Assembly (NCBI GenBank): GCA_902728285.1
Contig: CACVBU010001172.1
Span: 186,001 to 250,000 of the forward strand
DNA length: 64,000 nucleotides
Source: Clytia hemisphaerica
Taxonomy: Eukaryota; Cnidaria; Hydrozoa; Leptothecata; Clytiidae
Direction of reading: 5' to 3'
Positions 1 through 64,000 of the stretch are shown here, in pieces. The position numbers were made by a program, and so were the translations under genes. The notes under the pieces were generated by a model. It made no database searches, was not told the DNA's origin, and saw only the letters and a list, made by a program, of their open reading frames with translations. Every line of letters starts with the position of its first letter. Position 1 is the first letter of the stretch.

Positions 1-776
1 TGTTACAAGCTATCACGATTTGAGTTTGATATTATTGTATTTGTGAGGTTTTGAACTCTGTCTATTTTATCTTGTGTTCCCTGTCAATTAATGCAAATGT
101 TTGTTTTCCTAGTAATTTGAAACTAGGGCTGTGTCAAGGTATTGCAAAATTGGACCTTTTTAAAACCACACACTTAGAAAAACCTTCAGACATTTTATAC
201 ACGATATAACTTTTACATAAGAAGTTTGTTCAAAATGGTCAAGCTTTCCTCGCAACAATTTTTAGTTTGAAAAATCTGGTCAGAAAACGCTCAGAAAAAA
301 AAAACAACTTAAAAAACATGTTGCCCCGAAATTAAAAGGAAAAAGGGTATAAGAAAAAGCCAGGATAACGTTAGGATTAAGTTTTCACTTATTTCGATTT
401 TCTTTTTTCTTCCTATTTTTCATTCTTTTCGAAAATATGACGAACTCTCCACCTACTAAACACCCTATAAAGCCTTCTTGTTGTTCAAATAAATAATTTA
501 TGTTCTAGTTTTTTTTCTCTTTTGTTTTTATCACTTTTATCTACTACGACTTTATTTTGAGAATTTTGGATTTGTATTATATTAAATGAATGAAACTAAA
601 AAGACAAAAGCCTATTTCTGTTTATATTGTAATTAATAATTGACAAGATAATATATATCCTTTAATATACAAGATAATAAAATTACTTGAATATTTCTTA
701 TATGATACTTTTTTTAATTTACAGTAATATATTTACCAGGTCTATCGACCTCTATGAAACAATCATGCTTAACATT
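1..776. other. AT-rich intergenic sequence, nothing recognised
   Basis: No coding-like exon, tRNA-like box or clear inverted repeat was found on either strand. The stretch is AT-rich with homopolymer A and T runs. Confidence 0.5.
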
Positions 777-780
777 TTAC

Positions 781-1000
781 AATTCATGGAGATCTTTTTC
801 CCATTCTGAGCAATTTTTCTTTGAAGTTGGCGACAGATGTTGCAGCCACAACATCAACTCCAAGACCATTCCATATGCCAATACTTCCGTAGAATAAACA
901 AATTTGTTTGACACCATTTGACAAAGTTTCTTTATAGTTACTGACTCAAATACTTCAAATCCATTTCTAAAATTAACTTTTGAATTTGAAGAGAAAGTTA
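781..1000 (-). pseudogene. 3' remnant of a LINE reverse-transcriptase ORF
   Basis: Read on the minus strand, one frame gives FYGSIGIWNGLGVDVVAA followed by TSVANFKEKLLRMGK and a stop near 781. This is the usual C-terminal tail of LINE reverse transcriptases (pattern: vWN-LP--vv-A-S-n-FK-kL). Upstream the frame stays open for about 30 codons (KETLSNGVKQICLF) and then the homology is lost, so only the last 5% or so of an ORF2 remains. It is a different element from the long LINE at 9.3-12.4 kb, whose C terminus is of another kind. An overlapping 80-codon frame here is a shadow. The family call rests on the WN...FK..L signature only. Confidence 0.6.
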
Positions 1001-1481
1001 GGAAACAATTTTGGTTCAAGTCTGATATCTACATTTCAAGTATTATTGGGAGTGATTTTGGATAATTCAATGCTTTATAAAGGCCTATAAAGCATAAAGT
1101 ATAGATACCGTACTTTCTCTAAAAATTCGATAATTATTATTGCCAATCCACTCGCCCAGTGTCAATTTTGAGTACTTCAAATAAATGTATTCATTGTATA
1201 ATTTGTTTTCAAAAATGTTCTTTTATTTTTCAGCACGATGGTTTTACGCATCTTTTATTTCCATTTGATTGACATACAATAAAGTTTAAAATATATATTG
1301 ATAATTTTGGGTATTTTACCGTTTTACCTTAAACACCATAAAGGGACTAGGTCGAGCTTACCAGGAAGGAATGATGTCATGTTCGTCTTCATGTTCATAT
1401 GATATGGCGTCAGCCCTTTCTGGTAAACTCTAATGGTCGATTGGTGCATCATTTTAACATTTTATTACATTTTATATATAC

Positions 1482-1743
1482 AATGGGCTCTTCCAGAAAA
1501 TGTTCGTACATGGGGGTGGGGTGGAGGGTACATATTGGATATTTTGTCTGGGGGTAGTGAAAAATCTGCAAAAATTGCCTTGTTTTAGGGGCAAACTTTC
1601 TCTGTTTAGGGGTAATTTTGAATTTCCGGGGGTGAGATCTGTTGTCCGGGGAGTAAAAATTAATAATGTCCCGGGGTAAATTTCCTAAGAAATATTCTCC
1701 ACCCCCCCCCCATATTCAATTTTTTTTCTGGAAGAGCTCAATA
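1482..1743. mobile_element. MITE with TGGGCTCTTCCAGAAAA-type ends and G/C runs
   Basis: The left end (GGGCTCTTCCAGAAAA) is the reverse complement of the right end (TTTTCTGGAAGAGCTC). The interior is full of G runs on the left and ends in a C run next to the right terminus. No coding sequence. Same family as the element at 4924-5210. Confidence 0.65.
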
Positions 1744-1877
1744 ACTAGCGAAGAATGTGATATCAAAATTTGAGTACAGTATTATCAAGCAAACCAGCAT
1801 CACAAAAATGAAAGTAGCATCGTGAAATACGTCACAATACTGATGAAAATCTAAAAGAAAAGTAGTAAGATACTGTA

Positions 1878-2159
1878 TACACGTTCTTTTTTTTTAAGAA
1901 ACTAGTTTTACCAAGCAGCCTCAATGTTTCTTAAGAAATCGGCCTTTTGAGCCTTAAATGTTTCTTACATGTTTCTAAACTTTTTGACCATAATCAGCCA
2001 TATTGAAGGCTGGATTGGAAGGTTCTTAAAAACAACCGAATTAAAAAATGCTATTTTGTCATTCTCAGCCTTAGCATGTTTCTTAGATGTTTCTTAATTT
2101 TTAGGCATTCCGAGCCTCATGTTTCATAAAAGTGTGTTTCTTAAAAAAAAAAACGTGTA
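1878..2159. mobile_element. TACACGTT-family MITE, variant copy
   Basis: Ends TACACGTTCTTTTTTTTTAAG and CTTAAAAAAAAAAACGTGTA are inverted copies. The interior is a series of TTTCTTA-type words, where the main family has GTTCTTA. It abuts the next element at 2158; the two share the bases TA. Confidence 0.6.
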
Positions 2160-2281
2160 CTCTCGGGTACCTAATAGCCAGGGGGTTGTAAAAAATCTCA
2201 AAACTTAAAAAGACGGGGGGTTGGAATAAGAATGTCCTGGGTGGAAAAGTTTTGAAAAATTAATCAGCGGGGGCGGCAATT
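2158..2281. mobile_element. Truncated TACTCTCGGGTACC-family MITE
   Basis: It starts with the same TACTCTCGGGTACCTAATAG terminus and the same G-rich interior as the complete copy at 17461-17738. The right inverted repeat is missing: similarity stops after the GCGGGGGCGGC run. Confidence 0.6.
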
Positions 2282-2293
2282 TTAATGAACTAA

Positions 2294-2713
2294 AAACTAA
2301 AATCCAGACAACTGAACAACACCAACTGAATCCTAATATAAGGAACTTTATTGACCGTTCTTACAATCTCGTCTCCAAGAGTTTTTACTGGTACAAAGAT
2401 TTCGTGAAGGCTATCAGAATCATGAAAAAGCGAACAAAGAGACTGGGCTCGAGTTTGTCGTTTTGAAACATTTTAAAATGATAATTTGTATCATTTAAGA
2501 GAGCTTTTCATGCCCCGTTTTTTTTGGTTGCGAAAAAAATTAAGTTGAAATTCTAAAAGCAAAATTTAAAGAATTCTTAATCTATAAATAATGACAACTT
2601 TACTTTATATGCGTTTTTTGTATTTTCAGTTAAGAAAGAAAGATACAATGCTGTGAGGAAAAATCATCAAGACTCAAATACAGAAATCTTCAACAACAAG
2701 CAAATGGAATACG
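2294..2713 (+). CDS. Two coding-like exons, product unknown
   Basis: Exon-like block 1 (about 2294-2452) reads NPNIRNFIDRSYNLVSKS then FYWYKDFVKAIRIMKKRTKR in one open frame. It can be spliced at a weak GTTTGT donor after 2452. The second block begins after a good acceptor (TATTTTCAG) at 2630 and ends at 2713 before GTATTG, reading KKERYNAVRKNHQDSNTEIF. Phases agree: one base left over in block 1 plus two bases in block 2 make an Ile codon. The composition (aromatic, Lys/Arg-rich, few low-complexity runs) looks like real protein. I recognise no domain. It could be a fragment of a gene, a decayed transposon ORF, or chance. The start of block 1 and any further exons were not found. Confidence 0.3.
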
Positions 2714-4304
2714 GTATTGAGTCTTTATAACTTTGTTTCTTGTTGCATAGTCTGAATCGCAGACCCCTATAGATATATTTCCTATAAGAAACTCTTTGTG
2801 CTTAAGGTGAGTAGAGTAGAAGACTACTTATTGCATAACCGAAATTTCACAAAATCGCTTTCGATATTGAATTTGAAATTCCATTTAGTAATTTTGTTTT
2901 GCAACATTTTTTTGTATTATTTCTTCCAATGATCTGTCTCTTATGGGACCCGGAACCGCCACCTTGGTCAAAAGGCAACCCTAGAGGTGACCTCACTACA
3001 TGGCCTATCTCCGGTCTATTTCGAACTCGCAGCCCTCCGAGTCGGACCTTTCCCTGAACCCCGCTAAATTGTGTGTACAGAACTTACGGAAACGATAATA
3101 GATCGATTAAGTGGTATCATCTTCCATATTGTCATGACAACAGGGTCTGATCCAATGTGAAAGAGCAGTAAATCCAACTGAAAAGCAACGAAAACATATT
3201 AGTCGAACCTAAGCTTTTAGATCTAGATTATCTTTTAAATCATTTAAGTTTCTTTGCGAGTTGAAAAGTAAAAATATTTCTTAAGGTGCACGGTGGCAGA
3301 TGTATTGGGAGTGTGAAAATTATAACGGTGAATTTTTCTATATCCATATTCTTCATATTGCATTGGAGTAAGTTTCACCGTAACAGCATTTAAAACCATC
3401 GGATTTTCCACTTATATTCACGCAAAATTAGATTCTATACAACGGCCGTTGGAGCTCAATGGATTCTCATAGTTGTTCTTCTGGTTACTAAACTGGTTTC
3501 TTGCATGTAATTAAATCATTTGTTCCGCAAAAGCAGGATATCTTTGACTACTACTCTATCCTTTAATGCCTTTTTAAAGTTGAAGAGCAACCGTCTTTAT
3601 CGAATTTAAGGAATGTTTTCAATTTTAAGGCAATTTTCATTTGAAAAATTTCATTTTTATTCAAACGATTTATGCTCGGGAAAAACATTTTTTCTTCAAA
3701 TCCGCGAAAGTAAATATCGTAAATTTCGCGATTTTTCGACCTCGCGAAACTTTCTGTTTGCGACAGTTTGTATGCCTAAAATACTTTACCTCCACTTTAG
3801 TGTCTAGATCGATGACGTCAACTTGAAGACCTTGAACAAAGCAACGAATCTTCTGGCCCTGTTATAAACGTGAGATATTCTATTAAACTCACTTTGAAAA
3901 ATCATTATTTGGTATCGGATTGTTGAATTTTCAATCAAATCATAGTCCGTAAAAAAACTCTGGTCTGAAAGCTTTTTTATAGCTTTTTCCTTTGTTAATA
4001 TCAAAAGATAAAAATCGATTTGCTCAGTTTTTGATCACGATACCAAGTATTTATTCCTCTTGGAATTGGTTTAAGATTTAATCGCATGATCAAAAAGCGA
4101 GCAAAACAAACTAATTTCTCAAACGCAAGTTCAAGTAAGAAACAATGGAAAGAAACAAAAGGCTTGCAGACCGGGTTTTTATATACGGACTATGATCAAA
4201 TACGTGAAGTTGGATAGGGGAAATAGAAAAAAAATTCATCGTCTAACTGTTATTCAAAATACCTCGAATTTAACAATGAAGGACTCGGAAGGATTAAGAA
4301 ACAC
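2714..4304. other. Intergenic or intron sequence, possible SINE piece at 2960-3065
   Basis: No supported exon. A GC-rich island at about 2950-3065 read on the minus strand contains a GAGTTCGAAA-type B-box-like word and may be a diverged tRNA-derived SINE head. The missing last exon of the receptor gene to the right could lie here, but I could not identify it. Confidence 0.3.
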
Positions 4305-4305
4305 T

Positions 4306-4572
4306 ACTTTAATCGGATTAACTTTCGTTAGATTAAATTTCGCAAATTTTTGCCATTATGCATTAAAACTCACGAAATTGAATTCGCAAAAAAAAATTTT
4401 AATCGCATTTTTGGTAGAGAAACCAATCCAAAGTCTCTTTTTGTGGCAAAAACGGCTATTTTTCAGCTGTTTTCAGGCTTATACGCGAAATTAAATCCAC
4501 GCAAAATTTTTCGAAATTAAATCCAGAAAATTTCGCAATTTTTTTCGCTTGCGAAATTTAATCCGATTAAAA
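4306..4572. mobile_element. MITE with TTTAATCGGATTAA ends
   Basis: CTTTAATCGGATTAA on the left is mirrored by TTAATCCGATTAAA on the right, and GAAATTTAATCC-type words recur inside. Non-coding; the 100-codon frame that overlaps it is a repeat shadow. Confidence 0.55.
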
Positions 4573-4650
4573 TAGCAACATTTGATGTTACTTCTTCCAT
4601 CCATTCATTTCAGATGTACGACATAATATTGCAGTGCAGTAAAAACCTAC

Positions 4651-7600
4651 CACTTCAAACAGCTGTGATGTTGATGCCGACAAAAATAACAGTGAAACGA
4701 TTGGAAAGAAAAGATAAATGGCAATCATTAGCCTGGATATCATATCAGTGTAGGTGAATAACATTAGCCTGAGTTGCAAACAAGTCAACACAACATCAAT
4801 GAGGTAGGAGAACATCAACATTAGTGAAAACATGTCATCAAAATCTTCACAGAGAATGGTCAGTCTGTAATAAAACAGTGATAAAAATATAGTTTTTCGA
4901 CTTGGGAAGGAGTCTAAATAACAATGGACTTTTCCAGAAAAAAACGGTATACCCCCTGTTGAGGAGGTCCATCATTTTGTGGCTGGAAATGCTGCAACCC
5001 CTGGAATTCCAAGCAATTTCAGGCTTAAGCCCCTCTGGAATTTTGAATTTTAGTAGGATTTAAAAGGCTATCCCCATGGAATTCCAGTTATTTTAGACAG
5101 ATTTTTGTATCTCCCTATGGAATTCCGCCACATATCAAACCTTACCCCCTTGGAACGGAAATGGACCTCCTCAACAGGGGGTATACCGTTTTTTTCTGGA
5201 AAAGCCCAATGCGACCGTAGTGCAGTGGTAGAGCATCCCCGGCTACGGTTTGCAATGTTGTGGGTTCAATCAAGTTCAGGCGAAAATTGTGATTTCAGCC
5301 CTTCCACTTTATGTCATTGGGTTTTTCTATTCGGGAGGGGTTTATCGGCTTCTAGGCTATATTCTAAGTCTTATTAGATCATTTTAGATCCTGAAACCTT
5401 AAGATCCTAAATTTTATAAATCTAATGTTAAAAACGCCCTTTTCTCACAGCCCCAGTGGAACCTGTTCCCAAGCGGGGATAAAAATTTATATTAAAATCC
5501 CAATAGGAATAAATACTCTATTGTTCCAAATCCAAGGCCAAAAGATCCACCGGGGATGGTTTTGGAGTGCAATTTTTAAACTAAATTTTGAATTGGGATG
5601 AAAACAAAGTCAATTTCCCAGTGGAGCTGAAATTCTAGGGTATCTTTCACACCGGGGATGAAATTTTTGTCTAAGTTTGCAGTTGGACTGAACTGAGGTC
5701 CCATCGGGTCTGTGACGTTTAAAACTCAGAACTAAAGCTTCACTTTCCAATCACCTGTGGTTTTAAGATTTTAAGAAGTCCTTTTTTGCATGGACATCAT
5801 TGTAGACTAGACTAGGATGATTTTCTAAAAAAGCTAAGAATATCCGTGATGAAATGGATTTACACCAAAAGCGTGTAGTAGACTACGTTAATCGAGGCTC
5901 GCATAATTTCGATTTTTTTAAGTTTTTGACGTATTCATGATATGCACCATTGCAATGTCTTCCATTCCACCCAATAGCTCATTGGTTGAAAGTGACGTAA
6001 AATCAGTCAATACGTCACTTTCAACCAATGAGCTATTGGGTGAAATGGAAGACATTGCAATGGTGCATATCATGAATTGATACTCTTACTCTTGGTCCTT
6101 CTCTTCAATTGCGGAGCGTCAAGCAGAGAAGCGTCTTTTTGTACTAAGTACGAAGTCTTAGGTATCGGGGATTGAACCCACGGCCTAACGCACTGTTTAT
6201 ATACGTTTTATATAGTATGAGTATGGGTTATACGTTTACGTTACTATACTTTGTTTTAATGGACCATTTTATATCCATGGGGGTGATTCGAGATGAATTT
6301 CCAGAGGGTCTAAAGGAGTATTTTTTTTCATTTTTCAAGGGGATAAAAAGTTTTTAGTAAGATTTCCAGGGGATAAATTTCTTAGTTCGTTCACCCTCAC
6401 TTTAAGATATGAAAATGATTTTTCAAATGGTTCTTTTGCAAATTTTCCCATTTTCCAGGGGGCATCCACATCTTTCCAGGATTTTTTTTTGTCTTGAAAA
6501 GGTTCGTCCACCCTCTTTGACGAAAATTTACTTGAACAGCCCAATGTTGTTTTACAAACTTTTAATAATAATACCACTCAATTCTTTCTGAAAAAAAATA
6601 TTTTTAAATATTTACCTGAGGTAACTTGTTCGTATGCCTTTGATAAACTTTTTGCAACATAAACCTTTGCTTGCCTGGTGATGTTGCAATGCATCATAGA
6701 ATCCTTTAAATGTGTATGTTAATGCATTGCAAAGGATAGTAAACAACGCTAAAGGTAGAACCCAGCCTGTTATGAACGGGATCATGATCAAAATTTTGCA
6801 TAGTGATGGCAGGTAATTCTTCTCCAAACTTTTGTACAGGAAATTATCCGGGTATTTGTAAATCATTGCCATAAAAGCACTAACGTATATCAGGATTGTG
6901 ATAATGAGTTTTGCCAAGAAGAAACGACTTTTTCGAATCATTTGGCGACCTAAAATTTAAACAGTGAAAAACTACTTAAGTGTCTAGTCATAGCTATTTT
7001 TTACAAAAAAATTATAACCGAAGATATTTATTTATTCAATGCATAACATCCCGGGCTAGGGGGTACTAGTAGGTGACGGGTTTGTCCGAACTAGAGTTCC
7101 AAAATCGATCTAAATTTCGAAATTTTTCCCCTATTTTTGACGTTTTACATCCCTACACCTACTTGCGAGGGCCTATTTTCCAATTTTCGATTTTTTAAAT
7201 TTTGTAATGTTCGGAGGGTAAACTGCTGGTTTATGGTGTTTTTTTTTTACCCCTGTGAGAAATATCGAGGGTACCCTTAATGACTTATAGCTCGTACATT
7301 CCTGACACCCATTTGCCTAATTAACCCCCCAAAGAGTAATAGTATATCTTATGGCTCAAACGCGCGATTTACAATAGTTGTTGTGAAAATTTGAGACTCC
7401 AGAAGTCAGATTGACACTACACATTATTAGTAAGCATTTCCAAACTCAACTCCTTCTAAAAGTGACAAAAAAGCATTGTTTTAGCTAATGCTAAGCCTGA
7501 AAGTTGTCGAATTTAAACTTTAAAAAGCTAGACAAAAATCAAGCCATTGATATAACCCGGGGGGGGCATTCGATCTGAAAACGACCATACGTTCGGCCCA

Positions 7601-8845
7601 AAATTTGGCTTCTAAAATCGGACCCTTACAGTGCAGTGAATTTCCATGAAAAATCATACCCTTACAGTGCACTTTTTCAAAATTTCTCTCCCGTAAGGGG
7701 GAAAAGTTTTGCAATTTTCCAAGAAAATGTGGAATTTTTCCTCTAAAATTGACCAAGTCAGTGCCAATTTTACCAAAAAATTGGCCTTTCATCACAATTT
7801 CCTACCCTTACAGTGCAGTTCAGTGCAGTTTTGTAATTTCCTACCCTTACAGTGCACTAGCTGAACTATGAAAAACCTACCCTTAAGGGTCGAACGTCTG
7901 GTAGGTCATTTACCTTGAGTGCCTCCCCCCCCCCCCCCGGGTGATATAACAGAGATATAATAAGGAGTTGACACAATATCTATGTTTCAAACTCATAGTT
8001 TCATGGTGCTCAGGCACCAATCATCAGTGAAAAATCAGAGATATAACACATACCTTTTTCTTGTTGATCTGGGCAATCTGCAATGATAATATCGACGATA
8101 AACGATTCTAACTGCTCAATGAATTTCCACAGGAATTTCTTCTGACACAATCGCATAATGATGGTGACTTGAATGGCTGACTTCATCAAACATAATAGGT
8201 TTACTGATCTCATGTAATATTGAACAAGTGAGTCTGACATATAGATATCTAGAAAAAAATTAGAGTGCTTTGAAATTCATTGCTATTATATAAACGAGAG
8301 AATCGAATGCGTAGGCATTTTCCCGAGTCTAATGTGAAAAATTGATTAGTCTCACCTGCGCATGTGCTGATGAAAATTAATATGATAAACACATTATTTG
8401 CAAGACAATAAATCTTGCTCAATCTATTGAATATCTTGTACCTTCCAATATCATCAAAATAAAGTCCCGAAACTTTCATCAAGAGTAATAATGGATTCAA
8501 ACATTTTTGGAAGATTTTGCATTCTTGATCTGTTGTATTGCTAAGGTTACCACTTTTGCCAGCTTCAATCCAAAATGGATCCAGTGGGTTTTGGTTTTCC
8601 CGCCTTTTTGAATCAGCAGCTTCGCTAGTTTCCAGGCTTCTTTGAGGAGTATCTTTACTTTCTTCTGAATAAACTTGATTGACTCTTTGCACATTTTCCC
8701 GCCCTTTTTTTTCATCATTCATTTCCAAGCCCTTTTCTTGATGTTTGTGTTGTTTCTTTGGAGTAATGTTGGCTCCGCGCAACCAAGTTTTGATGCTTGG
8801 TAAATTAAATGACGGATCGAATCTGCCGTGAGCCGAACTAGACAT
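4651..8845 (-). CDS. Gustatory-receptor-like multi-membrane chemoreceptor, last exon missing
   Basis: Four exons on the minus strand: 8845-8356, 8248-8054, 6949-6616 and 4864-4651, all with GT/AG junctions and matching phases (1, 1, 2, 0), giving 411 residues before the missing end. Residues 1 to about 115 are hydrophilic and charged. Then comes NPLLLLMKVSGLYFDD, the pre-TM1 signature of the insect-type gustatory receptor superfamily, and TM1 (NNVFIILIFISTC). Further membrane segments lie in exon 2 (VNLLCLMKSAIQVTIIM), exon 3 (FLAKLIITILIYVSAFMAMI and a second long hydrophobic stretch) and exon 4 (two). Exon 4 ends in SASTSQLFEV, like the loop before TM7, at a phase-0 junction as is usual in this family. 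A TM7 exon with the usual C terminus was not found below 4650; reading through the donor instead gives 21 codons and a stop at 4588. Likely a plasma-membrane cation channel or sensory receptor. The ligand cannot be inferred. Confidence 0.6.
4924..5210. mobile_element. MITE with GGACTTTTCCAGAAAAAAAC ends
   Basis: The terminal repeats are about 50 bp and nearly perfect: the left runs from GGACTTTTCCAG through CGGTATACCCCCTGTTGAGG, and the right end is its reverse complement. It lies inside the region just after receptor exon 4. Related ends occur at 1482-1743 and perhaps 6258-6545. Confidence 0.7.
5211..5275 (+). mobile_element. tRNA-derived SINE head
   Basis: GACCGTAGTGCAGTGGTAGA resembles a tRNA 5' half with A box, and GTGGGTTCAATC is a B box at the right spacing. 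No complete cloverleaf can be drawn, so this is read as a SINE promoter, not a tRNA gene. It sits directly next to the MITE on its left. Confidence 0.5.
5435..5717. mobile_element. ACACCCCTGTCTCACAG-family MITE, diverged copy
   Basis: Starts CGCCCTTTTCTCACAGCCCC and ends CCATCGGGTCTGTGACG. The interior shares GGAGTGCAATTTTTAAAC and GTCAATTTCCCAGTGG with the copies at 20767-21050 and 31530-31697. Confidence 0.6.
5933..6077. mobile_element. Palindromic 145-bp MITE (ATTCATGATATGCACC family), copy 1
   Basis: Nearly perfect inverted repeat over its full length. The arms start ATTCATGATATGCACCATTG and meet near 6002-6008 around a short TCAGTCAATACG loop. Other copies lie at 24056-24197 and 56791-56934. 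The transcript would fold into one long hairpin. Confidence 0.8.
6150..6190 (-). mobile_element. tRNA-like B-box fragment
   Basis: On the minus strand GGCCGTGGGTTCAATCCCCG resembles a tRNA T-arm. The 5' half cannot be traced, so this is probably a SINE remnant. Confidence 0.35.
6258..6545. mobile_element. Possible G-rich MITE relic
   Basis: The ends AATGGACCATTT and ACAGCCCAATG are similar to, but weaker than, the termini at 4924-5210. The interior repeats phrases with CCAGGGG and GATTTCCAGGGGATAAA. Short frames overlapping it are not genes. Confidence 0.35.
7551..7948. mobile_element. MITE with G-run/C-run ends and ACCCTTACAGTGCA repeats
   Basis: The left end TATAACCCGGGGGGGGCATT is mirrored by GCCTCCCCC...CCGGGTGATATA. 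ACCCTTACAGTGCA recurs five times inside. It lies between receptor exons 2 and 3, i.e. within an intron. Non-coding. Confidence 0.6.
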
Positions 8846-9195
8846 GACTCTGTCTGGGCGTCATTTCACTCGCTTTAAGAGTAATCTTCTGATTTTCTGA
8901 GTTTAGAGTCTGTTTGTATAGACTTCATTTTTCTTGATCAGTGTCATCAAAGAAAACTGATGAGAGAATCTTTTTCTTCGAAGATTTATTATTTTAAGTT
9001 TTCCCAAAGCCTTGGTTTCCAGAAAACCAGAAATTTTGTAATTCAGGAAATATCATTTTGTTTTGATCATTGAGAGTTGAGTTCTTCTAAAGGAAGAAGA
9101 TCTGTAGAGATGACTTCATTTGCTTCTTCCTGTGTGTTATATTTTCAGAAGAAAAAAACGTCATCTTCATTTTGTCTTTTTCTTAATTGAGATAA

Positions 9196-9213
9196 GAGAG
9201 AGAGAGAGAGAGA
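9196..9213. repeat. (GA)n microsatellite
   Basis: About nine GA units. It lies 120 bp beyond the LINE stop codon and could be the simple-repeat 3' tail that some LINE clades carry, or be unrelated. Confidence 0.7.
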
Positions 9214-9331
9214 GTGAACCATCCTAGATCATTAGGAATTGGCCTAGAAAAATTAAATATTAAATAAAATATCTCTAGGAAATTACTACGCGTAATAAAG
9301 CAAAACAATATAGCACTAAAAAAAATAGACA

Positions 9332-12300
9332 TTATGTAAAACTATTAATCATTCTACGCCATTCACAACGATCTTGCGCCAAAACAAACCAATTATCTTT
9401 ACTGATATTAGCACGACGAAGTGCTTTATACATTCCACGCCCAAAAGTAAATTCAGGTGCGCCCCTTGGTCTACGATTTTTGACCCACGAAGATAACAAT
9501 TTCCTCGGCATTCTTTCAAAAGACATTCTAGACACGTGGCCGAGCCACGACAATTGCCTTTTTGTAATATAAACATCAATCGAATGGATATTTAAATTTA
9601 CAAGCAACTCATTACTACTTATCCGGTGTAAATAAACGTGTCGACGATTTATTCGGTGCATTGAACGAGCACATCTATGATGAAATGTTCGTAATTGATT
9701 ATAAAGATTTTCCGTTAAACACCAAGATTCTGCACCATACAGAAGAATGGGAAGGATGAGGATACAATAGGCAGCACCTTTGGCTTCATACGTTATCGAT
9801 GGGTTTGAGAATAAAGAACTACGTAATGCACCAAAGGCATTACCTGCTTTTTTGATTCGACAACATACATCTTCGCTATCTTTACAGTCGCGGGTAATCA
9901 TGGTGCCGAGGTAACAGAACTTTTCAACTACAGGGAAGAAATAACTTCCACCAAAATTGATATTTGAAAGATCAGTATCATCAAAAGTGGCAGCGTTTCG
10001 GTAAGATTTCTTAGGAGCGGATACGAATAGAACTTCCGTTTTCGCAGGTTTGTCTGGATGTTCTAGGTCACCTTTATGGATTTCCATACCGAAAAGATCG
10101 AAATGTTCAACAAGTAGCGGTGAGTACTCAGCCAAAATCTCGCGAGATTCGAAAAGTACTGCAGTGTCATCTGCATATTCGGAGTCTTCGACTGGGAATT
10201 CGGAACCTTTGGCATTGTAACGACGACCCGTCATCTGGAAATCATTTTTTGTGTGGAAAAGACAGAGTGGTCGGTTCGTTTTCTTTCTCCAGGTGATCAT
10301 GATTGCAGCGATGAAGATGGTGAACAGGGCCGGTCCTAATATGTCTCCTTGTTTGACGCCTATTGTGCATTTCAGCGTGTGGGACACTTCGTCGACTACG
10401 AATTTCACTTGGAAGGATGAATGAAGTGATTTGAGCAGCGAAACGAGCTTCTTTGGCGTACCGAATTTCTCAAGGACCATCCATAGAAGTTGGCGAGGGA
10501 CCCTATCAAAGGCTTTGACAAGGTCTAGAAACAGTATCCAAGTCTCTTGATTATGCTCTCTGCGTTTCTTTATTGCCAGCTTGACAGAAAACACCGCATC
10601 TACGCAACCCCTATCTTTTCGAAAACCGCATTGAGTTTCATGATCTAGGCTCTCGATAAGTGGTTGAAGTCGACTGTGAATCAGGATAGCAATTACTTTA
10701 TAAGAGGATTCTAAGAGCATAATGCCTCGATAGTTCCCGGGCTTTCTTAAATCCCCCTTTTTAGGTAATATCCTGAGGAGACCAGTGTTCCAATCGGTAG
10801 GGCAAATTTCGTTCACCCATATATCAACGATAATATCTTTAAGTAGATTAAAACATACGTTGTCCTCAAGTAGAGTTTTGAACATTTGAGGTGTAAGAGA
10901 CGAATCTCCCGGTGCTTTGTTCTTGAGGCGACCGATGGCTTTACGTATCTCATTGTCATCTGGGATATAATCAATATTCGGAAAAATCGGTCGTTGTTCT
11001 AAGAGGTCTAACACAGATGGATCGAAAGTAGCTGGTCTGTCGTAGAGATTCTCAAAATGGTCACGGAACACATTAGCATTTTCTTCAGGGCTGGTACATC
11101 TGCCACCGTTCGGTTTCATCATCATCGTTTGCTTGCTTGGGGGAGGTTTTTCCATTCCCCTTTTTAAAAGTTTAATGCTGTCCCAATATGCCCGAGTACC
11201 GGTACGAGTAGTGTCTCTTTGATTTACTTTATCACAGACACTTTTAATCCAATTGTTCTTTGCCCTTGAGATGGCAGATTTCAACTGCTTCCGAGCGACA
11301 CGAAGGTTTTCAGTGGTCCTTCTTGTAACACGATTCATTTTACATAGTATAGCAAGGTTTCTCTTTTCAATCAAATTTGACAATTCAGTTTCATTTTCGG
11401 TGAACCAGTCTGGACTAACACGAGCTTTTTGTGGCAATACAGTTGAAGCAGCAGAAGTCATAGCAGTAGTGAGAACTTCGTATTTATCAACAAGCGGATT
11501 CGAGTGTTGTATTCCATCATGAACTATTCGATTGAAATCTTTACTAGCATCAATGTCGTTCAGTAAAACATTACTATCAAGCTTTCTCAGAGGATTACAT
11601 TGTCGGGATTTTCTAAAGTTCAACATAATTTTCAATCTACATCGAATCGCAAGGTGATCGCTATCAACTAACGGTTGTCTTACTGATGCATCGGTAAAAC
11701 GGCAAAAGTCTGATTTTTCGGATATAAGATGATCGATTTGATGTGGTAGCTTTGAACGTGGATGAGTCCAAGTTGCATAATTTCGTTTTCGGAAATATGT
11801 TGTTATTGCGACAAGGTTCAACGTTTCGAGGAAGGTGAGAAAGCGAACACCGGCTTCATTGCGATGCGGTAAGCCAAATTTTCCGATTGATGGTTTTTCC
11901 TCCTCAGGTTTTCTCTCATAGCTAATACCGAGAGATGAGTTACAGTCACATCCTATCAACAAGATATCCTCCTTTGCTTTGTTACGTATACATTGTTCAA
12001 GATTATCAAGGAATTCTCTCCAAACATTGTCTTTTGCAACGCCAATTGGAGCATAAGCAGAGATCAAATAAATGCTAACGTTTTTTCCTCGTGCGTCTTG
12101 ACAAATTAAACGAACAGCCACAATCCGACTACCAAAGTTATTAAATACTGTTCTACCAGAAGCATTCCATGCTCTCGTTGCTTCTTTGCTCAGAACAATA
12201 GCAACACCTTCTTTTCCGCGTTTACTTTTATCAACATTTGCATCAAGACCATGGTGAATGAAAGTACAGTTATCGTGCTCAACAATAGAATGGCCGTTAA

Positions 12301-12451
12301 GCCATGTCTCTTGAATACATGCAGCAAAGATACGATGGTTATTGATTTGCTTACACAGTTCCTTGGTTTTAACTTTTGACTTCAGTCCTCTGACATTTTG
12401 TGAAAAATTGAGATAATATACTCCTTTTACCAGAATAGTTATTTTAAGCAC
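9332..12451 (-). mobile_element. Non-LTR retrotransposon ORF: APE endonuclease plus reverse transcriptase
   Basis: A single uninterrupted frame of 1,039 codons. The N-terminal quarter is an APE-type endonuclease: NVRGLKSK start motif, CIQETWL (catalytic Glu), SAYAP, GCDCNSSLG (Asp/Asn), IDHLIS and the SDH motif in DSDHLAI. The reverse transcriptase follows: LPKKGDLRKPGNYRGI, QCGFRKDRG, FLDLVKAFDRV (motif A), GVKQGDILGPALF (motif B), EYADDTAVLF (motif C) and FCYLGTMIT. The tail has YGAESWCL, LRTFHHRCAR and RQLSWLGHVSRM, as in RTE-like elements. No frameshift or stop, so it may be young. The frame opens with GTG at 12451; it is open further up to about 12545, but no ATG precedes the endonuclease domain, so the 5' end is probably truncated or translated unusually. 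No ORF1, integrase or LTR was seen. Confidence 0.92.
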
Positions 12452-12459
12452 AATCGGGC

Positions 12460-13735
12460 TTAAAAAGCCAAAGAAATGAGAACAATTAAAAAAACAGACC
12501 TGAGCCTGGAATAAAACTAAAGCAAATTTAAAATGGCAAAAACATTAAGAACAGTATCTAGCTTGTCGAATGTTTCGAATGTAAGCCGACTCTTCGATAT
12601 ACCTCTTCATTTTTAGCGCTGGTAGTGGCCAGTACGCGAATCATGATATTCATTATGAAATGTTTTCTACGGAAGCATCCCTGTTTTTGCTAGTATTTGC
12701 TAACTTTAAACAATCTTTCTCTAAGTTCGACATGTTGATGTAACCAGACACCCATTTCCTTTGTCTTTTTGAAGATAACACGGCTAGCTTCGTTGCCGCC
12801 TCGTTAAAAACATAAAATGAAACAATAGATTTTGATGATATACCACTTGGGAATACCTTGTTAACAACGTCAAAACTTCGACAAAAGTCTCTGTTGTTCT
12901 ACTCCTCTCAAGTCTTTTATCTATATCATAACAAAGATAACAGAGGAAAAATCATCGTCAGCTTGTCAAAACTCCGACTAATATTTCAAAATTTGACTTA
13001 AAAGTGTCTTATAATTTTAGAGAGTGTCACATTCTAATTTCGATATTCTTATTACACAGGCCTCGACACAGGCTCTCAACTTTGGCAAGCTATTTTTTTT
13101 CAAGTCATAAAAAAAATTATGGGAGTGACAAAAGGGATTCAAAAGTATACACGCAGTTAAAATTCTGTAATGTTCAAGCTCTATCAATCTTTTTACCTAA
13201 ATAATTCAAAGAAATAAAATTATGACGGAATATTGTCGGATTTTTCATACCAATTTTGAAAAACAGGCGGCAACGAAGCTCGCTTCAAAGAGACAATAAA
13301 AGATAGATGTAAGTCCAGTCGTTTATATGTTCATGATGTAACCTAATACCCTGGAAGCAACCTTCTTCTTTATGTCCAGTTACTTCGGAAAAAAGCAACA
13401 AAGACATCTCGGAAAGGTCGTGCTAACTAAGGCAAAACGGCGGTAGATGCTTTGCACGGGCGGACGATCGGGACCGCCAATACGCCATCACAATAACAGA
13501 TAAGTTAAACAAGGAAGTTTAATCCCAAATACAAAACGGCCCATTAACTTAAATATTGAAACAATTATGTCATAATACCGAAGATGTGTGCATTCATTGT
13601 GTTTTCTGTTTGGAACGCCTAATAGGAAATGAAAGGGTCTCATATTTTTTTTTCAAAGAATTATTCCTGCGATACTATATGATTGCGGAAAACGAAGTAT
13701 TCACAGAGCAACAGACTGAGCAGAGTTTTTGTAAA
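12460..13735. other. Intergenic sequence between LINE and secreted-protein gene
   Basis: No supported exon. The region just before 13736 should hold the promoter and 5' UTR of the plus-strand gene; no TATA box could be assigned with confidence. Short frames here lack splice or homology support. Confidence 0.4.
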
Positions 13736-16700
13736 ATGAAGACTCAATTCATCGTTTGTGTTAGCTTTTGTCTGTTAATAAGTGGTATGTATTAAATTCA
13801 TTGCCCTGATGTCAAATATATGTAATTATCTTTATCTTAGCTAGAATGTAACCCTATGGAGCTGTAAAACCCGATTTTTGTCACTACTTTTTAGCAATTT
13901 TTAAAGATAGAAAATATTATTAAAAATGTAGTGATCTGAGTTATCTTTCCAACGAACGATTGATTGATATCCATCAAAATTGAAGCATTTGTTGGAAAAT
14001 GACAGACAAAACAAAAATTTTCACACTTAAGCTACTTAAAAATAAAATCTTAAAATTCTAATATAGATGAATAAAATTTTATCTTAACCCTTTAAGTTCC
14101 ACGGTCACTTTTTTCTAAATTTTTTTAAAGAAAATCGCTAGTTCAAACTTTAAAGGCTTAAAACTCCGCTGCGTGGACCTGCCTGAATGATTGAAAGGTG
14201 CCCAGTAGTAAAACTTCAATTCCCTCTTGCAGAATCAAGTAAAGCAAGGTCAATTTTGGAGGTTCTTGGATCACTCGTTGACCAAAACTGGTCAAAAAAC
14301 GGTCAAAATCTTTAAAAAGTGAATTTTTGTCAAATTTTTGCATTTTTTACTTTTTGGATTGCAATCTCGCTCGAAAGACTCACTTTTGATTGGTTATTTT
14401 TGCTTGACTATAAAGCCCAAACCAATTCCTACAAGTTAGATCAAAAATGACGATTTCTAACTCAAACTGGGCATTACAGGAGGGCTTCGCCCTTCTACAT
14501 AGCCCATGTCTAGTATACTCGACATTGGCACTTAAAGGGTTAAACGTTGCTTTGTAATCGACAGCAACATAATAGGGATCATGCGATTCACTCCACGTGT
14601 GCAACTCAATTTCTTTTTTTCTTTCTAGTGACTGGCATTGCACTGAAGCGACAATGTATGCCATGTTCTGACTATAATCAAAATCCTTATCCTCAACAGT
14701 GTTATTCTTGTCCTCTGTGCTATGTCTGCACTCAACCAGGTTAGTATAGTCTATACGTCATGGGCGGTCTTATAGAACGTGTCGAACTTATCAGAGGAAG
14801 GGATTTGTAATTGTAATTTCCTTGTCTTTTAACAAGCGTTGCTTTCTTTCGCATGTTTTTGACGCACTTGCTCCATTGTCTTAAATCCGCCAGTGTACGT
14901 ACAGTCTAATACAAATCACTTCAGCCCAAATCTGAATATAATTTCGCAAAAGGGTTTTATTTGCCGAAAAAAATTACAGCCGATAGAGTTTGACGGTCCA
15001 AGCAAAACTGCAAAATTATTTTTATGCCAAATTGGTATCGTCCGTTTCTTTGAAACTCTACCATCGACGTCATAATCAGGTTTATGCTGAGAAAAAAATT
15101 AAGTAACACCAAATCCAACATTCTATATCCAAATACGCTTCCAAAAATGTATAATTTGTTATGGATTAAGAGCTGGAGTTGGGGGCGAAAACGAAAAGTA
15201 GATTTTGAATATTTTGGGACATGCATTAAGTTACCCGAGTGGGGACAAAAATTAGAGTATGATTCCCCACTGGGAACGATATTTTGGCCATTTTTTCAGT
15301 GGGAAGGGTTCCCAGTTGGTCTGTGAGAAAGAGGTGTCCTATTCTTACAAATTTAAAATGGCGTATGTGTACTTAAAGAAAAGCAGTAAGGGTAAGGGCA
15401 ATAAAAGGTTCCCATTCATTTTATCGAAGCTGTCGAAGTTACTTTGGTTAAAGCCATTGACCTTTTACATAGTTATAATGTATGTTGATTCAGCAGATTG
15501 AAATAAATAGAATCTTTTGTAATGAATGAAGAAAAATGTGGAGCAAGATTTTTTTCTTTCTTTTATTTACAAATTTGAAAGGACTCTTTTATTAAAATTT
15601 TGCTGACATCAGTTTCAGACGAGTTGGGTGTATATAATACCGTATAATTCCTTTAAAGTTATTTAATAAACACCCCCTTCTTTTAAAGTAATACGGTATG
15701 CACATTAGTACGATGAAAACATCTGGGCTTTAAAATTGGATCCTCGTGATGCAGAAAAGTTTGTCAAGTTTGAGCGAAAGATCTTTTGATGAATTTTTGA
15801 GTACTTCATGGTTTAATTCTCTTTTTTTACCTTTAAAAATGCACTTTGAAGGAAGTCACGACTAAATTGTACACATTTTATTATCTCTTTTTCTCTTAGA
15901 TGGATCTAACGCCCTCATCCCTACGCCTACACCACCTACAACACCGCCATCCCCACCACCTCCATCTCCAACCGTATTATCTGGAGAAACAACACAAGCA
16001 AATCTAGCCTTTACAACAACCACTACTGCTTCCTCATCTTCCACGACATCAGCACGTAAGTTCTTATCCTGTACTGAATTAGGCTGGCGCAAATACATCC
16101 AACAATTGATCCAACATTTCAAATCTTTTGTTGGATGAAAGTTGAAATGTTGAATGAAGGTCACGTGGAAAAATCTTAAGAATTTACAATTTTATGACTT
16201 GCGCAAATGAACCCAACACTTCATGCAACAGTGATGTTAGATCCAATGTTGGATGCATTATCACCGGCCTTAAAGGCTTTGTTTTAACATATCCTTATGA
16301 AAGGCCCGGTAAGACCTCCTGCTCATTAAAAGCCAGAAATCGTCCCTAATTCTTCATCCCTACTAACGTTGTACCCCAAATGGAAAATAAGCACTAAAAT
16401 TTTAAGAATCGCTACACTGAACTTTTCGACCTGTAAACAACAGAATTTGAAATTTCCAGCCAATAAAAAAAAATATGTTTCTCATCCCCATTACGCAGAA
16501 CAACCGAAGTTTTGCTTCCTTTGCACCCATTTGCTTAGATCTGACGTTAAGCTTAAAGGACTCTATGGAATCACAAATGGGAGAACAACTTCAAAATACA
16601 ATATTCCGACTTTGAAAAGGAGTTGGGAATTTCAAGAAGAATGTGATGGTTCTGGTGCTTGAGAATTTGAGAAATCGTGTACTCCTCATTGGGAATTTTA

Positions 16701-17239
16701 TGGAGTATTCGGTTGCAGGGGTTATAAGGCTGGAATATAGCTTGGCTGTTTTTTGTTGGCAGTGCTATAAACATTTTATTTATATTTTCTAGCGACCAGC
16801 AGCACTACGGCTCCATCTACAACAGACACTGTGACAACATCTACGACCATTCCCCCTCCTCTCACCTCTACCACCACCCCTCCACCTTCAACCTCTACCA
16901 CCACCCCTTCTTCCACCTCGACTTCTACCACCTCGACTTCTTCGACTACGAGCAGCAGTACTACTATTGTAGCCTCTACCTCTACTACCCCTATTATATC
17001 AACTACGACCACTGCAGCCCCGTCGACTACAACTACCACGCCACTCCCAGCTCCTCCTCAACCAGTAGGCCCATCATCTCCGCCTCTTCCTCCCCCACCT
17101 CCTCCACCGCCAAGCTCACCTCCACCTCCTCCACCAGCAAGCCCACCATCACCACCTCCACCTCCTCCCCCACCACCTCCACCGCCAAGCCCACCAGCCC
17201 CACCACCGCAAAGCCCACCAGCCCCACAACAATCCACAG
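13736..17239 (+). CDS. Secreted Cys-rich protein with Thr/Ser- and Pro-rich stalk, 3' end not found
   Basis: Four exons: 13736-13784, 14629-14739, 15900-16055 and 16793-17239. All introns are phase 1 with good junctions, giving at least 254 residues. Residues 1-20 are a signal peptide (MKTQFIVCVSFCLLIS). An upstream in-frame ATG at 13556 exists but would bury the signal, so 13736 is preferred. Residues 26-51 hold six cysteines as CxxC, an 11-residue gap, then C-x2-C-x2-C-x2-C (QCYSCPLCYVC). Residues 54-105 are Pro/Thr-rich; 106 to about 180 are nearly pure Thr/Ser/Pro, a likely O-glycosylated mucin-type stalk; 180-254 are polyproline with SPP spacers. The last exon ends in phase 1 before GTAAAT, and no following exon or stop codon was found. 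The protein is likely extracellular (matrix, capsule or mucus). No family was recognised; the symmetrical phase-1 exons suggest modular shuffling. Confidence 0.65.
14084..14543. mobile_element. piggyBac-like MITE (TTAACCCTTT family), copy 1
   Basis: Begins TTAACCCTTTAAGTTCC and ends GGCACTTAAAGGGTTAA, so TTAA targets flank inverted CCCTTT termini as in piggyBac elements. The interior shares AAAATCGCTAGTTCAAACTT and GGAGGTTCTTGGATCACTCG with the copy at 23355. It lies in intron 1 of the secreted-protein gene. Confidence 0.75.
15237..15336. mobile_element. Fragment of ACACCCCTGTCTCACAG-family MITE
   Basis: GAGTGGGGACAAAAATT, CAGTGGGAAGGG and GGTCTGTGAGAAAGAGGTGT match the right half of the family. 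No left end. It lies in intron 2 of the secreted-protein gene. Confidence 0.5.
16080..16272. mobile_element. MITE with CCAACATTT/AAATGTTGG words
   Basis: GGCTGGCGCAAATACATCCA at the left is mirrored by TGGATGCATTATCACCGGCC at the right, with several CCAACA and TGTTGGAT words between. It begins 25 bp past the splice donor of exon 3. Confidence 0.5.
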
Positions 17240-17460
17240 GTAAATAAAAACAACATCAAACAGAATAAAGAATTGATTTGAGAAAATCGTGCACAAACAT
17301 TATTCAAGATGATAATATTATAGAATTTAAAATATCTTAAGATATTACCAGTAGCACAGTATTAAGAAATATAAATCTAATAGATTTTCTTAACTTGTTA
17401 AACTTAAATCTCAAATATCTCCTTAACTCGGACGAGCTTTCTTGTTTCTTCTTTTTCTCC

Positions 17461-17738
17461 TACTCTCGGGTACCTAATAGCAGGGGGGGGTTGGAATAAG
17501 CAGGGGGGTTGGAAAAAATCTCAAAATTTAATAAGCGGGGGGGGTTGGAATAAAAATGTCCTGGGTGGAAAATGTTTGAAAAGGAGGCTAATACAGCAGA
17601 ATTAAGACAAAAAAGAGAACTTTCAAAAACATTTTCCCAGAAGTTAATAAGCGGGGGGGTTGGAATGAGAATATCCTGGGTGGAAAATTTTCGAAAAATT
17701 AATTAGCGGGGGGGACGGCTATTAGGTACCCGAGAGTA
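17461..17738. mobile_element. TACTCTCGGGTACC-family MITE, complete copy
   Basis: TACTCTCGGGTACCTAATAG at the left is the exact reverse complement of CTATTAGGTACCCGAGAGTA at the right. The interior has four GCGGGGGG-TTGGAAT phrases separated by TTTGAAAA spacers. Non-coding. Confidence 0.85.
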
Positions 17739-18244
17739 AACGTTTGGCCAGAATTATCAGTTAATTTGTCATTTTGGATTTTATTTTAGTTGAAAAGACA
17801 ATGATTTTAGCGTGGAGCAAGAGGCTGCGTTGACTGTCATTATGACGTCACTACGAGAAAAACGTAACATTTAGCTTGAATTTGATTTCAGAGCATTCCA
17901 TTGAACATATTTTTGATAATATGAAAATTGAAGGAAAAATTAAGGAGATATTCCCAATTTTTACTACTACGCCTCTTAATTTTGTGTTTAATTAAATATA
18001 ATTTCATTTTTTTTCGGTGTTTTTGATCTCGTTACTTTTAGTAACTAGCCATAACTTTCCTAAGGTGCCACCGCAGCAAAACGAACACATAGAGTTGAAT
18101 TTGCGTTCAAAAGGAATGATCTTAGCCCTACAGTAACTTTTGTTAAGAGTGACCTCTCATCTGAGACAAAATTCTTTCAAATGCTAACAAATGTGTCAAG
18201 GGAGTGATTTACAGTCTACTTAGAGTGCCATCCGTGCCTTGTCT

Positions 18245-18474
18245 TACACGTTTTTTATAAGAACAATTTCATAAGAATACGAGGCTGAAATTTGGCCAAA
18301 ACCTGAGAACAAATTAAGAAGAATCTGAATCTCGGATTTCAGAAATTACTGAGAAGTACATGTTTCGATTCTAATTGATATTGACATTTAAGGCTGAAAA
18401 ACTCATATAAATTTAAGAGCAGCCCAGCCAGAATCATATGACTTTTTTCTGGTTTTTCCTATAAAAAGCGTATA
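18245..18474. mobile_element. TACACG-family MITE, diverged copy
   Basis: Left end TACACGTTTTTTATAAGAAC is typical; right end CCTATAAAAAGCGTATA is diverged. GAACAATTTCATAAGAATAC and GAGGCTGAAATTTGGCCAAA inside match the family layout. Confidence 0.5.
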
Positions 18475-20403
18475 TATCTGAAGATACTGCTCTTCATATG
18501 TTATTTTACAAATGTACACGTTTAGTAACATAACTGTTCGTATACCTTGAGTAGAGTAATATTTTTAACCTATGAAGAGCGCTTAATGATGATGATTGAT
18601 CTGTCCGTTATTTTCCGATGGTTTTAACCTTGGTTCGGTAATCAGATCAAAATAACTCCGGAAAAGTCTTTTTGATGATGAAATAACAATAGAGAGACCG
18701 TAAGATAAGAATGCTACCGTTAAGCGGAACTAAAATACTGAAAAATGCGCGCAAAATTGTGAGATCCTCAGAAGCTTTAGGTTTCCTCCGGTGGCAATTA
18801 TTTGCATAAATAAGAGTATAATCTCTTACGACATATGCAGTTGAAAAGAATTACCCGCTCTCAGCGGAGCATCAGTGTCCCTTCTTTCTGCCTGAGTACT
18901 CCCTCTTTAGAACCTATTCTGTACCAGAGTGTATCTCACGTTTATCGCTTCGTAGTACACTCTGTGTGCATTGTCTGTTTGATAAAAATATTCCCGTACG
19001 GTGGAGACCTCTACGATGAAGTATGATTTATAGATAACAACACTTCCCTCGTCGTTTCCCCTCTCTCACCAACACTTCCATCGCAGCGGTCGGTTTGAAA
19101 AATCTCAAATGAGAAAAGACAATGACAACAGACCCTCTACGGCAATGAATTTTGAAATAAGCCGTAGATACTGGGTTTGTGTACAGACAACCTTTAGCCC
19201 CGCCTCAATGCCATGTTAATCTTACCACCTTTTAAGGTTATAAACTTTCAAAAATGTTGACATATAATGATGAGGTAATGTTTCCTATTCGAAAAGGGTG
19301 TAACATTCGAAGAAGAATGCTAATTTGTAATTACTCATCATACGTAAGATAAAACAAAACAATCATGTCACTTGTCATCTAATTACCGTCATTAGTTCAT
19401 TTCAAAAGAAATTCCTTTTTCGTTTTAATTTCCTTTCCTGAGATACCAAACAAATCATTAAAAAATGGTGTCTCTTGTAAGAAGAATATTTTTGAGAAAG
19501 ATTAGTTTCTAAGTTTCAAGCACTGATGATCCCAAACTCATCAAATATATCAGACATAGCACATGGTATTTTTCAATAAAATGAGTCTATGGTTAGGCAA
19601 CCTACAATATCTACCCAAAAAGCACAATCAAACTTTGTAAATTGAGCAAAATTTCTCAACATTTCAGAAGACATGAATTCCAAGTGGTAACTTTTATAAG
19701 AATAAAGTTTTCAATCTTATAAAGCATTTTCTAGCTTCAGTCAGGTAGTTTCTAAAACAGGAAATACTTATGATATGTCGTGGATAACGGTTCTCTATCA
19801 GGTTTTTATCTCCTTAATATAGTGGCTACTATGTGTTAGATTAGATTTCAATATCTTTGTGGTTTAATTATTTGATCAGAAGTGAGATAGGACTTTGATA
19901 AAAACTGACCTTTAAATAGACTGGGAATTTTAAGTATCTTTTGTTCTGTGTGTTTCGTGAGGCTAAGAGGAATACTACTTCTAACTGAACTTTGCTTTTT
20001 GATAATTTTGATGGCGCTGAGTCCAGTGAAGTAGACTAGAGGATATTGCCATCTTGATTTTTTTTACTTTCGTTCTCAAAAGTTATAAGAAAACAACAAA
20101 ACAATAAAATATATTCTAAAACCTCATCAAAGTTTATGAAACTATAATATAAACATGAAAGTACCTCCAAAATTAAAAGAAAATTGGTCTCCCATCGGGT
20201 CTGTATGTCAGCGGTGCAATTAGATACACTAGCAGGTGTTTTGTTCACTTTCTAGATACACACCGAACAATCTTATAGGAACATTGAGGCTCAAAAATGC
20301 CAAAAAAATAAGAACAATTTCAAACCGATGCTGTACTGAACCTAGAATGACTGGATTTTCTCCAAATCACATTAGCTACCTTGAAGGTCCTTTAGATTAA
20401 CCT

Positions 20404-20466
20404 CGCTTCGTTCGTTCGTTCATTCGTTCGTTCGTTCGTTCGTTCGTTCGTTCGTTCTTTCATTCG
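20404..20466. repeat. (CGTT)n tetranucleotide microsatellite
   Basis: About 14 near-perfect CGTT units with two CATT interruptions. Confidence 0.85.
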
Positions 20467-20766
20467 ACGACGACGATGCAAAATGGCAATACCCAAAATG
20501 CGACTTTACCCGAGTTTTGAGGAATTTTTCTGGGGCAAATTTGGGCCAAAAAGTGCCAAAAAGTAGGATTTTGGACTTTTTGTGAAATAGCTTCATCGTT
20601 TTTTGAGAAGCTTTGCATAAAGACAGAGAGAAAAGGTTGTCTAAAGAGTTTTCTTCTTATTTGGAGAAATTACCTTTTGTCATTTTTAGAGAAAATGGAC
20701 ATTTCTCGCAGATTTTTTAGTTTGTATTCTCTTACTACTTTGCCATTTTTCCTATTTTCTTATTAC

Positions 20767-21050
20767 ACACCCCTGTCTCACACCCCCGGTGAAACTTTTT
20801 CCTACAGCGGAGATGAAAATTTTGTTTGAAGTCTCAATAGGGATAAAAACTCTATTGCTCCAAGGTTAAAAAATCCAGTGGGAATAGTTTCGGAGTGCAA
20901 TTTCTAAACAATGAATTTCAAATGGGGATGAAATCAAAGTCAATTTCTCAGTGGGGCTGAAATTCTAGGGTTTTTTTCCCATCGGGACGAAATTTTTGCC
21001 AAATTTTCCAGTGGGGCTGGGGCCCTAGCGGGTCTGTGACACAGGGGTGT
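20767..21050. mobile_element. ACACCCCTGTCTCACAG-family MITE, complete copy
   Basis: ACACCCCTGTCTCACA and TGTGACACAGGGGTGT are inverted ends, flanked on both sides by TATTA, which may be the target duplication. The interior contains CCCAGTGGGGC-type words repeated in both orientations. Confidence 0.75.
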
Positions 21051-21626
21051 TATTACATTAGCAGGTAGTTCCATTCAGCATGTAGCTGGATACCTTGAAA
21101 TAATAGCGGAATAAATAGGCTAACAGTGCCAAAATAGGAATAGCCAAGCATTGTCAGAAAAAAGAGAGAGTATAAGCTTCCACTTCTGATTCTTTACTCA
21201 TCGAGAGCTTCATAATATACTATGTTACAAAGTGTTTGTTTAGCTAAGAGTACATACATGCTATTCACAATTTCTGTCATATGTGAAGTTTAGAATGATA
21301 TGTTATTGATACTACAGTAAACACTTTTTTAATTTTTTTTTTTGATGATATGGAGTTTGTTGGGGGGCTTTGTTGTTTGTTGACGATGATTTTGAAGATC
21401 TGCAGCTTTACAGGTTTGTAGGTATAATAGATGTTTGTGGGTTGTTGATACAGGGGTACCATTTTGACGACAGTTATATGAGAGAAGTCTGAAATCTAGA
21501 TTGGCCCTTAAATCAGGGATTATTAAAAATTTAAAAGTTTTCAATTCGTACCGGTTAAGAGTGCAGTTTTGGAAGATCTCTTCTGGTTTTGAAATTCGTC
21601 AGATGCAATTTTTTGAAGAAATTTAT

Positions 21627-21949
21627 ACATCCCCTTTCCACAGACCCACTGGGACCCCTTCTCACTGGAAAAAATGACCTAAATATTGTCCCCGGTGGAA
21701 AACGATCCTCCAATTTTGTCCCCATTGAAAATAATCAATTAATCCTCGAATAATATCCTCACTGCAAAATACGGCAAAAATATCATATCATTTTTCCCAT
21801 CCACACTGAACTTTCTGACTTGGAAATAAAAGAATGAAATCCCCAGCCATAAAAAATATGTGAATACCAATCCCCATCGTTTTCCAGCCCGTTATCTTTA
21901 TCCCCCACTGGCTGAAAAATTCCTACCGGGTCTGTGAGAAAGGGGTGTA
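21627..21949. mobile_element. CCCCTTTCCACAGACCCACT-type MITE
   Basis: CATCCCCTTTCCACAGACCC is mirrored by GGGTCTGTGAGAAAGGGGTG. Related to the family at 20767, with a different interior (CCCCACTGG and CCGGTGG phrases). Confidence 0.7.
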
Positions 21950-22069
21950 ATTGTTTCAAATTTACAAAAACTTCGAATACTCTCACAGAGGTTCATGAAG
22001 GGAGCACGTGGAGGAATGTGTTATAGAAAGTAAGCTTCACTAGACAATTGATCGAATACACTTTTCACG

Positions 22070-22320
22070 AGATGCATAAATTTATTGTTGTCCTCGTTTT
22101 CAAACAGATTTCATTGCTATGAAATTATACATTTAAAACCAATTTAAATTCCCAAAAGGCAAACATTAACTCTAAAACAAAAGTACTTGAAATTCAAAAT
22201 GTCTCATGAGGTGTAAACAACACAATTATCATTGTGAATATGTAATTTTATAACAATGAGATCTGTTTGAAAACGAGGACAACAATAAATTTATGCATCT
22301 CAAGAAGAGTGTATTGCGTG
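22070..22320. mobile_element. Inverted-repeat element with ATGCATAAATTTATTGTTGT arms
   Basis: GATGCATAAATTTATTGTTG plus TCCTCGTTTTCAAACAGAT on the left is mirrored by ATCTGTTTGAAAACGAGGAC plus AACAATAAATTTATGCATC on the right, with a roughly 150-bp AT-rich spacer. Short flanks (CGA/GAGTGTATT) are also partly mirrored. Confidence 0.7.
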
Positions 22321-22711
22321 CTAACCCCTCCCTTTCAACGTTGTCAAATTTCTTGGAATTTGGCATAATAGGTAGGAAGACTTCCTAGTTCAAAAACATT
22401 GTAAATGGTTTTTCGATGATGGAAATATTGACTCATTGCTTAAATATGAATACATTGACACATACTATATGATACTTCAAAAGTTTCATATTTCACTGCA
22501 TGTCTCCTTCCTATAAGAACTGAGAAAGTTGTCAATGTCATCAGTTATTTTCAGTTAATTTCTTTCACCTTAAAAGGTTACTTACAGGCCCAAGCATAGC
22601 TCCCTGGGTACTTCTAGGCGATTCTTAATACCCAAAAAGTTAGTACGGAGCGTTTATTCATAGTAAAACGGCATTCTTCTACCTTTCAGACGTTCAACTA
22701 ACATACTCAAA

Positions 22712-22965
22712 TACACGTTTTTTTTATAAGAACATCCAAAATTTTTGAAGCCTTCAGATGTTCTTAATTTTTTGAGATTTAAGCCTAAAAATGTTCTTAA
22801 GAAGCTCTTATTTTCCTCATTTTGTAAGTATTTTTGTCAAATTTCCTAAGAAATCGGGTGTTTTAGTGTTCCCAAAGCCTTAAAATGTTCTTAAAATGTT
22901 CTTAACATTTTCGCCATCGAAGCATCATGTTCTTATATAGTTTGTTCTTATAAAAAAAACGTGTA
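22712..22965. mobile_element. TACACG-family MITE, complete copy
   Basis: TACACGTTTTTTTTATAAGA and TCTTATAAAAAAAACGTGTA are inverted ends. The interior has repeated AAAATGTTCTTAA words and a CCTTCAGATGTTCTTAA motif near the left end. Confidence 0.85.
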
Positions 22966-23354
22966 GGTATCTTTCAAATGAAATTTGAGAATGTATTTGC
23001 GTGTTTTCATGTTGTTTGTTTTGATTCCATGTTGAATTTAAAATATCCAATCCAATACTTATCTCTACTATAGATCTTTCATAAGAACTTTCCAATTCTT
23101 CTTTTGGTGTATTCTTTGAAAATGCCGTTTTTTAGGTGCTTTCTGTTTGTTTGTTTTTTATTTTGTTTTATAGATTAGGAATATTAAAGGTTTTGATCTT
23201 GGAGAAATGTCAGATTGAGACTTTGAGAAGAGGATTTTAGTTTTACTTCAAGTTCCAATTTTGTTATTTTTTTCTCAGGAAAAAGTTTTCTTAGGGAAAA
23301 AAGGAATCTGTCTCCATTTTTTAGATCGATTACGTCTTATTACTACATGTTTAC

Positions 23355-23972
23355 TTAACCCTTTGAGTGCCAGGGTCTTTTTTTCTAAGTTTTTTTTTAA
23401 AAATCGCTAGTTCAAACTTTAAGGGCTTATATCTCCTGATCTAGAAAGAATTAGAAGCTCGTATATAGCTCGTTGGATAGCTTAGAGTCTCCTCTTTCTT
23501 TTGGGCGCCTTCGGCGCCGCCTGATTGAGGAAGGGCGTGGTGGGCGGCGGCCAAGGGGGGGGGTACGTTAGGGGAATTAAAGCAGCGCGCTGCGCGGACC
23601 TGACTGAACTGATGGAAAGGTGCCCAGTGGTAAAACTTCAAATCAATTCACTAGAAGACAGAATAAAGTAAAACAGGGCCAAATTTGGAGGTTCTTGGAT
23701 CACTCGTTGACCAAAAATAGTCAAAAAACGGTCAGAATCTCAAAAAAGTGAATTTTTGTCAATTTTTTGCATTTTTTTGACTTTTTTGCTTAAAATCTCG
23801 CTGGAAAGACTCATTTTTGAAATTTTTTTTGCTTGACCATAAAGGACAATCTAATTCCTACGAGTTCGACCAAAAATAACGATTTTTAACTCAAACTGGG
23901 CATTACAGGAGGGCTTCGCCCTCCTATATAGCCCATGTCGTATATATACGACATCGGCACTTAAAGGGTTAA
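23355..23972. mobile_element. piggyBac-like MITE (TTAACCCTTT family), copy 2
   Basis: TTAACCCTTTGAGTGCC to GGCACTTAAAGGGTTAA, flanked by TTAA at both ends. Same interior as the 14084 copy plus an extra segment with GGCGCCTTCGGCGCC and GCAGCGCGCTGCGC palindromes. Confidence 0.8.
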
Positions 23973-24021
23973 GTGAAACATCTTATATTTTTTATTTCAA
24001 GAATTTTTCACAAACGTTTGT

Positions 24022-24055
24022 GCTAGCATAGTGGTTAAGTTGCTGGATTAGACTT
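24022..24055 (+). mobile_element. tRNA-like 5' half next to a MITE
   Basis: GCTAGCATAGTGGTTAAGTT looks like a tRNA/SINE A-box half. The next bases are the palindromic MITE; no matching B box was seen on its far side. Confidence 0.3.
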
Positions 24056-24197
24056 ATTTATGATATGCACCATTGCAATGTCTTTTATGGACCCAACCAG
24101 CTGTTTGGTTTGACTGATTTTACGTCACTTACAACCAATCAGCTATTGGGTCCGTGTTGTAATGTCAGAAGACATTGTAATGGTGCATATCATGAAT
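24056..24197. mobile_element. Palindromic 145-bp MITE, copy 2
   Basis: Arms ATTTATGATATGCACCATTG and CAATGGTGCATATCATGAAT. Compared with copy 1 the arms carry small differences, including an extra TTGTAATGTCAG stretch in the right arm. Confidence 0.75.
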
Positions 24198-24429
24198 AGA
24201 GAAAATTAAATATTTGTTTGTTATAATCTTATGTGTTACTATTTAGGTAGGCCAGAGAAATTTTGCACCGCCCCTACTCCTATTGTTTTAGAGTACCATG
24301 AAAACCGAATCGCAGAATCAATCATATCTTCATTTTTTTATTATTTCAGCAAAGCTATTCACAATATTACTGATACAAGAGAACTGGGGAGAGAAACTTA
24401 CTGGTTGACCAATCACAAACGAGAGAGCG

Positions 24430-24504
24430 ATGATTCGTTCGTTAAAATTGGGTTCATACAAAAGAGGAGAAACACCTCCGTCCTCACCTGCTAGAGACCG
24501 AAAG
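24430..24504 (+). CDS. Short first coding exon, MIRSLKL type (variant A)
   Basis: The ATG opens 25 codons reading MIRSLKLGSYKRGETPPSSP then ARDRK, and ends in phase 0 at a strong donor (AAAG|GTAAGC). The other frame through the same stretch ends in TAG and is a shadow. A second exon of the same kind lies at 31868-31948; the two share MI[R/K]SLKL and a basic end, while most shared codons differ at the third base, which argues for selection on protein. Likely alternative first exons of a plus-strand gene downstream. In this window the phase-0 acceptors are at 40487 (second half of the PDZ domain), 52553 (SoHo exon) and 63953. Function of the peptide is unknown; it is basic and Ser/Pro-rich. Confidence 0.5.
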
Positions 24505-24772
24505 GTAAGCTTTATATTTATCTCTTTATACACCGCTGTCTCTTGACATCATGAGTGACTGGTTTGTTTTTACTTCGATTCTTTACCGAATGTCACACCA
24601 ATCGAGATGTAGACTAGTAAACCACGTCGTTGTATTTCGCTGCAGCTTAAGTTTGCAATGTCTATATGTTCACTGAATACAATGTCTTTCCAAACCACTC
24701 TACTGTGGCAATTTCTATCCTTTATAAACACTATTCCCGCGTTCCTGTGTCCAAGGAAAGACAGGCGCTTGC

Positions 24773-25316
24773 TAGTCTAATCGAGGTGCAACTTCTGGAT
24801 GGGAAATGAAGCCACTTAATTTCCATCTAAAGGTTTTCACACAAACTTAGAAATTAGAAATAAATATATTGACAGATTTCGAAAAAAATGTTCCTAATGA
24901 AAATGGAAGAAAGTGCTAGTTTCAATATCCAAATAGTCGATCCAGCGTCCGTAGCATAAAAGTAGAGCACCCAGCTACGGTGCACAAAGTTATGGGTTCG
25001 ATCCCCAGCCGGGTCATACAAAATATTCCCAAAATGGTAATTGGTAGTCTAATCGAGGTGCAACTTCTGGATGGGAAATGAAGCCACTTAATTTCCATCT
25101 AAAGGTTTTCACACAAACTTAGAAATTAGAAATAAATATATTGACAGATTTCGAAAAAAATGTTCCTAATGAAAATGGAAGAAAGTGCTAGTTTCAATAT
25201 CCAAATAGTCGATCCAGCGTCCGTAGCAAAAAAGTAGAGCACCCAGCTACGGTGCACAAAGTTATGGGTTCCATCCCCAGCCGGGTCATACAAAATATTC
25301 CTAAAATGGTACTTGA
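24773..25316. repeat. 272-bp direct tandem duplication
   Basis: 24773-25044 and 25045-25316 are near-identical copies beginning TAGTCTAATCGAGGTGCAAC, with only a handful of differences (for example CATAAAAG against CAAAAAAG). Each copy includes one tRNA-like SINE head, so the duplication occurred after the SINE inserted. Confidence 0.9.
24947..25017 (+). mobile_element. tRNA-derived SINE head, copy 1
   Basis: GTCCGTAGC...GTAGAGCACC is an A-box half and TATGGGTTCGATCCCCAGCC is a perfect B-box/T-arm. The acceptor stem does not close well, so it is treated as SINE, not tRNA gene. Confidence 0.65.
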
Positions 25317-25460
25317 TGCCTCTCTGCTTGATGCTCAGCAACTAAAGAGACGGATCAAGGGTAAGTGGAGAAATCCAGGGAAAGGAGTGGCACCCTCCCC
25401 TACCTTCGGGTAGACAGCTATACGAAAAGGGAGCCTTCGGATCGCCTTCGACTGCGGTCG
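25219..25460 (+). mobile_element. tRNA-derived SINE head copy 2 with its body
   Basis: The second tRNA-like head (25219-25289; GGTTCCATCC in the B box) is followed by a non-tRNA body that includes CTCTGCTTGATGCTCAGCAA and a GC-richer part with CCTTCGGGTAGACAGCTATA. The first copy lacks this body, so the second copy carries the original 3' end. Confidence 0.5.
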
Positions 25461-26359
25461 TAAACTTACTTACTTTTGTTTATCCAAAAGGGCGTAAAGC
25501 TTCACATTTTCTTACTTGGGAAAGGTAGAGACTCTACTCCGGTCCTTTATGTCTCGTCGGTACACAGGCGACAGAAGCTTTTGATATCTGTATGGCGAAT
25601 GAGGAAATTTAAGCGATTCTATAGCGATTTTACCGAAGAAGAGGAAAATTTCGGGTTTTTTTGTGAAAATCTGCTGTGGCGGCTGTCATACCTGCCGTAC
25701 CCGTTGCGTCGTGTCTGGTACAGTTTTAAATTATTAGCATCGAATTTAGGCTGACGTTTATAACAAAGTTTGGTATTTTTTCGGATAACGATTTTAACAA
25801 TTAGTTTGGTGAATTTATTTCTCTAGGTCTACCCCTCCTCACCCCGAGCTGGTAATTTTTTCACCCTTATGTTATCGGTGTTTCAATATAGACACAAACT
25901 GGGAATTTTTCTCCTAAACTTTAATCATTTAATATTGATAAGTTACAAATTATACCAACATGAAAAGGGTAGGACATTAAAATGAAGTTTAACATTTACC
26001 ATTTAGTTTCTGTAGTTTACCATTCAAAACAGCTCATATAGGGATTTCGCATTAACAGCTCATATAGGGGTTTCGCATTTAGGAAACTGTTAGTAAAATT
26101 TCCTCGCAAACTAGGGGAAAGGATTCGAATCGAAAAGTCATTTGTAAGTCTTTGGCTAAATCACTGGCATTATCATCGTGTCGATAATAGAAATTATTTT
26201 TTATGACATTGTATTGAGGTGCGCCTATTGTGCTGACAAGGCATGATTAGCAAAAGAATTCCTAAAAATTTGTCCCGCCCGGCGTGGGAGGGGTAGTTGT
26301 TATTTCTTTTGCTTAAAAATTCTATGTAAGCAAATGGTAGAGGATACGTCGAAATGATG

Positions 26360-26645
26360 TACTCTTAGGTTCCAAATAACCAGGGGGGATGGTTGGAAAA
26401 TTTTCGAGATTCAATAAACGGGGGGGACTAATTGCCGGGGGGTGGAGATTGTACTTCTGAGAACCCAAAAACAAGGTAAATATGGGCTAAAATCAGGCTA
26501 TTTAGAGCAAAATAAGAGTCCTTCTCTTTGACAGCTGAAAACATTCTTTAAAGTTAATATATGGGGGGTTCCTAATAAGGTCTGGGGGTTGGAAAATTTC
26601 CGAAAAATTAACAAGCGGGGGGCCTGTTTATTTGAAACCTAAGAA
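26360..26645. mobile_element. TACTCTTAGGTTCCAAATAA MITE
   Basis: TACTCTTAGGTTCCAAATAA at the left is mirrored by TTTATTTGAAACCTAAGAAT at the right. The G-run interior with GGTTGGAAAATTT phrases is built like the TACTCTCGGGTACC family. Confidence 0.65.
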
Positions 26646-28359
26646 TGATACGAATGATCAAGGTTCGAAATAGAGAAGAAGTTAATTATAATATCCAGGC
26701 CTTTCCAGATTTTCCATTGTACTATGAAAAAAACAGGATAATCTAGCACAACATTCAAAAAGTCAATGAAAATTAAACTTCTTTGGATTCAATAGAAGGA
26801 ATTTAGAGATTAAATTCAAAAACACACTTTGAAATAATATGAAGAGTGAGAGAATAATTTATAGCTCAGGATACTTGACTTTTTTTCTCTTCTTGTGATT
26901 TTTATTTGACAGACGTGTGAATATTTACCGGATATTTTTTGAAATGAAAAACTTCTTGATATTGAAGAACTGAAGAAGGGATTTTTCATTTTTCATCATT
27001 GAAAGTCAAAAATATCAAACATTATTTTTAGTATTCTAAAAAGTTACTGTATGGCTTGGTAATTTGCTGTTAGTTAGGTGTGAAGATGATATCTACTTTA
27101 CTTGTTTTAACGAGTTTTTTCTTCTTGGATTTTTTTCAGTTCAACACTACAGTAATCGGTAACTTTTCGATGTTTCCTGTATTTTTCGTTTTCACACCTT
27201 AGAATATCCTTGTCTAAGTGAACACCGGCTAAAAGATTTTTTGATCAAAGGCTTGTGAGGGAACTAAAGGATTAACGAGGATTTAAAATCTTTTGTTTTT
27301 AATGGGTTGGCAGTTCAAATTTTCTTAGTTTACAGCTTAAAAAATCCATTGGAAATCCCTAAACTTTTGATTCTTTTGGAATATAAGATAAGATTTCTGA
27401 CTAATTTTCTCTCAATGCAATGCGGTTTTTGTCCTATTTTTCAATAGGTATATACCTGGATATTACATTTCTCTGGTTAGGACTGAATGAATACATTCCA
27501 GTTGTGTCGGCTAATAGCAAGTTAATGTATTCAATATAAGTTGAAGGAGACGGTATAAAGCAAAGTTGACATGTTGCCATAATCGTCGTCCACTTTACTC
27601 GACGACGTCCCAAAAACACCAAGATGCCATCGTCTGTTTAGATGAGCGAAGGCGATACCCGTACACTAACTTTGCGTGAGCTTCAGTTATCATCGCCCTC
27701 GATATCTTCCGATATATAAACTCGCTGACTATACGGGGAGTACAGTGGATAATCTTTTTTGTGTTCAGGATGTGTAACCCTACAATGTTCTCTGATATCA
27801 CTGAATCTTCCCTCAGCTGATTGCTTGCAAGAGACACACTCTTCGGAAGTTATTGCAATATTTCATATTATGAATAAGGGAATGGTTTGAAAATTGTTGA
27901 AAATATTTGCAAGACAAGTAATCAATCAAAATGACCTTTCAGATACAGGAAGTGGTATGAGTCAAAATGGTCTATCTCTCTTTAATGACAATCAACTAGT
28001 TTACGAAAATTAAGCATTCATTATTCTTGTGGTAATTACTTTAATGGGGACGTATTTAATAAACACTTTGATTACGACGGTTTGTTTATGATTCGATTCA
28101 AAATGTTTCATTTTCTTGTTGCATGTACTTGGTCTATGTTTTGTTTGTTAGTTTAGTTTGTATTGTTTTGTTTAATGGGACAAATCGTAGATTGGATTTG
28201 GAGTGTAAATATTTACATTTCGAATTAAATGAATGTTAATCATAACCCTCCCTGTACACCTTCTTTTATATTAATCCTACTAAACTGGTGGTAGAAAATA
28301 TCACACTCATCTAAAACTGTATGGACATCTCAAACGTAGAATAGAGATTGAAACAACAC
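26646..28359. other. Unassigned non-coding stretch (intergenic or intron)
   Basis: AT-rich; no supported exon on either strand. The short minus-strand frames between 27434 and 27837 have no splice or domain support. Confidence 0.4.
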
Positions 28360-28583
28360 TATGAGCCACCCCCCCAGTGGTTTGTGTGAATGCGTGAATG
28401 GGCTTTTTCACTTGCGTGAATGTGTGAAAGTTAGAATTAAAATTGCGTAAATGCGTGAATAGGAAACTTTGCGTGAACAGAAATTGCGTGAATTGCGAAA
28501 AAAACATTGCGCGAATGCGTGAATTTGGAAACGAAAATTTCGTGAATGCGTGAATTGCAGGTCCGCTGTGGGGGGGGGCTATA
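28360..28583. mobile_element. MITE with C-run/G-run ends and GCGTGAATG tandem words
   Basis: TATGAGCCACCCCCCCAGTG is mirrored by CCGCTGTGGGGGGGGGCTAT. Between them GCGTGAAT occurs about ten times at irregular spacing. A minus-strand frame across it is repeat-derived. Confidence 0.55.
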
Positions 28584-29251
28584 TAAGGCAGCTTGCGCGG
28601 AATTTGGTTGAAGAAACGTATTATATATGTAGGTAGTTCCTAAATGGATTTTGCCAAATCAACTAATAGATTTCAAATTTACCTGGGTCGGACACTTGCA
28701 TCTGTGAGCTGCTCCGCCGTGGAAATCTTTGAACTAATGTAGTGTGTCAGTGTGGAAGTTTTCTACGGTTGCGATATATAAGTGAAAAGCAAATCGCATA
28801 CCTTTGTGTTTCAAGTGGTAAAAAATAGATTGTTTTGAGTTTTTGAAAATCATCCCATATTATATTTTGAGCAATATTGTAGTATCGAGTCCCCAAAGTC
28901 GCCAAACTGGTTCTTATAAAGCAGTTGTCAAATATGGAATTAGTATTTGATCATGTATTATCTTTCTATGGCTTTTATTTGAGATTGTGGAGATAAAGTT
29001 TTAAAGCTACTATTTGGCTTGTTTTATTTACTGTGAGTAATGCATGTTTTGAAACTGAAATCCAATGGAGAATTTTTTATGATATTCCGTTTCAGTATTT
29101 CAGAAACAAAGTGTAATTATATGGTTACGAATGCATTTAAAGTGGAGTCTCCAAATCTCGAAACTGAAATCCAATGGAAAATCTGTTATGATATTCCATT
29201 TCAGCATATCAGAAACAAAGTGTAATTATATGGTTACGAATGCATATATAT

Positions 29252-29433
29252 AGTGGAGTCTCCAAATCTCGAACCTCTGCGTACAGAGGTACACATATTA
29301 TTGTTCAATTTAAGGAAACTTTGAGTTATGTAGCAAGGTTTATAAGGCATTGTTTAACTGAAGGGGCAAGAAAATTTGTTCGGGTTATGGAGGAATTCGC
29401 GTTTTTGAGGTTCGAGTTAAAGAGACTCTACTG
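29252..29433. mobile_element. pogo-like MITE (GTGGAGTCTC/GAGACTCTACTG ends), copy 1
   Basis: AGTGGAGTCTCCAAATCTCG is loosely mirrored by TTCGAGTTAAAGAGACTCTA. The GTTCGGGTTATGGAGG-type interior occurs again at 51783 and 52647. About 100 bp upstream a block with ACTGAAATCCAATGGA is tandemly repeated (29054-29156 against 29160-29265). Confidence 0.55.
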
Positions 29434-29714
29434 TATGACTTATCGAAGGTAAATCTTAAAGAAGGACCTCAGCTCGATAACTTTATTTATTTTCGTTTTT
29501 TGAGTAAGTTTGTACATTAATGTTCTTTTACCGTTCATCTAACGTAATAGTAATATGGTCGCCATGGACTTTATATGGACGTTGAAACGACGTTAAGTAC
29601 CAGCTTACATCTTCGGTGGAATTAATATTTGTGGTTTCAATGCTAACAATTCTGATGATATTTTACTGATCTGGTGATTTTGTTTGTAGCTTTTATATTC
29701 TGACAACGGAGTTA

Positions 29715-29971
29715 CAGTTGACGCTCTCTAATTCGATTTACAAGGGAAATTCGATTTTCATCGAATAAGGGACCGTATCGAATAGTAGAGCTTCGTTTTA
29801 AGAGTTTCTTGTTGATGGTGATTTCCATTATTGAGGCTTTACAAACTGTTTTTGAGTGCAATACCGTAAAATATTGACCGGTGTCAAATTGTATTGTCCT
29901 GAGCTTAAATACCCCGAATAATCGGGCATATCGATCGAATAGTAGAACGTCAAATTAGAGAGCGTCAACTG
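29715..29971. mobile_element. pogo-like MITE (CAGTTGACGCTCTCTAATTC ends), copy 1
   Basis: CAGTTGACGCTCTCTAATTC is mirrored by AATTAGAGAGCGTCAACTG. CAG...CTG ends with TA at the left boundary suit the Tc1/mariner-pogo superfamily. Second copy at 54966. Confidence 0.7.
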
Positions 29972-30019
29972 CAGTTGCAGACATATAGGTTGCATATAAA
30001 AACTCCTGTCTCAGCGTCC

Positions 30020-30240
30020 TGATGAGAACCTTGCGTAGCCTGCGTGGATGATGAGAACCTTGCGTAGCCTGTGTGGATGATGAGAACCTTGCGTAGCCTG
30101 CGTGGATGATGAGAACCTTGCGTAGCCTGCTTGGATGATGAGAACCTTGCGTAGCCTGTGTGGATGATGAGAACCTTGCGTAGCCTGCGTGGATGATGAG
30201 AACCTTGCGTAGCCTGTGTGGATGATGAGAACCTTGCGTA
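30020..30240. repeat. 29-bp tandem repeat array
   Basis: About 7.6 units of GATGATGAGAACCTTGCGTA plus GCCTGCGTG, with CGCG/TGTG variants alternating. Since 29 is not a multiple of 3 and the unit lacks stops on the minus strand, all three minus frames stay open across it; these are not genes. A further unit and a half continues at 30583-30624 after a transposon. Confidence 0.9.
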
Positions 30241-30580
30241 CAATCAAGGTCATAATATTTGAGAAAAAAGGGAAATCCACCGGGAAGTTTTTGAACCACA
30301 ATCGATTTGTAAGTGCTCTAAAGTAGGTTGGAAGGGTAGAGTTTTAACTCTGAGTTTTAACATGAGACTTAAGACTTAGGACCTTAGGATCTGAGGATCC
30401 AAAAGTTCAAAAATAGTCCAATAAGACTCAGAATATAGCCTGGAAGTCTGCCAACCCCTCCCAAATTGAAATATTCGATTAAATTAAAAAGAAAGCCAAA
30501 AATCGACTTTCTCGCCAGAACTTTAAATCTTGAAAAACGTTAAAATAACCAAAATTCTCAATATATTATGTCCTTAATTG
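30241..30580. mobile_element. Mariner-like MITE inserted in the 29-bp array
   Basis: 340 bp. CAATCAAGGTCATAATAT and ATATTATGTCCTTAATTG are inverted ends, with TA on each side (30239-30240 and 30581-30582), the target duplication of Tc1/mariner elements. Removing it restores the interrupted repeat unit (GCGTA|GCCT). Confidence 0.85.
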
Positions 30581-30634
30581 TAGCCTGCGTGGATGATGAG
30601 AACCTTGCGTAGCCTGTGTGGATACAATGGAGAT

Positions 30635-30880
30635 TACACGTTTTTTTTTGTAAGAACAAACTATATAAGAACATAAGGCTTCGATGGCCCAAAAATTTAA
30701 GAACATTCTAAGGCTTTGAAGACTCAAAAACATGCATTTTCTTAAGAAATTACATCAAAATGCTCAAAAAATGCTGAAAATAAGAACATTTTAAGAACAT
30801 TTTTAGGCTTCAAATCCAAAAAAATAAGAACATCCGAAGGCTTCGAAAATTTTTGACGTTCTTATAAAAAAAAACGTGTA
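30635..30880. mobile_element. TACACG-family MITE, complete copy
   Basis: TACACGTTTTTTTTTGTAAG and CTTATAAAAAAAAACGTGTA ends. The interior is in the opposite orientation to the 22712 copy (TAAGAACATTTTAAGAACAT). Confidence 0.8.
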
Positions 30881-31529
30881 GGTGCTATTGTGATTCCTTT
30901 GTTTTTATCTCATGAAAATTATTATTGTTTTATCCAAGTTGGGACATTCTTTGGCCTATTTTTCACTAGACGATGCTATCGTCCGTTTAGAGAGTCAGTA
31001 AGCGCGGGAAAATATATATGCGTAGTAGAGCCCTGAATCACGGCGGTTTACAGGGAAAAATAGTGGCAGTAGAGAACACTCTAAACACCCCCACCACTGT
31101 TTACTTCGCCTCGAACTAAACAACGGTTTCAAATTTATTTAGCCTCCTGAACTATATTTCCTTTTTAGTGATAATGTGTAGACGATAAGACCGTCTAATT
31201 TTTCACTTGTTCTCATAGGATCTATGATGTAAGACGGTAGTTTTACCGACATGATGTAACTGCGTAAGCTCATGCTAGCTAAAGTAATATGAAACTCTTT
31301 TGCAGGTTTTTTTATGTGTGTGTTTCTAATTATCAAGATGTGAAATGTTTTTGTCTGATTAATTTCCACTTAAGTCTTTATTTTTAAAGTCTTGGTGCGA
31401 TGTATTCTTTTCGAAATCCTAAATTCAAATATGCAAAACAGATTCGGTGCGAAAATCTACAATCTTTAAATCACGAATGGATCTATTTAGGGACAGTTTA
31501 GCGATGTTTTAATAAAGTTTTTGGAACTT

Positions 31530-31697
31530 TTCCCAAAATAGGGATTGAAATTGTATTGTTCTAAGGTTTTGGAGTGCAATTTTTAAACATTGGATCTCAA
31601 ATAGGGATGAAATCAAAGTCAAATTCCTAGTGGGGCTAAATTTTGGCCAAATTTTGTAGTGGTGCCGGGGGACCCAGCGGGTCTGTGACACAGGGAT
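31530..31697. mobile_element. ACACCCCTGTCTCACAG-family MITE, left end lost
   Basis: GGAGTGCAATTTTTAAACAT, GGGATGAAATCAAAGTCAAA and the right terminus GGGTCTGTGACACAGGGA match the 20767 copy. Confidence 0.65.
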
Positions 31698-31867
31698 GAT
31701 CAGATGGTTGATGGTGATCAGATAAATTTTCCTGTAAACTCTTTCTATGGTCCAAAGCGAAACTCCCTAATTATTATTTCATTTGCAAAGTCAAGATATC
31801 CAAATTAAAAATATAGCACACATCATACAGCAACCGAAAAAATTCTTTACTACTCAAGAATATCAGT

Positions 31868-31948
31868 ATGATCAAATCGTTGAAATTGGCATCATTAAAG
31901 CGAGGTGGCCACAGCGCTGGTCATTTATACGGTGATCCTGGTAAAAAG
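31868..31948 (+). CDS. Short first coding exon, MIKSLKL type (variant B)
   Basis: The ATG opens 27 codons reading MIKSLKLASLKRGGHSAGHL then YGDPGKK, and ends in phase 0 at AAAAAG|GTAAGA. It pairs with the exon at 24430: the first seven residues differ only by Arg/Lys, and both continue Ser-x-Lys-Arg-Gly. Third codon positions differ between the copies, so the duplication is old and the protein is conserved. Read as a second alternative first exon of the same plus-strand gene. Nothing else about the peptide is recognised. Confidence 0.5.
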
Positions 31949-34339
31949 GTAAGAATTAAACTCGTAACCAAACCTCTTTTTTCGTTCGCTGTTTTATGAT
32001 TCTTGTATTGCTGGCACAGACCAGGAAATCTTGAATTATTTTCGTGACAATGACAAGATACGATACGATATTAAGGCTGGTCTCCACTTGCGCACGTTGC
32101 GATCGCACTTTTTCGAGAAAAGCTTCCACGCTGAAGCAATTCCATTTGTGCGATCTGACGTAACGGTTGAAAAAAGTTAAAATGTGTTCAACTTTTAAAA
32201 AGGATTGAAGCCAAAAGGTGCGATTGCAACGCGCGCAAGTGAAGACCGGCCTTGAGTCCTCGCAATGAGTAATGGGTCCTACATCTTTCGATGTAGGAAT
32301 TCCTCCTTTTTCAAGCAAGAATGCATAGCGCTGTCCAAACACCGCCGGTTCTGTTCACGCGAGACACAGATGCACATTTTTTTCTTTATAAGTAACTAGG
32401 TTGCTAAGCGCCTCGAGCTGTGAAATCAGCCATTTTTTACTACCTCCTAAAGGAAAAGCTTTTAAGATAATCTAACAATGACAAATGGTACCCCGTGACC
32501 CACATAAAATATGGTCAAAGCAAATTGTTACAGAAATTGAGCTAGAATGCTAGGCAACTTCAGTCCTGAGCCGAAAATTGGGGTTGCTTATAAAAAAATT
32601 GTGTAACATGATTCATAGTGATGCAACTCTAGCACATAACTCGCCCTGAGTGTAGAACGGGATGAGTACCACCACACACCACAATCACTCTTATATCAGA
32701 GTTATGGTACCCAATTCACCTCCTATGGTATGCGAAAGAAAAATTAACACTAATTTGCCATAAGTGGGAATCGAACTCAGACATCCCAGAGTGATGACGA
32801 CTACACCATTACGCGTTACAGCGAAGAAAGATTATATGCATGCCTATACATTATTTTGTGGTAACAGAAAATTCAACGATAAGGAGAATAAGGAGGCTCA
32901 TTCATGGTTTAGTTGGCCTAGTGAAGAAATATTTCAATACCTTCTTTTTTGACTTAACACCGTGTTTATTATTTCAAGCGTTATTTATATGAATATCTCC
33001 AAATTTTTAGTTGAATTTAATATCTTAGTATAAAAAATTAAGGCGGCCACAAAATTGTTCAGTGGTTGAAGGGGTTTTTGTATACTTATGCTGAAAAGTG
33101 ATTTAGTTTTCGAAATAATAGATTATCACAATCTAGTTTTAATGCTGTTTATATATGTTTAAAGTTTGTTTTATCCTATAAGCGTATGCGTATCTGTTTT
33201 TCTCATTGTTCTTTCAAAGCGAGAGTAGGATTAATCAAATCCTTTTCGGTCAGTTCTTTTGGGAACTAAAAGTTAGTACGTTTAAGTAAGTATAATTAAA
33301 AGTAGTATATAAGTAAGTAGTAAGAAATATTGTGGTAATAAACGCATGAATACTTGCTGCCGTGAACATCACAATTGAGCTTTCTCTAAAGATTTAACCT
33401 GCGAGGACGGACTATAAAATTTTATCGCGCATGTTTAAATCACATTACTATTCGAGAAGCACATATCTTCATCCAGAAGAATCGAAGATGAAAAGCACAT
33501 ATCCTTATGTTAAGCTTACGCAGATTATATCATTACACAATATCAGTGAAATGAGTTTCTTTCAAAAGAAAGCCTTTCGCAACTACACTTGGTAGTCCAA
33601 ATGTGCAACAGTCGAATTTTCAAATCTCTAACGTCACTTAAATCGATCCGTTATTAAAAAGATCTACATGCTATGTTCGGATACGACGACACCTTCAGTG
33701 AACTGCGATTTTAATACTTCAACCTTATCATTTTATTATTTTATACTTATTTCTATTTTGGATAAGGGTTCAGTGGCTTCTTGAAGTCCTTTGAATCCTG
33801 GGAGGTCCTAGCTAAGATTCATTTCATACGTATTAGTTCCACCAGAAGTAACTTATGGGGCACTTAAAAATCATTTGTGGTGTTAGTTTGGAGGGAAATG
33901 TCCATCTTTAGCAAATATTTTTTTCTCGTAGGAAAGAGTAAAATCGCTATCCTGTCATATCCACACAGTATAATTTTCATACACTGCGATGCTTACTATG
34001 TACGGTAAATGCTTGCCTCGTCCAATTTGATCCAATTGAGTTTTCCAAAACAAACTTATAAGCAATGACACAAGCATCTGTAACCAAAGACTGCACTGTG
34101 GCAACTACAAGAGTGTTCTTCTTTGATTGGCGTATGGCGCGCGCGCCAGCCAAGCATAAAAATCGCTAGCGAAAAAAAAAGAAACCGCGAGCTGTTCTTT
34201 TTTTAGAAATTTTATCTCCCTAATATCACGCCACTTCATTCTGCTCATTTCAAAATTTCAAAACATTCCGTCTCAAAAAAAAGTAATCAATGACTTTGTA
34301 ATCACAACAATCTTGACAAGCAGCAAGACTACAAAGAAA
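31949..34339. other. Presumed intron with one tRNA-like relic
   Basis: No further exon was found. A tRNA-like sequence lies at 32758-32821 on the minus strand. The minus-strand frame at 31956-32342 has no splice or domain support. Confidence 0.4.
32758..32821 (-). mobile_element. tRNA-like SINE head
   Basis: On the minus strand TAATGGTGTAGTCGTCATCA is an A-box half and GAGTTCGATTCCCACTTA a T-arm. No closed acceptor stem, so a SINE relic or tRNA pseudogene is more likely than a tRNA. Confidence 0.45.
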
Positions 34340-37300
34340 ATGGCGGAGTTTGAAGTTTATCTTCAAGGTGGATCTCCTTGGGGTTTTCGTCTTCAAGGTG
34401 GAAAAGAATTTAGGTTACCTTTAAAAATATCAAAAGTAAGTTTTGTTTATGCTTACATTCTAATTTGAACGAAGCTGCAAATTTGTCTGTGATTTCTCAA
34501 AAATTATATCAACATGTTTTTGTCATTTTTTCCATTTTTTTTTGTTTTGTTTTTGTCTCTGTTGTCTGAATATATGTTACCATTCTTATAGGTTCTACTC
34601 AGTTTGATATTTTTTTAACTTCAGCTAGCTTTATGTGAAAGTTATTTGTTAAATATTGTAAAAAAATTACGTACATTTATAGTATAAATCCATGTCTCAC
34701 AACAAAAAGGGACAACCCTCTGAGCTGCCGATGTGATCACATGCCGACAGTCCAGGTGCTGTTGTCCAGTTTCAGAAAGTACCGTGAGTGGTCCTAAATA
34801 GACCTTTTTTCAAAGAGGCCACCCTGTTGAATAATTATGTAGTCCAGCAGAAAAACAATGATAAAACCATGCATAATTATTACAATATGCACGATACAGT
34901 AATTATGCATGGCTCTATCATTGTTTCTATGGCTGGACTACATTATTATTCAACAGGACGTCCTCTTTGAAAAAAGGTCTATCAGACAGCGCTGCCTAAA
35001 CCCGATGGGGTCTTTCAAAGATACAAACTAAAATAAAAACAAACCTCCTGTGACGCAACAAAGATTCCAAAGTGTCAACTAAACTGAGAGATTTGATACA
35101 TTGAACCACAATTTTAAGAAACCAAATAACAATAATTGCTTCTTATACAAAACATAATTTTTTATTACGATATGTACAACATCATAAATGACAACAACAG
35201 TAACAGTATCATAAAAAGTAATTATTTTTACAATTCGCACTTTTTAAAATTACATTAATTGACAATTGACATCTTCACATATAGAAATCTTGTTAGATGT
35301 TTTGTTTGGAGAGTTCTGGGAATAGTTTATCGTTCAACGTGGAGAGGGAATGTTTGTAAACATAGAATCTTTTTCATAACAGTTATTTGGGGGGTCGGAA
35401 TTAGGCAGGGCTGCCGGATTTAGGACCACCACTCACGGTACTCTCAAAATGCACTGGATATATTGTCTGGTGTAAGATACTTGGTCCAAGGAACACCAGA
35501 CATCAGAACACTTGTCCAGTGTCCAAAAAAAATTGTCTGGCGTAAAAATCTATCTATATATTTAAGTAACATTAGGCCCCAAGGCCCATTCTCGTTACAA
35601 AAGGTATTTTGTGTGTCCACAGCTTCTCATCAACCAGGGTCTTACAGGAGGCAGCTATCTAATTTAATACAAGATGGGTTGGTTTATCACGGAGTTATGT
35701 GTCTTCTGTATAGTGTTGCAGAAAATAGCAGAAAAGATGTTAGAGGTGCTCATGATGACTGATAATTTTTCTTAATTTTCTGATTATTATTTTGAGTTGG
35801 GAAGTCATAAAATTGTCAGAATTTTATCCAATTCAAAAAAAACTTTCCAATTTTTTATCGACATCGGGTGGGGGTGTCCAACTACATACCGTGAAGGGTA
35901 ACTTGGATCAGTGGAGGGAAACTTGAATAGCCATCAAATGACTGACCAATCAAAGCAGCAAAATTTCAAAACAATTGAACTACGCAGCTCCGTTCACAGC
36001 TCTACTTAACCATTCTTGTTTTGATTTTAACTTTGTATTTTAATGACTAGCTAGGTCATTCAAGTTACCCGACTTCAAGATATTACCGATAAAAAATAAG
36101 TATATGGATGAAAATCTTTTCAGCCAATTTCTTTCTGATTTCGCCCACAAACTCCACTGAAAGCATCATGCAATTTCACTTGCTTTCACCTTTGCACACA
36201 AATTCGCAACTTTAAAGGGGAACTAAACATTTTTTGAGGTCATGCTTTTTTTGTCTCCAAGAACTACACAACACAGTATAACTTCGAAAAAGTATAATTT
36301 CCACTCTCAATGTCTTTCCTATTTTGTATAAAACCTTCTTTAAAAAACTTATAATTTGTTTAAAATGAACCCCCACTTTACACATGTTTGTGACGTCATA
36401 TCGTTCATATTTTCTATGAATTTTGTGTATGTTCATCAACTTTAAAGCTTCATATTTCGTGAACAAGAAATAATAGGAAGATAGTAAAATCATTTTTGAT
36501 TTCAGGAAGGATTCAATGTTACATATACTAAATTTGGGGTTTTCAGCTTATTCCAATAAAAAGTTCAATTTTTTCAAGCGACTCTAAAATCATTTTCACT
36601 CGCTTGTTTTCGAAAGTTCAAACATAGTTTTACTCCGCTCAAAAATGGCATTTTAATGAATTCTGTCTCTTGGTTATACCATTTGTGGATAAAAAGTTAT
36701 TGCTATACTAAAAAAGTTAAAAGTTCTCTATCAACTAAAAGTAAGAGCTTTTCCAATTACTTTCTGAACGTGTTTACGTCAAACAGATGGCTCGACCTAT
36801 TCCCCTAACAAAATACGCATTGCTTTAAGAAGATTAGATTTTCTGTAAACATAAATGGCTATATCTTTTGATAGAGAAGTTTTCAGAGAAAAATATTTTC
36901 AGAGGTCATTCCTTTGAAGTATGTGATGTGATTTAGGTATTTTCAAAAAAATGTTTAGTTCCCCTTTAAAAGTATATACAGTTTTTAATTAGCTTTGATA
37001 AAAAAACTCTTTTTTCATTGACCAGCGCGCAGCCTTTTCCTTCAAAATGTTGTGTCTTTTTAACTTTTTTTATTAACAATATCAATGCGGGTATGAACAA
37101 ACTCAATGTTGGTTTAAAATAGACAAAAATTCAACGATGACGGGTGGGAAGGCGAAATCAATGTGATGGCGGACATGATTTGAGAAAATTGTGTTTTCGA
37201 AGAGTTAAAAGTTTGTTTTGAAATATTTTGGCTGATAAGAGCAAGGGGGAAGGGGTCTGAAGCTTATCGGCTCAATGCTGATAAAAGTTTTTTATCAAGG

Positions 37301-40300
37301 ACCCCTTAAATCGTTCGTTTCATTATTTTACAGAAGAATTCAATTTGTCATAAGAACAAATATACTGCATTTCAAAAAAGAGGGGATTGAAGTGATAAAA
37401 ATGATCTTTCTTTAGAAAAAATAGCAAAATTGTTTTATTACTGGTTAACCACCAACCAAATCAAATAAAAGCTTGTAAAAATTCCATCTCATCCCGACAT
37501 AATTGAATTACACTGGTGTTCCTTACATAAGACCAAAGTGAGGTAAGGCAGTCTACAGTCTCCTCATTGATGAGGTCATTTTTTCCATGGTGGTGTCAAA
37601 ATCATATTAAATTGACCAAAGAGCTGATCAAAACAAATTGAATGCAAGTTTATAATTACAATTTTCCTGTTATATCTTTGTATTTCCTTAGATTATGTTC
37701 AAAATTTAAATCGGCAAATTGAAATTTGATGGAGTTTTGATGTTCTCTAATTATTTAATTTTGTTGCTGCAGTTTATTTGGCCACCTTGTTTCATTTGAA
37801 GTTTGAATGTGTAATGAGAATTTATTCAAATTTTGAAACATTATTTAAAGATTGATGTCATGGAAAGACAAACAATTTGATATACCATCATGCTAAAAGG
37901 AAAGTAATATCCTAATGTCCTACAGTATTGATAATTCTGATTGGTAAAGTAGCTATTGAAGATGCTGAAAACCCCTTTGTTTTGATAGTTTACATTTTGA
38001 TAATTTTGGAAAGCTTTTTTCCCTTTTGTATATAATAACCAATACTTAGCTTTGAGATGTTTTTTAAATCTAAAAAATATTTTTCTCAATTATGTAACAG
38101 ATAATCTAAAATCTTGATAAGATTTCAAAAGAGAAATATTTTTAATTCCAGAAGTTGGTTTTGCTAAAAAGGTCATAAAACCACATTGTTATATTTAAAA
38201 GAATAGGCTTCATTTCGGTAATGGTCACATCATCCTAAACCTCAATAGATTTGATTATAAGGATTAATTTGTGCACTTGATTGCCTATTTTCCCTATTGA
38301 CTTGTTTTAAACATCTATTAAAACCACTTCTATTTCCTAAACTGTTTGTTTTTTAGTAGCCATTATAACACGATTGACGTTGTGAGGATTAGTTTACTGA
38401 CTTGTTTGGTGGCCAAAGCAAATTTTAGAGCATTGAAAACATTCGTTGAATTGGAATTTCAGGAGTTCCAAAACCAATTTTTAGCCAATGATTTTTAGCT
38501 CATGATATATTTATCTTGATATAGATCTTTATCTAGTGTGTGTTTTAAAGTAGTCTGTGCAAATGTAAACAAAAAGAAATATATTTGCATGCATGAGATT
38601 TGCATATAGTGATCTTCCTAAATTATATGCTCTTTTGATTTTTTTTGTGTTTTGAAAATAAACAATTTTAACATGGAATTTGTAAAAGCTTGATAATGTT
38701 TGTTTATGCAATGAAAGTATTAGCTTGCCTGTTTAAAACATTGTGTTTGATATCAAGGAGATAATCTTATCAGAGATTTCATATAGGGAAACTCGTCAAA
38801 TGATTTCCCATCGTAACATTATCACTCTCAAATGAAACTGTTGAAAGATAAGGGGTTTTTGAAATTAGACACTTTGAACATTTTGAGCTCCTTACTTCTT
38901 TTTTTTTTATTTTGTAGTTCTCGAAAGGTTTCACATTTTTATAATATATAAAAAAGCAATTGACTGGAAACTACTAGTCTTTTCATACAATAACACCCTA
39001 TAATGAGTAAGTCTCTTTTCACACTGTGAATAGCCCTGTCATTCGACATTTTCCTTGGCAAGCTTTTAAGAGGCTGGTTTAAAGTGGTGTTCTTTTATGT
39101 AATAAGGGTAATCAGGAAAAAAGATTAACTACATGTTTGACAAATTTTTGCTGGTGACCTATATCAAAAGGAAATTCCATAAATATTTTGTATGATTGAA
39201 ATTCTTTTAGTCTATTTTGAAATTCTTTTCATAATTTTAATGTTGTTCTTTATATTAGAACATATATTGCAAGGAGATCAGTATTGTACTATTGATAACT
39301 CAGTTTATGATGATGTCCTCGTGTACTGTAACAGGAAGCAAAATCCTCTGGTGTACTTGAATACTAAAAAAAAGTATTTGTCAACTTTCTTCTGCACAAA
39401 CTTCCTTTAACTAAAATATGGTATCAAAGTATATCAATTTTTCCAGATTTTTCCGCTCTGGATTCAATGTTCATATACGAAAAAAATTAATTGAAGCCTC
39501 CAAACTCTAAAAGAAGACAAATAAACATTGAAGAGAAGACTGCAAAACTCTCCACTCAAATTTATCCATCTACTATGTAAATCAATTTTATTTTCCAAGG
39601 AAGTTTAAAACAACAAGAAGCCCGTGGGGCGTGAAGGCCCAGCAACTTGAAATTATGAATATGTAGGCAGAAGAAGAGGCTAGCCTTGATGAGGTTGAAA
39701 ACTAAAATCACTGAGGAAGTTAGACTGTTATAGAACGGTGTTGAAATTAACAAAATTGGTCATGACATTTTCATAAATTCAGTAAAATGTTTATTGTAAG
39801 GACTAATTACCGAAAGGTATATCACCGTCTATCAAGAGTTATGAAATTGAAAAAAACAAGGCGCTGTTATCGCAAAAACTTTTGGCGAACCGAACCACAA
39901 ACTACAAACCACAGACACTTGTATTTGAAAGGCCCTTTTCGCTACGTTGGGCCAACAAAACAGTTCCTTAATTTGAAACCCTTGAAAAAGACTAGTGTGA
40001 TTTTCCAATAGGGATAAAAGTACTCTATGGGTTAGCACCCAGTGGCTGTACCCCCACCTGTATGGCTGCAACGGCTGCGAATTAGTAGATAAGGTTCGAT
40101 AATACACCTTTTCTTGCGCTTAACTCTGAGCGAAAAGGGAACAGGTTCTAGTTTACTAGGATTGATTGATATTAAACGTCTGAGGTGGTTGTAATTGACA
40201 TTGTACAGACACAACACAGACAAAGATATTTGACGTCACTCGACCCAGTCAAACTCTACTTGATCCTTTTATGTTAGAGTTGATGCATATAGGCATATTA

Positions 40301-41047
40301 TATGCATATTGCACAATCAAAGTGTTGGTCAGCATTACAAACCAGAGTTCCAATAATCTTTAATACAACTGTACAGAAAAATATTAATATATTCAAAAGG
40401 TTCACTTAAAAAAAGTAAGAAGATAGATCTGAGAATATTTTAATTAAAAACTCCTAAAATACATTGATTATTTTTTATATTCATAGGTTGAACCAGGTGG
40501 GAAAGCAGCTATTGGCGGAATAAGAGTTGGTGATCATGTTGCTGAAATTAATGAAAATAGCACTGATGGCATGTACCATACTGAAGCACTTACGACTGTT
40601 AAAAGAGCACAATATTCACTATCCTTAGTTTTAAAGAGGTATGATGAAGCTAGCTACTTTCATGTAAATGATTTGTTTTTTGCGTTCATCAACAAAAATT
40701 ATAATGAGTGAACACTATCTAAGTTTGTAAAATGCCATATGTTTTTCAACCTTATCAACCCTACTCTGCTTTTAGGCCTGAAGAATCAGAAGATCCAACT
40801 GGACACACTATACAATCCGTCAGTCTTGCACCTGAAGATAATCAAACTAGAGTCTCTCTAACAATTGGAACCAAATCTGCACCATCATCCCCACGTAGCA
40901 ATAGGCGGACATACAATCGCTCATTTGATTCTACAGATGCAAGCACTGAGCCAAAGAGGAATGCAAATGTGCCAACAGGTCAAGCGTACATGCAAAAACT
41001 TGTTGGCAGTTTAAATGACCTTGATGATGATGTTGATGACAGAATGG
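34340..41047 (+). CDS. PDZ-domain protein of ALP/Enigma (PDZ-LIM) type, N-terminal exons
   Basis: Exons 34340-34435, 40487-40638 and 40776-41047 with phases 0, 2 and 1 at their ends; 173 residues so far. The start ATG (AAAATGG context) is at the first PDZ residue, as in PDLIM/ZASP proteins. Residues 1-83 form one PDZ domain: carboxylate-binding loop SPWGFRLQGGKEF, then KISKVEPGGKAAIGG, RVGDHVAEINENSTDGM, and the end strand YSLSLVLKR. The closest families by eye are ALP/Enigma/ZASP, which bind alpha-actinin at Z-discs and stress fibres. Residues 84-173 are Ser/Pro- and acid-rich without a known domain (SAPSSPRSNRRTYNRS; LNDLDDDVDD). The last exon ends in phase 1 and can join the acceptors at 51394 or 52203, so it may be the N terminus of the SoHo protein downstream. 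No LIM domain lies in the window. Confidence 0.8.
34778..35442. mobile_element. Inverted-repeat element carrying a nested MITE
   Basis: AGTACCGTGAGTGGTCCTAA is mirrored by TTAGGACCACCACTCACGGT (35420 side). A weaker match (GTCCAGT/ACTGGA) extends the repeats to about 34764 and 35457. The nested element is at 34799-34981. It lies in the first PDZ intron. Confidence 0.6.
34799..34981. mobile_element. Palindromic MITE with TAGACCTTTTTTCAAAGAGG ends
   Basis: Near-perfect 183-bp inverted repeat; the arms meet near 34890 at CAATATGCACGATACAG. Inserted beside the left end of the 34778 element. Confidence 0.8.
36211..36970. mobile_element. 760-bp element with TTTAAAGGGGAACTAAACAT ends
   Basis: TTTAAAGGGGAACTAAACAT and ATGTTTAGTTCCCCTTTAAA are exact inverted ends. 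The interior is AT-rich; the 93-codon minus frame in it has no recognisable domain. Probably a non-autonomous DNA transposon in the PDZ intron. Confidence 0.75.
36971..40486. other. PDZ intron, right part, no exon found
   Basis: AT-rich and poor in recognisable repeats. Nothing coding is supported on either strand. Confidence 0.45.
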
Positions 41048-42426
41048 GTATGAACATTACAATTTTTTTTGTCTAAATTTTGTGTGACTCTCCATGCGAT
41101 TTTAAGTACCTGAAAATTAGGTTGGTCATAAAACGTCCTTTTACTGGCTGGTTTTGGATTATTCAAAATTCTTTTGAAAAATTTGTTTTTAAGAAATAAA
41201 AAATGGTCTGTTGACATGAGCTGTTTTGATGTCATTCCTATTACCACACAATAGGACCGGTAAAGGAATTGCTCAAAACTGGTCAAAATTTTAGGAAGTG
41301 TGAAAGCTGATGTAATATGTGGTTGAAATTCGAAAGTTTCTTGCTACTAGACCACCCTTAATGATATAGCAAGACCAGCCCAATTGTTAGGCACTTGAAA
41401 TCACTTGGAGTCACATACAGTACTTCTTCTGTTTGGTGAAAGTCCCTTTAGGAAAACACTAGTTTATGACGTTTATGGTCACTAGAGCATAGTCTGGACA
41501 TTGGGTTGTTTGAGTTTCCCTTAGACTATTAGTTCAATTAGTAAGAGTTATTACCCATGGTAAACTTTCTGCAAAACATTGTTTGACCTTGTAAAGGTTT
41601 AAAAAGTTAAAAATAGTTTAAATCAGATTTATCAACTTTTGCAATATAGATACATTGTATTTGGCGGAAGAATAGAAGAAGTTAAATATTTGATTATTCG
41701 AGCTATTCATTTTGGGGAGAGATATTTAAATATTTCATCAACCATATGTAAAATCTAACTTTTTTTGAATTTTTCATCTGCCATTGTTTTTTGAGTTATT
41801 TTATCAATGAAGTTATGAGTGGCATGCTCTTTTTCATTTTTCACGTTTTCTTCTTCTTTTTCTTTTTTTCATGTTTCTTTTCACTCTTCCTACTTTGTTC
41901 AAAATATTAAATAATTATTTTAACTTTTCGTGATAAAGATAGAACACTATTTAGAGGGTGAAAAAGAAAAGAAAAGGTTCTTTCTAAAAAGAAGAATAAC
42001 ATGTTTTTTTCACACTTTTCATGATTCTTCATGTTTTCATTCATAAGTTTGATAGATTTGTTTTATGAAAATGTTCTAAAAAGTTTTGTGAAATTCCTTG
42101 AAATTTGGAGCAGTGTGGAGTATTTTGGTGAACTTTTTTTGAGAATTTGAAAGATTTTGTAACTTTCGATTTTGGAAGAAGTTTTTAAATGGAAGATTTC
42201 ATTGGTTTTATATGGTTGATTTGAAATTTTGTGAAAATGAGATTGTACCAAACGATCAATAAAGGTAATATAATTTCTTTGTTTTGTTTTGAAGTAGTGA
42301 CAACTCACAATGCCATTCACATGGCCCTTTTATTCCTGACTCAATTGAAAATTTCCATTGCACATTGAATCGTGAGCTCAAAGTTTTATGATGGAGAGAT
42401 AGAGATGAAACAAATTTTTAACCAAA

Positions 42427-42672
42427 TACACGTTTTATAAGAACAAACTTAATAGGTACATGAAGGCTTCGATGGCCGAAAAATTATGAAAAAGTTTATA
42501 ATAAAACATTTTAAGGCTTTGCGGACTTTAAAACACTATTCTCTTAGGAAATTGCATAAAAATACTCATAAAATGGTGAACATATCAGAGAACATTCTTA
42601 GGCTTAAAACTGAAAAGTTCGAGAACATCCACATGCTTTAAAATTTTTGGATGTTCTTATAAAAAAGCGTGT
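42427..42672. mobile_element. TACACG-family MITE
   Basis: TACACGTTTTATAAGAACAA and TTCTTATAAAAAAGCGTGT ends; internal GAAGGCTTCGATGGCC and ACATTTTAAGGCTTTG match the 30635 copy. Confidence 0.7.
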
Positions 42673-45433
42673 TTATGTCAGTATACGTCTCGAATTAACC
42701 TTATACCCATATCTTCATCATAACAGTAAGTTAATCAATTTGATAAGCAAAGTTCTTACCTTATTGATCTTTTCTCTACTAGGAGCATTGATATCAAGTC
42801 CTAAATTTTCAAGAGCTTTTCAGTCAGTTAAATACTTAGTAACGTAACCCAAATTATCGATGTGATTGAAGCTAAGAAAGAAATTTGAAACCTGCACTGT
42901 ATACAAATCAAGCTGTTGGCTAGAAATACCATGTATATCCCTTGAACTACAAAGCTTTACCAAACTTGACTAAGTGTTGTTGATATTACTCACGTCTCCT
43001 TCACGTCTCCTTGAGTTTCGAAGCTGAAACGAAAATAAATAATCAGTGTTTTATTTTGAAGTTGCTATTTTACATGAGTGATGCTTGCTTGTGACACCTA
43101 TTCGTATTGCATATTGTGGTGTTCATTTGAAAGGTGTTATGGTATAGATAGAGATAGAGAAATACAGAGTTTTAGATATTCGTTTTGAATTTAATGGTTA
43201 TAAGATAAAGTGTTTCTCTATTCAAAGTTTACCATAGCGTCAGAGGAAGCGTTTTGATATTAACAGGTGTCATCTGGTATCAGCAGCGATGGTCATCCAT
43301 GGTTTAACCAAGATGGCTTCCAACGCTTGTCACACATTGTCTCAATTTAACTTTACTCGCTCTTATATAAATAGAAACTGCAAAGCAAGTGAAGTAAAAT
43401 TGAAAGTTTTTTAACAAAGGTAGTAGACAAATAGCAGTGAGGCTTTTTTTTAAGATTTCATGCCATACATTCAAAATCTCTCTACCTGTCTTCCTGTGCT
43501 AAGGGTTCCTTATTGAGTCGAACATAATTGGCTTTCAAAGGGTATAGACTCACAGTGTTTCTTATTTGAATTCATTGTAGAATAAAAACTCTGTAAGCTT
43601 TTGAATTTGCCATTTTTGTTAATGCATTAAATGCTTGAAATGGTATTAGAAATGATACGTTATATATAGGATAGCCATAGATATTTACATATTAAAATAT
43701 TTTTTTTTTACTTCTTGACTGTTGAGTTGTATAAAATGGTTATGAGAGCAAGGTTCCTGTGTTTGTGCTTTTATGAGTTTTGGTGAGCAGTGTTATTGAT
43801 ATGGTATTTGGTGTCTTTGGTAATTGGTTAGCAGAATATTACAGTACGGGCTTTTTGAAGAGCTATTATGATCTACCTTGAAACTTGACGGTTTTTAGGT
43901 TTTATGATAACACGTTTCGAAAATCAATCAATTTTAAATTTGGACCCAATAACTTAATTTTTCTGACATCTCCTGAATCAATTTTCACTCGAAACAACAA
44001 TAAGTCAAAATCTTCAACCACAAAGGATTCCTAGATGTGATCTAGATTTCAAACTTGACGATTTGTGTATGGCTTTTGATAACGTTTTGGGAATCGATCA
44101 AATTTGAACACATGACTCGATTGGTCGAACTGATCGAACTTTAATTAAACGCTCGATGAAATTTGATCTCAAGTTCGATCAATTCGATTAGAAAATTGGT
44201 TTGATCAGCTCGACTAATAATGGTTGAGCCCAACATTAACTTATTGGCTTTAACAGTTTTAGTAAGTAGACGGAAACTCACCCTGAATCAATTTTTAACT
44301 ACAATTTGAAACCTCAGAATTGAAACAATCCTTGTTGGTCCTTCCTATTGACCTTTCATAAAGGTGTATATTATGATAATTCTTAAGAAATTCTTTTATG
44401 AAGCATCGTTATGGAATGTGCCTAACTTTTATAAATTTGCGTCTATTCAATCTTTGACAAGAGCATGAAAATAAAGTCAATCGAACTCTAAAATAAAGAC
44501 TGGAATGGATCTGTTTTTGGATAGAATTATCGTGCAACTCCAGTGACCATTTTGAGACTAAATAAGGACGTTCGAAAATATATTTAGAATGTCACGAAGA
44601 CTGAACACTATATTTCTTTCAAACAATTAAATCACCACTCAAACGGTTATTTATTTCATGTGGGGTGGAGACTACCTTTAGAGGTGACCCTTCCAATCTT
44701 GATTTTAGAGATCAGTGAAAAGAACCTAACAAACGAATGCTAACGAACTGAACCTTCAAAAGAATCATTTCTCTTTATAATTTCTAAATTTAGTGTTGAA
44801 TTTCTTTTCAAGGAGTATTTTATTTAGTATGTATTGGTTTCAATTCAATTTTCAATCGATGATGAGGTGTTTTGAAATAGATTTTTTGTCTGTTATAATT
44901 TTTTTCATGGTATAGGTGTTGTCTGTATGACTGACTGTCTAAATCAATTTTTTCTAAATTTAACAAAAATTTTGTGGCAATTCTTTTTGTACTTCTTATA
45001 AGTTCTTTGATTATTTTCCCATCGATATTTTGCCCTGGGGCTCGAGTTTAGCGTTTGGCTTATCAGCAGAAATTGAAATGTTAAAAGTTTTATAAAAGTT
45101 ATGAAATCTTTTTGGAAAGAAAAATCGAAATTCTAATGTTTTACATGTTTTTTTACATTTTCAAGCTTTTTATTGTTTCTGGATTTTCACTTTTAATAAC
45201 TCGACATTATCAAGTTCTGCTCTCTTTTTATAGTAAGCCTTTTGAAAAGTCTGGTGTAATACCGTTAATAAGATTCTTTTAGGAATGCAACATGAAGTGT
45301 GGAAATCGCATTAAAAGTCTTTTTCTCATGATACTTGTTTGATTTGCATGTTATTTTTTCTTTGTGAAAGTATCTTACAAGATTTTACTTGTTGTGGTGC
45401 GTGGCATTGGTTGCATGTTTGTGGGCTTTTGAA

Positions 45434-45598
45434 TACACTTTTTCTCTTTGATAAGAACAATTTTCTAAGAACAACGAGGCTCAAAATCGCCAAAAAATAA
45501 GAACAATTTAAGAACAATGCTGACCCTGGAATTACTCAATTTTAAACAATTTAGAGGTTAAAGTAGTAAAAATTGGGTATAAAGACTAAAAAAGTGTA
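45434..45598. mobile_element. TACAC-family MITE, short diverged copy
   Basis: TACACTTTTTCTCTTTGATA to CTAAAAAAGTGTA, with the interior CGAGGCTCAAAATCGCCAAA shared with the fragment near 20290. Confidence 0.5.
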
Positions 45599-46138
45599 TC
45601 TCATTCGGGCATATAGCTTTTTGGGATTCTTGCTACTTTTATCTTTATTTTATTTTGTGGATGAATTCTTTTCAAGAAAAGATTTTTGAACTTGAGGTCA
45701 AAAAACATATCCATGATAATGTCTCATGGTCTATGTCTATGTTTTGAATCTTTTGCATCTTATCGGACAACTGTATGACCATTTGGTGAATGTTGACTTG
45801 CTTTTTTTAGGATTTCTGAGTTGTTTTTAGGGGTGTTTTTATCTTCGTCGTAATCAAGATGAGCCTCAATTGGAACTTTTTTTCTTTTCCATACATTAAT
45901 TTATCAGGGTCAAGTGTGACTATGAATAAACTTTTCTGAGTAATTTTTATTCTTCTCCAAGCAGTTTCTTATTACAAGACCACCACCACAAAAATATATA
46001 TCCTTTTTACTTTTAAATACGATGAAGAAACGTTTCTCTCTAAATAATGATTCAAAATCAAATTATTATTCTTCGCTTTACTCACACCTTTTTAGATTTC
46101 GTAAAGAAGTCTTAGCTTTATTTTTGGTATTTAGGCTA

Positions 46139-46251
46139 TTACCCGTTTTTTTATAAGAACAAACTATGTAAGAACATTTTTAGGCTTAAAACTCAAAAAG
46201 TTAAGAACGTCCGAAGGATTCCAAAATTTTGGATATTCTTATAAAAACGTT
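46139..46251. mobile_element. TACACG-family MITE, internally deleted copy
   Basis: ACCCGTTTTTTTATAAGAAC to GATATTCTTATAAAAACGTT, only about 110 bp; interior AAACTCAAAAAGTTAAGAAC. Confidence 0.55.
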
Positions 46252-47984
46252 AGTTATGCTTTGTTATGTAGTTAAGAGTTTTCTGCAAACTCTCAACTAC
46301 TCAAATTGTTCTTTGTCACTTTCAATTATTTGACGTGTGGAGGAGTTCATCTTCCTAAAATCAGAAACCCTTCCTGGTGGCCTTCACCCTCCCTCACGCG
46401 TTTATCAATTTGCGATCGACAAAATCTTTTAAACTGGAATTCATTTAAGTTTTTGCTGAATTGTTATTTTTAAGACAAAACTTTGTCGTAGAAATGCGAC
46501 TTTTTCTGTCTGAGGAGCGGTCTATACTTCAGTGTGAATTCTAATTCAAATTTTCATCAACAACTTTTTGAGTTTTTTTTTTCAAGCTTTCTTGTATTAC
46601 ACAGATATTAAGTTGCTGCTTTTGTTTCTTGAATACAAATTAATGAAAAAAATGATTCTTAAAAAAAGAAATTCCTCATTTTGAAATTACAGAGCGGGAT
46701 GGTTGTTGTAATGAAACTCTACCATGATGCCCAAGCGGGTTCCTAGTATAGTTTTTTCGTATGAAAATTTACAATATGTTGTCAGACTCATAAAACAAGA
46801 AAACGAGCACATTGGATGAGATGGGGATTACACCACACTTTTACTACGCTCAAGGAACTCTTATTTAAGTTTTTGGCTACGTTAGAAAGTGACTTTTGGG
46901 GCTTGATTTAAAAAGAGCGTCTCCCACTTTGATTTCCCTCCTAATAGTGAACGGTGCTTTTGAACGGTTTTAGTACTAAACATTGTAAATAAATTTTGAA
47001 AAAAATTGTATCAATGCTCAGTGGGCTTTAAATTTGCAACATCCAAAATCCAAAAAGAACGACTCAGCGACACACTAAAGTCCTGCTGTCATCCACTAAA
47101 CTGATCTTTTTTCCTCAACCCCATTTTAACGAGATTTGATGCTGCTTATATTCTATAGTTGTCAACTTTTCATAAAAATTAAAAATGGGTTTTGATTGCT
47201 GAGCTTGAGTAACTGTTGCAATGATTATCTGTAATGGTTTGTATTTTTGTCGATGAAGTGTCTTTCGTATCCAAAAGTGTAATGACAGGCATAAATTGAA
47301 ATTGCCTCTTCTTGTTAGATTTACAGATGCAAGAAAAATATAAATGCGTCTTTTTTCTTGTTTAGATTTTTTGCTATTCGCTCTATCTATAAACAGACAA
47401 AAGTCATAATGTATAATTTGTCACAGTGTCTATTTTTGCATGGACATCGTTTTGACAGCCATGAGACGTCCCAATGTAGAATTGAGTCATAAATACCACT
47501 TCTTATAATGTTAAACACGTTTAAAAAAGATGATTCGTGTTAAGGCATGTTTGGTTTAGAAGTGTATCATTTGCTAAATTGTTATATTTGGTTTAGTTCG
47601 TATGCTTTCTCTTATAAGAATTGGGTAAACTTTAGTTGAGATTCGGCTATTTTTCAAGATCTTGGCCTTACTCAATTGTTCTTAAACCAGTTCTTATTTT
47701 TTGTGCATTTTATTGCTTTGATATCTTATAATTTTACTACCTCCAACATTAATATGCTTAAAATCAATCCATTCTTGGCTTGAAAGTTGTTCTTAAATTG
47801 TTCTTATTTTTAGCATTACTTGGAGTCTCATCAAAATCTTGAGATTACTCTAATATGAAAAAAAAAAGAATGTAGTTCGTTGATCGTTGTTGACACTGTT
47901 TCGATTCGTTTTTGTATTTGTTGTTTTGATTTTCAAATAGTAGCTGCTGTAAGGTTTCATTTTAAAGTTTTGTGTGCGTCTAGG

Positions 47985-48234
47985 ACATAGATTTATAAAG
48001 CTCCGAAGGGCTAGATGTCGTGCTTTGGCTGAATAGTGTGCCGAAGTTAGGCAGGAAATTCTACCTAGGTCACCTGACACTACAATAGAATTTCAGCGCT
48101 TGACCAATAAGAAGGTTCACGGGTTTTCGAATACATACAATAGCAGCTATATTTTTTGCGATATTCACTTTTTTTGCTTGGAAGAGCTTAAAGCACGGCA
48201 TCTAGCCCTTCGGGCTCTACAGAAATCTGTAGTA
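47985..48234. mobile_element. MITE with GCCCGAAGGGCTAGATGCCG arms
   Basis: AGCTCCGAAGGGCTAGATGT with CGTGCTTT on the left is mirrored by AAAGCACGGCATCTAGCCCT on the right. The mirrored part extends outward into ATAGATTT/AAATCTGT. Confidence 0.65.
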
Positions 48235-48978
48235 TAGGTTGGATGATAATCTCAACTTCATCTTGTTCTCGGAAGTCTGTAAGAAGATGCAAATCATCGG
48301 CATTTTAGTTTCGAGTCGTAAAGAAGGGACTATAGAGACTGTATCCCTTCTGACCCCCCTGTTTTATGGGTTTATATTTTGTCGACTGAGCTTATATTTT
48401 GATTGATAGACTTTTTGCCAATTCCAAAATCTTCTTTTTTTCCCTTAACGAAACCAGTATTTCAAAAATAATGCGCTTATAGTATATTTTTCTCAATTCC
48501 TTTTCCTTAAAAATAATTTTCCTCTCTTGTCTTGTTGACTTTTATAATATTTTTGAGGGTCGAGCCGTCGTAGATATCAAATCGAAAATCTTATTACGCT
48601 TTATTTTCTAATCTCAAATTCTGTAGATGAAAAATGAAGAGTTTTTTTCTATTAATTTTTCATGGGTCATTTCCAAATTCGATTTGTCTTTATTTTGAAA
48701 GTTCATGCAGTGAGTTGTGTTTATAGCTTTCTGAAAAATCATCACTCTATGAGAGCACATTTTGTCGTTTGGGAGTATAATTTCCGTTAGTTAATTAGTT
48801 TATTTTTTATCCAAGTTAACGAAACAAGAGGAGTTAATTTATCGTCTATCTTGAATTGGAGTTCCATTTTTGTTAGAATTTGGACTCACCTAATTTCGAC
48901 TTTTGTTCGGTTTTTGTTTGGAAATGTGCTTTTTTTAGCATGGTTGGAATTCCTTCTACTGTACGTTCTATTCAAAAT

Positions 48979-49010
48979 CATCTATCTGTCTATCTGTCTA
49001 TCTGTCTGTA
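48979..49010. repeat. (TCTATCTG)n microsatellite
   Basis: About four units of TCTGTCTA in the long intron. Confidence 0.7.
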
Positions 49011-51335
49011 ACCTTTCCCTCTTTGAGCCTCTATGCATGGTCTATGCGCGTTCGACTATTCTCTAGTAGAGCATTTGGATTACGTGACTCACTTTGCCTT
49101 TACTATATTTTGCACAATAAAGTTTACCTTGGCAACCGAAACTCTGCACCTCGCAATTAATGATTTCTTACTTAAACCATATGTCATTTTAGTGTAGAGG
49201 AATTTTAAGTAGTTTGTGGTTACTATTGTGCAAACACTTGAGATTGTAACCCATGGTATTATTTAGGGAAGTACTTTTCAAGGTTGTCTAGAGCAGGCAT
49301 ACACAGGATATAGTGTCCAAGCTTTTATACATCTTGGACTCATTTTATCTGCAATCCTTTTTTCGAATCAATCTTGTTTTTGTTTTTAGTATTTCTTGAA
49401 TTACGTTGATGCTAATTTGTATAGGCGTGACTCTTTAAAAGGATTTATCCAAATTCCAAAAAGCCTACACAACAGTCGACAACAATATTTTTGCTAACAC
49501 CAGTTGAAAGTTGAAAAACAAACACATACTTGTGTACATTATTAGAACAAAGTATAAAAGGCTACGAGGCCAAAAGTTTTAAGAACACTTCATTTTTAAA
49601 ACGTTCTTATGGCTTTGCGGACTAATGTTACATTATTAACATTAGGGAACTATACCAAAATGCTGGAAATAAGAACACTTCATAAACATGAAAATTAAGA
49701 ACATCTGAATCATTTACAAGATTGGTGACGTTCTTATAGCATGGAATTTTCCATAATTGAAAGAGAATTGTATTCCCTGTTATCAAAAGAGTTGTAGAGA
49801 CTTTGGCATTGTATGGCTTTTGTTTGGTTATTCTCTACCTAGATTGGGTGTCTATCAGGTAGAATTTCAAATGCTGATTTATTTGGTTTGGAACAGCTCA
49901 CTCTTTCAACTGGTATTTTCGTCATCTTTGCATTTTTTGGACACTTGACAGTAATGGGTGTGTAACTGTAAAATAGCTTTATTTTGATGGTGACGAAATT
50001 ATTTTTAGCTTTTCTCCCTTTTTAACCCGTTCTTATGAACCCGACTGATGTCGGCTGGGAAGCCTTATTTGATTCGAAGTTTTTTTAAGAACGCTCGTTC
50101 CAAAGATAAATTTGCAAAAAGGTCGCATAACAAAAACGAATTTTGTCAAAAATTTTGTCCATACAGCATTACACTTCAAGTTTCTCGGCCTAGTTTTCTA
50201 ACATCTTCTAAGATTAATACTAAAGGCAATCAGTTTTAAATTGTTTAATTGCCCCCAGCATTTATAATGAGATGTAATTAAATCATTTAGTAGAATTCCA
50301 TTTCGTTATTGAAACGAACAAAATGATGATCGCTATAGAGTTTATTACGAAAGAAGTATTTTTGTATTAATTGCAATTCAGTGATTTTGCATGCACACTT
50401 ACTTGATGGAATTTGCTCTTGTTGGTGAATTTGCCTTTGTTTGATAAAGTGTCCACAACTCTAACTGGCCAGGGATCATTGTCCGATTAGGGAAGGGATT
50501 TTATGGAGAATGATTTATAATAAAGGATTGGTAACTGAGAATTTGCTTTTGTTGAAGGATTTTGGTGTCTGCAACTCTGACTAGCCAGGGATCTTTGTCG
50601 GATTAGAGAAGGGGTTTTATAGAGATGGATTTATATGGGATTGCTATTTTGAATTTCAAACTATCTAAAATTCCATTCGTATTAATTTCAATTCAGTGAT
50701 TCTACATGCATTCTACTCTTTTGTGCGTTCTTGGGACAAGAAAGGTCATAGATGATTAATTCGAATTCGAATAATATCTCAAATACATTTACTTTTTTGC
50801 AATGTTCGAAATAGTTTGATTTTTTGAAAGTTCAGTGTAAAAGACGGAAATGATGAAAACTTAGGTACCAGATTCAGCTCGTACAGTGACTATAGATTGT
50901 AGCGTTTTTAATGTAGTGGTGTAGCTTTTGATCAAGCTGACTTAAGTCTTTCTCGCCGCCATTTTTCTTTTGGAATGGCCTCTCGTTGAAATTTTTTCCT
51001 GTCTCATTTTAAGAACAAAATTATTTATATATTGGAAGAAATAAATACAAATTAATGAAAGATTGCAAATAGAGCTTGGTTATGGCAGCAAATTAGTACA
51101 TCGATCACCTTGGTTTGGTGACGAATGTTAATTGAATCTCATTACATTGTCTAAAGTGAACACTAAAGACAGCGCTTGGTAATAATAGGACCACGCCCAT
51201 TTTTCCATACAAAGTTGAAAGAGGACATTCCACTTAGATTGTGATATCGGGCAGGGGTTTAAAATCATCATATCGACAATACAAAAATTTAACATAGAAA
51301 GTACAACAAAAAGAAGTCGTTAACGATATTCAAAG

Positions 51336-54300
51336 ATGAAAGACAAATCACACACCACCATAACGGTCGGAATGACATCACCTTTATCTCCAGGCTTTGC
51401 ATCGCCACTAGCCTTAGATCCGTTCACGGACGACAGGCTAAACCTTTACACGAACAATAACAACAGTTTCAACGATTTAAACATGAACGACTATGACTAT
51501 AACGCGAACACTTTTCCACGGTCAACGGCCACTAAAAAGCCGAAAGTCGACGAATCGAAAGCCAGACTTCCGGTCTTTAAATTGTTACAAGTGAACAGAC
51601 GGAAAGCCGAAATTATTGCTGCGATGCCGGATGGTTAGTAAATGGTGTTCGATTAACGGAGCTGTTTTCTTAACTTCAGAATGATTGCACATAATTTGAG
51701 TTGTCAGCTATTTTTATAGATAAATAGGCAGATATTTAAAAGCAATTTCTTAGGTAACTTATGAAAAGTGGCCTTATACTTAAGTGAAGTCTCTATAGCT
51801 CGAACACTCACGGGGAACGCACATTTGTTCGAGTTATGGAAAATTCGAGTTATGGAGATTTTTTTGTTAAGCTTTCTTGCCTGAAGGAACCCGGAACCAT
51901 GTTCGAGTTAAGGATGCATTCGAATTATAAAGTTTCGAGTTAAAGAGACTCAACTGAATGATAACAAACGGAAATCAGTATCAATGAAAATGTTTGGGAT
52001 TGGTACCCCTAAGATGGTCCTTGACCGCACCACACCCGCACGAGGAAACTTAAAAAACTAAGAAAAAAGTAGTATTTTTATTGGCAGTTTCGTTAGTCAG
52101 ATAAGTTGTTTCCATCCGCAAATTTTTTTCATTTCAAAAAAGTTTACATGAGGAATGAATGCCACAGAATTAATCAAATTTTCTCTTTCTTTGTTCTTTC
52201 AGACGACTTACCACCTCAAGATAGGGAACGCAGTAAAACACTACCGAAATCGTACGGCAAAAATCGCGACAAGAATGGCGATACGTCCAAAAGTTTACCA
52301 CGAAACAGTTCGACTTCGGTAAGAAATAGGTTTTTCCAAGTTTTTTTTTTTGCATGTTTTTCAGATTTTTTCAAAATAGTGTACAATCATGGTCATAGGA
52401 TTTGATGGACGTCACCCAAAGATTTTTGAAGCAGGAAATCGTTTTTTAGTGTTTTAACTTACTCTCGGGCCCTAGCAACTATTCTTGCTAACAAAAATTA
52501 CCCGGCTACTTTGACAAAACTTTGAATTCCTGCAATATTCTTTTTCCCATAGAGTGAACCACCGAATAAAGCACCTCACTGGTACAAACAAATGTATAAA
52601 GAAATGCACACAAGTATGGAAGGTAAGCGGGACATACTGAGTAATACAGTGGAGTCACTATCCCTCGACGAACACGCACGGGGAACGCAAAATTGTCCAA
52701 GTTAGGGAAATGTTGTGAGTTATGGAGTAAGGTTCTCAACTGAAGGGACTAGAAAATTTGTTCGAGGTTAGGAGACTTTCAAGTTATAAAGGTAAAAGAG
52801 ACTCCGCTGAATTTTTATAGGTCATTTTAAGGTCCTTATAAAGGACTGAATGTGCTCTAATAACGACTTCCAATTGGTCAGATGAAAAATCCTAAAAATA
52901 TTCTAACTAATATGAACAAGAAAATGGCTCTGGTTATGAATGACTTATTTAAACAGTGAAATTTCTGACCCCAATTACATTTTCAACCATATCTAGGATT
53001 TTATAGAAAAAAGAATATGGTTTTCATTTGACCATAGAGTCGAAGCCTTCTTTGAAATCTTTCTCGTACCCGTTTTTCAAAGTTACATGTTAATATAAAT
53101 TATGGTTTTATAAACGCTGCTTTCCATTTTTCATATAAAGGCGAATCTCATCTATCGAAACTATTATCATCCGACGCCAAACGCGGTGCTTTTCGTAAAT
53201 ACGACGGTGCAACGCAATCAGGTGCTAATTATCGGTCAATGTCGCCTGAAGAACGTCGTACAGCTTTCGAAGATAACTCACTCTCGTCTTCCGACGCTCC
53301 AAGGAGGTTGCAAGGCGGCGGCAGGTATGCAAATCATTCGATTTCGTTCGTTCAGTAAAAACAGTCATTTTAAGACTTTTTGCTACTGTGTTGATAAGCG
53401 GTAATATTTTGTAGGGTGATAGACCAGTGGTCTTGGGCGTTAGAGAAACAGGGGTTACGGTTCAAATCCTGCTTTTTCCATGTTTGGTTCAGTTCATAGA
53501 TAGCCAAGCAACCAGAGCGTTAATCTTGTTAGCGAAATTGAAAGACTAAGTCCAAGATCAACTGGTATATCTACGAAAAATATGGACTCTATCTGAAAAT
53601 GATTTACGGTCAAGCTGATCCAAGTTTTCTTTTAAAATTTTTTTTGAAATTAATTCTCCACCACTTGGTTAAGAGACTTCCCTTAGGATATTCAGAGAAA
53701 ACAACTCGTTCACTATGTTTGAAGGATAATTTTATTAGAACACAATAGCATACATAAATGATTTGATACGTTTAACACGTAATATTTTGACCCTCGCACT
53801 GAGGGTCATCGTCAGACTGAGAAAAGAAAAAGAAACTCAAACTGCTCAATGCACTACTCGTTCATGTTCTATTCAACAGGGCGGCTGCTACACATCACCA
53901 TCGTAAATCACTACCCAACATTCACGCATCAAACTTCAACTTCATGCAACCGTCAAATTATCATACACCGACACCGTCAGCGACTCCACCGTCTTCCTCG
54001 ACAACGTTAAAGACGACGTCGTCAAATCCTCCTTCAAACGGCGTCACTATGCGCGTCAACGGTAAGATAATTCCTTATATCGTTTTTACGCAAACATCTA
54101 TGAATTTTTTAAATACCTTATCGGCCCCTTACGCCGGCCCTAATTGACGTAAGCCCAAAATTAGGCTTGACGTAATAAGGGCCGGCGTTAAATTAGGGCC
54201 GGCGTAAAAAGGGCCGATAAGGTACATAATACTGACATGGCCAGTATGGGTTTCTTCGTAGGGCACATGAAAATCGTGAATTGTGTTGACTTTCTTTTAT

Positions 54301-57300
54301 TTGAACTCATTGAAATAGCTACTTTAAATCAAAGATGATTTTTTTTGTCATTCCAAACTTCCTTTAATTCGATATCTGGTTTGAAGATCGATTTAAGGAG
54401 AAGGTCGAGGAGTGTAAAACTAGACTTTATAGATTACTGGCATCCACTAACGGATTCGTGTTCCTTATTTTACCTGCCTGCGGTTTTGTAGAAATCTGCG
54501 ATTCAGACTTTAGATATTGTGAATAATGATACCTATCGTTAAGATTCATTTGCAGCTTTTATTCTCATTCCTCATTATGCTTTTATCAAAGCAAAGAGAA
54601 AATAACTTGTGGTGAATATTTTTTCTACTACTGGCGGTCTGATACTGTTCCAATATGCATGCATTTTGTAATGCGATATGATGATGTAATCAATTTTAAT
54701 TGTTTTGAATATGAAAATGGTAACTTTTCCAGACGATATGTTTCACGATAACAAGCTGCAAGGATTTCATGTGCCTTTGATATGAATTTTTGTTTTGTTT
54801 TGTTGATGAGACGGAGTGTAGACTTTTATTTGGTGTTAGTAGAAACCATGCCAGTGTTATTGGTCTTTTTTCTTGAGGGTGGTTTCCACATGTGCTGAAC
54901 TGACTTTTAGTTATCATTGCAATTTGAATCAATTTTAGACTCTTAGGAACTTCAAATCTTGAATACAGTTGACGCTCTCTAATTCGATTTTCAAGGGGAA
55001 TGGGATTTTCTTCGAATAATGGAGCGTATCGAATTGTAGAGCGTTGTCTATGAGAGTTTCTTGTTGACTGTGAATTTCAACATTATTAAATAATGGAGCG
55101 TATCGAATAATAGAATGTCAAATTGAAGAGCATTAACAGGAGTTTTACAACCGGTATTTCAAGGATTATTGTCCTCCAGTTTGGCAATTCATCAGTGTTG
55201 GTGTTATTATGAGAATCTGTATAGTTTTGCCATTTGAATCTTCCATGGTGGAAAAGGAGGATGCTTTTCGGCTGTGTTTGGTTAGTGGTGGTACAAGTGA
55301 CTCTTTTAATCCAGGTAAAAAGCTCTGGGATTGCTCTCAACCAATAAATTTCAAACCGAAGGCAAGAGAGGAATCTTCAACCTTCCCTGCACAAGCAAAA
55401 GTGATACGAATTGAATCTTTCACTTTCTTTGTTTTTGGGCTTTTTTATTTATTAGAATTTTAGTAGTAAATGTTTACTTCCAATCCAGAGTGTATGTATG
55501 GAAACTATGCTGGCATAGTGGCTTCAAATCCTACATAAGAGATTCGACTCTATTCTGACCTGATAAGGATATTCTAAATCAATTTGTTTTTTGGTTTGAT
55601 TGGTTGGAATTTTCAATTAAATTTTTGAAAGCTCGAAAAAATCTACTAGAATATCCCTAAAATTTTATTAAAGTTTTATTTATTATAAAGCAGATTATGT
55701 ACACTATATACTTACTTGCAGTCTTGACATGTTGAACTTAAATTATTACTGCATTGATACATAGGTAATTATACCATCGCACAATACATTAATTATTATA
55801 TGTTTAATACGTACGCACTTTTGCACCTGTTTACACCCTTTTTATTTAGGTCGAAAAACAGCAATCGTCAAGCAAAGATCTGAAGACGTCCTATGTAAAT
55901 GCATTCGATATTTCGATTAATAACTAAAACTAACTAACCTAAACGTCTGTCAAAAACACATAACAATATACCGGCTTTTCTAGGAAATATAGGTCACCTT
56001 TTGGGTCTCTTCAAAGTCAGTTTTACTTAGAGTTTTTGAACCTGAATCCATTCTTCGCCACGGGAATTCAATTATTACAAGAAGAAAACACACACTATGG
56101 TCTATCTCACTAAAAAGATCATTTACTGGAACGACAAAATTGGTTCTTACCGAGTTAAACCACGGTGCTCTATTTCATCCAGTTGCATTATTATCCCTTA
56201 GGAGCTCCTAGAAAAGCTTATAATTAACAAAGAAAATGAACTAACATACTACAATACAAAATACAATACAACATAACATGGTAAATAAAATCAAGTAACA
56301 ATTTCATTCCACTCCCAAACGGAAAATAATTATCTCAACTAATCAACTCCGGAAAAAAATCTATTTCCCAACTCTCCTTCTTTTCTTATCCACACAAGTC
56401 AACAACTTTGCACACTTTCACTAAAATATATTCATTATATCGCTATTAATTTTCGACCTATTAATTTTGTAACCACAATTTTTATAATGATTCTGTGTTC
56501 GTGATTTTTACTAAAATATTTTGATTGTAAGATAATGTTATTCTTATTGCACGAAACTTTAGAGTTGCACGTTATAAGATAGAGTTACCAAAATCTCGAT
56601 GCTTCATAAGTCTCGATGATCTCTATCTTACGCATCGATGCTTAGTTGTTTTGTGTAGCAGATAATGTTCTAGTCGTGTTAAAGTGTCAAAAATGAATGA
56701 CATTTTTAGTAATGCTTTGACTGTTTTGAATGTTTATTTGATGCTCTAATACGACTTTGAACGGAGCCCATTTGCTAGAATTTTACTTCTATTCATGATA
56801 TGCACCATTGCAATGTCTTCTGACGGACCCAATAGCTGATTGGTTGTAATTGACGTAAAATCAGTCAATAAGTCACTTTCAACCAATCAGCTGTTGGGTC
56901 TGTGGAAGTCATTGCAGTGGTGCATATCATGAATACGAATTCCTTTCTCAAAAAAGTCAATCATTCTGTATCGGAACATTTGAACATCTTACCACCCACA
57001 TTTTAAGTAAATGAATCGTTTCGATGTTTTTTTCGACAGCTAAACCAAGTTCGACGTCAACCGCGGCAACCGCTGAAAATCGGAAATCCATCAACTCGGA
57101 TTGGTACAAAGCTTTACAGAAAGGTGGAGAGATTCCTGAAGCTGGACTGGCAACTGGTATCAAAACTTCTAAATCGGCTTCAAACATTTCGCTAGGTGAG
57201 TTTCTTATCAAATATTGTACCCCAAAGTTATGATGAAATTTCTGAAATTCAATTAAACTCTTTATTTCGAAAAGGCACAAAAGGAACGCTTAAATTACTT

Positions 57301-60300
57301 CGAATCTCGGAGACTATGTTAACAAATGTTTGAAGCTAGACCAGATAACTTGTTCAAATTAAGGAGATATTCGAGCAATAAAAGAATTACGTAGACTCAT
57401 AACATAACGTAACATTCTCCCCAAGCTTTAATATACACATGAAAAAATATGTTTCATACTTTTTTTCTAAAAATCATCTTTTTGACTCACACTAGTTCCC
57501 AATTCCTTGTTTTTGAATCTTCGTTTACAATTTTATTTTTCAATTACAAGTAGCATACTGCGTTTTCAACGTATTTATACAAACAAAATTTCTGAAATCG
57601 GATAAACTCAACACAAAATTTACTTGTCATTATTTTTCGATTCAAAGATTGAAAATTATTCCTCCCATGCACTAAATAACATTTTCATAATACATGTGTT
57701 TCCTGTCAAGTTTTAAAGAAAAAAATTAAAATTGAAAAATTATGAAACATTATAAAATATTTTATCAATAATTTTGACAATTTTTCATTTTTCTCAAGTC
57801 ATGGTTTGGTCTCAGGCGTTTCAAAAATTTTAAATGAAATTATTACTCTCTTTGCTTAAAATGTTAAGGTAGAACTTGCTGTAGATATTGCGTGTAGTAT
57901 TTTAACCCTTTCCGTGTCAATGTCGGCATATGCCAACATGAGCATTTTTGATTTCCTTGCCATTGTCGGGATTTGCCGACATGCGAAATTTCGACCTATT
58001 TGCTGAAAATTTATCATTTTTTACAAGATTTTTCCATTTGATGGTTTGAAATGAAAAAATGAATAGTTAAAAACTTTTCTATGTTGAAAAATAACTATTC
58101 TACAATGTTCAACTCAAAATTATAGTCCTTGGCTGATAATTCTTATATTATTCAGAAAATGAAGTGAAAATCGCTACTTTTTTCCCATGTCGGCATATGC
58201 CGACATTGGCAAATAGGTCGAGGGTGTAAAAAAATGAGCCGGCAAATAGGTCGAACCTTAAAAAATACGCACGGCAGTTAAAGGGTTAAACTAGAAAATG
58301 AAAGGAACATACAGAACCGGAATGTTATGATTATGTTGGGTGTCTTTCATAGCCTTCTCTGTTACTGATAGACTAGTGTATAAGTCATTTTGTATCGCAA
58401 AGCCAGGTAGCTTTGCATTGAATTTTGCTCTTATTGAAAGTAGAACGATAATTAGTTACTTCTTATAGAATTTTTATGAACTTCAACCAGAAAGAGTCAG
58501 ATTTTAAGCCATCTTGTTATTTTAGACTCTAGCCATGAAGTAATGAAAACCTTTTTTCTTTAATGTCCGCCGACTTGGTTTAAAATACAAAATGGAAAAC
58601 ATTAACCCGTAAAATTTCTCACTTTCGCATCAAGTAGTTTTTTTCTATTTAGCTTAGACTAGTAGCTTGATTTTCAAAGCAAAGGAAACGGTAGCTTGAA
58701 AATTTTTATTTCATTGATTAATTAAAAGTTGACTGAGTACTAAGGATTTTTGGGATTTTCGCTGCTTTCAAGCCGATATGAGGTTTCTAAGATCAGCTTT
58801 CAAATGGAAGAGCAATCGTGATCAAAGTAAGTTTTTCAGCTTTTATTAAATTTTTTATGAGAGGTGGAATATCAAATAAAAACTTAAATTATTCAGTAAG
58901 TTTATCCTTCATAAAATTGTAAATATATAATTCTCATTTTTCGTTTACAAATCAACCATTCAACTTTTAAAAATATCTTTCCGAGGCCGATTTTGTCCTG
59001 AACGTTATAGTTAAACAAGTTATTTCTAAATAGAACTCTTGTTGATTGATCTGTTCTTTGCTGAGAATCCCTGCAGCTATAACATCCTAGAGACGAAGAT
59101 GTAAAATGTTTTTTTGTAGTGTTACTTGAGTTATTTTCAAAGTAGAACCGTTCAAACAGTGACAGTTAAATTGGTTACACGTTTTTTTTTAAATAAGAAC
59201 ATCCAAAATTTTTGAAGCCTTCGGGTGTTCTTAAACATGTTCTTATTTCGACTATTTTGTGAGCATCTTTGTCCATTTTCCTAAGAAATTGGGTGTTTTA
59301 AAGTCAAAAGCCTTAGTAAAATGTTCTTAACTTGATCTTAACATTTTAGCCATTAAAATTTTGGCCTTAAAGTTTGTTCTTATAAATATAAAAAAACGTG
59401 TATCAGCTTCTGAGAAAACAGAGTTTATTCACCAAGTACCAATTCAGTTAAAACCACGTCTATCGAACGTACTATAATGTTACATGGACTTTGAGCCCTT
59501 GAGACACCGTTGCATTCTAGCTGGGAAGAATATATATGATACACCAATGACCAAACCATGATTTGAAATATCAGAAAAAAATTATTTTTTATAACGGGTT
59601 AGATACAAAAGTTGTTGGATAAAAGATTTCTTAGTCCTTTGAACATCGAATTAGAGGAGAGAGACTCCACTGTACGCAAAAATAAAACAAATAAAACGAA
59701 AACAAATGTCTATGAACATGAAGAACAGTTTTTACCGAAGATTCAACATCACTGCAACTTCAATCTTCGTCAGCATCAAAACTGGTAACGTGAAAACCTT
59801 CACGCTCACTCTTCCTAGCCTGGTAAGATAACTCTCTTTTATCTTTTCTTCCATTCCTTGTTTTGATATAGGTCGCTCGCAGACAGACGGACCGCCCAAG
59901 AAAACTGGCGGTATCTCAGGACACATGCAGGTAATTTTCTTGATACAGACAGGTTTTGTTTTAATTCCTTTTCACATTGTTTTATAAGAACCAACAATTT
60001 GGCTGATGCTTAAAAGGATTGTTTAGATATTCTTGTGAGCCTGCTTTCAGTCTCAAATTATTCATAATTTCGTTGTTAGACTTTTGCCAAATTTGAACCT
60101 TTTTTACGTAAAACTTTTGTTCTCATAAGTGAGCTTGGGTTTTTACAATGATTCAATGTTGAGCAAAGCTTGTCTTTCTATCAAAGAAAAATGTTACATC
60201 TTCAGAAAAATGACACTAAATTCATGATATAAGTGGTTTGCATAAACAATTTGGGGCTGTTTCTCGCATGCTTGTAGCCTTGCTGATTTTCTAAAATTCG

Positions 60301-63300
60301 AAAGATTGATTCATGAGATTAACTGTTTTCGCGCATCCCCTGCTGTGCCTGTCAAATTTCCAGCCGGGTAACCTTAAAGAAAGCTTTCAGAGCCATCATA
60401 TTTTACTTCCGGTAAATCAGCACTTTCGTTTTCCTTTGTTTTTATTGGTGATATTGAGATTTATACACTTTTCACATGTTTCTCTTTTAATAATGATGAA
60501 AATATTTGATGAACTTGATATAATCTTAGCTAGCTTCTCTTTTTATTCAACCCTTTGGAAGAGTGCTCCTTTACGTCCTTTTCGTGTGGTTCCCCTTGAA
60601 TTAAAACCCTCCTTCGCGGAGAATTTCAAAAAAAATCTTTCGCCATAATAATTAACGTCTACTATCAAACGAATTTATACCTGCTTTGTTTATGGGATAA
60701 ACATATTTCTAAAAGTTTGTCAAACGATAAATCAAAAGCTGTGCTAGTTGAATTAACTGTATACCTTGTTTTGATTTCTTTGTCTGTACCCTATTATGAA
60801 GTTGATTGTAAGAAGAGCTGGTCGTGAAAGTTGGCGGAATTGTTTTTGTTGTACTTGAACAGATTCTTGACTGCTCATGTTTTTTTGTGAACCCAGATAT
60901 CGCCATTGATAAATCAAAAGGGCCAATCACAAAATTAGTGTCTGAGAAAGCTCAGAGTTTTTCTGTCTAGCTACCCTTAAAAATTTGAGATTGGCCCATT
61001 TTCCATAATAGTGAGGAGGGTCCCATCTACATGAAACAGGGTCAATCTTAAAATTTATGCTCAGACAAACAGAAAAATTCTTAGTATAATTTTGAGATTG
61101 AACCATTTGATTTGTCAACGGCGATATATAAAGTCGCAATATAATCACGGCATGACGGTCGGCTACTAGTTAGTTTGTATTCTGATCCTTGAGAATTTGA
61201 ATTTAGCTAGTGTACGTGGATGCATTTTAGGGATGCAAGCATTTCGAATTTATTTGCAAAATTTGAGAACCGTTAGATCTGGTGTTGTGGTATTCGGTAT
61301 CAAAAATCAAATATTGATACAATAATAACTGGTTTGGAGGTCAATACGGTAAAATATTGACCGCAGCCGAAGTACAGACCGAGCTTGCGAGGTCTGTGCG
61401 CAGGATAAGGTCAATATTTTACGTATTGACCGAGAAAACAGTTATATTATTGTGTTTATTAACTGGTGAACATTCTTTGTGTGTTTCTTGTCAAAAAAAT
61501 GAATTTTCCACTCATTTTCCATGATTTTTCGTTTCTTTCTTACCCAATATTTTCTTTGATTTATTCTGACGTCACTTTCTTATGAGAAGTCATTGCAACG
61601 TCAGTTTTTTAAATCATGTTCAAACTGACGAAACTTTTCTATAAAACAAATTTCCTTTTTCAAAATCATCGTCAGTGTGACCAAAGCACTGAAGTGGTCT
61701 TTACCGTATTATATTGACTGCTAGAGAACCAATCAAAATAGCGCATTTTCTTGTATTGACCGGCTTTTACTTCAACCAGTTAATAACACCTTATAAAGAT
61801 TTTTTACGTCATAAATATTGAAATTTTATCCAAATATTTGTCGAGCTTATTATGGAGATCTCTCAAGATTTTTATTGCACGATGATGCATTTGATACCTT
61901 TTTGAAAAAATTTCTCATTTAATTTCTCATTTAGTTTTTTATATAGTGTTCTAACTGTTATGTATCTTATATGTATTTCTCTCGTTCTTACTGGTGAATT
62001 GAATGGAGATGGTTCGTGGAAGATTTCAAACAAGCCACGTTTTGATGTCATTTAGTGGGATCCTTCAGGGTTGAAACAAGACGGGTAGTATTCGATTTCT
62101 GACAAAGAAAAATCTGATTTTGAGTGGTTTTCGTGGCCTTGTTTGGGTAGTTTTAGCCTGTTTAACTTAGTACAACTCATACCAGTGTATATGCTTTGGC
62201 CGAGATCAGAAAACTTGTTGGATGGAGAAAATGTTTGAACGGATGTCTTTGCCTTCAAACAAATTTTGTAAAAAGGCTCAACTGTTTGCTGTTTTCCAAA
62301 CTCGAAATCAAGTTAAGCTTCTCTGCGACAATTTTAATATTCATAAAATTCCTTGACTTCAAAGAGGTTTCGAATACACGCTTTTTTTTTTATAAGAATG
62401 GTGTAAATCCATTTCATCATGGATATTCTTAACTTTTTTGAGAAAATCCTCCTAAGATATTCTTACAGCATTCTTATTACTTGGGGGTAATTGGCAATTT
62501 ATGATTTAGAATGCTCTAAAAATGACATTCTTTGCTTGAATAGCAAAATTCCATGATGGTGATATTCTTAGCATATTCTTAATTTTTTGGCCATTTTCAT
62601 CATGGACATTCTTATAAAGTATATTTTTATAAAAAAAAAAGCGTGTATTTAGTTTATAGAACATTGAACAACAGGGAATCGGACTTTTTAACTTTGCTTG
62701 TTCTCCAAAAATATTCGAATCGGAGAAAAATAGACGAGGCCTAACTGTCATTACACGTAAGCCTTCCCAGCTGACACACAACGTTGTTTCAACATTTATC
62801 TAACGTTATATGGACGTTGTGAACGTTAGATGAACGTTGAAAGAACGTTGTGTGCCAGCTGGGTTTGACCTTTCAAAACATGATGATATTGACAATGTTG
62901 ACGTATAACTTTATACTCGTGATTAGCCGTTAAGAATCTATGTGTTTTGGTATCGTTATTGGATCTGTCATTCTGGAGGGTTGAAACTGGAATTAAGAAA
63001 CTATTATACACCATTGAGTTCAATTTGTGAAATAAGTATTTTAAGGAAGAGGTGTCTTGTTAGTAGAAAAATGTTGACCAAATCCAGAGAAGTAATTGTA
63101 TTACCGTTTTGAAGAGTATGCTTATGTACCCTTGCAATATTGGTACCGGATTTGTCATTTTATTGGATTTGTCTATTAATGTGTATGTCAGATGGAATTG
63201 GTTATTTAGGTGTGTGGCATTGGGTCGATGAATGTGTACTAAGTGACAGTTTTTACACTAGGCTTGGATAGTAGTAGTATTTGAGCATTTGTTTTGAACT

Positions 63301-64000
63301 ACATCATTGATCTTTACTATTGATTTTGTCGTATATATATTTTTTGGATTGATTTTCTAGTTTTGGGTTCAGTTGTTAAACTTTTTCTTTTGGAAAGGTA
63401 ATTTTTGGCCTTCATTAACAGCTCTATATTGCTTTCTTCATGTTTTTTGGGGTATCAATCAAAAAAGTAAACTGATTTTGTTCATGAAAGGTTCAAATAT
63501 ATAATGATGACAAGAGTTTCACAAGAAGATCAATTCTTCATCGAATTTTATTTGAAACCTTCACAAGTCAATGCTTTCTATTACAGTTGTAAAGTGGTAA
63601 TTCATTTTCCTTCCTTTTTTTGGCTTTCCCTGGTAAACTCTGGAGAATGGGTTCAACTTATTTGCGCATTGAAAAAGTTGTGATGAGATCAAGTCTACTT
63701 TCGTAAAGAAGGGTTTATTTCATCAAATGACTTTTCTAGTCTACAATTTATCATTAAAATGACCTTTACAAAGTAATGACTAAAATTTGTTGTGGTCCGG
63801 AGAAAATGAAAGCTACCCCTTGTTTATGAAAGTAACCCAAATCGACGATATTTCGTATTCTTTTGATATACTCGAAAGAAAAAAAAAGATTCAACCCTTG
63901 TCTTCTGAACCATTATGTAAGACTGAAATATTTTTCCTTCTTTTGATTCTAGGCCAGCCAATACCATCACGAGAAGAGTAATTCCGACACATACGTTGCC
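51336..64000 (+). CDS. SoHo (sorbin homology) adaptor protein, CAP/vinexin/ponsin-like, open at the right edge
   Basis: Eight exons: 51336-51633, 52203-52318, 52553-52622, 53141-53324, 53880-54061, 57040-57195, 59872-59930 and 63953-64000+. Every junction is GT/AG and every phase matches (1,0,1,2,1,1,0), giving 371 residues within the window. Residues about 147-160 (HWYKQMYKEMHTSM) match the core of the SoHo domain, which binds flotillin or vinculin partners in SORBS proteins. A second, related motif at 304-316 (DWYKALQKGGEIP) may mark a second WYK unit. The rest is low-complexity Ser/Pro/Thr- and Asn-rich linker (NNNNSFNDLNMNDYDYN; RKSLPNIHASNFNF). SH3 domains, expected C-terminal in this family, would lie beyond the window. 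The ATG at 51336 has an in-frame TAA 15 bp upstream, so it can be a true start. An internal acceptor (TTTATCTCCAG|GC, exon start 51394) is phase-compatible with the last PDZ exon. Confidence 0.7.
51783..51957. mobile_element. pogo-like MITE (GAAGTCTCTATAGCTCGAAC), copy 2
   Basis: AGTGAAGTCTCTATAGCTCG to TTCGAGTTAAAGAGACTCAA, with CACGGGGAACGCA and TCGAGTTATGGA inside. It lies in the first SoHo intron. Confidence 0.6.
52647..52810. mobile_element. pogo-like MITE (CAGTGGAGTCACTATCCCTC), copy 3
   Basis: CAGTGGAGTCACT to AAAGAGACTCCGCTG, with CACGGGGAACGCAAAATTGT inside as in copy 2. It starts 25 bp past the donor of the SoHo exon. Confidence 0.65.
53411..53480 (+). mobile_element. tRNA-like SINE head
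   Basis: GTAGGGTGATAGACCAGTGG is an A-box half and TTACGGTTCAAATCCTGC a T-arm with B box. No convincing anticodon arm, so read as a SINE. Intronic. Confidence 0.5.
54114..54224. mobile_element. Palindromic MITE with TACCTTATCGGCCC ends
   Basis: 111-bp inverted repeat: TACCTTATCGGCCCCTTACG is mirrored by GGGCCGATAAGGTA. Internal GGGCCGGCGT words are repeated. Situated 52 bp past the splice donor at 54061. Confidence 0.75.
54225..56790. other. SoHo gene intron, no further exon seen
   Basis: Contains the second pogo-like element at 54966-55139 and otherwise AT-rich sequence. Frames of up to 84 codons here have no splice or domain support. Confidence 0.4.
54966..55139. mobile_element. pogo-like MITE (CAGTTGACGCTCTCTAATTC), copy 2
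   Basis: The left end is identical to the 29715 copy; the right end TCAAATTGAAGAGCATTAAC is diverged. GGAGCGTATCGAAT repeats twice inside. Confidence 0.65.
56791..56934. mobile_element. Palindromic 145-bp MITE, copy 3
   Basis: ATTCATGATATGCACCATTG to GTGGTGCATATCATGAAT, with TTGGTTGTAATTGACGTAAA near the fold. It lies in the intron before SoHo exon six. Confidence 0.8.
57902..58289. mobile_element. piggyBac-like MITE with TTAACCCTTT ends, copy 3
   Basis: TTAACCCTTTCCGTGTC to CACGGCAGTTAAAGGGTTAA, TTAA at both ends. The interior differs from copies 1 and 2 and holds GTCGGCATATGCCGAC-type palindromes and three GACCTATTTGC/GCAAATAGGTCG words. Confidence 0.75.
59176..59402. mobile_element. TACACG-family MITE, complete copy
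   Basis: TACACGTTTTTTTTTAAATA to TATAAATATAAAAAAACGTG(TA). Interior as in the 22712 copy, same orientation. Confidence 0.75.
60897..61127. mobile_element. MITE with ATATCGCCATTGATAAATCA ends
   Basis: ATATCGCCATTGATAAATCA is mirrored by TGATTTGTCAACGGCGATAT. Inner AAAATTTGAGATTGGCCC words recur. Confidence 0.65.
61320..61788. mobile_element. Element with AATAACTGGTT ends and TATTGACCG words
   Basis: CAATAATAACTGGTT at the left is mirrored by AACCAGTTAATAACA. Next to each end is a TCAATA/TATTGACCG word. GCAGCCGAAGTACAGACCGA and TCGGTCTGTACTTCGG-like parts form an inner stem. Confidence 0.5.
62375..62647. mobile_element. TACACG-family MITE, divergent subfamily
   Basis: TACACGCTTTTTTTTTTATA to TTTTATAAAAAAAAAAGCGTGTA-type right end. 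Interior words are GATATTCTTA and CATCATGGATATTCTTA, where other copies have GTTCTTA. Confidence 0.75.
62766..62863. mobile_element. 98-bp MITE with CCCAGCTG ends and AACGTT words
   Basis: CCCAGCTGACACACAACGTT is mirrored by AACGTTGTGTGCCAGCTGGG. The whole element is a run of AACGTT and TGGACGTTG words. A decayed relative may lie near 29560-29610 (ATGGACGTTGAAACGACGTT). Confidence 0.75.

Follow-up and report, generated by a model that had tools for sequence, protein, structure and literature searches.

An ALP/Enigma-type PDZ unit beside a SORBS gene on one strand in a non-bilaterian animal: one composite locus or two neighbours

An ALP/Enigma-type PDZ unit and a SORBS gene are same-strand neighbours in an animal whose mitochondrial code is non-bilaterian. 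Both begin in the window, the whole 64,000-nucleotide stretch that we analysed, on contig C808 (Table 1); the SORBS gene runs past the end of the window to a stop codon at 83384.

Table 1. Features of the PDZ-SORBS locus, in window positions
Feature	Position	Strand	Signals and phase	Remarks
PDZ unit, exon p1	34340..34435	+	carries ATG, MAEFEVYLQGGSPWGFRLQGG...; donor phase 0	Pfam and PDB matches
PDZ unit, exon p2	40487..40638	+	in phase 0, out phase 2	Pfam and PDB matches; same splice phases in a C869 paralogue
PDZ unit, exon p3	40776..41047	+	donor GTATGA, phase 1	post-PDZ extension
Interval between units	41048..51323	+		intergenic, or an intron if the gene is composite
SORBS first exon	51336..51633	+	ATG; donor phase 1	
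Cryptic acceptor	AG 51392-51393, possible exon start 51394	+	phase-matched to p3	
SORBS exon 2	52203..52318	+	acceptor in phase with p3	favoured join
SORBS exon 3	52553..52622	+		SoHo-like HWYKQMYKEMH, sub-threshold
SORBS exon 4	53141..53324	+		
SORBS exon 5	53880..54061	+		
SORBS exon 6	57040..57195	+		second WYK motif
SORBS exon 7	59872..59930	+		
SORBS exon 8	63953..64000	+		leaves window, reaches 64359; SH3 exons next on C808

Joined together, p1, p2 and p3 form an open reading frame with no stop, whose translation matches the PDZ domain in Pfam (E 5.6e-12). The top solved relatives of the unit are ZASP (8.4e-20), LDB3 (9.4e-20) and PDLIM7 (1.6e-19), with PDLIM5 also among them, and these matches bear out an earlier note that had called the PDZ domain ALP/Enigma in type. 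The same note had placed the end of the last PDZ exon in phase 1 and, indeed, p3 ends ATG G/GTATGA. Like ALP/Enigma (PDLIM/ZASP) proteins, the unit has an N-terminal PDZ with PWGFRLQGG, and its splice phases 0 and 2 are those of a paralogue on contig C869; it differs from them in having no LIM match on its contig, no Pfam family matched in p3, and a SORBS gene adjoining it. The codon model gave -0.19 per codon for p1 and -0.01 for p2.

LIM domains are usual in ALP/Enigma genes, as described in PMC3305314. None of the 96 LIM matches listed for the genome falls on C808 (351 kb); the list is a lower bound, and an intron-split LIM could escape it. A search of 263,500 bases of the contig found no LIM pattern that was uninterrupted. 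ALP/Enigma PDZ proteins lacking LIM are nevertheless described, namely Zasp66 and Zasp67 of Drosophila (PMC9751615); these resemble the PDZ unit here but have a ZM domain of their own, which we did not detect in the PDZ unit. For a ZM or AM motif, the analysis covered p3 by Pfam scan, which matched no family. On C869, another ALP/Enigma-type PDZ exon is followed downstream by LIM exons. We did not take these as proof of an Enigma gene, as among solved proteins they match paxillin best (7.1e-23 and 3.8e-18), whereas PDLIM5 reaches 1.3e-8 and 8.5e-13.

The downstream gene encodes three C-terminal SH3 domains of SORBS type, beyond the window on the same contig. The first two match SORBS1 at 9.3e-29 (next protein GRB2, 8e-21), and the third matches vinexin at 2e-23 and SORBS1 at 4.7e-23 (next protein GRB2, 9e-14). 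These domains make the predicted membership of the SORBS family secure despite a SoHo-like motif that scores below threshold: over 12 residues it reaches 10.6 bits against a Pfam Sorb cut-off of 27 (E 0.46). SORBS exons 2-4 alone gave no Pfam Sorb match, and an NCBIfam scan of the SORBS part gave no match either. The three SH3 domains are common to SORBS1/CAP-ponsin, SORBS2/ArgBP2, SORBS3/vinexin and the gene here, which differs in its sub-threshold SoHo motif and in the possibility of a PDZ N-terminus. The downstream SoHo unit proposed earlier stands as a same-strand SORBS gene with a SoHo-like motif below the cut-off, and that motif lies in 52553-52622, not in the exon at 51336 to which it had been assigned. 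A further candidate, WYKALQKGGEIPEAGL as a second SoHo, had no Pfam support.

The exon at 51336 does open with an ATG preceded by an in-frame TAA, at 51321, as reported before. Among 2803 open windows in the interval, just 1 does as well as its first 19 codons, and the AG before 51336 scores poorly as an acceptor (-0.5); therefore this is probably a coding first exon. Inside it lies the in-frame acceptor described earlier, TTTATCTCCAG followed by GC, whose AG ends at 51393 and which needs a phase-1 donor. By score this site is a credible acceptor. Under a model trained on nine sites, itself not among them, it scored 7.4, the nine real acceptors scoring 4.3-9.9 when left out; it ranked 47th of 3366 + strand AGs, and no other of 69 exon-internal AGs scored as high. 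As the acceptor of 52203 reached only 5.3 when left out of training, the site at 51394 is not to be dismissed as weak.

Its phase carries less information. Eight of the 14 AGs listed in the 51336 exon share the phase of 51394, and an equal site arose in 17.5% of 5000 synonymous shuffles (equal and in phase, 3.9%). Among 258 half-overlapping 298-nt windows in 12700-51000, 50 had an equal site and 18 had one in the given phase. Moreover, 4 of the 10 acceptors that follow keep the frame of p3, so the phase match, which had been thought notable, is not special; given this and the in-phase shuffles, phase agreement is weak evidence of fusion. With exons up to 77575, joining p3 to 52203 gives 752 residues and joining it to 51394 gives 832, both with 0 stops. 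The sequence thus allows, in the sense of permission only, one spliced PDZ-SORBS protein. Since the true acceptor at 52203 is in phase, the cryptic site is not needed for such a join; of the proposal that the 51336 exon serves either as first or as internal exon, what stands is a probable first exon and open in-frame joins.

The units are 10.3 kb apart, and no Pfam family was found in three + frames of 41050-51336. The best exon candidate in the interval scored 12.3, compared with 36-70 for four SORBS exons that are members of the training set; p2, left out of training, would reach only about 11 in summed scores, no better than the best interval candidates, and so a further PDZ exon could be missed. 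Candidate terminal exons lie at 50450 and 41443. Among 25 ten-kb tiles, 40001-50000 has the + strand richest in T (AT skew -0.096), a comparison made post hoc; three minus-gene introns ranged from +0.018 to +0.093. AT skew is a weak guide here, because ten + strand introns of the locus spread from -0.125 to +0.032, PDZ intron 1 being at -0.017 and a presumed intergenic stretch at -0.051. Scanning the window for Rfam families and tRNAs returned nothing. Pfam searches also covered 49002-63998 in one of three + frames, 63501-83500 in three + frames, 41500-51332 in the three minus frames, and six ORF pieces from 1-34339.

In human, the same two families, muscle scaffolds (ALP/Enigma) and adhesion scaffolds (SORBS), lie adjacent as PDLIM1-SORBS1, PDLIM2-SORBS3 and PDLIM3-SORBS2, and in pig SORBS3 and PDLIM2 are neighbours. 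Human PDLIMs differ from the unit here in carrying a LIM, and the human order is SORBS then PDLIM, the reverse of that seen here. We know of no PDLIM-SORBS fusion at the human loci. The adjacency of the ALP/Enigma and SORBS families at three human loci had been missed in the earlier reading.

We give about even chances to one composite locus with two promoters, in which p3 is spliced to 52203. An upstream promoter would supply the PDZ N-terminus, with 41047 spliced to 52203 and the 51336 exon skipped, whereas a promoter near 51.3 kb would yield a PDZ-less SORBS starting at ATG 51336; as both end in phase 1, the N-terminal modules would be exchangeable. Through the PDZ together with its extension, the PDZ form may bind alpha-actinin and place the SH3 domains of SORBS at the same site. 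Splicing to the acceptor at 51394 would give a minor variant. The 752 or 832 open residues, an interval with no Pfam family and weak exon candidates, the lack of a LIM on C808, the T-rich + strand of the interval and the human neighbours support the composite locus. It is weakened by the small worth of the phase agreement, by a short terminal exon being always possible, by the existence of LIM-less PDZ proteins and by the reversed order in human.

A serious contender, to which we assign a little under an even chance, is two separate genes: a short LIM-less PDZ protein with an unrecognised terminal exon in 41-51 kb and an ordinary SORBS from 51336, their neighbourhood conserved, perhaps by shared regulation, with no fused protein. 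An ATG of its own and a stop ahead of it make the 51336 exon a good first exon, human PDLIM and SORBS are separate adjacent genes, candidate terminal exons exist, phase agreement is near chance, and LIM-less ALP/Enigma proteins are known (PMC9751615). However, the three + frames of the interval hold no Pfam domain, no candidate exon there clearly rises over noise, and its AT skew suggests transcription on the + strand. That 51394 is the main join, the 51336 exon being both first and internal, seems improbable to us: its good score, right phase and 832 open residues are offset by the coding-like 57 bases ahead of it, which suggest that the site may be a by-product of coding sequence, by the shuffles that did equally well in phase, and by 52203 being sufficient. 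Very improbable is a SORBS gene nested in, or between the exons of, a PDZ-LIM gene with LIM exons farther downstream, an arrangement that would suit the usual ALP/Enigma make-up (PMC3305314) but sits badly with the absence of LIM matches from the contig, even though an intron-split LIM could escape.

Given the pairing in a non-bilaterian animal and the three human loci, the PDZ-SORBS linkage is probably older than the cnidarian-bilaterian split. In titles and abstract openings of the papers listed we recognised no published PDZ-SoHo fusion or PDLIM-SORBS microsynteny. Relatives of the PDZ unit and SORBS part were absent from viral contigs, and relatives of the PDZ unit from prokaryote contigs, which in collections of these kinds carries little weight. 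That a composite gene was ancestral to the vertebrate PDLIM-SORBS pairs, ALP having started out on SORBS, before Bilateria, as a PDZ with no LIM that later split off and gained one, we consider unlikely.

Published accounts derive ALP, which has a PDZ and a single LIM, from an Enigma-like ancestor on the stem lineage of Bilateria, and give one Enigma protein each to sponge, placozoan, ctenophore and sea anemone (PMC3305314, PMC9751615). That an animal outside Bilateria has a second ALP/Enigma PDZ, with no LIM, next to SORBS, and that three human loci show the same pairing, suggests that the ALP-SORBS partnership goes back further. According to a review, a ZASP/LDB3 orthologue was not detected in the striated muscle of Clytia medusae, which forms part of the case for an independent origin of striated muscle (PMC5253434). 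If the animal here is a hydrozoan, as we suspect, its second ALP/Enigma PDZ is a candidate for the Z-disc, one which a survey of that kind might have passed over. If the ancestral composite were true, a medusa PDZ-SORBS protein could fill the Z-disc place left unfilled by the ZASP/LDB3 orthologue.

Upstream of a SORBS gene on the same strand, exons p1 to p3 (window at C808:186001-250000, assembly total 417 Mb) encode a PDZ domain (Pfam E 5.6e-12) whose closest solved relatives are ZASP (8.4e-20), LDB3 (9.4e-20), PDLIM7 (1.6e-19) and PDLIM5 (4.1e-19). The downstream gene is identified as SORBS by its domain matches. Its exon chain, read past the window edge from 100 kb of contig whose overlap with the window's last 500 bases was exact, gives 678 residues to 77575 with no stops; a connection from 77575 to 79441 was not found, the phases of the two exons being incompatible directly. 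SH3 stretches were recognised by Pfam at all three places, the second exceeding the cut-off of SH3_1 only. SH3 domains 1 and 2 together matched SORBS1 (9.3e-29) and then GRB2 (8e-21), and the third matched vinexin (2e-23), SORBS1 (4.7e-23) and then GRB2 (9e-14). The weak point of the identification is the SoHo domain, which reached 10.6 bits over 12 residues against a Pfam cut-off of 27, with no SoHo match when SORBS exons 2-4 were searched alone. Exon 57040-57195 (+) carries a second WYK motif, SDWYKALQKGGEIPEAGL, with no Pfam match, which may be conserved in SORBS or represent a second, degenerate SoHo. In a SORBS intron, repetitive sequence at about 73280-73480, matched in three stretches by the phage profile Gp5_trimer_C (1.3e-7), is probably a simple repeat.

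Exons of the PDZ unit and the SORBS gene (window coordinates; above 64000, beyond the window)
Feature	Position	Strand	Remark
p1	34340-34435	+	PDZ unit exon
p2	40487-40638	+	PDZ unit exon
p3	40776-41047	+	PDZ unit exon, donor GTATGA, phase 1
SORBS exons within window	51336-51633, 52203-52318, 52553-52622, 53141-53324	+	open chain
SORBS exons within window, continued	53880-54061, 57040-57195, 59872-59930, start at 63953	+	open chain
SORBS exons past window edge	63953-64359, 64818-64932, 65168-65518, 77480-77575	+	chain continued
SORBS terminal exons	79441-79665, 83216-83384	+	third SH3 and stop

We take all three human loci to run SORBS then PDLIM on the same strand, which would be at odds with a bidirectional promoter. 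In published accounts, a table of human 10q23.33-24.1 has PDLIM1 and SORBS1 consecutive (PMC2967069), a human locus is named SORBS3/PDLIM2/C8orf58/BIN3 (PMC6301214), a pig list gives SORBS3 then PDLIM2 (PMC6504931), and 4q35 houses both PDLIM3 and SORBS2 (PMC6637155, PMC4378009), whose promoter is termed bidirectional in PMC6637155. The three human pairs probably arose from one ancestral pair via genome duplication. As chance adjacency arising independently here and in vertebrates is, in our judgement, unlikely, the PDZ-SORBS linkage is probably older than the cnidarian-bilaterian split.

Both units and their order are established and in-frame PDZ-to-SORBS joins are open, and we lean slightly towards a composite locus with exchangeable N-termini over two genes. 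Such a join would use acceptor 52203 in preference to 51394. The earlier note had the final PDZ exon exiting in phase 1, as the p3 donor confirms, and a phase-matched cryptic acceptor (exon start 51394) inside what it took for the first SoHo exon, here the first SORBS exon. Under a matrix built from nine acceptors of the locus, whose left-out scores were 4.3-9.9, the AG ending 51393 scores 7.4 bits (rank 47 of 3366 on the plus strand) and is the sole site scoring that high among 69 exon-internal AGs. An equally good AG appeared in 17.5% of 5000 synonymous shuffles, an in-phase one in 3.9%, and among 258 windows tiling 12700-51000 with half overlap, 18 held a site this good in a given phase; compared with chance, the site is mildly unusual. 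The site is a credible acceptor. Of the 14 AGs listed for exon 51336-51633, 8 have its phase, and p3 can be joined in frame to 4 of 10 later acceptors, of which 52203 is the nearest. The same note also allowed this exon to be a first exon (ATG 51336). Its first 19 codons score 0.43 bits/codon, which one window attains among 2803 overlapping open ones taken between the units, and as an acceptor AG|51336 scores poorly (-0.5); hence the sequence 5' of the cryptic AG probably codes for protein and the exon is probably a genuine first exon.

No Pfam family was found in the three plus frames of 41050-51336, and the minus strand of 41500-51332 gave two sub-threshold matches. An exon search of the interval returned nothing comparable to four SORBS control exons, themselves within the training set. 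Coding scores of p1 and p2 were poor in this search, and p2, left out of training, would score about 11, level with the strongest noise. An additional exon of such composition may lie in the interval. The tile 40001-50000 has the lowest AT skew of 25 tiles (-0.096), and its T-rich plus strand suggests, circumstantially and after the fact, that the interval is transcribed through. AT skew was -0.125 to +0.032 in ten plus-strand introns of the locus, +0.006 within the gene read as ADAR, +0.018, +0.093 and +0.054 in three introns of genes read as minus-strand, and -0.051 and +0.046 in two presumed intergenic stretches. By eye, similar noncoding stretches rich in AAGAAC / GTTCTTATAA recur at 46150-46260, 59190-59390 and 62380-62640, perhaps a short mobile element.

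None of the at least 96 LIM matches in a genome profile search lay on the window's contig. On another contig, C869, a PDZ exon (318942-319100) aligned to p2 with a score of 92; among the eight best PDZ loci, three scored 65-67 and five others below 55. The C869 exon has splice phases identical to those of p2, its top match is ZASP/LDB3 (1.7e-9), and LIM exons follow 25-33 kb downstream on the same strand. Together these are likely to be the Enigma gene of this animal, likely rather than shown because the two LIM stretches tested had stronger PDB matches to paxillin than to PDLIM5. If so, the window's PDZ would be a second ALP/Enigma PDZ, without LIM. Immediately 5' of a more complete LIM match (346233), C869:344283-346071 holds 14 partial LIM matches (profile 13-40) at 121-123 base spacing with one two-period gap, a tandem array built from a piece of LIM exon.

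Elsewhere in the window, a LINE-type frame at 9332-12544 (-; 1070 codons, no internal stops, reverse transcriptase RVT_1 4.6e-31), with endonuclease-like stretches below their cut-offs, is possibly a young element. At 15900-17247 (+; Pfam New_glue 5.8e-4, below cut-off), two open frames rich in Thr, Ser and Pro, whose splice sites are fair, are perhaps a mucin- or glue-like gene, and several hydrophobic open frames at 4588-8860 (-), with no above-cut-off Pfam match, may be exons from a gene for a multi-pass membrane protein. Tandem repeats occupy 24769-25315 (272-bp unit x2, 98%), 30020-30240 (29-bp unit x7.6, 96%) and 20407-20466 (TTCG x15). A mitochondrial contig carries cob and partial cox1, with AGR at conserved arginines, ATA fitting isoleucine and TGA in-frame; the mold/coelenterate code fits this combination and no bilaterian code does. 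Partial cox1 at the contig end beside cob is reminiscent of hydrozoan linear mtDNA. Beyond the window on C808 (window coordinates), on the plus strand 3' of SORBS, alpha-tubulin-like exons (87000-87222) and ADAR-like exons (126840-133886) were seen by eye.
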